Positions 1 to 47,466 of a stretch of DNA of 47,466 nucleotides are shown one piece after another. The first letter of the stretch is position 1. Each line of letters begins with the position of its first letter. The translations under genes were made by a program, and so were the position numbers. Source of the stretch: Pseudomonadota bacterium (GTDB lineage: Bacteria > Pseudomonadota > Gammaproteobacteria > Steroidobacterales > Steroidobacteraceae); the NCBI GenBank assembly GCA_021805865.1, contig JAJZDX010000035.1, forward strand, positions 1 through 47,466, given 5' to 3'. Below the pieces are notes generated by a model. The model made no database searches, was not told the DNA's origin, and saw only the letters and a program-made list of their open reading frames with translations.

Positions 1-98
1 GCGGTATGGATGTCGCCGCCATAGTGCACCACGGCCGCGATGATCGCGGCAATGACACCGAGCAGGATGATGTAGAAAATGATATCGCCGATACTCAT
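1..98 (-). CDS. N-terminal part of a small membrane protein after pilR (possible pilin), cut by window edge
   Basis: The first 32 codons are visible; the rest lies outside the window. The peptide begins MSIGDIIFYIILLGVIAAII, a single strongly hydrophobic segment followed by VVHYGGDIHT. The ATG at 98 has a strong AGGAGG ribosome site 8 bases upstream, and the gene follows pilR by about 30 bases. In R64-type clusters the gene after pilR is the prepilin pilS, so a pilin is possible by position. I do not see the usual G/A-F/L-x-L-x-E prepilin cleavage motif, so it may instead be a small membrane accessory protein. The product is unproven. Confidence 0.55.
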   Translation of the reverse strand, partial: MSIGDIIFYIILLGVIAAIIAAVVHYGGDIHT

Positions 99-128
99 GG
101 AAAATGCCTCCTACGGGGCGGTTGGTGA

Positions 129-1274
129 TCAAAACATCATGTTCGTGTGGGCGAGCGACTGATGCAGCACCGCGATAATCAGACTTCCGATGGCACCTGC
201 GATCAGAAACAGCATCCCGTACACCGCAAACTTGATTGCGGCCGAGATCACCCGAAGGTTCGTCTCGGCCGTCTCCACAAATTCTTCTTCCCAGACTGCA
301 AGCGCTTTCTCGAGCGCGCCGGAGGTATCTGCTACGTCGCCGGATTGCTCGATTTCCTCGATCAGGAGCGGCGCGGGGAAGTTTGTCACCTGGTACGTCG
401 CAACCAGCGCCGCGGGGAGTTTCTTGCCGCTGCGCTCGATGTGATGTTTGACGAGGGCGAGGCGGCGGGCGAGCCAGGGCGTCGAATTGGTCATCGCGGC
501 TTGCAGCGCCTCTCGTTCGAGGACTCCGGCCTTCAGCATGATGAGGTGCATGCGCAGCCAGATGAGTGACATCCAATCGCGATAAAACGCGAATGGAGAA
601 TTCGGAATGTTCTCGATCCAGCGCCGCCACGGCGCATCCACCGTGCGCGCGGCGCGCGCGAGCCAGATCGCAAAGCCGAAGAGGAGCACAATCACGGTCA
701 CGAGCGCTACGATCCCGACGGGCGTCGCCACCGAGAATACCGCCGCGGAAAGGCCATGAACCTCGCTCGGATTCACGATCCCGCGGTACTGCGGCACGAC
801 GTAGAGCGCGACGCCGAAAATCGCCGCAACGCCGAAGACGAGCAGCAGCACGCTCGGGGTGAGGGACTTCCTGAACTGCCGGCGCATCTTCCGATCGCGC
901 ATGATCGAGTCCACGAGCTGTGCGAGCGTCGTCGGGAGCGAACCCGATTGATCCCCCGTCAGCACCATCAGGTGTTCGATCTGCGGGATATAGCCTTGCA
1001 GGCTCGCCGCGAGCTTCGCGCCGTTGCGAAATCGCTGGATCGCAATGGTCAACACGGCTTTGAGCCGTGCGGTCTTGCGCAAGTACGCCGTCGCGAGGAG
1101 CTTCTCGAGCGAGGTGCCCACATCGTGCCCGGCGCGCACACGGGAGGCTAGGTACTTGTACAGCACCACCCGCTCGAGGTCGGCGAGCGGACCTGCCCTG
1201 CGGGTGGAGACGCGAGCGGCAGCCTTTGACCGCGCACTCACACGCTCGATCAGTCTCGACAGTGGATTGTTCAT
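129..1274 (-). CDS. pilR: PilR-like type IV pilus inner-membrane platform protein (GspF/TadC family)
   Basis: A 381-residue inner-membrane platform protein of the GspF/PilC family, which anchors the assembly ATPase and pilin-handling complex of the thin pilus. Two family signs are visible: a soluble helical N-terminal half containing the QIEHLMVLTGDQSGSLP stretch, repeated later as PLLIEEIEQSGDVADTSG, and three hydrophobic segments (about 145-165, 190-215 and 355-375). This duplicated GspF domain plus three membrane segments is the standard family layout. The start MNNPLSR is chosen because its ATG overlaps the stop of the upstream gene by four bases (ATGA), which implies translational coupling. 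It is the last complete gene of the pil cluster. Confidence 0.88.
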   Translation of the reverse strand: MNNPLSRLIERVSARSKAAARVSTRRAGPLADLERVVLYKYLASRVRAGHDVGTSLEKLLATAYLRKTARLKAVLTIAIQRFRNGAKLAASLQGYIPQIEHLMVLTGDQSGSLPTTLAQLVDSIMRDRKMRRQFRKSLTPSVLLLVFGVAAIFGVALYVVPQYRGIVNPSEVHGLSAAVFSVATPVGIVALVTVIVLLFGFAIWLARAARTVDAPWRRWIENIPNSPFAFYRDWMSLIWLRMHLIMLKAGVLEREALQAAMTNSTPWLARRLALVKHHIERSGKKLPAALVATYQVTNFPAPLLIEEIEQSGDVADTSGALEKALAVWEEEFVETAETNLRVISAAIKFAVYGMLFLIAGAIGSLIIAVLHQSLAHTNMMF

Positions 1275-1753
1275 GGCTCGATACCCCCTTGCACCGGCCA
1301 CGGGCCGGTTCGGGCGCAGCCCGGTGCCGGGCGCAAGCCCCTTGCGGGGCGCACGCCCCGCGCCGCTGCCGGCCGCCGGCCGCCCACTCGGCGCGCCTCA
1401 CGCAGCATCGTGATCGCGCGGGCGAGCACCGGTCCTACCGAGACGAGGGCGATCGCGAACTGAGAGACCAAGAACCAGATGAGCGCGGCCGTCGGATGAT
1501 CGGCACCGCGCAACACCGAGAGCACGGGGAAGGTGCCGAGAATCGCCGCCTCGATCCACAGACGCCGTCGCCATGAGAGCCATGGACGGCTGTGCAGCCG
1601 GACCGAACCGAGTCCGGCGCCAGGACCGCAGATGCGCACCGCGCGTCCCACCGCCCAGGTCCCGGCGATATCGAGCGCCGCGAGGGCGAGCGCCAAAGGC
1701 CAGAACACCGCAGGTCCCCAATACACGTGCACGAAGAGGTCTTGCCATTGCAT
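1271..1753 (-). CDS. Unknown multi-spanning membrane protein inserted between pilQ and pilR
   Basis: A 160-residue protein not recognised. It begins MQWQDLFVHVYWGP and has hydrophobic segments near 14-36, 72-85 and 88-115. The last 45 residues are a low-complexity Arg/Pro/Gly/Ala tail (REARRVGGRRPAAARG onward) encoded by a run of GC-rich palindromes, so the C-terminus looks like an extension into repeat DNA. The ATG at 1753 follows GGGGA, and its stop overlaps the pilR start. R64-type clusters place pilR directly after pilQ, so this gene is an insertion or a lineage-specific pilus accessory. Its function is not known. Confidence 0.6.
   Translation of the reverse strand: MQWQDLFVHVYWGPAVFWPLALALAALDIAGTWAVGRAVRICGPGAGLGSVRLHSRPWLSWRRRLWIEAAILGTFPVLSVLRGADHPTAALIWFLVSQFAIALVSVGPVLARAITMLREARRVGGRRPAAARGVRPARGLRPAPGCARTGPWPVQGGIEP
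1294..1380. repeat. Cluster of short GC palindromes in the 3' end of the membrane-protein gene
   Basis: At least four perfect or near-perfect inverted repeats lie side by side: CCGGCC-acg-GGCCGG (1294-1308), CCCGG-tg-CCGGG (1320-1331), GCCCC-ttgc-GGGGC (1337-1350) and GGGGCG-ca-CGCCCC (1346-1359), followed by another GCCGGC-rich stretch. They lie within codons for the low-complexity tail of the upstream gene, just before pilR. They could fold in RNA and lower pilR translation, or be REP-like sequence that has entered the reading frame. Confidence 0.65.
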
Positions 1754-1754
1754 A

Positions 1755-1810
1755 CCCTCATTCCCCGCAGCACGGCGCATGGGCACTACGGGCGGCAATC
1801 CCTTGCAGGG
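1755..1810 (-). repeat. Intergenic leader repeat, copy at pilQ/membrane-protein junction
   Basis: In the coding direction this copy runs from the GCAAGGGATTGCC block through GCCCGTAGTGCC and CATGCGCCGTGCTG to GCGGGGAATGAGGG, just before the start at 1753. The same ordered blocks occur upstream of the ssb gene. It fills most of the 94-base gap after pilQ. Confidence 0.6.
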
Positions 1811-1847
1811 CGGCGCTGACTGCGCCGGACGCAGTCTCTGACGGGGT

Positions 1848-3557
1848 TCAGACGGCCTTCATGCGCTCAAGCGCTTCGAGCGCGCGGTCGACCCATCCCT
1901 TCTCGGTGGCGTTACGGCACGGCAGCGCCCTGCCGACCCTGATCTGCATGGCAAGAGGGTCGGTGATACCGCGTAGCGCGTAGGCCATCGCGCGATGACC
2001 CATGAAGCCGTTCGCCGCCTCGCCCATGAGCGTCTTCAACGCGGCATCATCGTCCCCGCCGCGACGCAGGTGATCGGAAATCTCCTCGGTCATCGGTACC
2101 ACTTCCGCGACCGCGATCTTCCCGAAAGTGCCCTTGTGATCGCACTGTGCGCACCCCGGCCCCTCGAAGCGCACCGCACCGATGTCGCCCCCATAGCTCT
2201 TCAACGTCTCGACCATTTCCCGCGCGCCAGGCCGATCGAGCGCCTTTTCCCACGGCACCGAACAGGCGGGACATACCCGCGGAACCAAGCGCTGCGCGAT
2301 AAAGAGCCGCAGCACATCAGGCGTGCAATAGGCACCCCGGGGGAGCGCGAACCCGGGCGTCATCTCGAGCCGGGGAACGATCACCGCGGCGTTGTTCGCG
2401 TGGATCGTGGTCATAATGAGGTGTCCCGCAGTGGACATCTCGATGGCGAGGCGACCGATCGGTCCCTCGCGCACCTCGCCGACCAGAATCACGTGAGGTG
2501 CCATGCGCAGCATCATGCGCATCGCCTCGCCGAAAGCTGCCGTCTGCGCCTCGACCTCGATCTCGTCACCGCCAATCTCGAGCTGTGGGACGGCGCCCGG
2601 AAATTTGCGTTCCGGTGGATTCTCCGCCGTCACGATTCGCCGATACGGCCATCGCTTCTGCAACCGGACCAGCGTTTCCCACAGCATGGTGGACTTGCCG
2701 GAACCGGTAGGCCCGCCGACCACAATGATGCCGGTATCGACCTCGAGCGCCTCATCGATGCGCGTGATCTGGTCAGGGAAGTATCCGAGTTTGGCAAGAC
2801 CGATTCCGCCCGCCGGGGTTGGCGGAACCCGAAGCCGCATACCGAGATGATCGACGGCCTTTCTCGCACCCAATCCCTCGGCATACATCAGGCGTAATGA
2901 CATGAATTTCCCGCCGCGGGACTTCGGGTAACAGCCGCCACGGGCGAGGCGCACACCTTCGATCCCGCAGTCCGGTGGGAGCTTCTCCGGCCCGATCACG
3001 GCGTGCTGAAACTCCGCATCCTTGATGCTGGTGCCACCAGCCACGGCAAGACCCTGCAGGTTGGCACCCATCAGCGCGTCCATCTCAGCGGGCGTCACCG
3101 AGTCATCCACGATGTAGACGCGATCATCCACCGCGAACTCGATCGTCGCGGGGACATCCTGCGTCGTGCGGTGCAAATGAATGTCGGACGCGCCGTAGCT
3201 CGCCGCCGCGAGCAATAACTGCCGCGCCCATTCCTGAGTATCACGCCCGGCCGCAACCGCCATCACGCGCGTCTCAGCCGGCACGGTAGCTCCGCGCAAT
3301 TCGCGCAGTTCCTCCGGCTCGCAATAGCGCACGCGAAGGCCCGACATGCGCGCGGCCGACTCGAGGAAGGAACTGTTCGCAAGACGCAGTCGAAGCGGCG
3401 CATACAGCATTCCGCCCGCGATGTCGATGTGACAGAGATTGGCGTACTCGGGATTCAAGTACTTCGCGAGTTGTGCTCTCACCTGCTCCACGGTGAGCGC
3501 GCCGGGCTCCTCCCCGGTCCGCGACCGGTCGCGCTTCGTCACGGGTGCTTCGCCCAT
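1848..3557 (-). CDS. pilQ: PilQ: type IV pilus assembly ATPase (GspE/PilB family)
   Basis: A 569-residue cytoplasmic secretion ATPase that powers thin-pilus assembly at the PilR platform. Visible motifs in order: Walker A GGPTGSGKST (about 281-290), an Asp-box equivalent TAENPPE (about 310-316), Walker B-like HVILVGEVR (about 354-362), His box TTIHANNA (about 383-390), and a tetracysteine zinc site CPAC (429-432) with CAQC (469-472), as in GspE and PilB. The ASDIHLH motif near 123-129 is typical of the family. The start MGEAPVTK lies two bases after the pilO stop. The upstream reading frame that continues into pilO is read as artefact because it overlaps a real gene. Confidence 0.92.
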   Translation of the reverse strand: MGEAPVTKRDRSRTGEEPGALTVEQVRAQLAKYLNPEYANLCHIDIAGGMLYAPLRLRLANSSFLESAARMSGLRVRYCEPEELRELRGATVPAETRVMAVAAGRDTQEWARQLLLAAASYGASDIHLHRTTQDVPATIEFAVDDRVYIVDDSVTPAEMDALMGANLQGLAVAGGTSIKDAEFQHAVIGPEKLPPDCGIEGVRLARGGCYPKSRGGKFMSLRLMYAEGLGARKAVDHLGMRLRVPPTPAGGIGLAKLGYFPDQITRIDEALEVDTGIIVVGGPTGSGKSTMLWETLVRLQKRWPYRRIVTAENPPERKFPGAVPQLEIGGDEIEVEAQTAAFGEAMRMMLRMAPHVILVGEVREGPIGRLAIEMSTAGHLIMTTIHANNAAVIVPRLEMTPGFALPRGAYCTPDVLRLFIAQRLVPRVCPACSVPWEKALDRPGAREMVETLKSYGGDIGAVRFEGPGCAQCDHKGTFGKIAVAEVVPMTEEISDHLRRGGDDDAALKTLMGEAANGFMGHRAMAYALRGITDPLAMQIRVGRALPCRNATEKGWVDRALEALERMKAV

Positions 3558-3559
3558 CG

Positions 3560-4765
3560 CTACCACCCCATGTCCGTCTGCCAGATGCCGGTATGCGACC
3601 AGCGCACATCCACGGTGCTCACGCAGGCATGCGCGGGGAGTTCCCAGGACGGCACGATGCCCTCGATCGACAGCGTCGGGTGCACCGTTCCGCCCGCGCG
3701 CCAGCGTTCCCTCTCGCGCACCGCCCAATCGGAGAGCGCCTCCTCGAGGCGCGCATAGCGCGCCGTGCCTTCCGGCACGCAGTGTAAGGGCGAGAGCGGT
3801 ATGACCGTTTGCGCGGTGCGCAGGTCAGCCATCACGTGCGCCCCGGGAGGTGCCGCCGTGGCAAGAGCACCCGATGCGCGCCGCCAGGTAAAAGACGCCT
3901 GATGCGCATCGCATACGGCGGACACCAGGGACCAGCCCGCCGTTCCTCCCGGAACGCGGTCAAACGCCTCGAGACAGGCATTGAGCACGCTGCCCACCTC
4001 GACTCCAGGCGACGCTCGGGAAACGCTTGCGGCGGCAGCCGCCGCGCGCAGCGCCGCGAGGCGACGCTCGGCGCCTTGATAGTGCCGAACGACGAGAAGG
4101 CCCCCGAACGCAAAAGCACTCGCGATCGTCACTTGGATGATCCGAAACTTTGTCTTCGAGGCCCGCGCGAGCGCCGTCGGTTCACCCGCCACCACTTGCG
4201 CGAGACGGATGTCGAATTCCTCGCGACCGAGCGGCTCGAGCCAATGGATATCGGCAAACTCGGCATCGAGTGCCGCCTTGGCCGCGCTCGCCTCATCGAG
4301 CGGCACCAGCCGCTCCCCGAGCGGGAGCCCATCGCGGCTCGTGACGGCAAGATACGCACCCGATGCGGTCTCGGCCGCAAGACCCCAACGGTACACATCG
4401 TGTGGCAAGCTTACCGCGAACGTCTCGGGGTGCGCGGCACAGACCTGCGCGAGCGCGCGCAGTCCGGGTTTATAGATCGCGCAGATGCCGATGTCGGTGC
4501 GCTCCTTCGCATCGCCGCTGCCGACGATGAAAAACGCCTTGTAGGCCGGGAGCAGCGCGGCCTGCTCTTCAAGCCAGGCGCGCGCCTCGCGCGGACCGAC
4601 CTGCCCCTTCGCCCAAGACAGCCAGAGTGTCCCGATGGCATAGGTGTCCTTGCCGATTCGGACCGTGGTGCTCTCGAGCGGCCCCTGCGGGTGGCGCCCC
4701 CCTGTCGCCAGCATGATTCCCTCCAATCCCGGGATGCCGAACCGGTTCCCTTGTGTGTCAACCAT
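3560..4765 (-). CDS. pilO: PilO-like thin-pilus assembly protein
   Basis: A 401-residue protein resembling PilO of R64-type clusters, a bitopic inner-membrane protein joining the pilus platform. There is no N-terminal signal. A single membrane segment lies near 210-228 (FRIIQVTIASAFAFGGLLVV) after a long cytoplasmic half, followed by an alanine-rich probable coiled coil (GAERRLAALRAAAAAASV) and a periplasmic domain. This matches the cytoplasm-membrane-periplasm layout of the family. The ATG at 4765 has AAGGA upstream. The gene sits tightly between pilP and pilQ; in R64 pilO precedes pilP, so the order is switched here. Assignment rests mainly on topology and context. Confidence 0.72.
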   Translation of the reverse strand: MVDTQGNRFGIPGLEGIMLATGGRHPQGPLESTTVRIGKDTYAIGTLWLSWAKGQVGPREARAWLEEQAALLPAYKAFFIVGSGDAKERTDIGICAIYKPGLRALAQVCAAHPETFAVSLPHDVYRWGLAAETASGAYLAVTSRDGLPLGERLVPLDEASAAKAALDAEFADIHWLEPLGREEFDIRLAQVVAGEPTALARASKTKFRIIQVTIASAFAFGGLLVVRHYQGAERRLAALRAAAAAASVSRASPGVEVGSVLNACLEAFDRVPGGTAGWSLVSAVCDAHQASFTWRRASGALATAAPPGAHVMADLRTAQTVIPLSPLHCVPEGTARYARLEEALSDWAVRERERWRAGGTVHPTLSIEGIVPSWELPAHACVSTVDVRWSHTGIWQTDMGW

Positions 4766-4769
4766 GGAA

Positions 4770-5432
4770 TCAGTTCCTTCTCACGCCGGAGGGCAACCGG
4801 GACCGGGATGGCGAGATCGGAATGGGCGGGGTCGCGATGGGCGCGCCGGTTCCGTACGGACTCATCGCACCGGCATTACCCGAACCGCTCTCGGACGCCA
4901 GTTCGCCCGGCGTGAGGTCTTCGAGCAGGATGGGCTGAGAGAGCCCCGCGGGACGGAGCCAGACCCCGGTGGAATTGATCCGCGTCACGGTGCCATAGCG
5001 CGTGACATCGTGCACCCCGACGATGAGAAGCCCGCCGCTGGCGCTCATCAACCGCGCCGTCGCGCGCCGGCCGATCATGATAGCCTCGACTTGCGGCAGG
5101 TCGGCAACATTGACTGGCGGTGGAACGTTCGCTGAGACGTGCGTTGTCCCTCCGGCCGCTGCCCCGGCGCGGCGGCCCGGACGCTCGGCGGCGGCCGGCT
5201 CGTGCCGCTTGCGCGCCATGATGAGCACGTTGTTCATGTACGCCGTCACCGCCTGCTCATAGGCGGTATTCGGCATCGCCTCGACAGGCGTTGTTGCTGC
5301 ATGCGACGTATCGCCCGCGCCCGGCGCGGTGCGGACCGGCGTAGCTCCGGTGGTCGCAGGCGGTGTTCCGGCCGCCGCGACAAGCGAGGTCAAAAGTATC
5401 AGTCCCGAAAGGACGATTACCGATTTCTTCAT
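4770..5432 (-). CDS. pilP: PilP-like pilus biogenesis protein, periplasmic
   Basis: A 220-residue exported protein. The N-terminus MKKSVIVLSGLILLTSLVAA is a clear signal peptide, followed by a Thr/Ala/Pro-rich linker and then a PilP-type domain (about 105-180) with LPQVEAIMIGRRATARL, GVHDVTRYGTVTRI and TGVWLRP. PilP links inner-membrane PilO to the outer-membrane secretin in this pilus class. The ATG at 5432 is preferred to one six codons upstream because GAGGAG precedes it, though with long spacing. It lies between pilN and pilO with short gaps. Confidence 0.75.
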   Translation of the reverse strand: MKKSVIVLSGLILLTSLVAAAGTPPATTGATPVRTAPGAGDTSHAATTPVEAMPNTAYEQAVTAYMNNVLIMARKRHEPAAAERPGRRAGAAAGGTTHVSANVPPPVNVADLPQVEAIMIGRRATARLMSASGGLLIVGVHDVTRYGTVTRINSTGVWLRPAGLSQPILLEDLTPGELASESGSGNAGAMSPYGTGAPIATPPIPISPSRSRLPSGVRRN

Positions 5433-5466
5433 GACTCGATCACTCCTCATTACGCGGTCCAGCCCA

Positions 5467-6999
5467 TCAACTCGCCGTGGCGGTCACGGTGACAACCGTG
5501 ATACTGCGTTGACGCTCGTGCATCCGACCGCCACCGAGGAGCCAGAACTTGGGACTCCCGGTGCCCTCGAGCGTCTTCGAGTCCTGCTGGTTTTTGAACC
5601 CGAGCAGCATCACCGTCGCGCCGCTTCGCATGTCGAGCGTCTGGTTGAAGGCCGTCTCCGGGTCCTGCGGGATCTGAATGCTCTCGGTCCCCGAGGTGAT
5701 CGTCTTGAAGGTCGGAGTACCGATAAAGCGAAAGACGATCGACAACACGATCCGGTTATCGTCCGCGACCCGTGGTAGCACCCGGATCGCCGCGCCCGCG
5801 CTGATGTTCCCCGGCATGAGCGTCTGGCTGCCGTAGGTGTTCGCGCCCGCGATCGCCGAATCGCCGCTGCTCTCGGCGAGGTACCCGTAATTGGTGGCAT
5901 CGTTCACGGTCACGACGTGACCGTTCAGCGCGAGGAGCGAGTTCGAGTACATCTGCCGAACGCTCCCCACCTGCGAGAGCGCATGGACCGCGGCTTGCGT
6001 GCCGGAGAAGGGCCCCTGGCCTGCGGAGAACTGGATGGAGGCCGGGGTGGCCCCGGAGGCGAGCTCGAGCGCCGAGGGCGCGGTGATGCTCACCGAGTTC
6101 AATCCCTTCAGGTATTTCCAGATCACCGACGGTGCAAGCCCGTAGTTCGAGTCGTTGTTCAGCGTGACGGTGTAGACATGGATGTTGATTTGAACCTGGC
6201 GCTGAAGGCGTCGCGAGATATTTCTCACCCAGCGCCCGAACCGATCGACATCCGTGCGCGAGCCGGTGATCGTGACCGTGGCGGTGGAGGCATCGGCGGT
6301 GAGCATCGCGGGCATCGCCACCGCGCGCGCTTCGCCGAGAATCCCCTTCCACACATCCGCGTCATAGGTTTGCGAGGTTGCCACGGAGGACTTCGACGAG
6401 GCGCTCCCCATGCTTTCCGTCCCGCCCGTCGCGCCGCCCCCGGAAGCACCCTGCCCTCCGGTCGAATTCTTGGCCGAAACCATGGCGGAGGACTTCGTTG
6501 CCTCCCCAAGAATGGGCAGTTGGAACGTCCGGGTGATCTCGCGCACGATGCGCGCCCGCACGGCACCGAGCGCGCCCATTTTGTACACCACGGCATAGCC
6601 CATGGACTGACTCGCCGCGGCGAGGAGTCCGGAACAGGCCCCGCTATAGGCGAGCGGCGGCATCTTCGCTCCCGCGCTGATCTCCTGGGTGTCGATTGAG
6701 ACGCCGCAATTGCGTTCGGCGAACTGCACGGCGTTCATGAAGCGGCTCTGCACCATGGTCTCGTACACCACGTGCTTACGCATCGGGCGAGGCGGCGGCA
6801 GCGGCCGGTTGGCCAGAGGTCCCGCGTAAAGAAAGTAGCCCGGCGTGACGGAAAAGGCCGCCTGCGACCGGGGCAAGGGTTTGCTCACGGTGGACAGCGG
6901 CGGAAGTGCGGAGCCGCCCGGCTCCCTGGCGGGACCCGAGGCGCAGGCGGTGAGCGCGACGGCGGCAGTCACCCCAATGAGAATGCGAGATGTTTGCAT
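5467..6999 (-). CDS. pilN: PilN: lipoprotein secretin of the thin pilus
   Basis: A 510-residue outer-membrane secretin for the thin pilus. The N-terminus ends in a lipobox (ALTACAS, acylated Cys about 19). N-terminal repeat domains follow, then a Gly/Ser/Thr-rich linker (about 180-210), and a C-terminal secretin domain containing RQVQINIHVYTVTLNN, LNGHVVTVND and VLSIVFRFIGTPTF, typical of the PulD/PilN beta barrel. The ATG at 6999 is used; a TTG two codons upstream is possible. It starts two bases after the pilL stop. The linker is variable in this family. Confidence 0.88.
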   Translation of the reverse strand: MQTSRILIGVTAAVALTACASGPAREPGGSALPPLSTVSKPLPRSQAAFSVTPGYFLYAGPLANRPLPPPRPMRKHVVYETMVQSRFMNAVQFAERNCGVSIDTQEISAGAKMPPLAYSGACSGLLAAASQSMGYAVVYKMGALGAVRARIVREITRTFQLPILGEATKSSAMVSAKNSTGGQGASGGGATGGTESMGSASSKSSVATSQTYDADVWKGILGEARAVAMPAMLTADASTATVTITGSRTDVDRFGRWVRNISRRLQRQVQINIHVYTVTLNNDSNYGLAPSVIWKYLKGLNSVSITAPSALELASGATPASIQFSAGQGPFSGTQAAVHALSQVGSVRQMYSNSLLALNGHVVTVNDATNYGYLAESSGDSAIAGANTYGSQTLMPGNISAGAAIRVLPRVADDNRIVLSIVFRFIGTPTFKTITSGTESIQIPQDPETAFNQTLDMRSGATVMLLGFKNQQDSKTLEGTGSPKFWLLGGGRMHERQRSITVVTVTATAS

Positions 7000-7001
7000 G
7001 A

Positions 7002-8108
7002 TCAAAACCCGTTCTGATTACGGACCGTGGACTCGACGACGAGCACGCGATTGCCGGTCCTCGCCTCGACGCGGATCGGTGCGCCATTACTGACGGCCGA
7101 CTGTGTCCATTCATGGGCCGCTTGAAGGAAGGACTTCGCCGTGATGTGCACCGCTACCGGTGCACGCCAGTCATCGGCGTACCACTCGATGTGCCAGTTC
7201 GCCCGCCGAGCCCATTTGGAAAGCGCCGCTTCCATGCTCTCTCCGCGAGTGATCGACCAGACTTCAAAGCGCGGCGGCGAACTCGCCGGATCGGGCGCCT
7301 TGGCGGTTGACCGCGCCGCTGTGGCTGCTTTCATCGGCAGCGCGGCTTTCGTTGTGGGCGGTACGCGGCATGGAACGCAGGGCGCTGATGCGCGCGCGAT
7401 GTACAGTGTCCCATCGCACAGATGCGCCGCGAGGCCACTACCTGCGAGCAATGCACGGAGCGCGGCGGCGCGCCGTGCGGCCGGCCAGGCATATGCGGCG
7501 CGGGTCGGAGGCGGTGCAGCCAGGTTGATGCCCGTGCCGACGGGCGCAATGAGCCCCACGGCTACCAGGAAGTTGTCGGCGCGACCGGTCGCGATTCGTG
7601 CACCCCACGGACCGGTTACTGGAATCGCCTCACTCTCGGGACCCGTCCCGCCCGCAGGCGGGCCGGAGACGGACGGGTGAGCCGGGATTGCCCCGGCGAC
7701 GGCAGGAGACGGACCGCCCCCACCCGCCTCCGACCCATGGACCGGCTGCGCCGGGGCAGCACTGATAGAGTTCCCGGTGGCAGGACTCGCGCTCGTAAAG
7801 GCCGGAAAGACTCGCAAGGTTCCCGTCATCGGATTGACGAGTACCGCGAGCTTGGCATCGGCGAGGGCGTCATCGAGCGTCAAGCGCCAGTTACGGTGCC
7901 GCGGCCGCCAGGTGACGACCGTAGCCGGATCGACCCCGGGGTCGATCACGAGCGTTCGCTCGCCCGGTACGATCCTGGCGAGCGCCGTCATGAGGCGGGC
8001 GGTGAGCCGTGCGGGGGCTCCCGCCGAACTGTGCGCGAAGGCCGGAGCCGCCGAGGCGACGCAGAGTGCGGCCGCCGCGACGGGCAGCAGACGATTTCGA
8101 GTCTCCAT
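7002..8108 (-). CDS. pilL: PilL-like protein with C-terminal TcpQ domain
   Basis: A 368-residue exported protein with signal peptide METRNRLLPVAAAALCVASA ending near AFAHS. The middle is Pro/Gly/Ala-rich. The C-terminal 90 residues (RFEVWSITRGESMEAALSKW to RVEARTGNRVLVVES) match the toxin-coregulated-pilus Q (TcpQ) type domain that ends PilL in R64-like clusters. Such proteins help insert or gate the secretin. It is the first gene of the pil cluster and is followed two bases later by pilN. A weak form of the leader element (CGGGGAATGA) supplies the upstream ribosome-site region. Confidence 0.78.
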   Translation of the reverse strand: METRNRLLPVAAAALCVASAAPAFAHSSAGAPARLTARLMTALARIVPGERTLVIDPGVDPATVVTWRPRHRNWRLTLDDALADAKLAVLVNPMTGTLRVFPAFTSASPATGNSISAAPAQPVHGSEAGGGGPSPAVAGAIPAHPSVSGPPAGGTGPESEAIPVTGPWGARIATGRADNFLVAVGLIAPVGTGINLAAPPPTRAAYAWPAARRAAALRALLAGSGLAAHLCDGTLYIARASAPCVPCRVPPTTKAALPMKAATAARSTAKAPDPASSPPRFEVWSITRGESMEAALSKWARRANWHIEWYADDWRAPVAVHITAKSFLQAAHEWTQSAVSNGAPIRVEARTGNRVLVVESTVRNQNGF

Positions 8109-8169
8109 GATTCATTCCCCGAGTGGGTGTGCGTTGTTGAAAAATCGTTACCGAGCAATCCCCGCGCCC

Positions 8170-8883
8170 TCAGCGCTCCGCCGTCGCCCGCGCATCGTCG
8201 GCACGGGTGCGGCATGGCGCGCGCGTCAACCGTCCCTCGATCGAAATCCGCCGCGCGCCGGCGCGCACGTCGATCACGGCGTGCCCGTAGCGCTCAACGT
8301 GAACGGATTTGCGGGCAAGTCCACTGGCGCGCGCGCGAATATTCACCCGCGTATTGCCGCCGGCATTGACGTAGGCGCGCGCTGCGTCCTCGGCTATCAA
8401 GCCGACTGTGGCGTTATCCCACCCGCGCAACGTGACGTGACTCGAGTCTCGCGCGGCGAGCGCCCCTCGCGAGCGGTCGAGGTAGTAGCAGTAGCCGCGC
8501 GCCTCACCGCTCAAGCGCGCATTCAGTTCGCTCCTGTCGTGCGCGCGCACCATGAGGTCGGTTCCCCCCGCAGCACTTACTTCGAGCGTGGCGGCAGCGC
8601 GAACGTCAATCTCCGCCCGCGAGGCATCCGAGAGACGAAGATTCACTGCCGCGTGGTCGAATATGGCGAGTTTGACGGTGGCGGCTTCGGCGAGGCCGAG
8701 CGAGAACCGCACCTCATCGCGCACTTCGATCAAGGGATAGGTGGCATTCGAAAGGAGCGAAAGACTGAATCTCCCACTACCGGAGAGCGCGATGTGCGGG
8801 TAGCGTGCCGCCAAAGCGCTATCGAGCGCCGTTTGGTCGCAGCAGATCACATGCTCATCGGAGTGCGCCGAGGCCGTGCTCAT
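8170..8883 (-). CDS. Beta-helix-like repeat protein A, paralogue of the 21.1 kb gene
   Basis: A 237-residue protein of unknown function built from short alternating repeats such as LMVRAHDRSELNARLSG, SHVTLRGWDNATVGLIAEDA and VNAGGNTRVNIRARASG. Alternating hydrophobic and polar positions with G/D turns suggest a right-handed beta-helix. The N-terminus HVICCDQTALDSALAARYP parallels VMCRTQSALDKALLERPG in the second copy, so the two are paralogues. The ATG at 8883 has GAGGGGT upstream and gives the same N-terminal spacing as the paralogue; an ATG at 8958 is possible. It ends in ATAER. No signal peptide is seen, so it is probably cytoplasmic. Confidence 0.7.
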   Translation of the reverse strand: MSTASAHSDEHVICCDQTALDSALAARYPHIALSGSGRFSLSLLSNATYPLIEVRDEVRFSLGLAEAATVKLAIFDHAAVNLRLSDASRAEIDVRAAATLEVSAAGGTDLMVRAHDRSELNARLSGEARGYCYYLDRSRGALAARDSSHVTLRGWDNATVGLIAEDAARAYVNAGGNTRVNIRARASGLARKSVHVERYGHAVIDVRAGARRISIEGRLTRAPCRTRADDARATAER

Positions 8884-8973
8884 CGCGCACCCCTCGAGCC
8901 GTGCGCGTCGGATAGGGAACACGAGTTGAATTCTTTGGACATCGTTGACCTCGGACATCAAGCAGTCGCTTAC

Positions 8974-9012
8974 GCGCTTCCTCTCCATTCCGCGCAATGC
9001 GCTGCACACCTC
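8974..9012 (-). repeat. Intergenic leader repeat upstream of beta-helix gene A
   Basis: In the coding direction this copy reads GTGCAGCGCATTGCGC then GGAATGGAGAGGAAGCG, closely matching the copies near 20.9 and 41.2 kb. It lies about 90 bases upstream of the chosen start. Confidence 0.6.
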
Positions 9013-9052
9013 TGTCGCTCTTGACACGGTGGGGACCCCTGCATCTGAATAA

Positions 9053-9331
9053 CTACCGCGACAGCGAGGAGGACGAATCGCGTGCGGGGCGACGCGCGCG
9101 ACGAATCATCACTGGCTCGCCCGCAGGGAGGCTCCATTCAACGCCGAACGAGTCGGCGATCTCGCGCACCGCGAGCACTCCCGCAACGTCCTTCAGCGGC
9201 GCGAGTTTCTCGAGCTCTAGAATCGTCCAATCGAGCGACAGAGCGCCCGCCGCCCATCGCTCGAGCACCCCGCGCGCGGAGTCGGGCAAGTCCCCGAAGC
9301 GGGTCGTGACGCTCTTAACGCTCGAGGTCAT
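9053..9331 (-). CDS. Small unknown protein paired with PIN-domain gene
   Basis: A 92-residue protein not recognised. It begins MTSSVKSVTTRFGDLPD, has a predicted helical middle (ARGVLERWAAGALSLDWTIL) and a basic Arg-rich tail ending SSLSR. Its start overlaps the end of the PIN gene by 17 bases in another frame, so the two are probably co-translated. PIN nucleases are often paired with small antitoxins, which makes an antitoxin role possible, but no DNA-binding fold is evident and the order is reversed from the usual one. Confidence 0.6.
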   Translation of the reverse strand: MTSSVKSVTTRFGDLPDSARGVLERWAAGALSLDWTILELEKLAPLKDVAGVLAVREIADSFGVEWSLPAGEPVMIRRARRPARDSSSSLSR

Positions 9332-9932
9332 GACTCACTCTCCCCTTGCGTACAGCATGAGCCGCCTTGTGCTCCGGAAAGGATCGCTCGCCGGCCTTGA
9401 TGCACTCCACGACCCCCTCCCGTGATTCGATGAGTCCACAGCGCTCACAATCCTCGAGAAACGAGAGCGTGGTCTCAATGGTGACGTTCATGTCGGGCAT
9501 ATCGACCTTCGACTGCTTGAACATGCGCATCAGCGAGCCGTTGTCGTAGATCACCATGGCATGCCGCTCGGTACCCTCGACGTAGTGCTGGATGTACTGG
9601 AACGTCGCGAGCTCGCCGATGTTCTTCACCCGCGCCTCGGGACTGACGCGCCGTAATGCGGCGAAATCCCGTCCAGCCGGCGTCTCGGCGACCTCGAGCC
9701 AGCCTTCCTGGCGTCCTTTTTCGATCCACGCGGCGAGCCGTCCCGCGGCCGCAGGAAACGCTCGCTCGAACGCCGGATGCGTGGCCTCGAGATGCACCGC
9801 GTCCGGCACCACGACGTGCCCCGAAAATCGCTGTAGTAGATCAAGATGTGCGGCCTTGGCGAGGCTCGAGAGCGGACTTGCGTCTGCGCTTATCACATCC
9901 ACCTTCATCCCATCGCGCGCCGATCCGGGCAT
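9315..9932 (-). CDS. PIN-domain nuclease-like protein
   Basis: A 205-residue PIN-domain protein. The four acidic positions of the fold are visible: VISADASPL (Asp about 17), VHLEATHP, NIGELATFQYI and VIYDNGSLM. PIN domains are Mg-dependent ribonucleases, most often VapC-type toxins, so the likely activity is RNA cleavage. The start MPGSARD has GGGGG upstream; a longer frame overlaps trbI and was rejected. It shares its 3' end with the 92-residue partner. The protein ends SHDLER. Whether it is a true toxin or a regulator of the element is inference. Confidence 0.75.
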   Translation of the reverse strand: MPGSARDGMKVDVISADASPLSSLAKAAHLDLLQRFSGHVVVPDAVHLEATHPAFERAFPAAAGRLAAWIEKGRQEGWLEVAETPAGRDFAALRRVSPEARVKNIGELATFQYIQHYVEGTERHAMVIYDNGSLMRMFKQSKVDMPDMNVTIETTLSFLEDCERCGLIESREGVVECIKAGERSFPEHKAAHAVRKGRVSHDLER

Positions 9933-9960
9933 GATCAGACCCCCGTGTAGCGTCTCCCTC

Positions 9961-10020
9961 GATATCCATTCCGCCCTTTGGGTTGCAGCCACTGCGTGGC
10001 GGCATCGGGCTGTGCAGCGG
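9961..10020 (-). repeat. Intergenic leader repeat upstream of PIN gene
   Basis: In the coding direction this copy reads GCTGCACAGCCCGATGCCG, then GGCTGCAACCC, then GGGCGGAATGGATATCGAGG. It fills most of the gap between trbI and the PIN gene. Confidence 0.55.
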
Positions 10021-10029
10021 CCCATCGAG

Positions 10030-11445
10030 TCAGCGGCCATAAGGGGGTAGAACCATCGTCTTGTTGACGAGAACGTTAAAGGCATAGCCAGGGCGAATGA
10101 TCAGCGTTGGTGCCACGGACAGGTTCTTTTGCATCAGTTGCGCGCCTACCTGGTCCAATTCCTGTGCAAGTTCGCCGGTGGCGGATTGCGAGAACCCAGG
10201 AGAGGTCAACTGAGACTGATTCTGCGGCTGCGCAACCTGCGCGCCCGCGCCGAGCAGAGAGAGCAGCGTTGCGGAGCCGAAGAGACGCCAGTAGTGATTG
10301 TTCACGAGATCATGAAAGCCCGCCTCCCCGCGCGCGTTCCCGCCCTGCATCCCGTGAAGACTCACTGTGGCCCCGTTCGGCAGGATGAGTTCGTTCCACA
10401 CGACGAGCACGCGCGTTTGTCCCCATCGGATACCGGAGGAGTATTCGCCGACGAGCCGCGTGCCCTGCGGGATCAACACGAGATCGGGATGGAGACTGTC
10501 GTAAACGGTCTGCGAGACGACCGCCGAAACCATCCCGGGCATATCCGAGTTGACGCCCGTTTGCATTACGGCCGGGATGACACTCCCGGCGAAAACCTCA
10601 TGCGTACCGAGCGCGGGCTCCTCGGCGGACGGCAGGTACCCGTTCGGGTCCTTGCGCCGCTCACCGGCAAGCCACGCTGAATTCGCGCGCGAGCCGGACC
10701 CGCCTTTGCCTTCGGCCGCGAGCAGCGCCTTTTGCAACGCAAGCGGACTTGCGCCAGACCCCATATTGCCTTGCGCCGCGAGCAGCGCTGCGAGCGGATT
10801 CGCCCCTGGAGTGGCCGCCGACGGCCATGCACCCGTCCCCTGCGAACCGCCCGCGTGAATCGTCGAATCAACGGCACGGTCCTGGGCCGTGAGGGCATTT
10901 TCCATCGCTTTGTATTTGCGCTGCGCCAGCCATTGCCGATATTGCTTGCGGTAATTCACCCGCGCCTCGCCACCGAAGCCGTTCTCGGCCGGCGGCGGCA
11001 GGACGCTGTAGCGGGACTGCCCTGCGCCACGATTCCTCTGCTTTGGTGCGGGCGGCGATGTCGCCGATTGGTGCGACGCTGCCCGTCGCGCGGCCGCCTT
11101 CCTCCGCGCTTGCTCCTGGGCGGCTTCGATCTTCGCCTCGTGCGCGAGCCATTGCGCCGTGTCGGGCCGGGTCTCGCCGACTTGCGCGCTCGCCCCGGGA
11201 CTCGGTCCACTCGCGCCTGCCCCCGAACTCCCGTGTTGCCCTGCGGTCAGGATACCGAACAGAATGAGAACGACGAGCATCGCGCCGATCGACACGATGA
11301 TCGCCTTCGAGCGCTTCGAGAGCCGCTCGCCGCCGGCCGGCGGGTCGCTTCGCACCTTGAGCACCGCTCCCTGCGACTGCGCGCTGGCGGGCGGTGCTTT
11401 CCCGGCATCCCGGCCATCGAGATCCCGCGTCAGTTCGTCGCTCAT
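10030..11445 (-). CDS. trbI: TrbI/VirB10: channel-spanning conjugation protein
   Basis: A 471-residue VirB10-family protein that spans both membranes and senses energy to gate the secretion channel. An N-terminal cytoplasmic region is followed by one membrane helix (about 45-64, KAIIVSIGAMLVVLILFGIL), a Pro/Ala/Gly/Gln-rich periplasmic stalk, and the conserved C-terminal domain (about 270-465) with FAGSVIPAVMQTGVNSDMPG, LIPQGTRLVGEYSSG and VVWNELILPNGATVSL. The ATG at 11445 has GAGGAG upstream and lies nine bases after the trbG stop. It closes the trbF-G-I block. Confidence 0.93.
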   Translation of the reverse strand: MSDELTRDLDGRDAGKAPPASAQSQGAVLKVRSDPPAGGERLSKRSKAIIVSIGAMLVVLILFGILTAGQHGSSGAGASGPSPGASAQVGETRPDTAQWLAHEAKIEAAQEQARRKAAARRAASHQSATSPPAPKQRNRGAGQSRYSVLPPPAENGFGGEARVNYRKQYRQWLAQRKYKAMENALTAQDRAVDSTIHAGGSQGTGAWPSAATPGANPLAALLAAQGNMGSGASPLALQKALLAAEGKGGSGSRANSAWLAGERRKDPNGYLPSAEEPALGTHEVFAGSVIPAVMQTGVNSDMPGMVSAVVSQTVYDSLHPDLVLIPQGTRLVGEYSSGIRWGQTRVLVVWNELILPNGATVSLHGMQGGNARGEAGFHDLVNNHYWRLFGSATLLSLLGAGAQVAQPQNQSQLTSPGFSQSATGELAQELDQVGAQLMQKNLSVAPTLIIRPGYAFNVLVNKTMVLPPYGR

Positions 11446-11454
11446 GCGAACTCC

Positions 11455-12495
11455 TCAACCCTGCCCGTGCCGACGGTGACACACCACTACGCGCGCGTGA
11501 TCCCCCGCGCCGACCGCAAGCTGAAATTTCTTCGGCTCACCGTCGATGACGATGTATCCGTGAACGAGGCGGGAATTGACGAGTGCGGTCTGCCCACCCT
11601 CCACCGCGAATACCGCCGGCGCGACACCCCACTTCATGTGGCGCGGCATCTCGAGATACGTGTGTCCGCCGCCCTGGAACACCCGTTCAGGGAAGAAATC
11701 CGGATGCGGCGGACTCTCCTCCCACCAGTGATGGGGCACCTCGCAGGCAAAGTCGAAATTGAGTCGCGCCGGATTTACCTCACCGAGCGGCAATACCGTG
11801 CGGCGCTTGACAATCGCCACACGCGCTGCGCGCGCGGCGGATGCGGCCTGCGCCGCTGCCTCGGCCCGGGCAGCAATCGTGGCTGGGTCATAAAACCCGA
11901 CCATTGGCGTATAGGCGGTCTTGTCGCTCACCAGCGTGAGGTAATACAGGCGCGACGTTGTCGCGATACTGAGGTTCGTCTCGAGACCGCTTGCCGTCGG
12001 CTTGATATCGAGCACCGGGGTGGAACCGGCCATCGTTTCCTCGACGAGCCACCGCGCGCTGTCGCCGATGGCGATATTCGCGATGCGCTCACCCGGGATG
12101 AGTTCGATCACGCACAACCGCAGCGGCGCGCAGGTGATCGTCGGGTGCGATTGCCCGTACGGGTACATCACCTCGCCGTTCGTGCCCGCGAGCGCCGGGG
12201 CCACCCCGGTTGCGAGCCATTCATCCGAGGCCGCCGAGAGCGTTCGCGGACTCAAGGAGGCTTGGGCGGTGCGATTTCGCGCGATGCGCGCCGAGGGCGC
12301 GTTCACATGGGCCGTACCGAGGATTCGGATGCGTTCGTCCTGCTCCGCTCCATGATTCGTCGCGGCCGCAGCGCGCGGCCGCGACGGGGCCGCGCGCGCT
12401 GTCGGCACGAGCACTGCGCCGCTGACGATAAGAAAGATAGCGGCAGCGGCGAAGGCACCGGTCGCCCGCCCAGTTCGGTGAATGCCAGAAATCAT
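11455..12495 (-). CDS. trbG: TrbG/VirB9: outer-membrane core complex protein
   Basis: A 346-residue VirB9/TrbG-family protein, part of the outer-membrane core complex with TrbI. The N-terminus has a signal segment (GAFAAAAIFLIVSGAVLVPT ending ARAAP). Family-typical stretches are VMYPYGQSHPTITCAPL, CVIELIPGERI, NLSIATTSRLYYLTLVS and the C-terminal FQGGGHTYLEMP. The ATG at 12495 overlaps the trbF stop by four bases. Compared with RP4 TrbG it is somewhat longer. Confidence 0.92.
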   Translation of the reverse strand: MISGIHRTGRATGAFAAAAIFLIVSGAVLVPTARAAPSRPRAAAATNHGAEQDERIRILGTAHVNAPSARIARNRTAQASLSPRTLSAASDEWLATGVAPALAGTNGEVMYPYGQSHPTITCAPLRLCVIELIPGERIANIAIGDSARWLVEETMAGSTPVLDIKPTASGLETNLSIATTSRLYYLTLVSDKTAYTPMVGFYDPATIAARAEAAAQAASAARAARVAIVKRRTVLPLGEVNPARLNFDFACEVPHHWWEESPPHPDFFPERVFQGGGHTYLEMPRHMKWGVAPAVFAVEGGQTALVNSRLVHGYIVIDGEPKKFQLAVGAGDHARVVVCHRRHGQG

Positions 12496-13331
12496 TGGTA
12501 CACCTGTGTCCACGAGAGGTCCTTCACGAAGATCCCGAGCGGGTTACTGAGGAGCTCATTGCCGGAGGAGACCAGTTTCGGATCGACGCCGGTCACGACG
12601 TTCGCCTGCCAATCGGTCTTGGTACGCACCCCAGAGGCATCCGTGCTCTGCTGCCAGTTGACTTGAAAGGTGCTCGCCGTGATCGGCAGAACCGAGGTGA
12701 TCTTGACGCGCACCGGTGCCCCATAGGGCGGATGCGCGCTGTACCAGGCATTGAGATAGCCCGCGACGGACTTGCTCGCCATCGGGAACACCCGGCCTTT
12801 GATGATGTCCTGCTCAGCGGTGCGATCGGAGAGCACGCTGCGGGCGTTGTAGATCCACTCGGCCACCTGCCACGTGAGGATCCGCCGCGTGACCGCGGCG
12901 CCGGATGAGGCTGGAACCGGTACCAAGGGGTCGCCCAGGGTGTTCACCGCCACCACGTAGGGCTCGATCTTCGACTGACTCGCAACGTGCACGGCGCCGA
13001 GCACCGCGATCACTGCCACGCCGAGCGCCGCAAGCGCGACGAGACGCCAAGAGTGCGCGCGCGAGAGCACATCCCCATAGCGCTCGTCCCACTCACGCCG
13101 CGCCTCGAGATAGGGATTGATTCCCCTGGGGAACGCCCTCGTGGCGCCCTCGCTCTGCGCGGGAGTCCCAGCGGGCGTCGTCTCCTCAGCCGTCGATGCG
13201 GCGGGTTCGGCGGAGAGGCCCGGCTTCCCGCGAGTTATACCGGCACCCATACCGAGCGAGGTGCGCAAGGCGGACGCTCCACCGCCACCCATCGCCGCCT
13301 TCGGCGGGCGCTTCTTGAAATTGAACTTCAC
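12492..13331 (-). CDS. trbF: TrbF/VirB8: inner-membrane scaffold of the secretion system
   Basis: A 279-residue VirB8-family protein that organises the inner-membrane part of the channel. One membrane helix (about 102-124, RLVALAALGVAVIAVLGAVH) precedes a periplasmic NTF2-like domain with VSKIEPYVVAV-type and WQVAEWIYNARSVLSDRT stretches. I place the start at a GTG (13331) with AGGAG six bases upstream, giving MKFNFKKRPPK. An ATG 16 codons upstream lies inside an intergenic repeat and would add an unconvincing tail. The gene opens the trbF-G-I block. Confidence 0.9.
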   Translation of the reverse strand: MKFNFKKRPPKAAMGGGGASALRTSLGMGAGITRGKPGLSAEPAASTAEETTPAGTPAQSEGATRAFPRGINPYLEARREWDERYGDVLSRAHSWRLVALAALGVAVIAVLGAVHVASQSKIEPYVVAVNTLGDPLVPVPASSGAAVTRRILTWQVAEWIYNARSVLSDRTAEQDIIKGRVFPMASKSVAGYLNAWYSAHPPYGAPVRVKITSVLPITASTFQVNWQQSTDASGVRTKTDWQANVVTGVDPKLVSSGNELLSNPLGIFVKDLSWTQVYQ

Positions 13332-13368
13332 GTCGGTCTCCTGGCGCGCGCCGCCACTTGGCCGCGCG

Positions 13369-13410
13369 CTTCCCCCCATTCCCTCCTGCGGCAGGCACGG
13401 CTTTGCGCAC
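13369..13410 (-). repeat. Intergenic leader repeat upstream of trbF
   Basis: In the coding direction this copy reads GTGCCTGCCGCAGGAGGGAA then TGGGGGGAAGCG. It shares the GCAGGAGGGAATGGGGG core with the copies upstream of trbC and trbB. Confidence 0.65.
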
Positions 13411-13423
13411 GGAACCGACTGAT

Positions 13424-13452
13424 TTGGACGCCCGGGAATTGCGGCTTATAAT
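13424..13452 (+). promoter_or_regulatory. Predicted sigma70 promoter for the ribbon-helix-helix gene
   Basis: A perfect -10 TATAAT lies at 13447-13452, with a weak -35 candidate TTGGAC at 13424-13429 and a 17-base spacer. Transcription would start near 13459, about 30 bases before the GTG start at 13489. GATTTGGAC at 13421-13429 also matches the direct repeats near 47.2 kb, so it could be an operator. Confidence 0.6.
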
Positions 13453-13488
13453 CGCAGCCGGTTTACGGTCCCCAGCAAGATCACGTCC

Positions 13489-13728
13489 GTGCCAAGTCGA
13501 AAACCCACAGGTCGTCCCCGGGGCCGCCCTCGCCTCGTCGAGGATCGACGAGACGTGAACGTGAGTCTCCCAGGGTGGGCCGTTGATCGGCTTCGTGAAC
13601 TCGGCGACGGCTTCCCCTCACGGGGGATCCTGCGCGTGCTCTACTGGTATGACGATCATGGCGGGGGAACGCGCCCAGCGGGTGCGGCGCGAAAGCTCCT
13701 GGATTCCGCGCGCCGCGGCAAGTCTTAA
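13489..13728 (+). CDS. Small ribbon-helix-helix-like DNA-binding protein
   Basis: A 79-residue basic protein on the opposite strand from its neighbours. The N-terminus RKPTGRPRGRPR resembles an AT-hook. It is followed by RDVNVSLPGWAVDRLRELGD, the beta strand plus helix pattern of ribbon-helix-helix repressors, then FPSRGILRVLYWY as a possible second helix. The GTG start is supported by the promoter just upstream. A small repressor sited between trbL/MntA-HepT and trbF could control transfer genes; that role is inferred. Confidence 0.65.
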   Translation: MPSRKPTGRPRGRPRLVEDRRDVNVSLPGWAVDRLRELGDGFPSRGILRVLYWYDDHGGGTRPAGAARKLLDSARRGKS

Positions 13729-13768
13729 CTCACGCCGCGCTCGCTCGGCGAAGGGCAACAGGTTTCAA

Positions 13769-13987
13769 ATGGCAGAAGGCTCCGAGATAGGACCGGCACT
13801 GATCCTCTTTACTTGGCTGGAACCCGATCACACCTGGTCCGGTCGTCTCATGCGGGGTAACGAGAAGATAGGCGAACCGATCGCGGCATGCGCGACCCAT
13901 GCGGCGGTCGTGAAGGGCGCGATTGACCGTGGACATTTGGCCTTCGCGGTCGAGCGGCTTGCATCACAACGTGTCTGGCACCCCTGA
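13769..13987 (+). CDS. Small unknown protein
   Basis: A 72-residue protein not recognised: MAEGSEIGPALILFTWLEPD at the start, a central HTWSGRLMRGNEKIGEP and a helical THAAVVKGAIDRGHLAFAVE. It follows the ribbon-helix-helix gene by 40 bases on the same strand and could share its promoter. The ribosome site is weak (AGG). An antisense frame of similar size exists, so coding status is moderately sure. Confidence 0.5.
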   Translation: MAEGSEIGPALILFTWLEPDHTWSGRLMRGNEKIGEPIAACATHAAVVKGAIDRGHLAFAVERLASQRVWHP

Positions 13988-14045
13988 GACCGCGCGATGC
14001 GTGCTTGGTGCTGGTAGACGAAACGCTCGGAGGAATTACTCGATC

Positions 14046-14474
14046 TCAGCGCTCGTAGTCTTGACCCTTGTTTCGTTGCGGCGGCACCCGTGACGGAGTG
14101 GGTCGCTCTTGTCTCTCGGTCTCATCGGCCGACAATTGCTTTTGCAGTCCTTGAACCTGCACCAGGAGATGTGGCAAATCTTCCTGAACGGTGTTCCAGA
14201 CGACATCAAGATTTATGGCAAAGTAGCCATGTGCGAGGCGATCACGCATCCCCATGAGTTTCTTCCAATCCACTTCCGGGCACATTTCCCGAGTGGACTC
14301 ACTGAGTTCCTTCGCGGCTTGGCCAATGATTTCGATATTTCGCACGACCGCATCTTGTGTCCACTCGTCACGTAAGAACTGCTCCTTGTCCAATCCCTCC
14401 AAATGCGTAATGACTTTCTTGATGCCATGCTCCATGTCATCTAGATAATCGGTGTCACGTCTCCCGTTGCTCAT
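14046..14474 (-). CDS. hepT: HepT toxin of a MntA/HepT toxin-antitoxin pair
   Basis: A 142-residue HEPN-family ribonuclease toxin. The family motif R-x4-H-x-Y is present as RDRLAHGY (about 77-84); the tyrosine is the residue that MntA-type partners AMPylate. Upstream helices QDAVVRNIEIIGQAAKELSE are typical of HepT. It overlaps the MntA gene by four bases. The C-terminal 35 residues are polar, unusual for the core family, and end GQDYER like many cargo proteins here. The module is visibly less GC-rich than its surroundings, which suggests separate acquisition. It probably stabilises the element. Confidence 0.88.
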   Translation of the reverse strand: MSNGRRDTDYLDDMEHGIKKVITHLEGLDKEQFLRDEWTQDAVVRNIEIIGQAAKELSESTREMCPEVDWKKLMGMRDRLAHGYFAINLDVVWNTVQEDLPHLLVQVQGLQKQLSADETERQERPTPSRVPPQRNKGQDYER

Positions 14475-14761
14475 ACGGCGCGAGCCTCCATTAACACTTC
14501 ACCCCGCATCCGTGGATGCAGGTCACCCACGGTACGCACGTCCACTCTGACGCCAAGAATCTGTTGAAGGTCGTATTGCATCCCACCCAAATCAAACAGA
14601 GTGGTATGTGCGGTGGCGTCTACCAGCAGATCAAGATCACTATCCTCCCGATCTTCGCCCCTCGCGGTAGAACCAAACACGCGCACGTTTTTAACCCTCG
14701 CATTCTCAGCGATTCGTAGGATCTCACTTCGGTGCAACCGCAAGGCTTCCGAGGGCTTCAT
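14471..14761 (-). CDS. mntA: MntA-type nucleotidyltransferase antitoxin
   Basis: A 96-residue minimal nucleotidyltransferase. The catalytic GSx10DxD motif is seen as VFGSTARGEDREDSDLDLLV. In characterised pairs this enzyme adds AMP to the HepT tyrosine and silences the toxin. The start MKPSEALRLHRSEIL is the usual family N-terminus; an ATG five codons upstream is possible. The upstream 67-base gap carries two palindromes that may serve autoregulation. The gene lies directly downstream of trbL and splits the trb operon. Confidence 0.88.
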   Translation of the reverse strand: MKPSEALRLHRSEILRIAENARVKNVRVFGSTARGEDREDSDLDLLVDATAHTTLFDLGGMQYDLQQILGVRVDVRTVGDLHPRMRGEVLMEARAV

Positions 14762-14785
14762 AGGCAAGACACCCATCAGTCCAAT

Positions 14786-14819
14786 GTACAAATTGTACCA
14801 AGCTCTGTCGGCACCGACA
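14786..14819. promoter_or_regulatory. Two palindromes upstream of mntA-hepT, probable operator
   Basis: GTACAA-a-TTGTAC (14786-14798, read on the plus strand) and TGTCGG-ca-CCGACA (14806-14819) are perfect inverted repeats in the gap between trbL and mntA. Toxin-antitoxin modules commonly have such operators. The GC-rich one could also act on the trbL transcript end. Confidence 0.55.
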
Positions 14820-14828
14820 TAGTCCGCA

Positions 14829-16646
14829 TCACTCCGGATGATTCAGCCGGATATTGATCCCGCCGGACTGCCCTTGGTGGCGCAGGGCATCCTGCGCATG
14901 GCCGAGGCCGCGCGAGGCGTGCTTGGCGACATTTACTGCGTGTTCGGCCGCCGAGCGGCCCAGGAAGCCCTTGGTGGCCTTCTGCGCCGCTCCTGTTCCT
15001 TCACTGCCGGTACCCGCCTGCGCGGGTCCTGCACTGCTTGGGTCCGCGATACCATCCGTCCCTCCCTTAGCCGCTCCCGCAGCGCTTGGGCCACTTGGAG
15101 CCGCACCGGCACCCGATCCACCGCCAGCCGCTCTTGCAAGTCCGGCACCGGCTTTGTCGGCCGCCGCCCCCCCTGCTCGGCCCGCAGCCTTTGTCGCCCC
15201 TCCTGCGGCCTTTCCCGTGGCCTCAATACCCGCCCCGGCCGCCTTCGCCCCAGCGCTGACCGCCGCCCCAACCGGCTGCAACCCTGGCACTGCCCCAATG
15301 GCGGCACCCGCAGCGCTTCCCGCGGCGGCGACACCTTTTCCTGCGGCCTTTCCGGCCGCAGCCATTCCCTGCCCAACCGCCGGACCTGCGCCACGTGCAC
15401 CGGTACCCGTCGCGCGGGCGAGACCCGCGACGCCACCACCACCACCACCCGCACCCCGATTTGTCCCCGCCATGCTCCCAAGCATCCCCATGGCCCCCAT
15501 ATCCCCTGCGATCCCGCCCGCCACCGCGGAACCGCCGCCGAGCCGTTTCGCCATGGCCGCGAGCCCAGCGGCCCCGGACCCCGCGAGGCCCGCGACACCT
15601 GCGGCGGCGCCGACGCCCGCAGCCGCCACTCCCGCACCGCCCGCCGCGGCGCCCATGAAGCTGCCGGTCGAGAGCGAGGGCGAACCTGAGAGCATGCTGC
15701 CGGCGATCCCCGGCGCGGAGAGCCCCACCACGCCGTAGACCAGCGTCATGAATGACGCCTCGATCGGTGTAATCCAGCTATATCCACCCTGGGTATTCAT
15801 GGCATGAAACACGTGCTGAATCTCGGTCGGCAAGTCCGCGCCGAGCGCCAGAATTACCGTCAGCACGAAATACTTCACGCCGATACTGAACACGTAGCTC
15901 AGGTACTTTTCGGAAAAGGTCGTGGTCCAGTTGCTCCCGGCGAAGGCGAGCATAAACACCCCGGCACCGAGGATCACGCTCGCCTCGATGTTGATGATGA
16001 GCGCCTCGAACGCCAAGAGTGCGTAGGCCAAGATGAACACCACGGCGGAGATGACCGCCGAGAAACCAAAGAGCACATCATTGAGCGGATGAAACCACGT
16101 CGCCTGATTTTTCACCGCCGCGGCCAACGATGCGATGGCGTCCCAGCTCTGCCCGAAGATCGCCGAGGGGTTCGCGGGGGTAAGTGCATTGGCGGAAGTC
16201 CCCGACATGCCCGTCACGACGAGCCCGGCGCGCTGGAACATATGAAGCAACAGCGGGATCCAGTGCGGCGCCATCCCGATCACGCCGAAGTAAAACAGCG
16301 CAAAGAACGCGATCTTGACGGCGAGCGAGCCGATCAGCTCATGCGGCTCGGGCCGTTTTAAGGCCCACTGGATCCCAACCCACATGAGCTCGAACAGCGC
16401 AAGTCCCGAAAACAGGTCCTGCGCTGCGCTCGTGGCGTGCGTGAGCCACCCGCCCATCGAGCCGATGAACAGATTCTGGATGTCGGTGAGGATATGCGTG
16501 GTCTGACCGGCCGTGCTCGCTGTCGGCAGGGGACTCGTCACTCCCGCGGCGTGCCCGAGCGCTGGCGCGGCGAGCGCGAATCCGAAAACACACCACAAAC
16601 CGAGCGCATTCGCGCGAAACCTGTCCTTGTCGATCATTCGAGCCAT
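14829..16646 (-). CDS. trbL: TrbL/VirB6: polytopic inner-membrane channel protein
   Basis: A 605-residue P-type TrbL protein that forms the inner-membrane translocation path. A signal-like segment (ALGLWCVFGFALAAPALGHA) is followed by several membrane helices between about 60 and 330, for example IAFFALFYFGVIGM, AVISAVVFILAYALLAFEAL and YFVLTVILALGA. From about 330 on the protein is an extreme Ala/Gly-rich region with many AAGKA-type repeats, typical of TrbL tails but long here. The ATG at 16646 has AAGG upstream. It follows trbJ by 13 bases. Confidence 0.92.
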   Translation of the reverse strand: MARMIDKDRFRANALGLWCVFGFALAAPALGHAAGVTSPLPTASTAGQTTHILTDIQNLFIGSMGGWLTHATSAAQDLFSGLALFELMWVGIQWALKRPEPHELIGSLAVKIAFFALFYFGVIGMAPHWIPLLLHMFQRAGLVVTGMSGTSANALTPANPSAIFGQSWDAIASLAAAVKNQATWFHPLNDVLFGFSAVISAVVFILAYALLAFEALIINIEASVILGAGVFMLAFAGSNWTTTFSEKYLSYVFSIGVKYFVLTVILALGADLPTEIQHVFHAMNTQGGYSWITPIEASFMTLVYGVVGLSAPGIAGSMLSGSPSLSTGSFMGAAAGGAGVAAAGVGAAAGVAGLAGSGAAGLAAMAKRLGGGSAVAGGIAGDMGAMGMLGSMAGTNRGAGGGGGGVAGLARATGTGARGAGPAVGQGMAAAGKAAGKGVAAAGSAAGAAIGAVPGLQPVGAAVSAGAKAAGAGIEATGKAAGGATKAAGRAGGAAADKAGAGLARAAGGGSGAGAAPSGPSAAGAAKGGTDGIADPSSAGPAQAGTGSEGTGAAQKATKGFLGRSAAEHAVNVAKHASRGLGHAQDALRHQGQSGGINIRLNHPE

Positions 16647-16659
16647 TGTGCGACCTTTC

Positions 16660-17571
16660 TCAATTCACCGGAATGGGCGGGATCGAATCATCCTTGATGC
16701 CTTCATTCGTGCTGTTCTGCCGATCCTGCTCGAGCTGCTGGCGCTGTAGATCGACATTGGTCTGCAACTGCGCGAGCGCGTTCAAGTCGCGATCCTCCCG
16801 ATTGAGCGCCTTCAGGGTGTACCCGTCCATGGCGAGCGCGGACTGCAGGATCTGCTTCTGGCTCGCACCGCCCTGGGCCTGGCGTTCGACCGCAGCGACG
16901 AGGCTCTGCTCATTCTGCGCATCTTGCGCACTCAACCCCGCATTCTTCAGCACCGCCGCGGCCTGCGACTGCAAGACCTGCCGCTGCCGGGCGAGGTCCG
17001 CATTGATGTTCTGCCCCGGGCAGGCGGGATTCGGCTGAGCGGCCGGCACCGCGGAACACTCTTGCGCGACGGACTGGTCATACTGGGACTGCGTCATGCA
17101 CGTGCTATACCCATCCGGCAGCGTGTACTGATAGCTGCCCACGGGACCGGCTCCACAGGGCATCAATTGACCCTGCCAGACGAGCGATCCCACCCCGCCC
17201 TGCATGCTCATCGTGGTGCCGTACTCGGCCTGGATCTGCTCGAGATTGTTCTGGGCACCGTAGGTGAGTCCGTCGGCCATCTGCACGGCCTGATAGGCTT
17301 CGGTAATTGGGCCGATCGCCTGATCGAAGAGCTGCATCGGCATGCCGACCGCGTTCTCCGCCTGATATTCGAGCTGCATCAGTTGTTGCTCTTGACGGAT
17401 CACGCCGCTCTCGCGTTGCTCGACAGCTGTGATTTCCTGCACGATCTGCTCGGGAAACGTCGCGCCTGCGACCTCCGAAACTGCCCAGGCACGCGGCGCA
17501 CTACCGAGGAACACGCTGGCCGCGACGAGCGCCGCCATCAGCGAAAAACCACGAAACCGCAAAGAGATCAT
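16660..17571 (-). CDS. trbJ: TrbJ/VirB5: minor pilus component
   Basis: A 303-residue exported VirB5/TrbJ-type protein, a minor or tip component of the conjugative pilus. The signal peptide is MISLRFRGFSLMAALVAASV ending near PRAWAVS. The mature protein is Gln-rich and largely helical (EQIVQEITAVEQRESGVIRQ, QQLMQLEYQAENAVG), as in TrbJ. A cysteine-bearing insert (PCGAGPVGSYQYTLPDGYS, CMTQSQYDQ, ECSAVPAAQPNPACPG) may form disulfides. The ATG at 17571 has a strong GGAGG. The frame continues 110 codons upstream, but that part is Arg/Pro-rich and unlike protein. Confidence 0.88.
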   Translation of the reverse strand: MISLRFRGFSLMAALVAASVFLGSAPRAWAVSEVAGATFPEQIVQEITAVEQRESGVIRQEQQLMQLEYQAENAVGMPMQLFDQAIGPITEAYQAVQMADGLTYGAQNNLEQIQAEYGTTMSMQGGVGSLVWQGQLMPCGAGPVGSYQYTLPDGYSTCMTQSQYDQSVAQECSAVPAAQPNPACPGQNINADLARQRQVLQSQAAAVLKNAGLSAQDAQNEQSLVAAVERQAQGGASQKQILQSALAMDGYTLKALNREDRDLNALAQLQTNVDLQRQQLEQDRQNSTNEGIKDDSIPPIPVN

Positions 17572-17897
17572 ACGTCCTCCCAAACCATCACAACCGCGCC
17601 CGGGCGGGTGAGTTTCTCGGACTCGCCCGCCCGGGTTTGGCCCTCTCGCATGCGGGGCTGCATCCTGGCGGCGTGCCGGGTGTCCGCTCCGCGCGAGAGA
17701 CGGGTCCGCTACCGGGACGTGTGATGCCGCCAGACATCCACGCCGCATACGACTCGACGGCCGTCCCGCCGGTCGCGCGGTCATGACACGCGCGCCCAGA
17801 GGTGCTTTGGCGATGATCCCCCGACATCCCTTGCAACCGAATGACGGAGACTCGCCGCGGCGACGGCATAAGCCCCTGTGTGTATTTCCACTGAAAC
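17572..17897. other. Gene-poor 326-base gap upstream of trbJ
   Basis: I see no convincing gene. The gap contains a strong 14-base-stem hairpin near the trbJ start and otherwise GC-rich sequence without clear repeats. It probably carries the trbJ-trbL promoter, although no good -35/-10 pair is evident. Confidence 0.5.
17599..17635 (-). terminator. Strong hairpin between cargo genes and trbJ
   Basis: The arms CCCGGGCGGGTGAG and CTCGCCCGCCCGGG enclose a nine-base loop, with only one mismatch or wobble. On the minus strand no long T-run follows, so it may be an attenuator or a weak terminator isolating trbJ-trbL from the upstream cargo transcript. Confidence 0.6.
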
Positions 17898-19037
17898 TCA
17901 TCGTTCCATTCCGTCAACCGCGCGCTCCCGCAGGCGACGACGGGCCGCAGGTTCCGCACTCTCCGGTAGAGCGAGCGCCTCCTGCCGGCCGGGTTCGCGT
18001 TCGATGGATTCCGGTAGCTCCCACCGCACGCCCTCGCCGCCCAAAAGGAAACGCACCGGGGCAACGCTATCCGTCACTGCCCACGGAATCCGTGCTTCCC
18101 CATCCGTGACCGCGCCGCCGGCCTTTTCGGCGCGCCTGATGAGTTCCTCGCGGTCACTCGCACCCCGTGACGCGAGCGACACCACGACGACCGTCCCGCT
18201 CGGTACCGGTGGAGCCGCCTCCACCGCCTTGCGATACTCGCCGATCAGGCGCTTGTACACGCCCGGGGTCTCGAGTTCCTGCCTCCACAGCCCCCGCACA
18301 TAGGCCCCGACGATCGAATACGGCCACCCGGCCTCCTTCCAGTCCCCATTGATCCGCTCAATGCGCGTGTGCGCGTCGATTCGCCGCATCTCAGGACGCG
18401 GCGCGGCGGCCAAAGCCTGGCGGACCTGTACTGGCGCCGCGGGCAGCGGCCGGTACCCCAATTCCGCGCTGCGAGGGTTCATGCCAACGACGGCCGTTAC
18501 GATGTGCGATGGGATGCCCCGCCAAGGGCGCCCCGCCAGCACCGTCGCGATGAGATCAGAGTGCTGATACAGCGATACCCGAACCGTCTCGCCTTGTTCG
18601 AGCCGCTCGAGCGCGCGAGCGCCCTCGTCGGCGTGCGCGGGCTCGAGAGCGCCGTAGCGCTCACGTACACTCGCCCACTGCGCCGTGCGCTCGTTATCGA
18701 GCCATGCGCCGCCCATCGGCTCCGGTTTGGCAAGGGCAACCTCGACGTCCGGCATCACGATGGGATTCTTCATCGCATTGAGCCACCGCTCGAGATAGGT
18801 CTCGGGCATGATATGACCGCTGCGACTCTGATTCATCCCGCCCTCGCAATAGGAGGCTGACTCGAACGCTCGCGCCAAGGCTACATCGAGACGGCCAATG
18901 GCGACACAACTCCACTCGGGATGGTGCGGATAGGTGTTCCTGTCGTAGAGCTTCTCGAACAGACACCAAACCGTATGCGCCGCGCCTTGCGGCTTGAACG
19001 CTGCTGCCTCTTGATCGACCACGATTGTTGCGCCCAT
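17898..19037 (-). CDS. Unknown 379-residue cargo protein
   Basis: Not recognised. The N-terminal part (WCLFEKLYDRNTYPHHPEWS, SCVAIGRLDVALARAF) looks like a folded alpha/beta domain, followed by segments such as VRVSLYQHSDLIATVLAGRP and SGTVVVVSLASRGASDREEL. No signal or membrane segment is seen. The ATG at 19037 has GAGGA upstream and begins ten bases after the previous cargo gene, so the two likely form an operon. It ends VDGMER. Confidence 0.7.
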   Translation of the reverse strand: MGATIVVDQEAAAFKPQGAAHTVWCLFEKLYDRNTYPHHPEWSCVAIGRLDVALARAFESASYCEGGMNQSRSGHIMPETYLERWLNAMKNPIVMPDVEVALAKPEPMGGAWLDNERTAQWASVRERYGALEPAHADEGARALERLEQGETVRVSLYQHSDLIATVLAGRPWRGIPSHIVTAVVGMNPRSAELGYRPLPAAPVQVRQALAAAPRPEMRRIDAHTRIERINGDWKEAGWPYSIVGAYVRGLWRQELETPGVYKRLIGEYRKAVEAAPPVPSGTVVVVSLASRGASDREELIRRAEKAGGAVTDGEARIPWAVTDSVAPVRFLLGGEGVRWELPESIEREPGRQEALALPESAEPAARRRLRERAVDGMER

Positions 19038-19047
19038 CGTCGTATCC

Positions 19048-20904
19048 TCATCGTCCCGAATCTCGACCCGTACCCCGATTGCGTGCACCTGCCGACGCCC
19101 GAGCTCTGCAGGCAGTACCTGCCTTGCGCTGCGCGCGGCCCTCAGCCCGGCAACGTTCTTCCGCAGCGCTCGCCGCCCCCTCGAACACAACCCGCTCCTG
19201 CGCGCCGAGCGCGCGTTCAACCGGCTGAACGTGAAGGGTTGCACCAGACTCGTCCATCCGGACGTCGAGGATGTCACCGGGTTTCGCGCCGCCGAGTTCG
19301 TGCAGTCCCCCATCCGCGCGGCGCTGCGAGCGCCGCATATCGGTCACCAACAGTACCGGGGCGGGAGAAATTTCCGCATTGCGCAGCAGCGGATGCCCGA
19401 GGCGCATCTCCACCGCGGCCGTATAGGCCCTGCCGTCGGTACCTTTCGTATCGGCAAAGTGATAAACGCCGAGCACTTCCCCCATGAAGTGATCCCCCGC
19501 GCCGACTCGCATCGTTCTCACCGATTCCCAGGGAATCGGAGCCTCGCCCGCCCGTCCTTCATGGGTCACCCCGGCAATGCTCGCCACGCACGTATCAGGA
19601 GCCGTCATGAGTAGATCGATCGGTTTGCCGACCGAGGCCCGGACGGCGCTCTCAATCTCGGCGAGCGCTGCGGCCTGTGGCTGCCCATGATTACCATGGC
19701 CGAACAGACCCTTGAAATTGGCCAGTGAATTCCCGTCCGGCGCAATCACCGTCGTCAAAAGCCCGTCGGGCTCGCGGATCGCGAGCGCCCGCAGCTTGTG
19801 CGCCACAGCCACCAGCGTCCCGGTGATGTGCGCCGCCTCGCTCTCGCGCAATCCCAACACCTTGTCGCGCGCACTCGCGACATCGAGATCAGGCGCATCG
19901 GGTTGCGCGAACTCCTGCACGCGCTGCGCCTCGACGGGAACCGCGCGCAGTTCAACCGCCGACCACGGTCCTTTCGTCCCGCTGAGATCCCCCATGGCAT
20001 CCACGTTGCGCAGGCGGACCTCCTCGAGTACGCCCGCCAGGCCGTCGTAGATCACCTCTCCTGATGTACGCCCATCCTCGGTTTGGACAAGGGGGCACTC
20101 GGCCGAGACGATGCCGTAGCCCAGGGTGTGTTCGTCGCGTGCAAACGGCGGATGCTCCTGCGCCGGGACGGCACGCAGTTCGACCATCCGGTAAGGACCA
20201 TTGATCGCTGGATCGCGCGAATCGTTCAGGCGCGTAGTGATTTGCGCGCAGTGCTTCGGATCCCTCACCACGCCCAATGGCCCTCTCGAGCCATCGCGAT
20301 CAATGACGCAGTATCCGTAGACCGGGTATCGCAGGCGCTCGAGGGCGCGGTCGAAGAAGCCGCCCGCCTCGATACGGGCCGACAGCACCCGACTCGGCAT
20401 GAGCTCGCCGAGGGCGTTGAGCGTCGCGCTCGACGCGCCCCACTCCGTCTTCCCCACTACCCTGCCCACCGCAGGCACACCAGTCCCTTGCGTCTTTGCG
20501 AATTGCTCTACCGCGTTGCACACGCGTCGAGCGGCCGACGCACCCCATCCAGGGTGCTCGCCGCTGGCGTGACGAACGTAATCGACGAGCGCAATGGCCG
20601 AGGCGGAACACACGGCAAGCGCCGGTTGCGCACCTTCCATCGCCCTCTCGAGAACCTCCGCGGCCTGGCCAGCGAGACTCACCATATCCGTATCGAGGAG
20701 TCTGGGCCGGTCGAGCGGATTCGCCTCGAGCCGCCCGTTGGGCTCACGATACGCGACGCTCCTCAAGTTCTCCCGCGCAAGGCCCTCGGCGATCCGGGTT
20801 GCGGACCCGCTTCGCAGCTCATGGAACTGATGATTCGCGGGAAGCCGCTTCGCCAGCGCGGCCAGCAAACCGATCTCGTACGGATCACACACCTTCGCGG
20901 ACAT
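19048..20904 (-). CDS. Large unknown cargo protein sharing a domain with the 29.4 kb gene
   Basis: A 618-residue protein of unknown function. A central region (LLTTVIAPDGNSLANFKGLFGH in two parts, then IPWESVRTMRVGAGDHFMGEV) matches the protein at 29.4 kb, which has YVTVVSPDGRSLAHFEGLFG and VPWRSVDSVELRPGASVGGQF. Internal repeats of the type GPYRMVELRAVPAQEHPPF and GPWSAVELRAVPVEAQRVQE are about 120 residues apart. The C-terminus is Arg/Ala-rich and ends RDSGR. There is no membrane segment. The ATG has GGAGG nine bases upstream. It lies with two other cargo genes between trbE and trbJ. Confidence 0.7.
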   Translation of the reverse strand: MSAKVCDPYEIGLLAALAKRLPANHQFHELRSGSATRIAEGLARENLRSVAYREPNGRLEANPLDRPRLLDTDMVSLAGQAAEVLERAMEGAQPALAVCSASAIALVDYVRHASGEHPGWGASAARRVCNAVEQFAKTQGTGVPAVGRVVGKTEWGASSATLNALGELMPSRVLSARIEAGGFFDRALERLRYPVYGYCVIDRDGSRGPLGVVRDPKHCAQITTRLNDSRDPAINGPYRMVELRAVPAQEHPPFARDEHTLGYGIVSAECPLVQTEDGRTSGEVIYDGLAGVLEEVRLRNVDAMGDLSGTKGPWSAVELRAVPVEAQRVQEFAQPDAPDLDVASARDKVLGLRESEAAHITGTLVAVAHKLRALAIREPDGLLTTVIAPDGNSLANFKGLFGHGNHGQPQAAALAEIESAVRASVGKPIDLLMTAPDTCVASIAGVTHEGRAGEAPIPWESVRTMRVGAGDHFMGEVLGVYHFADTKGTDGRAYTAAVEMRLGHPLLRNAEISPAPVLLVTDMRRSQRRADGGLHELGGAKPGDILDVRMDESGATLHVQPVERALGAQERVVFEGAASAAEERCRAEGRAQRKAGTACRARASAGARNRGTGRDSGR

Positions 20905-20940
20905 GCTGATGCCTCCACGCGACACTCAGCGTAGTGCCGC

Positions 20941-21041
20941 TTCCCCCCATTCCGCTGCGCGGGCTGCACCGGCTGCACCGGCTGCAACGACGCAATAGGC
21001 ACCACCGGGACACACGCTCCACCGCAGGGACTGCGGGCCAC
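20941..21041 (-). repeat. Intergenic leader repeat, long copy with a 9-base tandem
   Basis: This is the fullest copy, about 100 bases, sharing ordered blocks with the copy at 26.6 kb: CCGCAGTCCCTGCGG, GGTGCCTATTGC, GTTGCAGCC and the core GCAGCGGAATGGGG. Inside it GGCTGCACC (plus strand) is repeated three times in tandem at 20962-20988. It lies about 40 bases upstream of the large cargo gene. Confidence 0.7.
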
Positions 21042-21062
21042 GCATACGTTCCAGCACCGTTG

Positions 21063-21815
21063 CTAGCGCTCGAACTCCTCTTCCGCCGAGAGCGGCTTCC
21101 TGCGCGGAGCTGTCGGACGGGCCGAGAGACTCACCTCCTGAGCGAGCCCCCGTCGATCATCGATCTTCACGCGATCCTGTCCGCCCCTGATCTCGAGGTG
21201 CCCGCGCTCGCGCAGCGTGACATTGACCCCGCTATCCGCTTCGCGCGAGCGCGCATTGACGGTGAGTTTGCCGTCGCCGCTCACGACCGCCTCGGCGCGG
21301 CCATGATCGTAGACTCGCACCGACTGGGCGCCGCGCTCGTCCGCTTTGAGCACGCCATGGCTCTTGTCATCGATCATAACGGCCGTCACGCTGTCCCCGA
21401 ACCCGATGGCCGACGGCCGGCTGTTGTCGTGAGCCAGAATCACGGCCTCGCTGTTCTCGTTCGCAACGACCGATACCGCGCTGACATCCCATGCGTCCAC
21501 GTCCACGCTCGCGTTGTGGATGGCGTTTACGGAAACGCGGCTGCGATCGAACGCCATCACACGCACCGTGGCGGTCTGCGCCGCGTTGACCGTCGGCGCG
21601 GCATCCCCCTTGGCCGTGAGCACCAGTCCTGCATTATCGAATACGCAGACTTGGCGAGAGGAGCGTTTCTCGAGCATCGTCATCACAAACGTTTCCTGAC
21701 CGTGCAGATGTACCGGCGCGCCGGGGCGCTCCAAGAGCGCCTTGTCGAGCGCGGATTGCGTCCGGCACATTACGGGCTCTGCCGTCTTCTGCCCTGCGTG
21801 TGAATCGGCTGTCAT
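21063..21815 (-). CDS. Beta-helix-like repeat protein B, paralogue of the 8.2 kb gene
   Basis: A 250-residue protein of unknown function. Many short repeats of alternating hydrophobic and polar residues are visible: VRVMAFDRSRVSVNAIHNAS, VDVDAWDVSAVSVVANENSE, AVILAHDNSRPSAIGFGDSV, TAVMIDDKSHGVLKADERG. This suggests a parallel beta-helix. The N-terminal CRTQSALDKALLERPGAPV matches its paralogue. The start MTADSHAG has GGGAG upstream. It ends EEEFER. Such proteins occur in mobile elements and phages, but a role cannot be assigned. Confidence 0.72.
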   Translation of the reverse strand: MTADSHAGQKTAEPVMCRTQSALDKALLERPGAPVHLHGQETFVMTMLEKRSSRQVCVFDNAGLVLTAKGDAAPTVNAAQTATVRVMAFDRSRVSVNAIHNASVDVDAWDVSAVSVVANENSEAVILAHDNSRPSAIGFGDSVTAVMIDDKSHGVLKADERGAQSVRVYDHGRAEAVVSGDGKLTVNARSREADSGVNVTLRERGHLEIRGGQDRVKIDDRRGLAQEVSLSARPTAPRRKPLSAEEEFER

Positions 21816-21838
21816 TACGAAGAACTCCCAATCAATCC

Positions 21839-21880
21839 CCTCTTCCCCATTCCCCGCTGCGCGGCGCAAGACCCCGAATG
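21839..21880 (-). repeat. Intergenic leader repeat upstream of beta-helix gene B
   Basis: In the coding direction it reads TCTTGCGCCGCGCAGCGGGG then AATGGGGAAGAGG, in the 100-base gap after trbE. The palindrome CCGC-tgc-GCGG forms its centre. Confidence 0.65.
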
Positions 21881-21918
21881 GCTACCTGCCGGCCGGCGAG
21901 GAGCCCGCGCGCGCGCCC

Positions 21919-24435
21919 CTACCCGGCGGTATACGATTCCCACTGCTCGGCCGCCTCATCGCACCCTCGCTCGCGCAACCACTGCGCGGGCCAGGCATCA
22001 CCGAGCGCGGCGCGCAATTCCCGGATGCGCGCGAGGTCCTCCTTGCCGCTCGCACCAACGAATGCAAGTTGGAGTGCGGTAAGACCGAGCTCGAATAGCC
22101 GACGACCGTCCGGGTGCAGCATGTAGTACTGCCGTTTCGGCGTCGCCATGGAGAGAATCTCGATCTGGCGGGAGTTCAGTCCCATCGCCTGATACAGCGG
22201 CCGCACGTTCTCCGTCGCCGCTTCCGGGTTCGGCAACAGAATCTTCGTCGGACAGGACTCGTAGATCACGTCCGCGATCCCCGAGCGCCCGAGATCGGTC
22301 AGCGACTGCGTAGCGAACACCACGGCCACGTTGGCCTTGCGCAGGACCTTCAGCCACTCGCGGATCTTTTCCTTGAAGACGGGGTGACCCAACATCACCC
22401 ACGCCTCATCGAGGACGAGCAACGTCGGCTCTCCTCGGAAGCGCTGCTCGAGCCGGTGAAAGAGATAGGTGATCACCGGCAGGACGAGCTTCTCGCCCTT
22501 GCCCATCAGGTGCCCGATCTCAAAGACCTGAAACGACGAATCGCTGAGCGCATCGCGTTCGGAATCAACGAGCGCCCCCGCCATGCCGCTCAGCGTGTAA
22601 GGCTTGAGCGCGCTCCTCACCTCCTCATCCTGCACCACGAGAACGTAATTGGTGAGCGTGCGGTGGCGGGATTCGGTCGTGGTCTCCCCGAGCTGTGTCA
22701 CCGCGCGGAAGATTTCCTGGCGCTGCTTCGGCGAGACGCCAACGCCCTGCAGATGCACGAGTTGTTCGATCCACTCCGACGCCCACACCCGCTCGGCGGG
22801 CTCATGCACGGCACCGAGCGGACAGAACGAAACCGCCGCAGGAAGTGCCCGAGCGGCACCGGGTTCCGGAGTGCCGGCCGCAGGGTCGTTGCCGCCGATG
22901 TCGTAGTGTTCACCGCCAGCCGCCCAACACAAGGGCAGCATCGAGTGGCCCTTATCGAACGCAAAGACCTGCGCTTTGCGATAGCGAAAGTGTTGCGCAA
23001 TGACTGTGGCGAGAAACGTCGACTTGCCGGCACCGGTCGGCCCGAGCACGGCCGTATGCCCCAGGTCGCCAGAGTGCAAGCTGAGGCGAAACGGCGTCGC
23101 CCCCGAGGTTCGGGTCCAGAGAAGCGGTGGCGGTGGGGAACCATCCTTCTGCCTGGGGTAGAACGGGCAGGGGTTGTGGTCCGGACCTGCCCATACGCTC
23201 GTGAAGGGAATCAGATGCGCCAAATTCAGCGTGTGAATGATCGGCCGGCGGACATTCGCTTTGGTATTACCCGGGTGAGAACCCAGGTAGACCTCGACGG
23301 CGTTCACGTCCTCGATCCGGCACTCGAACTGCTTCGCCTGGATCACCTTCGCCACCTCACGGGCGGCACCGTTCAGCACCTCGAGGTCCTCGTGCGCGAG
23401 AAGCAGTGCCGTCGAGTAGTACCCGAAGTGCACCATTCCGGATGAGGCTTCGGACATCGCGTCCACCGCATCACCCGCCATGCTCACCGCATCGGCATTG
23501 TGATGGCTCGCCTGGCCGCCGAGCGCCTCACGCACCAGGTTCATGCCTGCCACGCGCTTTTGCGCCCACCGGGAGCGATACTTGCCGAGAATCTTCTCGG
23601 CCTTCACCGGGTCCATGAAAATGAACCGGCTGGACCACCGATAGGCCACCGGCAGCCGTCCGAGGAAATCCATGATGCCGGGCCAGCTTCTTTGCGGAAG
23701 TCCCGTGATCGACAGCGCCCGCACGAACCTCCCATCGATTTGCGGGGTAAAACCGGTCACCAATTGGTGCCGGCCGAGCACCGCGTCCAGGTACATCGGC
23801 ACGAACGACATTCGAAACGGCTCGCTGCCCTCCCGCAGCGTCACGCAACGTTCGAGGTGCCCGAGCAGTTCGCTTCCCACCTCGCCCGTGAGTTCATCCT
23901 CGCCGGAGGAGAGTCTGCGGATCCTCACGATGGACTCGAGATTCCCCTCGATCGAAAGACACGCATGCTGGAACCGCTCGAGGGTCTGCTGTGCCGTGCC
24001 GGCTACACGTCCTTCAATGAAGACGCTCGCGGCCTTGTTCGCCGCATCGGGGGGCGGAAACCAGGTGAGGGAAAGCACGTTGCGACTCGTGAACCCGATG
24101 GCATCGCGCTCGAACTGCGTACGGCGTTCGTCCTCGATGAGTTGCGTGGTCCGATCAGGGAACGCTGCGCGTGGCGCGTATGCGCCCACAGGCCCACGCA
24201 CGCTGTCGGCATGGATCATCCACCCCTCGCCGAGCTTCAACGCCGAGTTCAACCGCACCGCGAGCGCGCGGAGCTCATGCCGGGTAGAGGAGTCGAGGTC
24301 GGGACCGGAGTACTCCCATGCGGCGAGAAACGCGCCGGACTTCAGCAGTACCACATCTGGCGCCACCAGCGCTGCCCAAGGCAGAAGATCAGGCAACGCC
24401 CGGGCCTTCACCCGGAATTCACGTAACGATTGCAT
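21919..24435 (-). CDS. trbE: TrbE/VirB4: conjugation ATPase
   Basis: An 838-residue VirB4-family ATPase, the main energy source of the secretion channel, at the inner membrane. The N-terminal CagE/TrbE domain is followed by the motor domain with Walker A VLGPTGAGKST (about 463-473) and Walker B TLLVLDEAWVML (about 671-682), and the later TQSLTDL motif. Length is normal for TrbE. The ATG at 24435 lies one base after the trbD stop. A degraded copy of the Walker A region occurs at 38.9 kb. Confidence 0.95.
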   Translation of the reverse strand: MQSLREFRVKARALPDLLPWAALVAPDVVLLKSGAFLAAWEYSGPDLDSSTRHELRALAVRLNSALKLGEGWMIHADSVRGPVGAYAPRAAFPDRTTQLIEDERRTQFERDAIGFTSRNVLSLTWFPPPDAANKAASVFIEGRVAGTAQQTLERFQHACLSIEGNLESIVRIRRLSSGEDELTGEVGSELLGHLERCVTLREGSEPFRMSFVPMYLDAVLGRHQLVTGFTPQIDGRFVRALSITGLPQRSWPGIMDFLGRLPVAYRWSSRFIFMDPVKAEKILGKYRSRWAQKRVAGMNLVREALGGQASHHNADAVSMAGDAVDAMSEASSGMVHFGYYSTALLLAHEDLEVLNGAAREVAKVIQAKQFECRIEDVNAVEVYLGSHPGNTKANVRRPIIHTLNLAHLIPFTSVWAGPDHNPCPFYPRQKDGSPPPPLLWTRTSGATPFRLSLHSGDLGHTAVLGPTGAGKSTFLATVIAQHFRYRKAQVFAFDKGHSMLPLCWAAGGEHYDIGGNDPAAGTPEPGAARALPAAVSFCPLGAVHEPAERVWASEWIEQLVHLQGVGVSPKQRQEIFRAVTQLGETTTESRHRTLTNYVLVVQDEEVRSALKPYTLSGMAGALVDSERDALSDSSFQVFEIGHLMGKGEKLVLPVITYLFHRLEQRFRGEPTLLVLDEAWVMLGHPVFKEKIREWLKVLRKANVAVVFATQSLTDLGRSGIADVIYESCPTKILLPNPEAATENVRPLYQAMGLNSRQIEILSMATPKRQYYMLHPDGRRLFELGLTALQLAFVGASGKEDLARIRELRAALGDAWPAQWLRERGCDEAAEQWESYTAG

Positions 24436-24436
24436 A

Positions 24437-24754
24437 TCAGTCCTTCCACTTCGGCGGATCAGCGAACGGGGTAGCCGACGCCGGATAGAACCGCCGGTAT
24501 TGGAGGAGCCGCCGGCCGGTCAGTGAGAGTTGCGGGTCGAACTTCGCGGCCTGCGAAAGCCCATACTGGCCGACAACCCACACCACGACCCCAATGATCG
24601 CCGCCCACAGCTTCGCGAGCGACACGATGAAGATACCCGCGAGGAGCATCAGCAGCAGCACCAGTTGCCGCTCACCGCCCATCACGAGGATGGGCCGGTT
24701 GAGTGAGCGGTGAATCGGCGCTTCAAACTCCTCGTCGGACAAGTCCTCAGCCAC
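24437..24754 (-). CDS. trbD: TrbD/VirB3: small inner-membrane transfer protein
   Basis: A 105-residue VirB3-family protein that works with TrbE. The typical N-terminus HRSLNRPILVMGGERQLVLL leads into hydrophobic segments (LVLLLMLLAGIFIVSLAKLW and AAIIGVVVWVVGQYG), and the C-terminus has the family ending RRFYPA-type motif. It starts with GTG at 24754, overlapping the trbC end by eight bases. Confidence 0.92.
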   Translation of the reverse strand: MAEDLSDEEFEAPIHRSLNRPILVMGGERQLVLLLMLLAGIFIVSLAKLWAAIIGVVVWVVGQYGLSQAAKFDPQLSLTGRRLLQYRRFYPASATPFADPPKWKD

Positions 24755-25106
24755 GGCGAAGTCCGTGCGTTACGGCCGCCACAATGGCACCGGTGTGCAT
24801 CAGGCCGAGGAGATTCAGGATATTGTTGCCGAAGACGATGATCGAGATCGCGACCACGATCGTCAGTAATTTCTTGATGATGCCCGAGAGTTCCTCGCCA
24901 AAGATGAGCGCGATGCCGGCGGCCACGAAGGCGATGACGCTCACCCCCGTCGCGAAAGGCCCCGTGAGATCATGCTCAAGGGTCTGAATCGGCGTATCCC
25001 ATGGCATGTTCGTGCCAGCGAGCGCCACAGGGGCGGTCAGAACGAAAAGCAGTGCCGCGGAAGCCACCGCGCGCACGCGGCGCAGATGCGTCGAAGGGTG
25101 AAACAC
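24747..25106 (-). CDS. trbC: TrbC/VirB2: conjugative pilin precursor
   Basis: A 119-residue TrbC-type propilin. The signal sequence VASAALLFVLTAPVALAG is followed by a short periplasmic stretch and two hydrophobic segments (VSVIAFVAAGIALIFG and KLLTIVVAISIIVFGNNIL), the pilin layout. In RP4 the pilin is trimmed and cyclised by TraF, whose homologue lies directly upstream here. The GTG start at 25106 has AAGGAG seven bases upstream. It opens the trbC-D-E block. Confidence 0.92.
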   Translation of the reverse strand: MFHPSTHLRRVRAVASAALLFVLTAPVALAGTNMPWDTPIQTLEHDLTGPFATGVSVIAFVAAGIALIFGEELSGIIKKLLTIVVAISIIVFGNNILNLLGLMHTGAIVAAVTHGLRRG

Positions 25107-25160
25107 AGCCGTCTCCTTGGGGCGCTCTCAGCACCCGCGCGGCCGGCACGATGCCGCCGC

Positions 25161-25200
25161 TTCCCCCCATTCCCTCCTGCGGAGGGCACGCCCTGCGGCA
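25161..25200 (-). repeat. Intergenic leader repeat upstream of trbC
   Basis: Its centre CCCTCC-tgc-GGAGGG is a perfect palindrome. In the coding direction the core reads GCAGGAGGGAATGGGGGG. It is nearly identical to the copy upstream of trbB. An additional hairpin GGCACAG/CTGTGCC follows at about 25222-25244. Confidence 0.7.
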
Positions 25201-25299
25201 CTGGCGGCGCGCGTCTGCGGAGGCACAGTCTTGCGGGCTGTGCCGGGACAGCAATCCGCGAGGGACCAGCGAGCTGGAAATCCGAAAAACGAGAAAGAC

Positions 25300-25881
25300 C
25301 TACAGAGGACGGAGGACGCCTCGGATCGCAGAGAACTCAACCGGACCAAAATACCGGCTATCGAAGCTGTAACGCGCCCATCCGGGCGTAGCACCCGGAC
25401 CATAGAGCCAATACTGACCGGGACGAAGGACCCATCGCCCCACCGCGCGCGGGAGGCGCAGTCCCGTGACCGGCGCGACTGGCATCGGGGCCGACAGCGG
25501 CAACGGCCGGCCGTTGACCTTGACCCCTGCGGCGGTCTCCACCACGGTATCCCCGGGGACCGCCGCGATGCGCTTCACGAGCGGCTGCCCGCCGCCGAGG
25601 CAGCGGTTACGACCGCTACCGCGCTCATAGAACGGAAACCGACGCGGCGTGACCCATCCCGGCGGACAGACGGACACGAACTGCCCGCGAACCAGCCCCA
25701 CGGCCGGCACCTCGCGGCGCCAGTACCAGCCGAGCGGCGCGCTCGGCGTGTCGTTGTAGCGAAGCCCCGCTATGACGAGCGCTGCGGGAAGTCCGACGCC
25801 CGCCACGATGGCTGCGGCCAGCATGACCACAGTTCGTTGACGATATCGCAGGCGCCTCGGCGCGGCTTCGGCCCGTCTCAC
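25300..25881 (-). CDS. traF: TraF: conjugal pilin-processing signal peptidase (S26 family)
   Basis: A 193-residue S26-family peptidase of the TraF type. A membrane anchor (about 18-40, RTVVMLAAAIVAGVGLPAAL) precedes the catalytic serine in NDTPSAPLGWYW (Ser about 47) and the catalytic lysine in PLVKRIAAVPGDTV (Lys about 103). TraF of RP4 trims and cyclises the TrbC pilin at the periplasmic face; trbC is the next gene. The GTG start overlaps or abuts the end of the upstream cargo gene. Two cysteines (CPPGW, RNRCLGG) may form a disulfide. Confidence 0.9.
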   Translation of the reverse strand: MRRAEAAPRRLRYRQRTVVMLAAAIVAGVGLPAALVIAGLRYNDTPSAPLGWYWRREVPAVGLVRGQFVSVCPPGWVTPRRFPFYERGSGRNRCLGGGQPLVKRIAAVPGDTVVETAAGVKVNGRPLPLSAPMPVAPVTGLRLPRAVGRWVLRPGQYWLYGPGATPGWARYSFDSRYFGPVEFSAIRGVLRPL

Positions 25882-25884
25882 CTT

Positions 25885-26580
25885 TCAACGCTCGAGATCG
25901 TCGTTGCCCCGTGCGGGATGGCTCCGTGACTTCGCTTGTGGCTCGGGCCGCCATCCGCGTTCCACGCTACTTGGCAGACCGAAGGCTTTCTCGGCCTGTT
26001 CAATCGGTCGAGCGTCCAGCACTTCACGTAGCGCCAGCAGGTGCTCGTTGATGACATCGACGGCAGCAGTTCCCTCGATCTGAACATCATCGCATCCAAA
26101 GCCCAAACTCTCGAGCGCCGTGACCAGTTCCCGGGACGCGCGCGCGACAGAGGACTCGCTCTTGCCGGCGGCTACGACGCCATCTTCCGATCCATCGAAC
26201 CACGGACGAGCTGCGCGCACTGCGCGCTCCGTCTGGCTCATTCGCAGGCCGGTATCGTGATCAACCGTCTCGACCGCGCGCTTTGCGCGCTCGGACACCG
26301 CGTTCATACGCTCGTAGAAGCGAGCCGGATCCACCGTCTCGATCCGCGTGCATACCACATCACGAGCGACTTCCAGGAGCTCGACCGCATGCCGTTCGCC
26401 GGCGGCGGTCTTGCGATTGAGAAGCCCCGCTTCGCGCAACGCATCGTTCAGCGAATCACGAAGCTCGAATGCCTCCGGCGCACGAAGCGCAATGACCTCG
26501 GCACACTCCTCGCCCTCAAAGAGTCCGACCTCGATGCGACCTTCCTCGCAGCGGGCCTGAACGTTATCGACTCGACTCAT
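25885..26580 (-). CDS. Unknown acidic cargo protein
   Basis: A 231-residue protein not recognised. The N-terminus VGLFEGEECAEVIALRAPEA with helix AFELRDSLNDALREAGLL is followed by mostly helical, charged sequence (FYERMNAVSERAKRAVETVD). No signal or membrane segment. The ATG at 26580 has GGAGA upstream. It ends NDDLER three bases before traF. A long leader repeat precedes it. Confidence 0.65.
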   Translation of the reverse strand: MSRVDNVQARCEEGRIEVGLFEGEECAEVIALRAPEAFELRDSLNDALREAGLLNRKTAAGERHAVELLEVARDVVCTRIETVDPARFYERMNAVSERAKRAVETVDHDTGLRMSQTERAVRAARPWFDGSEDGVVAAGKSESSVARASRELVTALESLGFGCDDVQIEGTAAVDVINEHLLALREVLDARPIEQAEKAFGLPSSVERGWRPEPQAKSRSHPARGNDDLER

Positions 26581-26613
26581 GATGACTCTCCGAACACAAC
26601 GGAACACGGCGAC

Positions 26614-26705
26614 TCACCCCATTCCGCCGCACAGCCTGCACCGCCGGCAACGGGGCAATAGGCACCGACAGGACGCACCCTCCCGCGCAGGGGCTGCGGC
26701 ATATC
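26614..26705 (-). repeat. Intergenic leader repeat, long copy
   Basis: About 90 bases that align in order with the copy at 20.9 kb: CCGCAGCCCCTGCG, GGGTGCGTCCTGTCGGTGCC, TATTGCCCCGTTGCCGGCGG, TGCAGGCTGTGC and GGCGGAATGGGG. It lies just upstream of the acidic cargo gene. Confidence 0.7.
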
Positions 26706-26708
26706 TCG

Positions 26709-26900
26709 CTACCGGCTGTGATCCTCTCCGTCCCGTCGCCGTGCCAGCCGCCGCAGCAGTTCGCGCTGCTCTTCGTCGGTCATGCCGACGAGTTCCATGG
26801 CACTCAAGAGTCCTCGACCCGACAAACTCCGCGCGCGCTCGCGACGCCGGCCGGCCCCCATGCGGAAATTGACCTCGGGGTGCGGAGGTCTTCTACCCAT
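26709..26900 (-). CDS. Small basic protein downstream of traG
   Basis: A 63-residue Arg-rich protein: MGRRPPHPEVNFRMGAGRRR followed by a helical MELVGMTDEEQRELLRRLAR. It overlaps the end of traG by eight bases, which favours translational coupling. It ends GEDHSR. It could be a small relaxosome or coupling accessory, but this is only context. The ribosome site is weak. Confidence 0.5.
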   Translation of the reverse strand: MGRRPPHPEVNFRMGAGRRRERARSLSGRGLLSAMELVGMTDEEQRELLRRLARRRDGEDHSR

Positions 26901-28938
26901 GAGGCACCGCGTCGCTTCCTCCGCGTCCCGTGGTCTTCGCCGTGCCACACTTCACGCGCTCCGCCATGGCGGCATCGAGGTAATACTTGATCTTCTGACA
27001 ATAGATCGGGCTGTGCCCGGCGACGAAGACGAGCTCGTCTTCCGGCGGCAGCCGCATGCACTCATCCGCCGTGAGCAGCGGTCGGCTCACGACCTGCTCA
27101 TTGGTATTCACATTGGTGAGCGCGACCGAGAAGCGATGGCCGCTGTACTGGCGCTGCTGCTGTACCACGGTCGCTTGGCCCGCCATCTTCGAGAGAACCT
27201 CCGCGGTCTCGACCTTGTTCGGCGCGTAGGCCATTCGGATGTGACAATTCGAAGTGATGGACTCCTCGCGGGTATACGCCTTCTGCAGCTGCGGCAGGTC
27301 CTGCACGATGAGCAGTGCCTTCAAACCGTAGCCCGCGATGAAGGCGAGCGCTTCCTCGAAGATTTCGAGCTTCCCCAGACTCGGAAACTCGTCCATGAGC
27401 AGCAGCAGCCGGTGAGGAAAGCGGCTCTTGCCGGCACCGCCGACATCGAATTCCATGCCTTCGGTGAGCCGACGCACCACTTGGCTCACGACGAGCCGTA
27501 GGAGCGGTTTCAGACGATCCTTGTCCGACGGCGGCACGACCAGGTAGAGCGAGGTCTTCTCCTTCACCGCTTGCCCATCTACGTTCCGACCGCCCATCAG
27601 GCTCTCGATCGAGAAGTCCGAGACCCGCGTATTGTCCGCGACGATCGGGTCCCGGTAGAGCGAGAGGAACGACAGCGCGGTGGAGAGCACCGATCCGCCC
27701 TCGTTCGGCGGTTTATTCAGCCACGCTTGCATCGCCTCGGCGACCGCCTGCCACCCGGCGCGGCGAGCGGCATGTCCTTCATCGTCCTCGGCGAGACGCT
27801 CGCCAGTGGCGGCACTGTGAATCTTCGCGTGCGCGATATCGCGGATGTAGCCGAGCACGGCCTTCGCACCCTGCACCACGTCCTGCGGTCCCTCTGGGTC
27901 GGCCTGCGCCTGCTCGAGCGCTGCGCGCTCGGCGGCCTCGCGAAAGGGTCCGCCATCGGAGAGAATCGCAAGCACCGTCGCCAAGCTCCGATCCACCGGT
28001 GCCATACCCTCCGGCGGCTCGCACAGCAGCACGAAGAGCAGAACGCCCGTCATGAGATCGAATCCGGTCTTCGCCCAGTGATCCTTCAACCCCTCTCCGT
28101 TCGGGTCCACGATCATGGTGGCGACGTTCTGCACATCCTTGACCATGTTGCGGTCGAAGCGGATCTCCTGAAGCGGGTTGAAGCGCGCCGAATCGGGCGC
28201 GGTGGGGTCGAATTTCAACACGCGCTGGCCGAGACACTGCGCGCGATAGCCACTGGTGAGCGCCCAGTTCTCTCCCTTGATATCGTGCACGAGCACGCTC
28301 TCATCCCAATTGAGGAGTGTGGGAATCACGAGTCCCACGCCCTTACCCGAGCGTGTCGGCGCAAAGACCATCATGTGCTCGGGGCCTTTGTGACGCAGGT
28401 ATTGAATCCGACCGCGCTCATCGCGCCAGGCACCAAAGAGCACCCCACCCTTGTTGCCCTCACTCGGTAACACCTCGGCGGCGCGCACTTCCTCCGGCGT
28501 CGCCCAGTGCGCTGAACCATGCAGATCGTTCCGTGCGCCGCTCGAGTTCTGAGTACGGCGGTAGGCGATCCATATGGGACCGATCATCGCAACCCCCGAG
28601 CCCACTTCGAGCAGGACTTCCGCACGGTCGAGCGCAGCGAGGACAATACGCGGGGATGCGGAGTTATCGTAATGCCAGAGCCAGCCGAAGATCGCGAACG
28701 GCGAGTACAGGTGCGCGCCGAACAGCGCCGCGCCGAGTCCCGGGTCCCAGTGCAGACTCCATCCCGCGACCTCGGTGGCGATCCAACATACGATGAGCGC
28801 GAAGATCATGAAGAGCCCGATGCCCTGGAACCAGAACCGCGCGAGGTCCTTCTCCTGGGTCGGGATCCGGATGTCGGGTCCCCTGCCGGGGGCACCCCCT
28901 ACGACCGGGGCACCGTTGCCTGTGTGAAATAGCCTCAT
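26893..28938 (-). CDS. traG: TraG/VirD4 type IV coupling protein
   Basis: A 681-residue coupling ATPase that brings the relaxase-DNA substrate to the Trb channel. N-terminal membrane segments lie near 35-58 and 68-90. The motor has Walker A APTRSGKGVG (about 193-202), the VHDIKGENW motif (about 217-225) and Walker B LLLLMDEFPSLG (about 511-522). Length and order are those of P-type TraG. It overlaps the DUF2493 gene by four bases (ATGA). A second, shorter paralogue is at 35.1 kb. Confidence 0.95.
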   Translation of the reverse strand: MRLFHTGNGAPVVGGAPGRGPDIRIPTQEKDLARFWFQGIGLFMIFALIVCWIATEVAGWSLHWDPGLGAALFGAHLYSPFAIFGWLWHYDNSASPRIVLAALDRAEVLLEVGSGVAMIGPIWIAYRRTQNSSGARNDLHGSAHWATPEEVRAAEVLPSEGNKGGVLFGAWRDERGRIQYLRHKGPEHMMVFAPTRSGKGVGLVIPTLLNWDESVLVHDIKGENWALTSGYRAQCLGQRVLKFDPTAPDSARFNPLQEIRFDRNMVKDVQNVATMIVDPNGEGLKDHWAKTGFDLMTGVLLFVLLCEPPEGMAPVDRSLATVLAILSDGGPFREAAERAALEQAQADPEGPQDVVQGAKAVLGYIRDIAHAKIHSAATGERLAEDDEGHAARRAGWQAVAEAMQAWLNKPPNEGGSVLSTALSFLSLYRDPIVADNTRVSDFSIESLMGGRNVDGQAVKEKTSLYLVVPPSDKDRLKPLLRLVVSQVVRRLTEGMEFDVGGAGKSRFPHRLLLLMDEFPSLGKLEIFEEALAFIAGYGLKALLIVQDLPQLQKAYTREESITSNCHIRMAYAPNKVETAEVLSKMAGQATVVQQQRQYSGHRFSVALTNVNTNEQVVSRPLLTADECMRLPPEDELVFVAGHSPIYCQKIKYYLDAAMAERVKCGTAKTTGRGGSDAVPHG

Positions 28939-29438
28939 CTGTCGACCTCCGCCGCGGCGCTCTTGGCCTCGAGCGTGCGATGATCATGAGTAATGACGAG
29001 TAATCCCCGCGCGCGAGCGCGCCGCACGCAATCGGCTGTTCCTCGGCCACCGGGAAACGCGAGCACCATGTCCGGATGCTCAGCGGCGAGCATCGCCTCG
29101 TTGCGCAGAGGTCCGGCGCTCCTCCCGTAGCGGCCCCAAGCGGCCGGATACCGTCGCTCTGCAACGCCCGTTTTTGCGCACCAGAGCGACGCCCAATGAT
29201 CGGCCCCCGTCGGACAGTCCCCGTGAATCACGACGAACGTCATTCCAGTGTGTGACGCGCTTCGCCGACATGCCGAAAGCTGCCGGAATACCGCCTTGCG
29301 ATCCGGGTAATCACGACCGCCGGTCACCACCAGACGATATTCCCGCCCAAGCACGAGGCGCTCCCTCTGCGTCCCTGCGCCCGTCACGCCGGTCGCGGAT
29401 CGGACCGATGGGTCCGCCACCCTCTCGGGCACGCTCAT
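28935..29438 (-). CDS. DUF2493 (SLOG-superfamily) protein
   Basis: A 167-residue protein with a DUF2493-type Rossmann-like domain: YRLVVTGGRDYPDR, FVVIHGDCPTGADHWASLW, RNEAMLA and PDMVLAFPGGRGTADCVRRA. These nucleotide-binding folds belong to the SLOG superfamily, common in plasmids and phages; the ligand is unknown. The start MSVPERV overlaps the previous stop by four bases; a longer frame enters the upstream gene. It ends AAEVDR. Confidence 0.85.
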   Translation of the reverse strand: MSVPERVADPSVRSATGVTGAGTQRERLVLGREYRLVVTGGRDYPDRKAVFRQLSACRRSASHTGMTFVVIHGDCPTGADHWASLWCAKTGVAERRYPAAWGRYGRSAGPLRNEAMLAAEHPDMVLAFPGGRGTADCVRRARARGLLVITHDHRTLEAKSAAAEVDR

Positions 29439-30208
29439 CGCTCCTCTCTCTCGGGTGCCGCCGCTCCCCGCGAACGGCCGAACGCGGCGCGGCGCGGAAT
29501 TGACACCCCGTTCTGCGGCTCGATCGCTGGCCGCGCGGCGTATGCGTGTTCCCACGGCTCGAGACACGCGAGACGTCTCACACCCCGAAGGCCCTCCGAG
29601 CCACCGCGAAGCGCCTCCACGGACACCGTCCCCTCATCACTCATCGCGATGCGCACGCGGCTCCCCACCATAAACCCTTGCGCCTCAAGATCCGGCGCAC
29701 CGGCCACGGAGCGCAGCAAGACCGTATCGGTACCACAACCTGGTGCGCAGATGAGCATTTCCTGTACATCGACCCGTGGATCGCGTTGGACGGGACTCAC
29801 GCGGTAGGCTCGAACAAATTGACCGCCAACACTCGCGCCCGGTCGCAACTCCACGCTATCCACCGAGCGCCAGGGAACCGGGACGCCGCGATAACGGCCC
29901 CAAAAGCGCAGCCCGCCCGTCGACAGGCTGATCACGTTCGCTCCCGTCGCCTCGAGTTCAACCCACTGACCGATCCAGCGCTCAGCCACATCCGCACCGA
30001 ACTGCCCCGGAGTGGCCGAGGGGCCGAACAGTCCCTCGAAATGAGCCAAGGAGCGGCCGTCCGGGGAGACCACCGTCACATATTCGCCGTCCACCAGAAA
30101 ATGCAGCCCGAGACACTGGAAGTCGAAGTCCACGAGCGGACCTGCAATGGATTTCACCTCGCCCGGTCGTACGCCGAGCACGGCCACTCGCTCGGTATGC
30201 GCGCTCAT
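29435..30208 (-). CDS. Unknown cargo protein with domain shared with the 19 kb gene
   Basis: A 257-residue protein of unknown function, mostly beta-strand in character. YVTVVSPDGRSLAHFEGLFG and VPWRSVDSVELRPGASVGGQ match the central part of the 618-residue protein at 19 kb, pointing to a shared element-specific domain. Two cysteines in LICAPGCGTD. It overlaps the genes on both sides by four bases (GAGCGATGAGC at both junctions). It ends EREER. Confidence 0.68.
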   Translation of the reverse strand: MSAHTERVAVLGVRPGEVKSIAGPLVDFDFQCLGLHFLVDGEYVTVVSPDGRSLAHFEGLFGPSATPGQFGADVAERWIGQWVELEATGANVISLSTGGLRFWGRYRGVPVPWRSVDSVELRPGASVGGQFVRAYRVSPVQRDPRVDVQEMLICAPGCGTDTVLLRSVAGAPDLEAQGFMVGSRVRIAMSDEGTVSVEALRGGSEGLRGVRRLACLEPWEHAYAARPAIEPQNGVSIPRRAAFGRSRGAAAPEREER

Positions 30209-30927
30209 CGCTCCTGTCCGCGAACTGGCGACTTCGGCCGACGACTCGAAGAAGACCGTACGCGCCGGAGCACGCCTTCCGGCGCACCGGGCCGGCCGCC
30301 GAACCCAGGAATATCCTCGAGGCGCGGCACGCGCACGATGGCGAGGCGCTCATATCCCTGGTCGGTCGCCGCGCTGATGACCTCGTTTTCATCCCGGCAT
30401 CCCGCGATCCCGGAAAGCGGCTTATCGGCGGGATCGATGATCTGGCCGGCCGACTCGCCACTCTCGGTGCGGTAGATATACAAGGTCGGGGGCCGGGTCG
30501 CCGCGCAGGACGCCTCGACCTCGCGGCGCTCGTGACGGTAGGCTTCGACCGCCTCGTGCGCCCAGTGAATCTCCCCAGGACGTCCCTCTTCGAACCGGAG
30601 TCCCCATCCGATGACGCTCGCGCACTCCCACGGCGTCTGCCCGAAGGACTCAGGCCATGCGAGGTGTTCCGTTGCACGGCTGAACGCCTTGATCTCCTCC
30701 GGTGATGCGACGCGCGCCAACCTCCTCGCACGCTCCTCATGAGGGGCGATTCCCAAGACCGAATCCCGCAAGGCGACGTAACGCTCGAGCGCTTGAGTCT
30801 TCGTCATCCGCCCCTCGGGCGCACCGGCCGCTTCGACCTCACGGCGTGCTGCAATCTCCTCGTCGATCCTCTTCAGGTTCGTCATCGCGGATTTGATCCC
30901 GCCGGCGTGACGTCGATCGCCTACCAT
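30205..30927 (-). CDS. Unknown cargo protein
   Basis: A 240-residue protein not recognised. An N-terminal helical part (LKRIDEEIAARREVEAAGAP, YVALRDSVLGIAPHEERARR) precedes a possible alpha/beta part with PPTLYIYRTESGESAGQIID and YERLAIVRVP. The start MVGDRRHAGG is chosen for its strong GGAGGT ribosome site, which overlaps the stop of the upstream gene. It ends RGQER. Confidence 0.65.
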   Translation of the reverse strand: MVGDRRHAGGIKSAMTNLKRIDEEIAARREVEAAGAPEGRMTKTQALERYVALRDSVLGIAPHEERARRLARVASPEEIKAFSRATEHLAWPESFGQTPWECASVIGWGLRFEEGRPGEIHWAHEAVEAYRHERREVEASCAATRPPTLYIYRTESGESAGQIIDPADKPLSGIAGCRDENEVISAATDQGYERLAIVRVPRLEDIPGFGGRPGAPEGVLRRVRSSSSRRPKSPVRGQER

Positions 30928-30931
30928 GTCG

Positions 30932-31327
30932 CTACCTCCCTTCGTCGCAACTGCCGCAGCGCTCACCGCCTGCGCGAGTTGCCCCTGCGACGATTCGGTC
31001 ACGCGCGCGCGTCAATCGCTCGATGGCACTAGCGTATTTCAGCCCTCCCTCGGACAGCGGGCCTGGAACGCGCGCCAAATCATCCAGGTAGTAGGCTGCG
31101 GAATGCGGCGCCTGGCCCGGATGGTAGTACGTCTCAATGACGATACCGCCCGCGGCACGCGCGGCCCCGAATAGCTGCAATCGCCAGCGGCCGCCGTCAT
31201 GACTTGCCTGTTCTGTTGCGTCGGCTTTGCCGTGGGCAACGAGATTGAGTGCGACGGACAGCAATCCCTCTGATTTCGCCAAGCGGTCTCGCTCGGTGAT
31301 CACTTCGTCATAGGTTGGCTTCTTCAT
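30932..31327 (-). CDS. Small unknown cargo protein
   Basis: A 131-residue protein not recognised: MKKPTYDEVITERDRLAKSE begins a helical N-terminus, followed by GGRWRLQLFGAARAAGGIVI and a conserved-looking YYHPGQAPHSAAYYLDDLAR. CGGAG precedes the ATG. It ends SCDEGR, and the GGAGGTAG at its end doubles as the ribosome site for the next gene. Confidence 0.62.
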   Translation of the reverse strand: MKKPTYDEVITERDRLAKSEGLLSVALNLVAHGKADATEQASHDGGRWRLQLFGAARAAGGIVIETYYHPGQAPHSAAYYLDDLARVPGPLSEGGLKYASAIERLTRARDRIVAGATRAGGERCGSCDEGR

Positions 31328-31399
31328 ACGGGCTCCGGGAGTGGATGAGAAGGAAACGGCGGCGCCCGTCGGCGCCGCCGTCATTTCGCGCAAGACCGC

Positions 31400-31864
31400 T
31401 CAGCGGCCCTGATCGGCCTCCTGTCCCTTCGCCTGCGCCTCCTTGGCGCGCTGTGCCTTGACGTACTCGGAGACCCCGGCGATGTGCTCCCAGTGCTTTT
31501 CGCCGTTTTCGTCGAAGGTGCAGCGGCTCAGATAACTCGCCCGGACGTTCGAATTCTGGTACACGACGCCGTCCTTCTCGTTCGTGTCGTGAGTCACCTT
31601 GCCCTCGATCCCGACGAACTGTCCCTTCTTCAGCTTCTCGGCGACCTTCTCCGCCTCCTTGCCGAAGAACGACACCGAATGCCAGGTCGTGGTCCGATCC
31701 TCGCCCTCGCCCTTGTTCTCGCCGACGCTGAAATTCGCCACCTTCACGCCGTCCTTGGTCGTCCGAAGGACCGGATCACGGCCGAGATTACCGTAGATTT
31801 TGGCGACCTCGGTCTTCGTCCCGCCGCTTTCGGCACCCTGCTCGGGGACATTCTGCTGAGTCAT
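31400..31864 (-). CDS. ssb: Single-stranded DNA-binding protein
   Basis: A 154-residue SSB with one OB fold: EVAKIYGNLGRDPVLRTTKD, KVANFSVGENKGEGEDRTT, WHSVSFFGKEAEKVAEKLKK, GQFVGIEGKVTHDTNEK. It would coat transferred single strands in the recipient. The C-terminal tail lacks the DDDIPF tip that recruits host partners and ends EADQGR instead. The start MTQQN has TGGAG upstream; a GTG three codons earlier is less likely. Confidence 0.92.
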   Translation of the reverse strand: MTQQNVPEQGAESGGTKTEVAKIYGNLGRDPVLRTTKDGVKVANFSVGENKGEGEDRTTTWHSVSFFGKEAEKVAEKLKKGQFVGIEGKVTHDTNEKDGVVYQNSNVRASYLSRCTFDENGEKHWEHIAGVSEYVKAQRAKEAQAKGQEADQGR

Positions 31865-31869
31865 GAGAT

Positions 31870-32568
31870 TCACTCCAATGAGGTTCGTACCCCGGACACC
31901 GCGCCCGGGCCTTCACCCTCATTCCCGAAGGTGGGGTGCGCCGGAGGCATATGGGCAGGCGCTACGGGCACCATTCCCTCACGGGGTATTCCCGGTTCCC
32001 GTGTACCCCGGCGCAGCCGGTCGGCTTCGAATCCCCAACCGCACCACCCGGGCCGGGTCCCGCGCGCGAAGAGTTCCAGGAACGGACCGGGGCTGCACGC
32101 CTCGATGATCGGGTACAGTTCCGGCAGATTTTCGCGTTTGCGCGTGGCGAGGAAATTCACCTGCCGGCGACCGGGGGCGCGCGTGCGGACGTTCTTGCCG
32201 CGCACGCCGAACAGCACGAGTTCGGTCACGTTGCGGAAGTAGAAGCCGATCCCGCGCCCATCCGGCCCGCCGTCCTTACGGACCTTGTGCCACACGAGGT
32301 TGCTCTTGTACTGGAACCCCCATGCCTGCATCACGCGCTGGCCCTCGGGCAGCAGCGCATTCGGCACCCACAGGTACAGGTGGGCGCGCGCGGCGACGAC
32401 CTCATTGACTGGCAACGCCGCAATGTCCTCGAGCCTCATCGTGGCGTACCGCCTGAGCCTCCGATGCTCAGGCGCGACCTTGCCGGTACGATTTGCGAAC
32501 CGCCACGGCGGGTCGGCGAGAATCGTGGCGAACGACGCGCGGCCGAGACCGCGCAGATCGCACATCAT
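31870..32568 (-). CDS. MT-A70-type N6-adenine DNA methyltransferase
   Basis: A 232-residue solitary adenine methyltransferase. The catalytic DPPW is at about 19-22 (ILADPPWRFANRTG), with LYLWVPNALLPEG, VWHKVRKDG-type and RNVTELVLFGVRG motifs of the MT-A70/ParB-associated family. There is no cognate nuclease nearby, so it is probably protective or regulatory. The last 35 residues (MVPVAPAHMPPAHPTFGNE onward) are encoded by a leader-repeat copy, so the tail is an extension into intergenic sequence. Confidence 0.88.
   Translation of the reverse strand: MMCDLRGLGRASFATILADPPWRFANRTGKVAPEHRRLRRYATMRLEDIAALPVNEVVAARAHLYLWVPNALLPEGQRVMQAWGFQYKSNLVWHKVRKDGGPDGRGIGFYFRNVTELVLFGVRGKNVRTRAPGRRQVNFLATRKRENLPELYPIIEACSPGPFLELFARGTRPGWCGWGFEADRLRRGTREPGIPREGMVPVAPAHMPPAHPTFGNEGEGPGAVSGVRTSLE
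31914..31990 (-). repeat. Leader repeat inside the methyltransferase 3' end, upstream of ssb
   Basis: In the coding direction GAGGGAATGGTGCCCGTAGC, CCATATGCCTCCGGCGCACC and TTCGGGAATGAGGGTG follow the order seen in the copy at 1.76 kb. It lies about 50-125 bases upstream of the ssb start and is translated as the methyltransferase tail. Confidence 0.6.
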
Positions 32569-32573
32569 GACGG

Positions 32574-33041
32574 CTACCGCTCCATCTCCGGGACGGCGCG
32601 GCGGTTCGCTCGTACCTTATGATCACGTGGGAGTTCCGCGGTGGCGAGCTGCTGTAACGCCGCATCCACATCGAGTCCGCGCTCGGTGAAGTACGAAACC
32701 CGTCCCTGAATCGTCCGAATCGCCGCGAGACAGTCCTCGAGACAGAACTCCCGCGCCCACACGGCGCAGGGTACCGCCCAGTCGAGGTCCTCCTCGAACG
32801 CCGTAGACAATCCGCTGAAGGTTCGAAAGTCCTTCGCCCATGACGGCAGCGCGGCCTGCCGTTCTTCGGAAATCAGGATGCCGCCGTGACAATCCGTGCT
32901 CACAGACCAGATGCCGGGCGCTATGGCCTCACAACTCATGTCCCGGTGTCCCCACGGGGTCGTGAGCGGCGCGGGCACATCCTGAAATGAGTGCCCTTGC
33001 CGACTGGGCGCCGCGCCCGCCGGAGCTTCCTTGGTTTCCAT
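32574..33041 (-). CDS. DUF7007-like protein
   Basis: A 155-residue protein with features of DUF7007: TPWGHRDMSCEAIAPGIWSV, STDCHGGILISEERQAALPS, FEEDLDWAVPCAVW. This family occurs on plasmids and ICEs next to DUF2958 and ArdC genes; its role is unknown. The start METKEAPAG has GAGGAG upstream. The longer upstream frame overlaps the LPD7 gene and is rejected. It ends VPEMER. Confidence 0.75.
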   Translation of the reverse strand: METKEAPAGAAPSRQGHSFQDVPAPLTTPWGHRDMSCEAIAPGIWSVSTDCHGGILISEERQAALPSWAKDFRTFSGLSTAFEEDLDWAVPCAVWAREFCLEDCLAAIRTIQGRVSYFTERGLDVDAALQQLATAELPRDHKVRANRRAVPEMER

Positions 33042-33057
33042 GGAGCGTCTCCTCGCC

Positions 33058-34386
33058 TCACGCGCCCAATTCGGCGGCGGATTCCGTCTGCCTCGCCCGG
33101 GCCGCCTGACGCTCAGCCACCTGCCGTTCCTCTTCCGCCTCCTCAGCCAGCGTCTCATTGCGCAGCCGCAACTGCGTCTGACGGAGATCCTCCTCATCCT
33201 GCTGCTCGCGCTGCCGCATCGCCTGGTATACCGCCTCGCCGTCCTCGGTGAGATTTCCCTTGGCATCCACGAGCTCAGGACCGCCGGGCCGCTTCAAGCT
33301 TTCGCGATCCTCCGCCGTCAACGGCTCGCCGCGCTCGGCCTTCTTCAGACTCTCCCAAGCCCCGGCCGGCAGCCGTGCGAGCTCGAATTCCCCGCGCGCA
33401 TGACCCGGGCGGGGCGCGGGGTAGTCATCCCGCGAGCGGCTGCCCGCGTCCTGGTCCACCGTTTGCGCCCCATCAGCGGACTGGGCGCTGCCGAGCGCGC
33501 GCTCCCCGCCCCGCATCCCGTCCGGGGCCGGCAGCGCTACCTGCGAATCACCGCGCGTCACCGCAGCGAGCGCCGCTTTCTCATCCGCAGAGACTCCCGG
33601 TGCCCCATGCCCCCCAGGAAGCGCCGCATGCTCGGGGGCCGCTTTTCGGGCACGTTCCCATACCTTCTGAAGGTCCTCATCCTGGACCTTCAGTCCGAGC
33701 CGGCCTGCGAGCTCCGCCGCCTTGCGCCGGAATGCCGGATTGCCCGAAATCCGCAGTCCCTTCTCCATGTCGAACTTCTGCGCAGCGATGCGCAGCGCCG
33801 CCTCGATGTCGCGATCCTCGGCGGTATTCACATCGAGCCGCGCACCCGTGTCGACGATGACTTCCTTGTTGTCGCGGCTGTAACGCACGCCAGCGCTCGC
33901 CGGATCATTGTCCGGCACCAATCCCTCGAGCGAGACCGGGGAGAGATCCCCACTACGCTCGCCAGAGAGATTCTCGCGAGCGGCATCGCGCGCCTCCCGC
34001 TTGCGTTCTTCCTCGAACATCTGCGCGACGACCTCATCACCTTCGATCGCGCGCTGCCCGAGCCAGGTCGCGAAACTCGGCACCTCGAGCGACTCGGCGC
34101 GCTCCGCGCGCCGCTTGGCGTGCGCGACCTGCAACTGCTCCACCGCCGCAGCGGCGTACATCTGCGCGAGCGACGCCTGGCGCTCGGCTGCGAGCAGGCC
34201 GAACTCGCCGTTCACCTTGGCGAGCACCTCGGCACTGTCGGGGGTGATCTTGGCCGCATCCTCGTGGCACTTGGCATCCAAGGCCGCCAGCACTCTGGTG
34301 CGCGCTTCGGCGGCCTCGGTCATCGCCTCGCGGTACTCACGTCGCAGCGCCGCGCGACGCTCGGATTCAATGGATTTGCTACCCAT
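33058..34386 (-). CDS. LPD7-domain charged protein, possibly DNA-transfer associated
   Basis: A 442-residue protein rich in Glu, Arg and Ala, with long predicted coiled coils at both ends (RRAALRREYREAMTEAAEAR; RQREQQDEEDLRQTQLRLRN). The middle (about 185-245) has an LPD7-type domain: RDIEAALRIAAQKF, ISGNPAFRRKAAELAGRLGL. LPD7 usually accompanies relaxases and large polyvalent proteins. The same domain ends the gene at the right window edge. No HUH relaxase motif is seen here. The start at 34386 is preferred, with another ATG 11 codons upstream. Confidence 0.7.
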   Translation of the reverse strand: MGSKSIESERRAALRREYREAMTEAAEARTRVLAALDAKCHEDAAKITPDSAEVLAKVNGEFGLLAAERQASLAQMYAAAAVEQLQVAHAKRRAERAESLEVPSFATWLGQRAIEGDEVVAQMFEEERKREARDAARENLSGERSGDLSPVSLEGLVPDNDPASAGVRYSRDNKEVIVDTGARLDVNTAEDRDIEAALRIAAQKFDMEKGLRISGNPAFRRKAAELAGRLGLKVQDEDLQKVWERARKAAPEHAALPGGHGAPGVSADEKAALAAVTRGDSQVALPAPDGMRGGERALGSAQSADGAQTVDQDAGSRSRDDYPAPRPGHARGEFELARLPAGAWESLKKAERGEPLTAEDRESLKRPGGPELVDAKGNLTEDGEAVYQAMRQREQQDEEDLRQTQLRLRNETLAEEAEEERQVAERQAARARQTESAAELGA

Positions 34387-34410
34387 GACGACCCCTTTGG
34401 GGAGATTGGT

Positions 34411-34443
34411 ACACTCCATTCCTCTGGGGTGGGGGCACTGCCC
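34411..34443 (-). repeat. Leader repeat upstream of the LPD7 gene
   Basis: In the coding direction GGCAGTGCCCCCACCCCAGA then GGAATGGAG, a diverged copy matching the GCAGTGCC...GGAATGGGG layout of the trbB copy. Confidence 0.5.
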
Positions 34444-34459
34444 TACCGACTATTCAACA

Positions 34460-34471
34460 GCGGGTACCCGC
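34460..34471. promoter_or_regulatory. Perfect palindrome, candidate operator
   Basis: GCGGGTACCCGC is a perfect 12-base palindrome about 75 bases upstream of the LPD7 gene start, flanked by a wider ACAGCG/CGCTGT inverted repeat. A dimeric repressor site is plausible. Confidence 0.5.
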
Positions 34472-34682
34472 CACGCTGTATGGCATACCTTGCGCGCACA
34501 CCACGATTCGGCTAGGATTCCCGGTGGAGGTACCTTGGACGTAGGACACTGCGGCGCGGCGAGATAGGACTCAATGCGGCGCAACGCCCAGGGTAAGAGA
34601 CCTCACCGACCGACGAATTGAAGTCGTAAAACTAGAAGACGTCACGATGAAGCCAGCGTCCGCAACTGTCGGATGCGCCCTG

Positions 34683-34723
34683 GCCGGGCAGTCACCAAAC
34701 ACTCACAGTTTGGTCGGCCCGGC
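34683..34723. repeat. Long inverted repeat, candidate operator or oriT
   Basis: The arms GCCGGGC-agtc-ACCAAAC and GTTTGGT-cg-GCCCGGC surround a seven-base loop ACTCACA. Fourteen base pairs form with one asymmetric bulge. It lies 50 bases before the small plus-strand gene. A nic-site inverted repeat or a repressor site would both fit. Confidence 0.6.
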
Positions 34724-34773
34724 TACGAAAATCGCAGTTGATGGCCGACCGTTTGGATATTCGGAGGCTTCTC

Positions 34774-35043
34774 ATGACTGCGACGAAGGACGCTCCCCCA
34801 TCAGGCGGGAACACAACCGATAAGTCCCGTGCACAGACTTCCGCAGGTGATCCGGTCCCTTGGCTCGATGCACTTGATCACCTCGACACCGCCGAATCGA
34901 TCATTTTGACGGTTCTTCGGCGGATGGGATCGGAGGAGGACTGGGGACCCGAACAGACGACGCTCCTGGTCGGTATTGAGTATCTGTCTCGCGTGGCGCA
35001 ACGTATTCGGCACCACGTTGACCAGAACTCACGCGGCAAATAG
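34774..35043 (+). CDS. Small unknown plus-strand protein
   Basis: An 89-residue protein not recognised. The N-terminal half is polar and Thr/Ser/Pro-rich; the C-terminal half is helical (WLDALDHLDTAESIILTVLR, GIEYLSRVAQRIRHHVDQ). The ATG at 34774 has a good GGAGG site. It is followed by a strong terminator hairpin, which supports a real transcription unit. Confidence 0.65.
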   Translation: MTATKDAPPSGGNTTDKSRAQTSAGDPVPWLDALDHLDTAESIILTVLRRMGSEEDWGPEQTTLLVGIEYLSRVAQRIRHHVDQNSRGK

Positions 35044-35053
35044 GCGCGCGCTC

Positions 35054-35083
35054 CGGCCTGGCGGGCTTCCGCCCGTCAGGCCG
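35054..35083. terminator. Bidirectional terminator hairpin between convergent genes
   Basis: CGGCCTG-g-CGGGC and GCCCG-t-CAGGCCG pair around a TTCC loop: 12 pairs with one G-T opposition. It sits 11 bases after the plus-strand stop and 27 bases from the end of the convergent TraG-like gene. There is no long T-run on either side. Confidence 0.7.
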
Positions 35084-35110
35084 AACCGACACTATCAGCC
35101 CCTGACTGTC

Positions 35111-36565
35111 CTATCCACGTCCTTGGCGCTGCGCCCGCAGTTCACCCGGACCACCGTTCGCGCGGGCCCTGAACCGTTCATCACGATAATACTCAACCTT
35201 CCCACACCGGAACGCCGTACGACCGGGTACGAGAAGAAGTTCCTCATGCTGCGAAATTCCCATGATGTCTGCCGCCGATAGCGCAGACCGCGCGGCGAAG
35301 AATTCCGCCGTCTCGAGACTGCTCGGCGTATGCGCCACCAGCAAGGCACAATTGGCCACGATGGATTCGGCTTCCGTTTCCCAATACATTTGGCTGATCT
35401 GTCCTCTCGATTGCGCTACGAGGACCGCAGTCATCGCGCATCCACCGAACCTTGCGAGACCCTCAGCGAGTGCAGGAAGTCTCCCGAAGACTCCAAGATC
35501 ATCGATGAGCAGCAGCAATCGCCCTTCCGCCTTCTTCCCGACGAGCACTCCCAGACGCCGACGGATCACCATATCCACCACCACCTTCGCAAGCACTTGA
35601 TGCCGAGGGTAGTTGAATGGCGATCCCGTGATGTAGAGCGAGGTATTTTGCCCACCAGACATCAGTGATTCAATGGAAAAGTCAGACTCCCTGGTGCTCG
35701 CGGCAACCACCGGGTCTGCAAGGAAGGCGAGCGCCTGCCGTGCGACCGCGATGATACTGGCGGCTTCCTGATGGGGTCTTTCGAGCCAGCCCCCCATGAT
35801 TTCTTCCACGGCTTTCCATGCGGCAAGGTCTGTGGCATGTTCTGCGATGCCCGTCGCCGCATATCGGTCACGGAAATACGCGGCGACTTCGCGGATAATG
35901 TAAAACGCTGTCGAGACGGATGATGTTTCCGCCACCTTCATGGGCTGCTGCGCATGCGCGGCGTGCAGCGGTCCCCCATCAGTGAGAATCGCAAGCACAG
36001 TGGCAAGCGAAGCCTCGGTGATCTCACCGACTGAATCTTCGTAGAGGCAGACAAAGAGCACGATCGCCGTGAGCAATCCTATCGCCGCGCTCGTCCAATG
36101 ATCCACCTCGCGCTGATCCGGGTTCACGAGCAGCGCACACAGATGACGCGCTTCTTTCACCAGATCGTGAGCGCATTGAATCTCACGCAGCGGATTGAAG
36201 CGAGCGGAATCGGCAGCCCCCGGCTCGAAGCGCAGAACGCGCTGGCCGAGGTGGCGTTCTCGGAAATCTCGGGTGATGCCATGAGTCTCCCCTTTCACAT
36301 CGAACACAACGACGCTGTCCTCCCAAGTAAGCAGGGTCGGCACGGTGATACCTGCGGTCTTCCCGCTCCGGCACGGCGCGACCACGAGAACATGCTCGGC
36401 TCCAAGATGCCGGACGAGGCGCGGCGCGCCTTTCCGCTCCCTGCACTCGCCGAGCACGATCCCGCCGCGGACTGTCTCATCGGGAAGCAATCCAGCCGCC
36501 TCCAGTTCTCTTCTCGCAGTCCAGCGTTCGTCATCCCGATGCCTCTTGCGCATGAATCCGAACAT
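35111..36565 (-). CDS. Second TraG/VirD4-like ATPase without membrane anchor
   Basis: A 484-residue paralogue of the TraG coupling protein. It starts directly in the soluble region and lacks the two N-terminal membrane segments. Walker A is APCRSGKTAG (about 63-72), FDVKGETHG follows (about 88-96), and Walker B reads LLLLIDDLGVFG (about 351-362), with Asp where the coupling-protein family usually has Glu (DEF). DFSIESLMSGG and the arrangement of later blocks match the main TraG. It may be a soluble adaptor for a different substrate, or a decaying duplicate. The frame is intact and its base composition is somewhat lower in GC than traG. Confidence 0.82.
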   Translation of the reverse strand: MFGFMRKRHRDDERWTARRELEAAGLLPDETVRGGIVLGECRERKGAPRLVRHLGAEHVLVVAPCRSGKTAGITVPTLLTWEDSVVVFDVKGETHGITRDFRERHLGQRVLRFEPGAADSARFNPLREIQCAHDLVKEARHLCALLVNPDQREVDHWTSAAIGLLTAIVLFVCLYEDSVGEITEASLATVLAILTDGGPLHAAHAQQPMKVAETSSVSTAFYIIREVAAYFRDRYAATGIAEHATDLAAWKAVEEIMGGWLERPHQEAASIIAVARQALAFLADPVVAASTRESDFSIESLMSGGQNTSLYITGSPFNYPRHQVLAKVVVDMVIRRRLGVLVGKKAEGRLLLLIDDLGVFGRLPALAEGLARFGGCAMTAVLVAQSRGQISQMYWETEAESIVANCALLVAHTPSSLETAEFFAARSALSAADIMGISQHEELLLVPGRTAFRCGKVEYYRDERFRARANGGPGELRAQRQGRG

Positions 36566-36592
36566 CTTGAATTCCTCACAAATTGACGAGCA

Positions 36593-37246
36593 TTACCGCT
36601 CGGCACCGACGTGCCGAGCCGTGGCGGGCACTCGCGCCGCTGCGGTTCGCCCTGCGAGCGACGGATCGCTCCGGCCGCGCGCCGCCTGGCGCGCCTTCGC
36701 CTGCGCGAACAGTTCGCGCCAGCCCTCGTATTCGAGGTGCTTCGCGAGCACCTCGGCGGCGGCCGTGACCGGAACACCGTACGCGAGCAGCACGCGCGCG
36801 TTGTCGAAATGGGCACAGCGCGTCGCGGTATTGAGCGCCGCCTCGCCCTTGCGATCCAGTGGCGCGCCGGCCTCGATGAGATAAGTGAGTGCGCGCGCGC
36901 CGGCCTCCGTACCGACGCTCGCTGCGGTCACGAGCAACTGCCCGTCGTTCGCCGCAGGATCGGCGCCGTGCTCAAGAAGCCACAGCACCGCATTGTCCCG
37001 AGCACGGCCGAGCGCCACGGCGAGCGGACCGCCATGGTCGCCATTGATGGCGGCCCCATTGGCGATCAGCAGTTCCAGAATGTCCGTGTTGCCGAGAGAG
37101 GCCGCGGCCTTCATCGGTCGGCACTGGTTCGCATTCACGTCCGCGCCATGGTCGATGTACGCCTGAACCTCGAAAATATTCTGCGCGTTGATCGCGTTGA
37201 TCAGGTGGCTGTCCACCTCGCGCATACGCGGAATTGGCTCGCTCAT
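36593..37246 (-). CDS. Ankyrin-repeat protein
   Basis: A 217-residue protein with about four ankyrin repeats: VQAYIDHGADVNANQCRPMK, ILELLIANGAAINGDHGGPL, AVLWLLEHGADPAANDGQLL, ALTYLIEAGAPLDRKGEAAL. Ankyrin repeats bind proteins; some are secreted effectors. No signal peptide is present. It overlaps the upstream gene by four bases and ends HVGAER. Confidence 0.85.
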   Translation of the reverse strand: MSEPIPRMREVDSHLINAINAQNIFEVQAYIDHGADVNANQCRPMKAAASLGNTDILELLIANGAAINGDHGGPLAVALGRARDNAVLWLLEHGADPAANDGQLLVTAASVGTEAGARALTYLIEAGAPLDRKGEAALNTATRCAHFDNARVLLAYGVPVTAAAEVLAKHLEYEGWRELFAQAKARQAARGRSDPSLAGRTAAARVPATARHVGAER

Positions 37247-37872
37247 CGGCTATCTCCCCTCGTGGCGGGGTGGGTCGGACCCGTCCCCTCGCTATTCGCC
37301 ACATCCTTCGGTTGTGCGATTGAGAAATTGACCGCTACTGGGGACGGAAACTCCGACGGAGTCGCACGAACGGCGAGCGCTCCGCATCGGCGGCCGCGCC
37401 CTCCACCCACGATGGATACCAATCCAATCAGCGCGAATGGCAGCAGGAGCGCGCCGATGCAGAATGTGTCCCCAGGATGGCGTGCGATCCACATGACCGC
37501 CGCGCCCAGATGATCTTTATGAGAACCGGCGGCTACAAGCCCTGTCTCTGGCGCAGCACGGGCCACCGCATCGATACGCGCCGCGCGCGCGGTAGCAGCC
37601 GCGTGCACGACTTGGCGCTTCACAGCCTGCACCAGCAAATGAGACATATCAGGTTGTACTGCGGCGACTTGATAACCGACCACGGACCCCGGCGTGGCGC
37701 GACCGCCGATGCCCACCCCGCGCGCCGCAGACCTCCCAGTGGACGTGTTCCCTGTGGCTATTAACCCGATGAGAATAAACACCGTGGACAGCACGGCGGC
37801 GCTCACAAGAATCCTTTTGTTTCTCGTTGAGAGTTCGTACGAGCTCGGGAGAGGTGCTTTCGCGCCATTCAT
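37243..37872 (-). CDS. Unknown membrane protein with two segments
   Basis: A 209-residue protein not recognised. Two hydrophobic segments, near 21-41 (RILVSAAVLSTVFILIGLIA) and 135-155 (FCIGALLLPFALIGLVSIVG), bound an alanine-rich region. A loop-facing helix AVKRQVVHAAATARAARID lies between them. It overlaps the ankyrin gene and the gene upstream ends one base before its start. It ends RGDSR. A role in the mating channel or in exclusion is possible but not shown. Confidence 0.65.
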   Translation of the reverse strand: MNGAKAPLPSSYELSTRNKRILVSAAVLSTVFILIGLIATGNTSTGRSAARGVGIGGRATPGSVVGYQVAAVQPDMSHLLVQAVKRQVVHAAATARAARIDAVARAAPETGLVAAGSHKDHLGAAVMWIARHPGDTFCIGALLLPFALIGLVSIVGGGRGRRCGALAVRATPSEFPSPVAVNFSIAQPKDVANSEGTGPTHPATRGDSR

Positions 37873-37873
37873 C

Positions 37874-38374
37874 TCAACGCTCCATCCCCTGTGGGGCGCG
37901 CTTCGCCTGCCGCGTGGACTGCACTGCATGGCGCTGCCGTACTTCGATCTCCGCCTTCACCTCACGCAACGATCGCGGTTCGAAGTGTAGGTCGCAGTCC
38001 ACCCCGTGCTCAGTGAGCTCCGCAATGCTGATGTATCCGAGTTCGGCGTTCTCCGTATCGCCGTTCAAGACGGTATAGCCGAACGCCTGCGTCACTCCGC
38101 CGTCCTTGTCCTTCTCGGTGATATACCAGTCATTACCGTCCTTGAAGTAGTGCAGGCAGACCATCGCCTCATCACCCTTGCCATCCTGCTCATAGGTCTG
38201 GGGCATGATTGCCACGCGATTGCCGAACTCGAGGAGCTTCTCCTGGAAGAACCGTCGCTCCTCGCCGACCCGGCTGAGATCGAGCATGACCTGAAGCTGC
38301 TGACGCGACACGAAAGGGCGTAAGACTTCGCCCGCCGCCTCGACCGTCATAATCGGCTGTTCTCCCACGTTCAT
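37874..38374 (-). CDS. DUF2958-like protein
   Basis: A 166-residue protein whose C-terminal part carries DUF2958 features: WYITEKDKDGGVTQAFGYTV, NAELGYISIAELTEHGVDCD and LHFEPRSLREV. This family is common next to antirestriction genes on mobile elements; function is unknown. The start MNVGEQPIMTVEAAG is one base after the upstream stop. It ends PQGMER. Confidence 0.78.
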   Translation of the reverse strand: MNVGEQPIMTVEAAGEVLRPFVSRQQLQVMLDLSRVGEERRFFQEKLLEFGNRVAIMPQTYEQDGKGDEAMVCLHYFKDGNDWYITEKDKDGGVTQAFGYTVLNGDTENAELGYISIAELTEHGVDCDLHFEPRSLREVKAEIEVRQRHAVQSTRQAKRAPQGMER

Positions 38375-38375
38375 C

Positions 38376-38852
38376 TCAGCGCTCCATTTCCGCAGCAATG
38401 CTGCCCCGCCGTGAAGCACGCTCCCGTTCATTTTCGATCGTCCGGCGCTCAGTAGCCGCCGCATCGGCGTTTGCCTGGCTATCGACCGCACGGCGAACTT
38501 CCGCTTCCTGCTCGGCCTCGATCGCGCGACGATTGCGCTGCTCATCCTCAGCGAGCGCCCGCGAAACCCGCACCCCGGCGAGATCCGCATCGAGCTCCGA
38601 GTCGTACGGCCCGAGCGCCACTCCGGCATATACCCCGGATGAGAGTGTCGTGATCACCGGTACCGCGCTCGCCTCGCCCTTTCTCCCGTTCAAGCACGCG
38701 AGCGCCCGTGCGACCTTGCGGCAGGCCGCACCCGATGTCTCCTCGATGCCGAGATCGATGATGGCGCAGTGCTGCCCCGGCTCGCATCCCGCAGCGAATG
38801 CCGCGCGGTACTTCACTTGCTCGATCAAGATATCGTCTTGCGACTTCTTCAT
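38376..38852 (-). CDS. Unknown cargo protein with Ala/Glu/Arg coiled-coil tail
   Basis: A 158-residue protein not recognised: MKKSQDDILIEQVKYRAAFA at the start, then CAIIDLGIEETSGAACRKVA, and a long charged helix (RALAEDEQRNRRAIEAEQEA onward). The ATG at 38852 has a full AAGGAGG six bases upstream. The leader and first codons are duplicated 200 bases upstream. It ends AAEMER. Confidence 0.68.
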   Translation of the reverse strand: MKKSQDDILIEQVKYRAAFAAGCEPGQHCAIIDLGIEETSGAACRKVARALACLNGRKGEASAVPVITTLSSGVYAGVALGPYDSELDADLAGVRVSRALAEDEQRNRRAIEAEQEAEVRRAVDSQANADAAATERRTIENERERASRRGSIAAEMER

Positions 38853-38853
38853 C

Positions 38854-39051
38854 TCATCCTCCTTCACCATTCCGTGCCCCGCGCGGCGCACATGACTTGC
38901 TGTGGCGAAAGTCCCCTGCGATCAATGCGGCCAAGAGTGTCGATTTGCCGGCGCCGGTCGGTCCGAGAACAGCCGTATGCCCCATGTCGCCGGAGCGCAG
39001 GCTGAGGCGAAACGGCGACGGGGCACCGCTGGCCTCTTGCGATTTCGTCAC
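38854..39051 (-). pseudogene. trbE Walker A fragment captured between duplicated leaders
   Basis: A 65-codon open frame. After a start MTKSQEASGAPS that copies the KSQ start and AAGGAGGATGAG ribosome site of the next gene, the frame reads PFRLSLRSGDMGHTAVLGPT and GAGKSTLLAALIAGDFRH, matching TrbE residues about 448-484 (PFRLSLHSGDLGHTAVLGPT). The rest (SCAPRGARNGEGG) is repeat-derived. It is probably a recombination remnant, though it could make a short P-loop peptide. Confidence 0.75.
38861..38895 (-). repeat. Leader repeat, downstream copy of the duplicated pair
   Basis: In the coding direction GCGCGGGGCACGGAATGGTG then AAGGAGGATGAG runs straight into the start at 38852. It pairs with the copy at 39.05-39.09 kb. 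Confidence 0.6.
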
Positions 39052-39092
39052 CTCATCCTCCTTTCCCATTCCGCCCGGCGTGACGCGCAATG
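39049..39092 (-). repeat. Leader repeat, upstream copy of the duplicated pair
   Basis: In the coding direction GCGTCACGCCGGGCGGAATG then GGAAAGGAGGATGAGGTGAC. It matches the copy at 38.86 kb through the ribosome site and first codons and overlaps the end of the ArdC gene's downstream region. Confidence 0.6.
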
Positions 39093-39097
39093 GACCC

Positions 39098-41041
39098 TCA
39101 TCGCTCAATACCCGATTCCAAAGGGCGCACCGGCCTCGCGCGGTGGGGTGCGGCCCCGTCCGCCTGTCCGATTGCCAGTGTTCTTCGGGCCTTCAGCGCC
39201 CGTGCAAGATCGGCTTCCCGAGTCGGGACATTCCCCAAGTGTTCCCCCGTCCCCGGATCGCGGAGCGAGAGATCGCCATTTGCTCCGCATTCGACCCTCA
39301 GCAATTCGCCCGCAGCGGCATCGATCCTGCCGGCAAAGAACGTCAATCCGTGCTCCGCGCACACCGACTCCAGCACTTGCGCCTGACGCAACGTGACGGT
39401 TGCGGTTTCCAGCGCCTGCGCAAGATCGTGTTCTCGCGCGAGCACATAGTCCGCCGCCTCCCCGGCTTCTTTGGCGGCCCGGAAGATCTCGTTCTTGTCG
39501 GACTTCAGAGCCTTCGCCCAATGCTGCAGGTACGCCTTGTGCTGATTCTCGAAGTCAACCTCCGCGCTTGGAGCGTCACCCGATGCCGCGACCGGCGCGA
39601 TGCCGGTCTCGGCGGCAAGAAAAGCGCTTGCGAGCTCCGCGCGCAGTTCCTCGCGCGCATATCCCTCGGACCCAAAAGCGTGCGCGCCGACAATCCCATC
39701 ACGATTGAGCCGGTGCGCAGCGCCGGTCGAATGTCCAATCTCATGTAGGGATGTGGCGTAATACGCCTCCTGCGAGACGAACCGGTCGCGGGAGGGCAGC
39801 CGGATGCCGTCGGCGGGCGGCACGTAACAAGCCCCATCAGCGCCTTCCTTGAACTCCACGCCGTCGGCGCGCATGGAGGCCATGAGAAACTCCCCGCGTG
39901 TGTGTGCGTCGATCTGCTCGCCGCATTCTGCGAGCGGCACCAGCTTCCCCGGATCGAGTCCCCCGCACTGCTCGATGTTGAAGACCGTATAAATCCGCGA
40001 GGAGAAGGTATCGAGGGTTTCGTGCGCATCCCGCCACGAAACCACCTTGCCGCCGTGCTCCACGCGCAGCGTGCTCTCATGCGCTGCCGAAGTCGGCCGC
40101 AACGCACTCTTATTTCCGATCTCCACTCTCCCGCCGCTCGATTCGCCAAAGACTCGTACCGCCGCGCGATCGAGCGTCACCGTCACATCCTTACGCGCCC
40201 AGAACGGCCTAGGCTTCCACATCTCGATCTGCACACCGTGCGCGCCCTTCTTCACATGTCCGCCGGCCTGCCGAACTTGATTGAAGGTCAGCCAGCGCGG
40301 ATCGCCATAACCGCACTCGAACTGTGTGAGCATCGTCATGAACCGATTGATGCCCTGATAGCGATGTCCCGAGAGTCCGTTCATCGGCCGGTCGGTGGAC
40401 CGCCACGGCCTCTTCCACGGGATATCGCCCTGCTCGAGCGCCGCCACCATCTTGTCGGTGATCTCCTGGCGGAAATCACGGCCTTGCGAAGGCCGTGAAC
40501 TTTGCGGCGGGTGCTCCTGCGTAGGGGCGGTTTCCGGCGTCACGGGGGACTGGTCCAGACCGTCATGCAACGTCGGCGCTTGGGAATCGAAGATGCGCGC
40601 GGTTTCGGCCGTGATCGCGAGCGCCGTGGCGAGCGCATCCCCCGCGCGAGAGCCTGGCAAAGCGGTCAGAATTGCCACGAGAGGCCCCTGGCCAGCACCG
40701 TCCTCGACCTGGCCAGCGGGTTTCGAAACGAGCGCCGACATGCCCTCGAACCATTCGATGCGATTTCCGTCGACCGCGCCCGCACGAGGCTCGTCGTCGC
40801 CGTAGACCTCGCGGATCATGCGTCGAAACTCGGCAGACTCGGCGAGGCGCGCCGCCTGGGCGACCGACTCGAGGTCATCCGCGCGACCGGTCAAGATGAC
40901 CGCGTACGAGCCGACGAGCACCGCAGCGTGCTTCACGGACTTCATGACCTCAGACGGCGAATATCGGCCTGGCGTCACCGTGGAGGACGCCAGTAAACTT
41001 CCCAGGTCTGGCAGTGCCGACGTAGCCTCAACCGCGCTCAT
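39098..41041 (-). CDS. ardC: ArdC-type antirestriction protein with extra N-terminal domain
   Basis: A 647-residue protein. The ArdC N-terminal ssDNA-binding domain (about 189-300) is seen as DFRQEITDKMVAALEQGDIP, WKRPW and NGLSGHRYQGINRF. A zincin-like metallopeptidase domain follows with HEIGHSTGAAH (about 433-443). ArdC proteins protect incoming DNA from type I/II restriction, and the pSa protein is reported to enter the recipient with the DNA. A 185-residue N-terminal extension of unknown function and a C-terminal part (about 540-647) exceed the usual 300-residue size. It overlaps the small acidic gene by four bases and ends ESGIER. Confidence 0.9.
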   Translation of the reverse strand: MSAVEATSALPDLGSLLASSTVTPGRYSPSEVMKSVKHAAVLVGSYAVILTGRADDLESVAQAARLAESAEFRRMIREVYGDDEPRAGAVDGNRIEWFEGMSALVSKPAGQVEDGAGQGPLVAILTALPGSRAGDALATALAITAETARIFDSQAPTLHDGLDQSPVTPETAPTQEHPPQSSRPSQGRDFRQEITDKMVAALEQGDIPWKRPWRSTDRPMNGLSGHRYQGINRFMTMLTQFECGYGDPRWLTFNQVRQAGGHVKKGAHGVQIEMWKPRPFWARKDVTVTLDRAAVRVFGESSGGRVEIGNKSALRPTSAAHESTLRVEHGGKVVSWRDAHETLDTFSSRIYTVFNIEQCGGLDPGKLVPLAECGEQIDAHTRGEFLMASMRADGVEFKEGADGACYVPPADGIRLPSRDRFVSQEAYYATSLHEIGHSTGAAHRLNRDGIVGAHAFGSEGYAREELRAELASAFLAAETGIAPVAASGDAPSAEVDFENQHKAYLQHWAKALKSDKNEIFRAAKEAGEAADYVLAREHDLAQALETATVTLRQAQVLESVCAEHGLTFFAGRIDAAAGELLRVECGANGDLSLRDPGTGEHLGNVPTREADLARALKARRTLAIGQADGAAPHRARPVRPLESGIER

Positions 41042-41172
41042 CGCTCGTACTCCTCTTCCGTGGCGATCTGCCCGCCGAGCGCGCGGGCCTCGGCGAGGCT
41101 TCCGGCCTCAAGGAGCATGAATTCCCCGTCCGCGCCATCATCGTCACTATCGCCGATCGGTTCGTCGTACAT
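41038..41172 (-). CDS. Very small acidic protein
   Basis: A 44-residue acidic protein: MYDEPIGDSDDDGADGEFML then LEAGSLAEARALGGQIATEE. A strong GGAGGT lies five bases before the ATG, and the stop overlaps the ardC start (GAGCGATGAGC). It ends EEEYER. DNA-mimicking acidic antirestriction proteins exist, but 44 residues is very short for one; it could also only couple translation into ardC. Confidence 0.62.
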   Translation of the reverse strand: MYDEPIGDSDDDGADGEFMLLEAGSLAEARALGGQIATEEEYER

Positions 41173-41204
41173 TGCCCACCTCCAACCCATACCTATGCTT
41201 CGTC

Positions 41205-41265
41205 TCTCCCATTCCGCCGCGCAGGCTGCACACCTTGCGTCCCGCCCGCAGGGCCTGCGCGCCGA
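41205..41265 (-). repeat. Leader repeat upstream of the small acidic gene
   Basis: In the coding direction CAGGCCCTGCGGGCGGGACG, AGGTGTGCAGCCTGCGC and GGCGGAATGGGAGAGACG. It lies 35 bases before the start, in the divergent gap with the plus-strand gene. Confidence 0.65.
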
Positions 41266-41354
41266 TCCGAGGAATGAAAAGAAGCCAGGTTGGTGATCCA
41301 TCGGGGTAGTAGCATGAGGAACATCGGCAACCGAGAGACCGGAGCGAAGTCGCC

Positions 41355-41753
41355 ATGACGAGCGTGAAAGAGATCAATGCCGAGCCAATCCTGAGCGCTG
41401 CGGCGGGGGACGCAGCGCCGCCTACCCAGGCGGCTACACTGTCCGTCGTCATTGATGACGGCGTGGGCGAGCGCACGGAGCGATTGCCCGCGCTCGCCAA
41501 TGTCACCGAAGCCATGAGCGCCTATGACCGGCTCTGGAATGCCGCCATGGAACGCGGATATACGCTGCGTGGTGGAACGCTCGAGATTGACGGCCGCGTG
41601 TATCGGGTGTCGCAGAACGGCCGGCTTTGGGACGGCGCCCGCAGCGTCACCGAGACGGAAGCGCAGTGCGGTCCGTCCCCCAATCCCGCACCCATCGCCG
41701 CCTCACCGAAACCACCAATACGCAGAAGACCGCCTCATGAACGTGACCGCTGA
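41355..41753 (+). CDS. Unknown plus-strand protein
   Basis: A 132-residue protein not recognised. A compact middle (NVTEAMSAYDRLWNAAMERG, YTLRGGTLEIDGRVYRVSQN, GRLWDGARSVTE) looks folded, flanked by polar tails. Codon use fits a real gene. CGGAG precedes the ATG. It is divergent from the acidic gene and convergent with the Toprim gene, with hairpins between. Confidence 0.65.
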   Translation: MTSVKEINAEPILSAAAGDAAPPTQAATLSVVIDDGVGERTERLPALANVTEAMSAYDRLWNAAMERGYTLRGGTLEIDGRVYRVSQNGRLWDGARSVTETEAQCGPSPNPAPIAASPKPPIRRRPPHERDR

Positions 41754-41769
41754 CGCCTGCGGCGGGCAA

Positions 41770-41801
41770 GCACTGCGAGGGGGCTGCACAGCCTGCAGTG
41801 C
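41770..41801. terminator. Hairpin between convergent genes
   Basis: GCACTGC...GGCTG-ca-CAGCC...GCAGTGC forms a two-part stem of 12 pairs, 16 bases after the plus-strand stop. It probably ends that transcript; no clear T-run follows. Confidence 0.6.
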
Positions 41802-41827
41802 CTCTCTGACGGAGCAGAAGGCGCTAC

Positions 41828-41845
41828 GCTGCGCCTTGGCGCAGC
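41828..41845. terminator. Second hairpin at the end of the Toprim gene
   Basis: GCTGCGCC-tt-GGCGCAGC is a perfect eight-pair palindrome four bases beyond the Toprim gene stop. It may end the minus-strand transcript. Confidence 0.5.
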
Positions 41846-41848
41846 CGG

Positions 41849-42874
41849 TCAGCGCTCCGCGCTCACCGGGTCTCGCTTGATGACCGTTCGCTCCCGCCCC
41901 CGTTCCGGCAACCGCACTTGCGCAGGCTCGCGCGCGGCGGCACAGGTTGCTGCGATCTCATTACCTGACCCATCGCGCAACTGGTCACGGGCATCGTAGC
42001 CAAGTGGCGTGATACCACTTGCCCGGGCCGGCACCGCAACACGCGCCCGCGATCCAAGCGCCAAGGCGGCCTCGACCGCCATGCGCTGCCCGATGAAATC
42101 CTGCTCGGGCCGAGTCGACAGCCCGTCCGCATCCGCATAAAAGATCGCGTTGTCCGTCACCCGGCCCGCCAAGCTGCGGGCAAGCATCGGCAAATTGCCG
42201 GCCGACAGCGCCGCAATGACCGGTACTCTCATCACGCGGTAGATCGCAAGCGCTGTCCCGATACCCTCGCAAATGATGAGACGATTCGCCCCGCGCAGTT
42301 CCCGTGCGGCCGCGAGCGGGTCATCCCCGCAGGGGATCACCGAAAAAGCCCCCTGCGCCTGCGTTCCCGGGGTGAATTTCTTCCCGCCGGCCGCCGCAAC
42401 CATCTGCATCCCACGCCACACCGGATCGCCTCGTTCATCGAAGGTGAGCACGGGCACCATCAACTGCCCGTGTTCGACGCGCAGGCCCGCAGGCGGCAAG
42501 AGAGGATCTCGTAGATAATGGTGCCCGTGGGCGGGCCGACCGCCTCGCCACGATACTCGAGCCGTCGCCGCGGCGTGCTCGTGTTCGGCCGCTCGTTCTG
42601 CCGCGCGCTCCGCTTGCCGCCGCTGGATCTCCTCGCGTTGCGCCGCGCTGATCATCCCCTCGCCGCGAAAATAGAGCGGCTGACCCTCAGCCTTGAAGTT
42701 CACGACCCAACCCGACCCGTCGGGTCGCAGCAAATAGGTCGCGTCGTTCCGGCCCCGCGCATCACCCTCCACGTCGGCACGGTGAATCTTGCCGTCAGCC
42801 AAACACAGGCCGGGGTCGATCTGCACGCCGCGCTCGGCGGCCCATGCGATGAACCTCTCGGGACTGAGCATCAT
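41849..42874 (-). CDS. Toprim-domain primase-like protein
   Basis: A 341-residue protein of plasmid TraC/P4-type primase relatives. The N-terminal part (FIAWAAERGVQIDPGLCLAD, GKIHRADVEGDARGRND) is the usual prefix of this family. The Toprim domain (about 195-290) shows the catalytic Glu in LIICEGIGTALA (Glu about 203) and the DxD in FYADADGL (248-250). It could prime the transferred strand; the RP4 TraC primase is known to be passed to recipients. No zinc finger is seen. It overlaps the upstream gene by four bases and ends PVSAER. Confidence 0.85.
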   Translation of the reverse strand: MMLSPERFIAWAAERGVQIDPGLCLADGKIHRADVEGDARGRNDATYLLRPDGSGWVVNFKAEGQPLYFRGEGMISAAQREEIQRRQAERAAERAAEHEHAAATARVSWRGGRPAHGHHYLRDPLLPPAGLRVEHGQLMVPVLTFDERGDPVWRGMQMVAAAGGKKFTPGTQAQGAFSVIPCGDDPLAAARELRGANRLIICEGIGTALAIYRVMRVPVIAALSAGNLPMLARSLAGRVTDNAIFYADADGLSTRPEQDFIGQRMAVEAALALGSRARVAVPARASGITPLGYDARDQLRDGSGNEIAATCAAAREPAQVRLPERGRERTVIKRDPVSAER

Positions 42875-43368
42875 CGCGATTCCTCGATCGTCTGATGGGA
42901 TCGAACCCTGGAACGCGCTTGCGCTTGCTGCGCATACCGGATCGCATCATGCGCGATATCGGCGAGCGCCTGCGGGGAAGCCCCATCGCGGGCCTCGCAG
43001 GCGATCTGCTGCATGGCCGCATAGAGGTACTGAGCGGCGGTGAGCCGCTGCTGCCGAGTCGGTATCGTCTCCGAAGTGGTCGCAGGGTTCGGGTCGACGC
43101 CCAAATCGGGTTGGCGTGCCAACTCATACCGTTGACACTCCTCCTCGGTGAGTTCCCGTTCGCAGGCAATGACCCCGTAGCGGTGGCGGCTCACTGGGAG
43201 AGCCGGGCGCAAATGCGCGATTTCCCGCGGTACCTCCACATAGTCCCACTTCAGTCCCGGGGGCATGGTCGCGAAGCCCGCCGGCCGCAGGAGCGGCCGA
43301 TAGCAATGTCGCGAAGCTCGAACACCGCTGCGAACGCCCGAATCCTCGATCTCAATGTGCTCGCTCAT
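42871..43368 (-). CDS. Unknown cargo protein upstream of the Toprim gene
   Basis: A 165-residue protein not recognised: a beta-rich N-terminus (GLKWDYVEVPREIAHLRPAL, SRHRYGVIACERELTEEECQ) and a helical C-terminal half (QRLTAAQYLYAAMQQIACEA, LADIAHDAIRYAQQAQAR). The overlapping ATGATGA junction couples it to the primase-like gene, so it may serve the same process. It ends TIEESR. Confidence 0.65.
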   Translation of the reverse strand: MSEHIEIEDSGVRSGVRASRHCYRPLLRPAGFATMPPGLKWDYVEVPREIAHLRPALPVSRHRYGVIACERELTEEECQRYELARQPDLGVDPNPATTSETIPTRQQRLTAAQYLYAAMQQIACEARDGASPQALADIAHDAIRYAQQAQARSRVRSHQTIEESR

Positions 43369-43377
43369 CCCGATCTC

Positions 43378-44175
43378 CTACCGCTCGATTCCGCTCTCCA
43401 CTCTCACCGCGACTCGTTTAGTCTCGGCAAGTCGGCCAAAATGAGCCCCTTGTGTTTTCGCGCGCTCCATGAGCACACCCTCGATGCGCGCGCCGCGAAG
43501 GTCCGCTTCGCCGAAATCCGCGCTGCTCACCGAGCAGCAGTACATAACCACCTGTCGGAGGTCTGCCGCGCGCAGATCGATCGAGTCGAGCGCGGCCAGA
43601 CGCATCTCGGCACCGACGAACCGGCCGCCGCAGCAGACCGCCGTGGCGAGATTCGTATCGTTTAGCCGCGCCTCCGAGAAGTCAGCGTGGGCGAAGGCAC
43701 CCCCGTAGAGACAGGCGTTCTCCACGCGCGCACGGCCGAACTGCGCTCGGGGCAAGACTGCATGTGAGAAATCCGTCCGCGTGAGAACCGCGTCGTCGAA
43801 TTTGACATCCTCCCCACAGGCACCCTTGAAGGAAGCACCGTCGCACTTTGCACGGCTGAAATCCGTACCGCCGAGCTCCGTTCGATCGAATCGCGCATGC
43901 GCGAGTCGCGCGGCGACGAATCGGGTGTCCCGCAGGTGACACGCCGTAAACACGGCACCCTCGAGATCACAGTCGGAGAAGTCCTCCCCCTGGAGGTTGC
44001 ATTTCTGTTTGAAATACGCCCGCCGCAAGTCGCAGCCGGTCAGGCTGACACCAGCGGCGAGCGCCGCAACGGCCGCCTCCCCGATGCGTTCCCCCTTTGA
44101 GAGCCCCTCGGCCCGGTCGTATTCGAAAACCGCCTCACGGGAGGTGCATTTGTGGATCGTTACCGTATCGCTCAT
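43378..44175 (-). CDS. Pentapeptide-repeat protein
   Basis: A 265-residue protein made of A(D/N)Lxx-type pentapeptide repeats from about 45 to 250: FSDCDLEGAVFTACHLRDTR, ARFDRTELGGTDFSRAKCDG, ADFSEARLNDTNLATAVC, DLRAADLRQVVMYCCSVSSA. These fold into a right-handed quadrilateral beta-helix. Some family members mimic DNA and protect gyrase; no specific match is claimed. The N-terminal 45 residues are non-repeat. It ends ESGIER, as ArdC does. Confidence 0.88.
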   Translation of the reverse strand: MSDTVTIHKCTSREAVFEYDRAEGLSKGERIGEAAVAALAAGVSLTGCDLRRAYFKQKCNLQGEDFSDCDLEGAVFTACHLRDTRFVAARLAHARFDRTELGGTDFSRAKCDGASFKGACGEDVKFDDAVLTRTDFSHAVLPRAQFGRARVENACLYGGAFAHADFSEARLNDTNLATAVCCGGRFVGAEMRLAALDSIDLRAADLRQVVMYCCSVSSADFGEADLRGARIEGVLMERAKTQGAHFGRLAETKRVAVRVESGIER

Positions 44176-44275
44176 CGTCCTCTCTCTTCCGCCCGCCGCG
44201 ACCGACGCCGCAGTGAGGCATTTCGTGATGTCTCATGTTCCCCGGGCTGACCCGGGCAACCATCGTGCAAAGGAT

Positions 44276-44842
44276 TCATAACGCGACCGCCTTGATGCAC
44301 GCTGGTATCCCCATTGCACACGGCGGGAGCGTCTCTCCGCGACCTGCGACCTGCGCACCGGCGCGATACCAGAATTCGCGACCGGTGGCGTCGAGCGCGG
44401 CAGGTCCATCCATCCGGTGAAGCAACCCATGCCAGCGCCACTCGCGCCGACCGTCGGCCAGCTCGAGCGCTGGCCCATCCTCCCGATGGAGACGGCCGCG
44501 GTAGTACCATTCACGTTGACCGTTCGGGCACTCGACGGCGGGACCGTCGATGCGGTGTAGGTAGCCCTCCTCATACCACTCGCGACGTCCGCTTTGATAC
44601 TCGACGGCGGGCCCGTCCGTCCGGTGCAACCGACCGAAGTGAAACCAGGCGCGATAGCCGTCCGGGGTATCGATCGCGGGACCGTCGGCCCTGTGGCGAA
44701 ATCCTTGCCAAAACCACTCGCGCCGTCCGTCGGCCTGCTCGAGCGCTGGGCCCGCCATCCGATGCAATACACCGTCCTCGCGCCACTCCCGGGTACCATC
44801 AGGGCGCTGGATCGTCGGGTTGTCATTAGGACTGCGTGCCAA
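44276..44842 (-). CDS. MORN-like 23-residue tandem-repeat protein
   Basis: A 188-residue protein with six near-perfect repeats of exactly 23 residues of the form DGRREWYxxGxLHRxDGPAxE, for example ADGRREWFWQGFRHRADGPA, QSGRREWYEEGYLHRIDGPA and PNGQREWYYRGRLHREDGPA, plus a partial seventh (ATGREFWYRAG). They resemble the toxin-antitoxin YwqK/MORN_2 repeats. I choose a TTG start at 44842, nine bases after GAGGAGG, because the first repeat begins soon after. The longer frame upstream overlaps the divergent leader. Unlike its neighbours it ends AVAL. Confidence 0.78.
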   Translation of the reverse strand: MARSPNDNPTIQRPDGTREWREDGVLHRMAGPALEQADGRREWFWQGFRHRADGPAIDTPDGYRAWFHFGRLHRTDGPAVEYQSGRREWYEEGYLHRIDGPAVECPNGQREWYYRGRLHREDGPALELADGRREWRWHGLLHRMDGPAALDATGREFWYRAGAQVAGRGETLPPCAMGIPACIKAVAL

Positions 44843-44935
44843 AGGGAAGCTGCCTCCTCTCCCTTTGTTCCCTTGGCGGTACTGCAGACCCGGCGGGCGG
44901 CCGAGGCGGCGGCCGGAAAGGCCGACGCCGCGAAG

Positions 44936-44964
44936 GGCGTGCAGCCCGCGAGGCGGAATGGACC
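44936..44964 (+). repeat. Leader repeat in plus orientation before the transglycosylase gene
   Basis: GTGCAGCCCGCGAGGCGGAA then TGGACC runs directly into the plus-strand start at 44965. This is the only copy in this orientation and the only one before a plus-strand gene, so orientation follows the gene. Confidence 0.65.
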
Positions 44965-45699
44965 ATGGAGACTCGAGTACTGCGGCCCGCGGCGCTTTTC
45001 CTGGGCGCAATCACTCTAGGGATTGCACTTCACGCCATCGCCGCGCCGCCGGCCGTCTATCTCGGCAACACGGGAGACGAGAAGCGCCTTCTCGATCACT
45101 GTGCTCCACGAGTCTCGCCCGTGACGCTCGCAGCGCTCGTCGCGCAGGAATCGGGCGGCTGGCCATGGACCCTCGATGATGATTCGACGGGCGAGAGCTT
45201 TGCGCTGACAACCCGCCGCGAGGCGATCACCCTCGCCCGCTCGCTCATTGCGCGTGGGGACTCCGTTGACCTCGGCCTGGCACAGATCAACAGCCGAAAC
45301 CTCCGCTGGTTGGGTCTCGATGTCCGCCAAGCACTCAATCCCTGTACCAATCTGCGGGCCGCTCAGACCGTCTTGCTCGAGGGGTGGACCCGCAGCGGCG
45401 GGCGACTGCGCCAGACCCTCTCGCTCTATCACAGCGGAGCTCCCGACGATCATGCCGGCCGGCGCTACAGCGCCGAGGTCTTCCGTCGGTCGGACGGGAA
45501 GACGAGCCGTGGCAGGACAGTCATTCCCGCAATCCCTGGTGGACGGATGGTGCTGTGGCATCCCGCGTTTCCCGCGACTCCCGGCGGGCATCACGGGATC
45601 GCGATCCATAGACGCGCCTCGCCGCCAAAGGCGACCAGAAGCCCGCTCGCGCCGAGTTCCGCCGGCCTCGCGCCGACATGGGACCTCGCGCGACGATGA
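44965..45699 (+). CDS. VirB1-type lytic transglycosylase
   Basis: A 244-residue exported lytic transglycosylase that would open peptidoglycan for channel assembly. Signal peptide METRVLRPAALFLGAITLGI ending near AIAAP. The SLT domain has the catalytic Glu in LVAQESGGWPW (Glu about 62), SVDLGLAQINSRNLRWLG and SLYHSGAPDDHAG. The C-terminal 50 residues are Arg/Pro/Ala-rich. It is on the opposite strand to trbB, with convergent ends 27 bases apart. Start at 44965 chosen because the signal peptide begins there. Confidence 0.9.
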   Translation: METRVLRPAALFLGAITLGIALHAIAAPPAVYLGNTGDEKRLLDHCAPRVSPVTLAALVAQESGGWPWTLDDDSTGESFALTTRREAITLARSLIARGDSVDLGLAQINSRNLRWLGLDVRQALNPCTNLRAAQTVLLEGWTRSGGRLRQTLSLYHSGAPDDHAGRRYSAEVFRRSDGKTSRGRTVIPAIPGGRMVLWHPAFPATPGGHHGIAIHRRASPPKATRSPLAPSSAGLAPTWDLARR

Positions 45700-45726
45700 C
45701 CCCAGCGCTTCGCGGCGCATGCGTCA

Positions 45727-46686
45727 TCATGCGAGTCTCGCGACCTCATAGCCGTGATCGCGCGACCAGCCAATGACCGAAGTGACATCCTCGACACGCC
45801 GACCCGTTGGCGTGCGGGAGATAAAGACAACGACGTTCACGGCCTCCGCGATGAGTTCCTGCTGTTCGGGCACGCCGGCCTCCTGGACGAGCTGCCCGAT
45901 CCGGATCAGCGCCGCTTTACTGTCGTTCGCGTGCACCGTCCCGACGCCGCCAGGATGACCCGTGTTCCACGCCTTGAGCAGCGCCAGCGCGGCACCGTCG
46001 CGCACCTCACCGACCACGATCCGATCGGGCCGCATGCGCATCGTTACCTTCAGCAGCACGGTTTGGTCGATCCGCGGGGTGGTCTGCAGGTATACGGTGT
46101 TCTCGATGGCGACCTGAAGCTCAGGGGTGTCCTCGATCACCACGACGCGACCGTCCTTGTCCTGTCGCGCGATGCAGTCGAGTACTGCGTTGGCGAGCGT
46201 CGTCTTGCCGCTCCCCGTGGAGCCGCAGACCAGGATGTTGCGCCGGCCATGTACCGCTTCCTCGAGCGCTTGGCGCTGTTCGGCAGTCATGATGCCGGTG
46301 CTCACATAGTCATCGAAGGTGAAGACGAGCGGAGCCTTCTTCCGGATGGTAAAGACCGGCTCATCGGAGAGCGGCGGGAGCACCGCCTCGAACCGCGAAC
46401 CGTCGAGTGGCAGGCGGCATTCGAGGATGGGGTGCTCCTCATTGACTACGCGGTCGAGGATCCCGGCGGTGGTCTCAATGACGCTGCGCGCACTGCGACC
46501 GGAGAAGAGACCCAGGCAGCGCATGCCCTCACCCAACCGGTCCACCCAAACCTTACCGTCCGGGTTCAGCATGACCTCGACGACCTTGGGATCGCGTAGC
46601 GCGTCCATGATCACCGCGCCGAGGTCAATGGTGAGCTGCTCAAGCGCCCGACCGCGTTGGACATCCGCCAATCCCTGACCGCTCAT
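45727..46686 (-). CDS. trbB: TrbB/VirB11: traffic ATPase
   Basis: A 319-residue hexameric VirB11-family ATPase at the inner membrane that switches the channel between pilus building and DNA transfer. Motifs: Walker A CGSTGSGKTT (about 154-163), VVVIEDTPELQ (about 181-191), Walker B RPDRIVVGEVRDG (about 219-231) and the His box HPGGVGTVHAND. The start MSGQGLADV is the usual family start; the frame extends upstream through repeat DNA and is rejected there. It is separated from trbC-D-E by about 20 kb of cargo, whereas trb operons usually keep B-C-D-E together. Confidence 0.94.
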   Translation of the reverse strand: MSGQGLADVQRGRALEQLTIDLGAVIMDALRDPKVVEVMLNPDGKVWVDRLGEGMRCLGLFSGRSARSVIETTAGILDRVVNEEHPILECRLPLDGSRFEAVLPPLSDEPVFTIRKKAPLVFTFDDYVSTGIMTAEQRQALEEAVHGRRNILVCGSTGSGKTTLANAVLDCIARQDKDGRVVVIEDTPELQVAIENTVYLQTTPRIDQTVLLKVTMRMRPDRIVVGEVRDGAALALLKAWNTGHPGGVGTVHANDSKAALIRIGQLVQEAGVPEQQELIAEAVNVVVFISRTPTGRRVEDVTSVIGWSRDHGYEVARLA

Positions 46687-46870
46687 CGCGCTCGCTCCGG
46701 CGACGAGCACCCATCTACCGCGACCGGCGAAGTTCCAGATTCTGCGCGTCGGGCGTGCCGGCGCAGGTAGCGATTGCGCGGGATGCGCCGTTCGCGCGGT
46801 GGGGGCACGGTGCCCCCGGTATCTTTGAAGTGCCGCAGCACCGCAGTCTCCTGGGATGAGGCGTTCGCCT

Positions 46871-46915
46871 CGTTCCCCCATTCCCTCCTGCGGAGGGCAT
46901 GGCACTGCGGGCCGC
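46871..46915 (-). repeat. Leader repeat upstream of trbB
   Basis: In the coding direction CCCGCAGTGCCATGCCCTCC then GCAGGAGGGAATGGGGG. The palindrome CCCTCC-tgc-GGAGGG is the same as in the trbC copy. It lies about 190 bases before trbB. Confidence 0.65.
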
Positions 46916-47097
46916 TCGGGCCGTGTGGCAGCAAATGGTCTTGTGGCCGGTGCTGCGGGGATTGTTCGGGAAGCGGCTACGGCAGTAGTCCGGGGTGTCG
47001 GGGTGCGTGAGCACCCTGACCAAGGTGGGGTAGCCCCGGGGTGCGAGAAGTGGCGCAGCCACGCCGAGCGCCGGGGGCGGTGGTCACAGGAGGGGCC

Positions 47098-47144
47098 GCG
47101 TAAGCGGCAAAGTGCGCGTAAGCGGCAAAGTGCGCGTAAGCGCA
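47098..47144. repeat. 18-base tandem repeat
   Basis: GCGTAAGCGGCAAAGTGC occurs twice back to back (47098-47115 and 47116-47133), followed by a partial third unit GCGTAAGCGCA. Confidence 0.8.
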
Positions 47145-47172
47145 CCCCGCATGTGACCCAACCCCTTACCTT

Positions 47173-47211
47173 GTACGGATTTGGACCGTTTCCCCGTACG
47201 GATTTGGACCG
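47173..47211. repeat. Two 16-base direct repeats, 23-base period
   Basis: GTACGGATTTGGACCG occurs at 47173-47188 and again, identical, at 47196-47211. The 9-base core GATTTGGAC recurs at 13421-13429 over the -35 of the ribbon-helix-helix gene. They may be binding sites for an element regulator. Confidence 0.75.
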
Positions 47212-47218
47212 AAGACCC

Positions 47219-47466
47219 TCAGTCCTCTCGACTCTTTCCCCGCTGTGGGCGGCGGGGACTCTTGTCCGACGAGAACGTGCGCATCCGGTCCCGTTCCGCC
47301 TGGACGATGCCCGCAAGGTTTGCATTCGTCACTCGGATCCCGAGCCGCGCCGCCATCCGGGCGGCGCGTTCTTGAAACTCGGCACTGCCGGTCAGCAGCA
47401 CCCGTCCACCGTATTTCTCGCTCGCGATCCGCAGCGCCGCCTCGAGCGCGGGTTCTTCTTTGGAGA
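47219..47466 (-). CDS. C-terminal part of an LPD7-domain (relaxase-type) protein
   Basis: The last 82 codons of a gene that begins beyond the right edge. EPALEAALRIASEKYGG, VLLTGSAEFQERAARMAARL and GIRVTNANLAGIVQAER are an LPD7 domain, very like RDIEAALRIAAQKF and ISGNPAFRRKAAELAGRLGL in the 33.1 kb protein. The tail is basic (SPRRPQRGKSRED). LPD7 often ends TraI-type relaxases, so the missing part may be the relaxase; this cannot be seen here. Confidence 0.7.
   Translation of the reverse strand, partial: SKEEPALEAALRIASEKYGGRVLLTGSAEFQERAARMAARLGIRVTNANLAGIVQAERDRMRTFSSDKSPRRPQRGKSRED

Follow-up and report, generated by a model that had tools for sequence, protein, structure and literature searches.

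A recurrent C-terminal arginine tag on unrelated cargo proteins of a conjugative element, a putative signal for the secretion channel

Arginine-ended genes in the window

The window, meaning the whole stretch of 47,466 nucleotides analysed here, holds Trb/Tra/Pil conjugation genes together with cargo that includes ArdC, MPTase-PolyVal, LPD7 and Toprim domains, as found in the polyvalent or establishment cargo of conjugative elements (Table 1). A simple gene caller returned 41 genes, 16 of which end in Glu-Arg, versus none of 271 genes called on other contigs of the same genome (Fisher p = 4e-16). Any Arg end occurs in 20 of the 41 genes and in 32 of the 271 (p = 1.8e-7), 8 of the latter being GR. 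The control comprises 17 stretches and is not purely core chromosome, because three of them (L015, L016, L168) were fetched beside or because of other hits. Throughout the window, Glu-Arg codons precede 22 of the 1711 stop triplets in any frame on both strands, 16 of these being the genes themselves, and 3 of 503 non-gene ORFs of at least 30 codons end in ER.

All sixteen Glu-Arg ends named in the preliminary description were recovered on the minus strand. It also listed eight proteins ending in another residue plus Arg, a set that was recovered in part: the caller has 20 Arg-ended genes in total, and short ORFs that it omitted (28935-29567, 30932-31393, 42871-43368, 37243-37929) may make up the remainder. 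At least six Pfam-distinct families carry the tag within this one window. Among the family names proposed earlier, Pfam backs HepT, ArdC, Toprim_3, ankyrin, pentapeptide, DUF7007 and SSB, whereas DUF2958 (37874), PIN (9315) and beta-helix (8170, 21063) have no Pfam or NCBIfam match. A search of ten tagged proteins without a family against NCBIfam gave nothing informative above cut-off, and structure predictions for two such proteins (mean pLDDT 41.0 and 44.3) were left unused. TrbI had been described as the sole Arg-ended protein among 18 core Trb/Tra/Pil proteins. This holds for the 13 genes with Pfam support, in which TrbI, a part of the channel, ends PPYGR; about five others are assigned by their position alone, and all of them lack a terminal Arg.

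Table 1. Tagged genes and selected untagged genes of the window, with the ends of their relatives on C178 and C50.
Feature	Position	Strand	C-terminus	Domain match or remark	C178	C50
Tagged cargo	8170..8883	-	ATAER (GAGCGC TGA)	no Pfam match	ESAER	
Tagged cargo	9315..9812	-	SHDLER	no Pfam match		
Tagged HepT-like protein	14046..14474	-	GQDYER	PF01934; tag on added C-terminal tail of ~19 residues, by alignment with untagged relatives		
Tagged cargo	17898..19037	-	VDGMER (GAACGA TGA)		GDGMER	EFSR
Tagged cargo	19048..20904	-	RDSGR		RDSGR	EEDLGR
Tagged cargo	21063..21815	-	EEEFER	no Pfam match		
TrbE ATPase, core gene	21919..24435	-	untagged	PF03135		
Tagged cargo	25885..26580	-	NDDLER	sub-threshold Pfam match only	GEDLER	EEDLGR
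TraG coupling protein	26893..28938	-	PHG (untagged)	PF02534		
Tagged cargo	29435..30208	-	EREER	no Pfam match		
Tagged cargo	30205..30927	-	RGQER		RGQER	RDPGR
Element SSB	31400..31864	-	EADQGR	PF00436	EADQGR	EADLGR
DUF7007 protein	32574..33041	-	VPEMER	PF22653 on longer ORF 32574-33266	PGIER	EDTGR
Second, shorter coupling-protein-like protein	35111..36490	-	untagged	PF02534 on longer ORF 35111-36565	relative present	relative present
Ankyrin-repeat protein	36593..37225	-	HVGAER	Pfam	HMGAER	
Tagged cargo	37874..38374	-	PQGMER	no Pfam match		
Tagged cargo	38376..38852	-	AAEMER		AAGMER	ADDLGR
ArdC (ArdcN + MPTase-PolyVal)	39098..41041	-	ESGIER	PF08401, PF18818	EADIGR	EEGVER
Tagged protein, 44 residues	41038..41172	-	EEEYER		QEEYER	
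Toprim_3 protein	41849..42874	-	PVSAER	PF13362	PMSVER	CELDR
ORF, weak DarA_C match	42871..43368	-	IEESR	sub-threshold PF18789	LDGER (gene at same place)	
Pentapeptide-repeat protein	43378..44175	-	ESGIER	PF00805	QSGIER	
Cut gene, C-terminal 81 residues, probably relaxase	47219..47466	-	RGKSRED (tag exception)	LPD7 at 47297-47455		

Conservation of the protein end

Arg is retained in the C178 relative for 18 of 18 R-ending window genes, with an identical Arg codon in 0.56 of the pairs. The contig C50, which carries a second element of the same genome, has mostly GR ends, and its Fic protein ends LDPGR. The reciprocal best C50 matches of R-ending window proteins end in Arg in nine of nine cases, while identity in the same pairs is just 0 to 0.33 at positions -5 to -15; non-R window proteins with such a match have R-ending partners in none of four. 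Orthologue tails are unalignable except for the last residues. The exchange of Glu for Gly, Ser or Asp in C50 and C178 orthologues rules out ER as the full motif, and the Glu-Arg tag proposed at the outset is too narrow: judged from these sequences, the tag is roughly [D/E/G]-hydrophobic-[E/G/D/S]-Arg-COOH.

Sixty-seven tagged genes of three elements, selected for [EGDS]R ends, use five Arg codons, GAG and GAA for Glu, the four Gly codons and each of the three stops, and the next called start lies -17 to 934 bases from the tagged ends. Because codons, stops and gene spacing all vary, the protein end is the part that is kept. Together with the conservation in C178 and C50, this variation upholds the earlier argument from codon usage and strongly supports a putative C-terminal signal selected at the protein level on unrelated cargo.

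Net positive charge was ruled out as a common feature, since the last 20 residues have a mean net charge of +2.25 in 20 tagged window genes versus -4.30 in 20 tagged C50 genes; the last 8 residues hold on average 1.95 and 3.25 acidic ones, respectively. A DNA pattern for [DE][DE]-L/F-GR-stop matched 15 of 60 relatives versus about 17 of 60 for its reversed control, and it is non-discriminating because the control matches as often.

Relaxases, ArdC and named plasmids

Among the best 120 of 287 homologues of the C50 relaxase, 104 end in Arg, with an Arg frequency of 0.87 at position -1 versus 0.03 at -2, and all nine clusters formed at 60% identity have an Arg majority. The three closed LPD7 relaxases of the same genome end EPDR, DLGR and DEGR, and among nine relaxases of named plasmids seven have a terminal Arg. 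The extreme C-terminal tag is common to unrelated proteins and present on relaxases, which are known substrates, as expected of a general T4SS signal. The window-type relaxase ends RED (RGMNRED in C178), an end also found in 4 of the 120 homologues, and this counts against an export signal.

ArdC homologues end in Arg in 102 of the best 120 of 682, and ArdC on viral contigs does so in 3 of 79. At genome loci with T4SS matches within 10 kb, 26 of 55 end in Arg, versus 2 of 78 viral loci without such matches (p = 2.4e-10); this contrast is partly phylogenetic, because viral ArdC forms a different branch of the family. The sole viral locus with a TraG match ends in Arg. Within genome loci only, the comparison is 26 of 55 with T4SS nearby versus 4 of 19 without, and the weakness of this contrast (p = 0.059) counts against the export reading. 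Six of 80 genome loci and one of 80 viral loci were dropped as the frame ran off the DNA. A smaller set of 15 loci gave 12 ends, three loci not being called and left out; all four long-type proteins end in Arg and none of the eight standard-type proteins does. The genes around 78 other ArdC loci have an excess of Arg ends so weak (159 of 1145, 0.139, vs 0.079 at other tail positions) that it, too, counts against that reading. The invariant last Arg in the ArdC alignment is not usable as evidence, because its rows were partly picked for the tag.

HepT homologues end in Arg in only 13 of the best 120 of 184, and in the alignment the added tail of the window protein is absent from four relatives at 65-68% identity. 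The preliminary description held that the same ends on homologues from other plasmids would refute its reading. Such ends do occur in part; but because viral ArdC and most HepT homologues lack them, the ends kept on other plasmids point to a signal common to conjugative elements. In 11 named plasmids ArdC or TraC has a terminal Arg in 3, two of these IncU, and the eight untagged cases count against an export signal.

The features read were 35 of 56 in RA3, 30 of 44 in R388, 29 of 60 in the Diaphorobacter plasmid and 44 of 59 in pAKD16, plus parts of L172, L173, L174 and L267-L271. In the IncU plasmid RA3, 4 of the 35 CDS examined end in ER, namely the relaxase, ArdC, an LPD7 protein and KfrC, each with a different codon pair; the VirB parts, coupling protein, MobC, ParA and ParB have no such end. 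ParA and ParB are untagged in the Diaphorobacter plasmid as well, and its TraG ends MSR. According to the part of PMC8124265 available, VirD4 interacts with the C-terminal region of RA3 KfrC in the two-hybrid assay and with full-length KfrC in co-immunoprecipitation, whereas IncP KfrCs failed to bind their TraG; this is no more than suggestive of a tag acting at the coupling protein. On the other side, the same source reports that VirD4 was still co-precipitated by KfrC bearing a His6 at its C-terminus and that RA3 NIC, which ends DEDER, gave no VirD4 binding in the two-hybrid assay (PMC8124265). A free Arg end is thus proven neither necessary nor sufficient for binding, because the His6 form co-precipitates VirD4 and NIC does not bind. 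TraC primase and ArdC, adduced earlier as proteins that enter recipients, give no help: the IncP TraC of two plasmids ends RRAARIG or AAKIG, R388 ArdC ends KEAA, and export is not required for R388 ArdC activity in the available text of PMC7213743.

A putative signal at the coupling protein

The tag sits on unrelated families and is common to relaxases, and on ArdC it occurs far more often near conjugation genes than on viral contigs. We consider it likely that the conjugative T4SS, most probably at the coupling protein TraG/VirD4, recognises the shared end as a very short C-terminal signal. The tag would mark proteins that accompany the DNA to the channel or dock there, a set made up of relaxases and establishment proteins such as ArdC, SSB, Toprim, LPD7, Fic and KfrC-type proteins. 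The coupling protein would read it, the window TraG being the candidate reader, and the tagged proteins may enter the recipient. Two tagged conjugation proteins, TrbI and the Diaphorobacter TraG, count against an export signal. Of the earlier proposal that the end serves delivery through the Trb channel, the protein-level signal stands, and delivery through a secretion channel is what we would best infer, helped by the relaxases, RA3 and KfrC binding (PMC8124265, in part). The restriction to Trb does not stand, as the tag extends beyond it and RA3 and R388 are VirB type. As a tentative extension with slightly below an even chance, many MPF_T-type conjugation systems of Proteobacteria would have an export code in common, a free C-terminal [E/G/D/S/A]-Arg that serves relaxases and establishment proteins alike.

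T4SS effectors have no consensus signal according to the part of a review available (PMC10025392), and the tag bears on which proteins conjugative elements send and how the coupling protein selects them. If the export reading is true, the last two to four residues of an element's genes would reveal which proteins it delivers. An end tag on relaxase and cargo would predict delivered proteins, including those without a family at 17898, 19048, 25885 and 30205, and it is testable on the well-studied RA3 through two residues.

Like the tag, the Arg-motif of Agrobacterium VirB/VirD4 substrates (VirF and others) is C-terminal, arginine-based and present on several effectors, with the coupling protein as its presumed site of action, but it consists of clustered positive residues rather than one constant terminal Arg after Glu, Gly, Asp or Ser (PMC10025392, in part). 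The net-positive, Arg-clustered tail of that system is not seen in the acidic C50 tails. The Dot/Icm apparatus is a different class of T4SS. Its E-block in Legionella is a Glu-rich C-terminal region (PMC10025392, in part), which the C50 tails may resemble, but here Glu is dispensable (GR, SR and DR ends) and it is the final residue that stays constant. The F plasmid conjutome indicates that many proteins are transferred by conjugation systems, RP4 among them, and that some of these proteins use C-terminal signals; C-termini sorted there by charge and hydrophobicity gave diverse signals, and the available part contains no terminal-Arg tag (PMC11288057). Polyvalent proteins, known from phages and conjugative elements, contain ArdC, MPTase and related domains and are predicted to travel with the DNA, as proposed here, and the available text describes no C-terminal tag, with 0 occurrences of C-terminus or C-termini (PMC5512222). 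The Xanthomonas XVIPCD, a conserved C-terminal domain of ~120 residues, has no counterpart in the Pfam scans or in these tails. No description of the tag was found in the open-licence PMC literature searched.

An unlikely alternative is that the tag docks proteins, without secretion, at a hub in the donor or recipient, such as the partition filament, the relaxosome or the second coupling-like protein. In RA3 KfrC, the C-terminal region that bears the tag also serves the protein to dimerise and to bind KorB (PMC8124265, in part), and the second coupling-like protein sits among the cargo in the window, C178 and C50. However, tags also occur where one coupling protein alone was seen in the stretch read (RA3, Diaphorobacter), and the partition proteins of both plasmids lack them. 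A role in stability appears quite improbable: a charged C-terminus could plausibly shield a protein from tail-reading proteases in donor or recipient, but core proteins of the same operons are untagged while the element SSB is tagged, and a shield should not pick out relaxases and cargo or be missing from viral ArdC. Very improbable is that each family inherited its own C-terminus and the likeness reflects chance or common descent; Arg is kept over large distances in the ArdC and relaxase homologues, but the number of families tagged in one window, the swapping of ER, GR, SR and DR between orthologues, the recurrence of the tag in other families of RA3 and its scarcity in HepT homologues argue otherwise. 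A DNA-level cause, such as a ribosome-binding site serving the following gene or a recombination site where genes end, is extremely improbable: GGAG lies a few bases ahead of the stop at some tagged ends, and 4-base overlaps with the next start occur in a few genes, but the variation in codons (AGA included), stops and spacing rules out such a site, as do the four codon pairs of RA3.

Arginine-ended cargo in the window and its relatives

The window is an entire contig (C55) of an 83-contig, 4.68-Mb genome. Its Trb-type conjugation genes (TrbB, TrbC, VirB3, TrbE, VirB8, TrbG, TrbI, TrbL, and TraG) are accompanied by PilO-, secretin-, T2SSE-, and T2SSF-like genes, and cargo is mixed among the conjugation genes. 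All 16 Glu-Arg ends reported in the preliminary description, which proposed them as a possible delivery signal, are present. Among window genes longer than 60 residues, Arg has a frequency of 0.475 at the last position versus a mean of 0.142 at positions -2 to -20, and 15 of 40 genes end in ER, where the other tail positions give 0.58 of 40. No ER-ended gene was found among 271 genes across 17 other stretches of the same genome (p = 4e-16 for the window excess). The tagged genes at 17898, 19048, and 21063 sit between 16660 and TrbE among untagged channel genes, an interspersion that argues against a local compositional cause.

The shared end holds, but its restriction to ER does not, since orthologues in C50, a second element of the same genome, and in C178, the window's relative in another genome, can have G, S, or D in place of E. 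C50 cargo ends include EDTGR, EDEMGR, EEDLGR, and EADLGR; Arg ends 23 of its 44 called genes, 19 of which match [DEGS]x[EGDS]R, a motif found in 2 of 271 control genes of the same genome. In C178 (genome G013), which is syntenic with the window and was covered over 60 of its 60.7 kb, 32 of 63 genes are Arg-ended and 25 match the motif. The three elements have 67 genes picked by an [EGDS]R end; 55 of these carry D, G, or E at position -4, and L or M are the most frequent residues at -3.

The window and C178 share 36 reciprocal best pairs. Arg is kept in all 18 pairs whose window protein is Arg-ended, with an identical codon in only 0.56 of them, and is absent from both members in 17 of the remaining 18. 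The 13 window-C50 pairs keep Arg in 9 of 9 Arg-ended cases, with an identity of 0 to 0.33 at positions -5 to -15, and the four pairs without Arg in the window protein have it in neither member. The 618-residue protein at 19048 is 55–64% identical to its relatives, and its C50 tail is unalignable but for GR. This retention of Arg through codon changes and diverged tails bears out the suggestion made earlier that, judging from sequence, selection on the tag acts at the protein level. Tail charge is opposite in the window and C50, which argues that the constant part lies in the final residues rather than in bulk charge. AAELGA ends both the window LPD7 protein and its relative in C178, and a C50 match ends EADVGL; these ends are tag-like without Arg, and the proteins are perhaps retained in the donor.

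Relaxases and other elements

The relaxase of C50, which has Relaxase, TraI_middle, and LPD7 domains, ends REPDR, and 104 of the best 120 of its 287 homologues are Arg-ended (ER 43, GR 37, DR 14). The window's genome has six relaxase matches; ends are SEDLGR on contig C58, RDEGR on C16, and ARTL on C80, and two run off contigs. Window-type relaxases are the exception (RGMNRED in C178 and RGKSRED in the truncated window gene; of the best 120, 4 are of this kind). Together, these comparisons show at the sequence level a position-fixed, protein-level C-terminal tag on unrelated cargo, a tag shared with relaxases.

RA3 is an IncU plasmid whose channel is of VirB type. Of its 35 CDS read, exactly four end in ER: the relaxase (DEDER), ArdC (EDMER), an LPD7 protein (TENER), and a phosphoribosyltransferase-type protein (EDDLER); one further CDS is Arg-ended (FWR). 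The same pattern occurs in an A. veronii IncU plasmid. In the 67-kb record of that plasmid (L270, L271), the VirB region is annotated twice, one copy having several split genes. A 39.6-kb Ferrovum contig carries both a relaxase ending QDIGR and an ArdC ending REMGR. In a Diaphorobacter plasmid, 7 of 29 CDS read are Arg-ended, with the ends GISR (relaxase), EIAR (ArdC), GIER (RepB-type primase), AIGR (KfrB), PMSR (TraG), and SLAR (a 348-residue protein). R388 has EAGR (TrwC), EHGR (a 200-residue protein), RRDR (SSB), and KEAA (ArdC). IncP TraI relaxases end KGRSR in 3 of 3 plasmids read (L127, L172, L173), and a 115-residue protein labelled KfrA of pAKD16 ends RGRSR, possibly an IncP version of the shared tag; one KfrB in the IncP plasmids read ends KFSR. 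The pattern is absent from the genes read in Moraxella, Sphingomonas, Afipia, and one mobilizable Klebsiella plasmid, and ArdC or TraC is Arg-ended in 3 of 11 named plasmids.

ArdC is Arg-ended in 102 of the best 120 protein matches; among loci, 30 of 74 from genomes and 3 of 79 viral ones have this end. Genome loci with a T4SS match in the 10-kb flanks have the end in 26 of 55 cases and those without in 4 of 19 (p = 0.059). It occurs in 2 of 78 viral loci without a T4SS match in the 3-kb flanks, and L175, alone among the viral loci in having a coupling-protein match, is Arg-ended. The viral versus genome contrast partly reflects family branches, and much of the untagged ArdC beside a T4SS forms a TraC-like clade whose ends are AARIG or resemble it. 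PRRAARIG, common to TraC/ArdC-type proteins at several Burkholderiales loci (L083, L087, L088, L090, L091, L098, L099), is another conserved C-terminus. Among the best 120 of 184 HepT homologues, 13 are Arg-ended, window protein included; four relatives at 65–68% identity stop about 19 residues before the window protein's end, and two at 60–62% end SER. The outcome that the preliminary description named as refuting, homologues on other plasmids with the same ends, is seen in part; we read it as a signal common to conjugative elements, since viral ArdC and most of the HepT homologues listed lack Arg.

Around 78 other ArdC loci, 159 of 1145 genes are Arg-ended (0.139 versus 0.079 at other tail positions, a weak excess), with 21 ER ends versus 8.5 and 21 GR ends versus 8.0 expected from tail positions. 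Dense cargo tagging was found in the window, C178 (L047), C50, L048 (5 of 9 genes Arg-ended), and L061 (10 of 28). The tag is thus dense in one element group, sparse in others (on the relaxase plus a few cargo proteins), and absent from some conjugative plasmids. L061, a possibly mis-binned contig of a Bacillota-labelled MAG, has EPDR, ELDR, DMDR, and DNDR ends beside ArdC. Separately, TW ends 19 of the 1145 genes (L049–L126), about 24-fold over its tail frequency. One tagged C50 protein, ending LDPGR, is a Fic protein (DUF4172-Fic), a class known among T4SS effectors.

A possible link to the coupling protein

We infer that the terminal Arg and the preceding residue would be what is recognized, with the coupling protein as the probable reader, and that this reading would lead to delivery into the recipient. 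One published interaction supports contact between a tagged C-terminal region and the coupling protein. The EDDLER gene of RA3 is kfrC, whose published coordinates run to 4756, immediately ahead of the annotated CDS stop. In the portion of the KfrC study consulted (PMC8124265), the C-terminal part of RA3 KfrC is engaged in VirD4 binding in two-hybrid assays, KfrC-His6 co-precipitates VirD4 434-641, and KfrC-YFP relocates to VirD4 foci. The same portion reports that IncP KfrCs did not bind TraG of the same plasmids and that two-hybrid assays gave no binding of VirD4 by the RA3 relaxase NIC (PMC8124265). The C-terminal position of His6 on KfrC and the failure of NIC to bind count against a simple end-reading model. 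KfrC ends SARPA and RTIT in two IncP-like plasmids read, which are other than those assayed in PMC8124265. For ArdC of R388, the published study found that its activity does not require export, and the authors left export possible (PMC7213743). A second, shorter coupling-protein-like protein encoded among the cargo of all three elements could be a dedicated receptor.

Coordinates of coupling-protein-like, LPD7, and Fic genes
Feature	Element	Coordinates	Strand
Second, shorter coupling-protein-like gene	window	35111-36490	-
Second, shorter coupling-protein-like genes	C178/C50	L009:16718-18187; L161:12471-13673	
LPD7 protein	window	33058-34419	-
Fic protein	C50	L011:6854-8056
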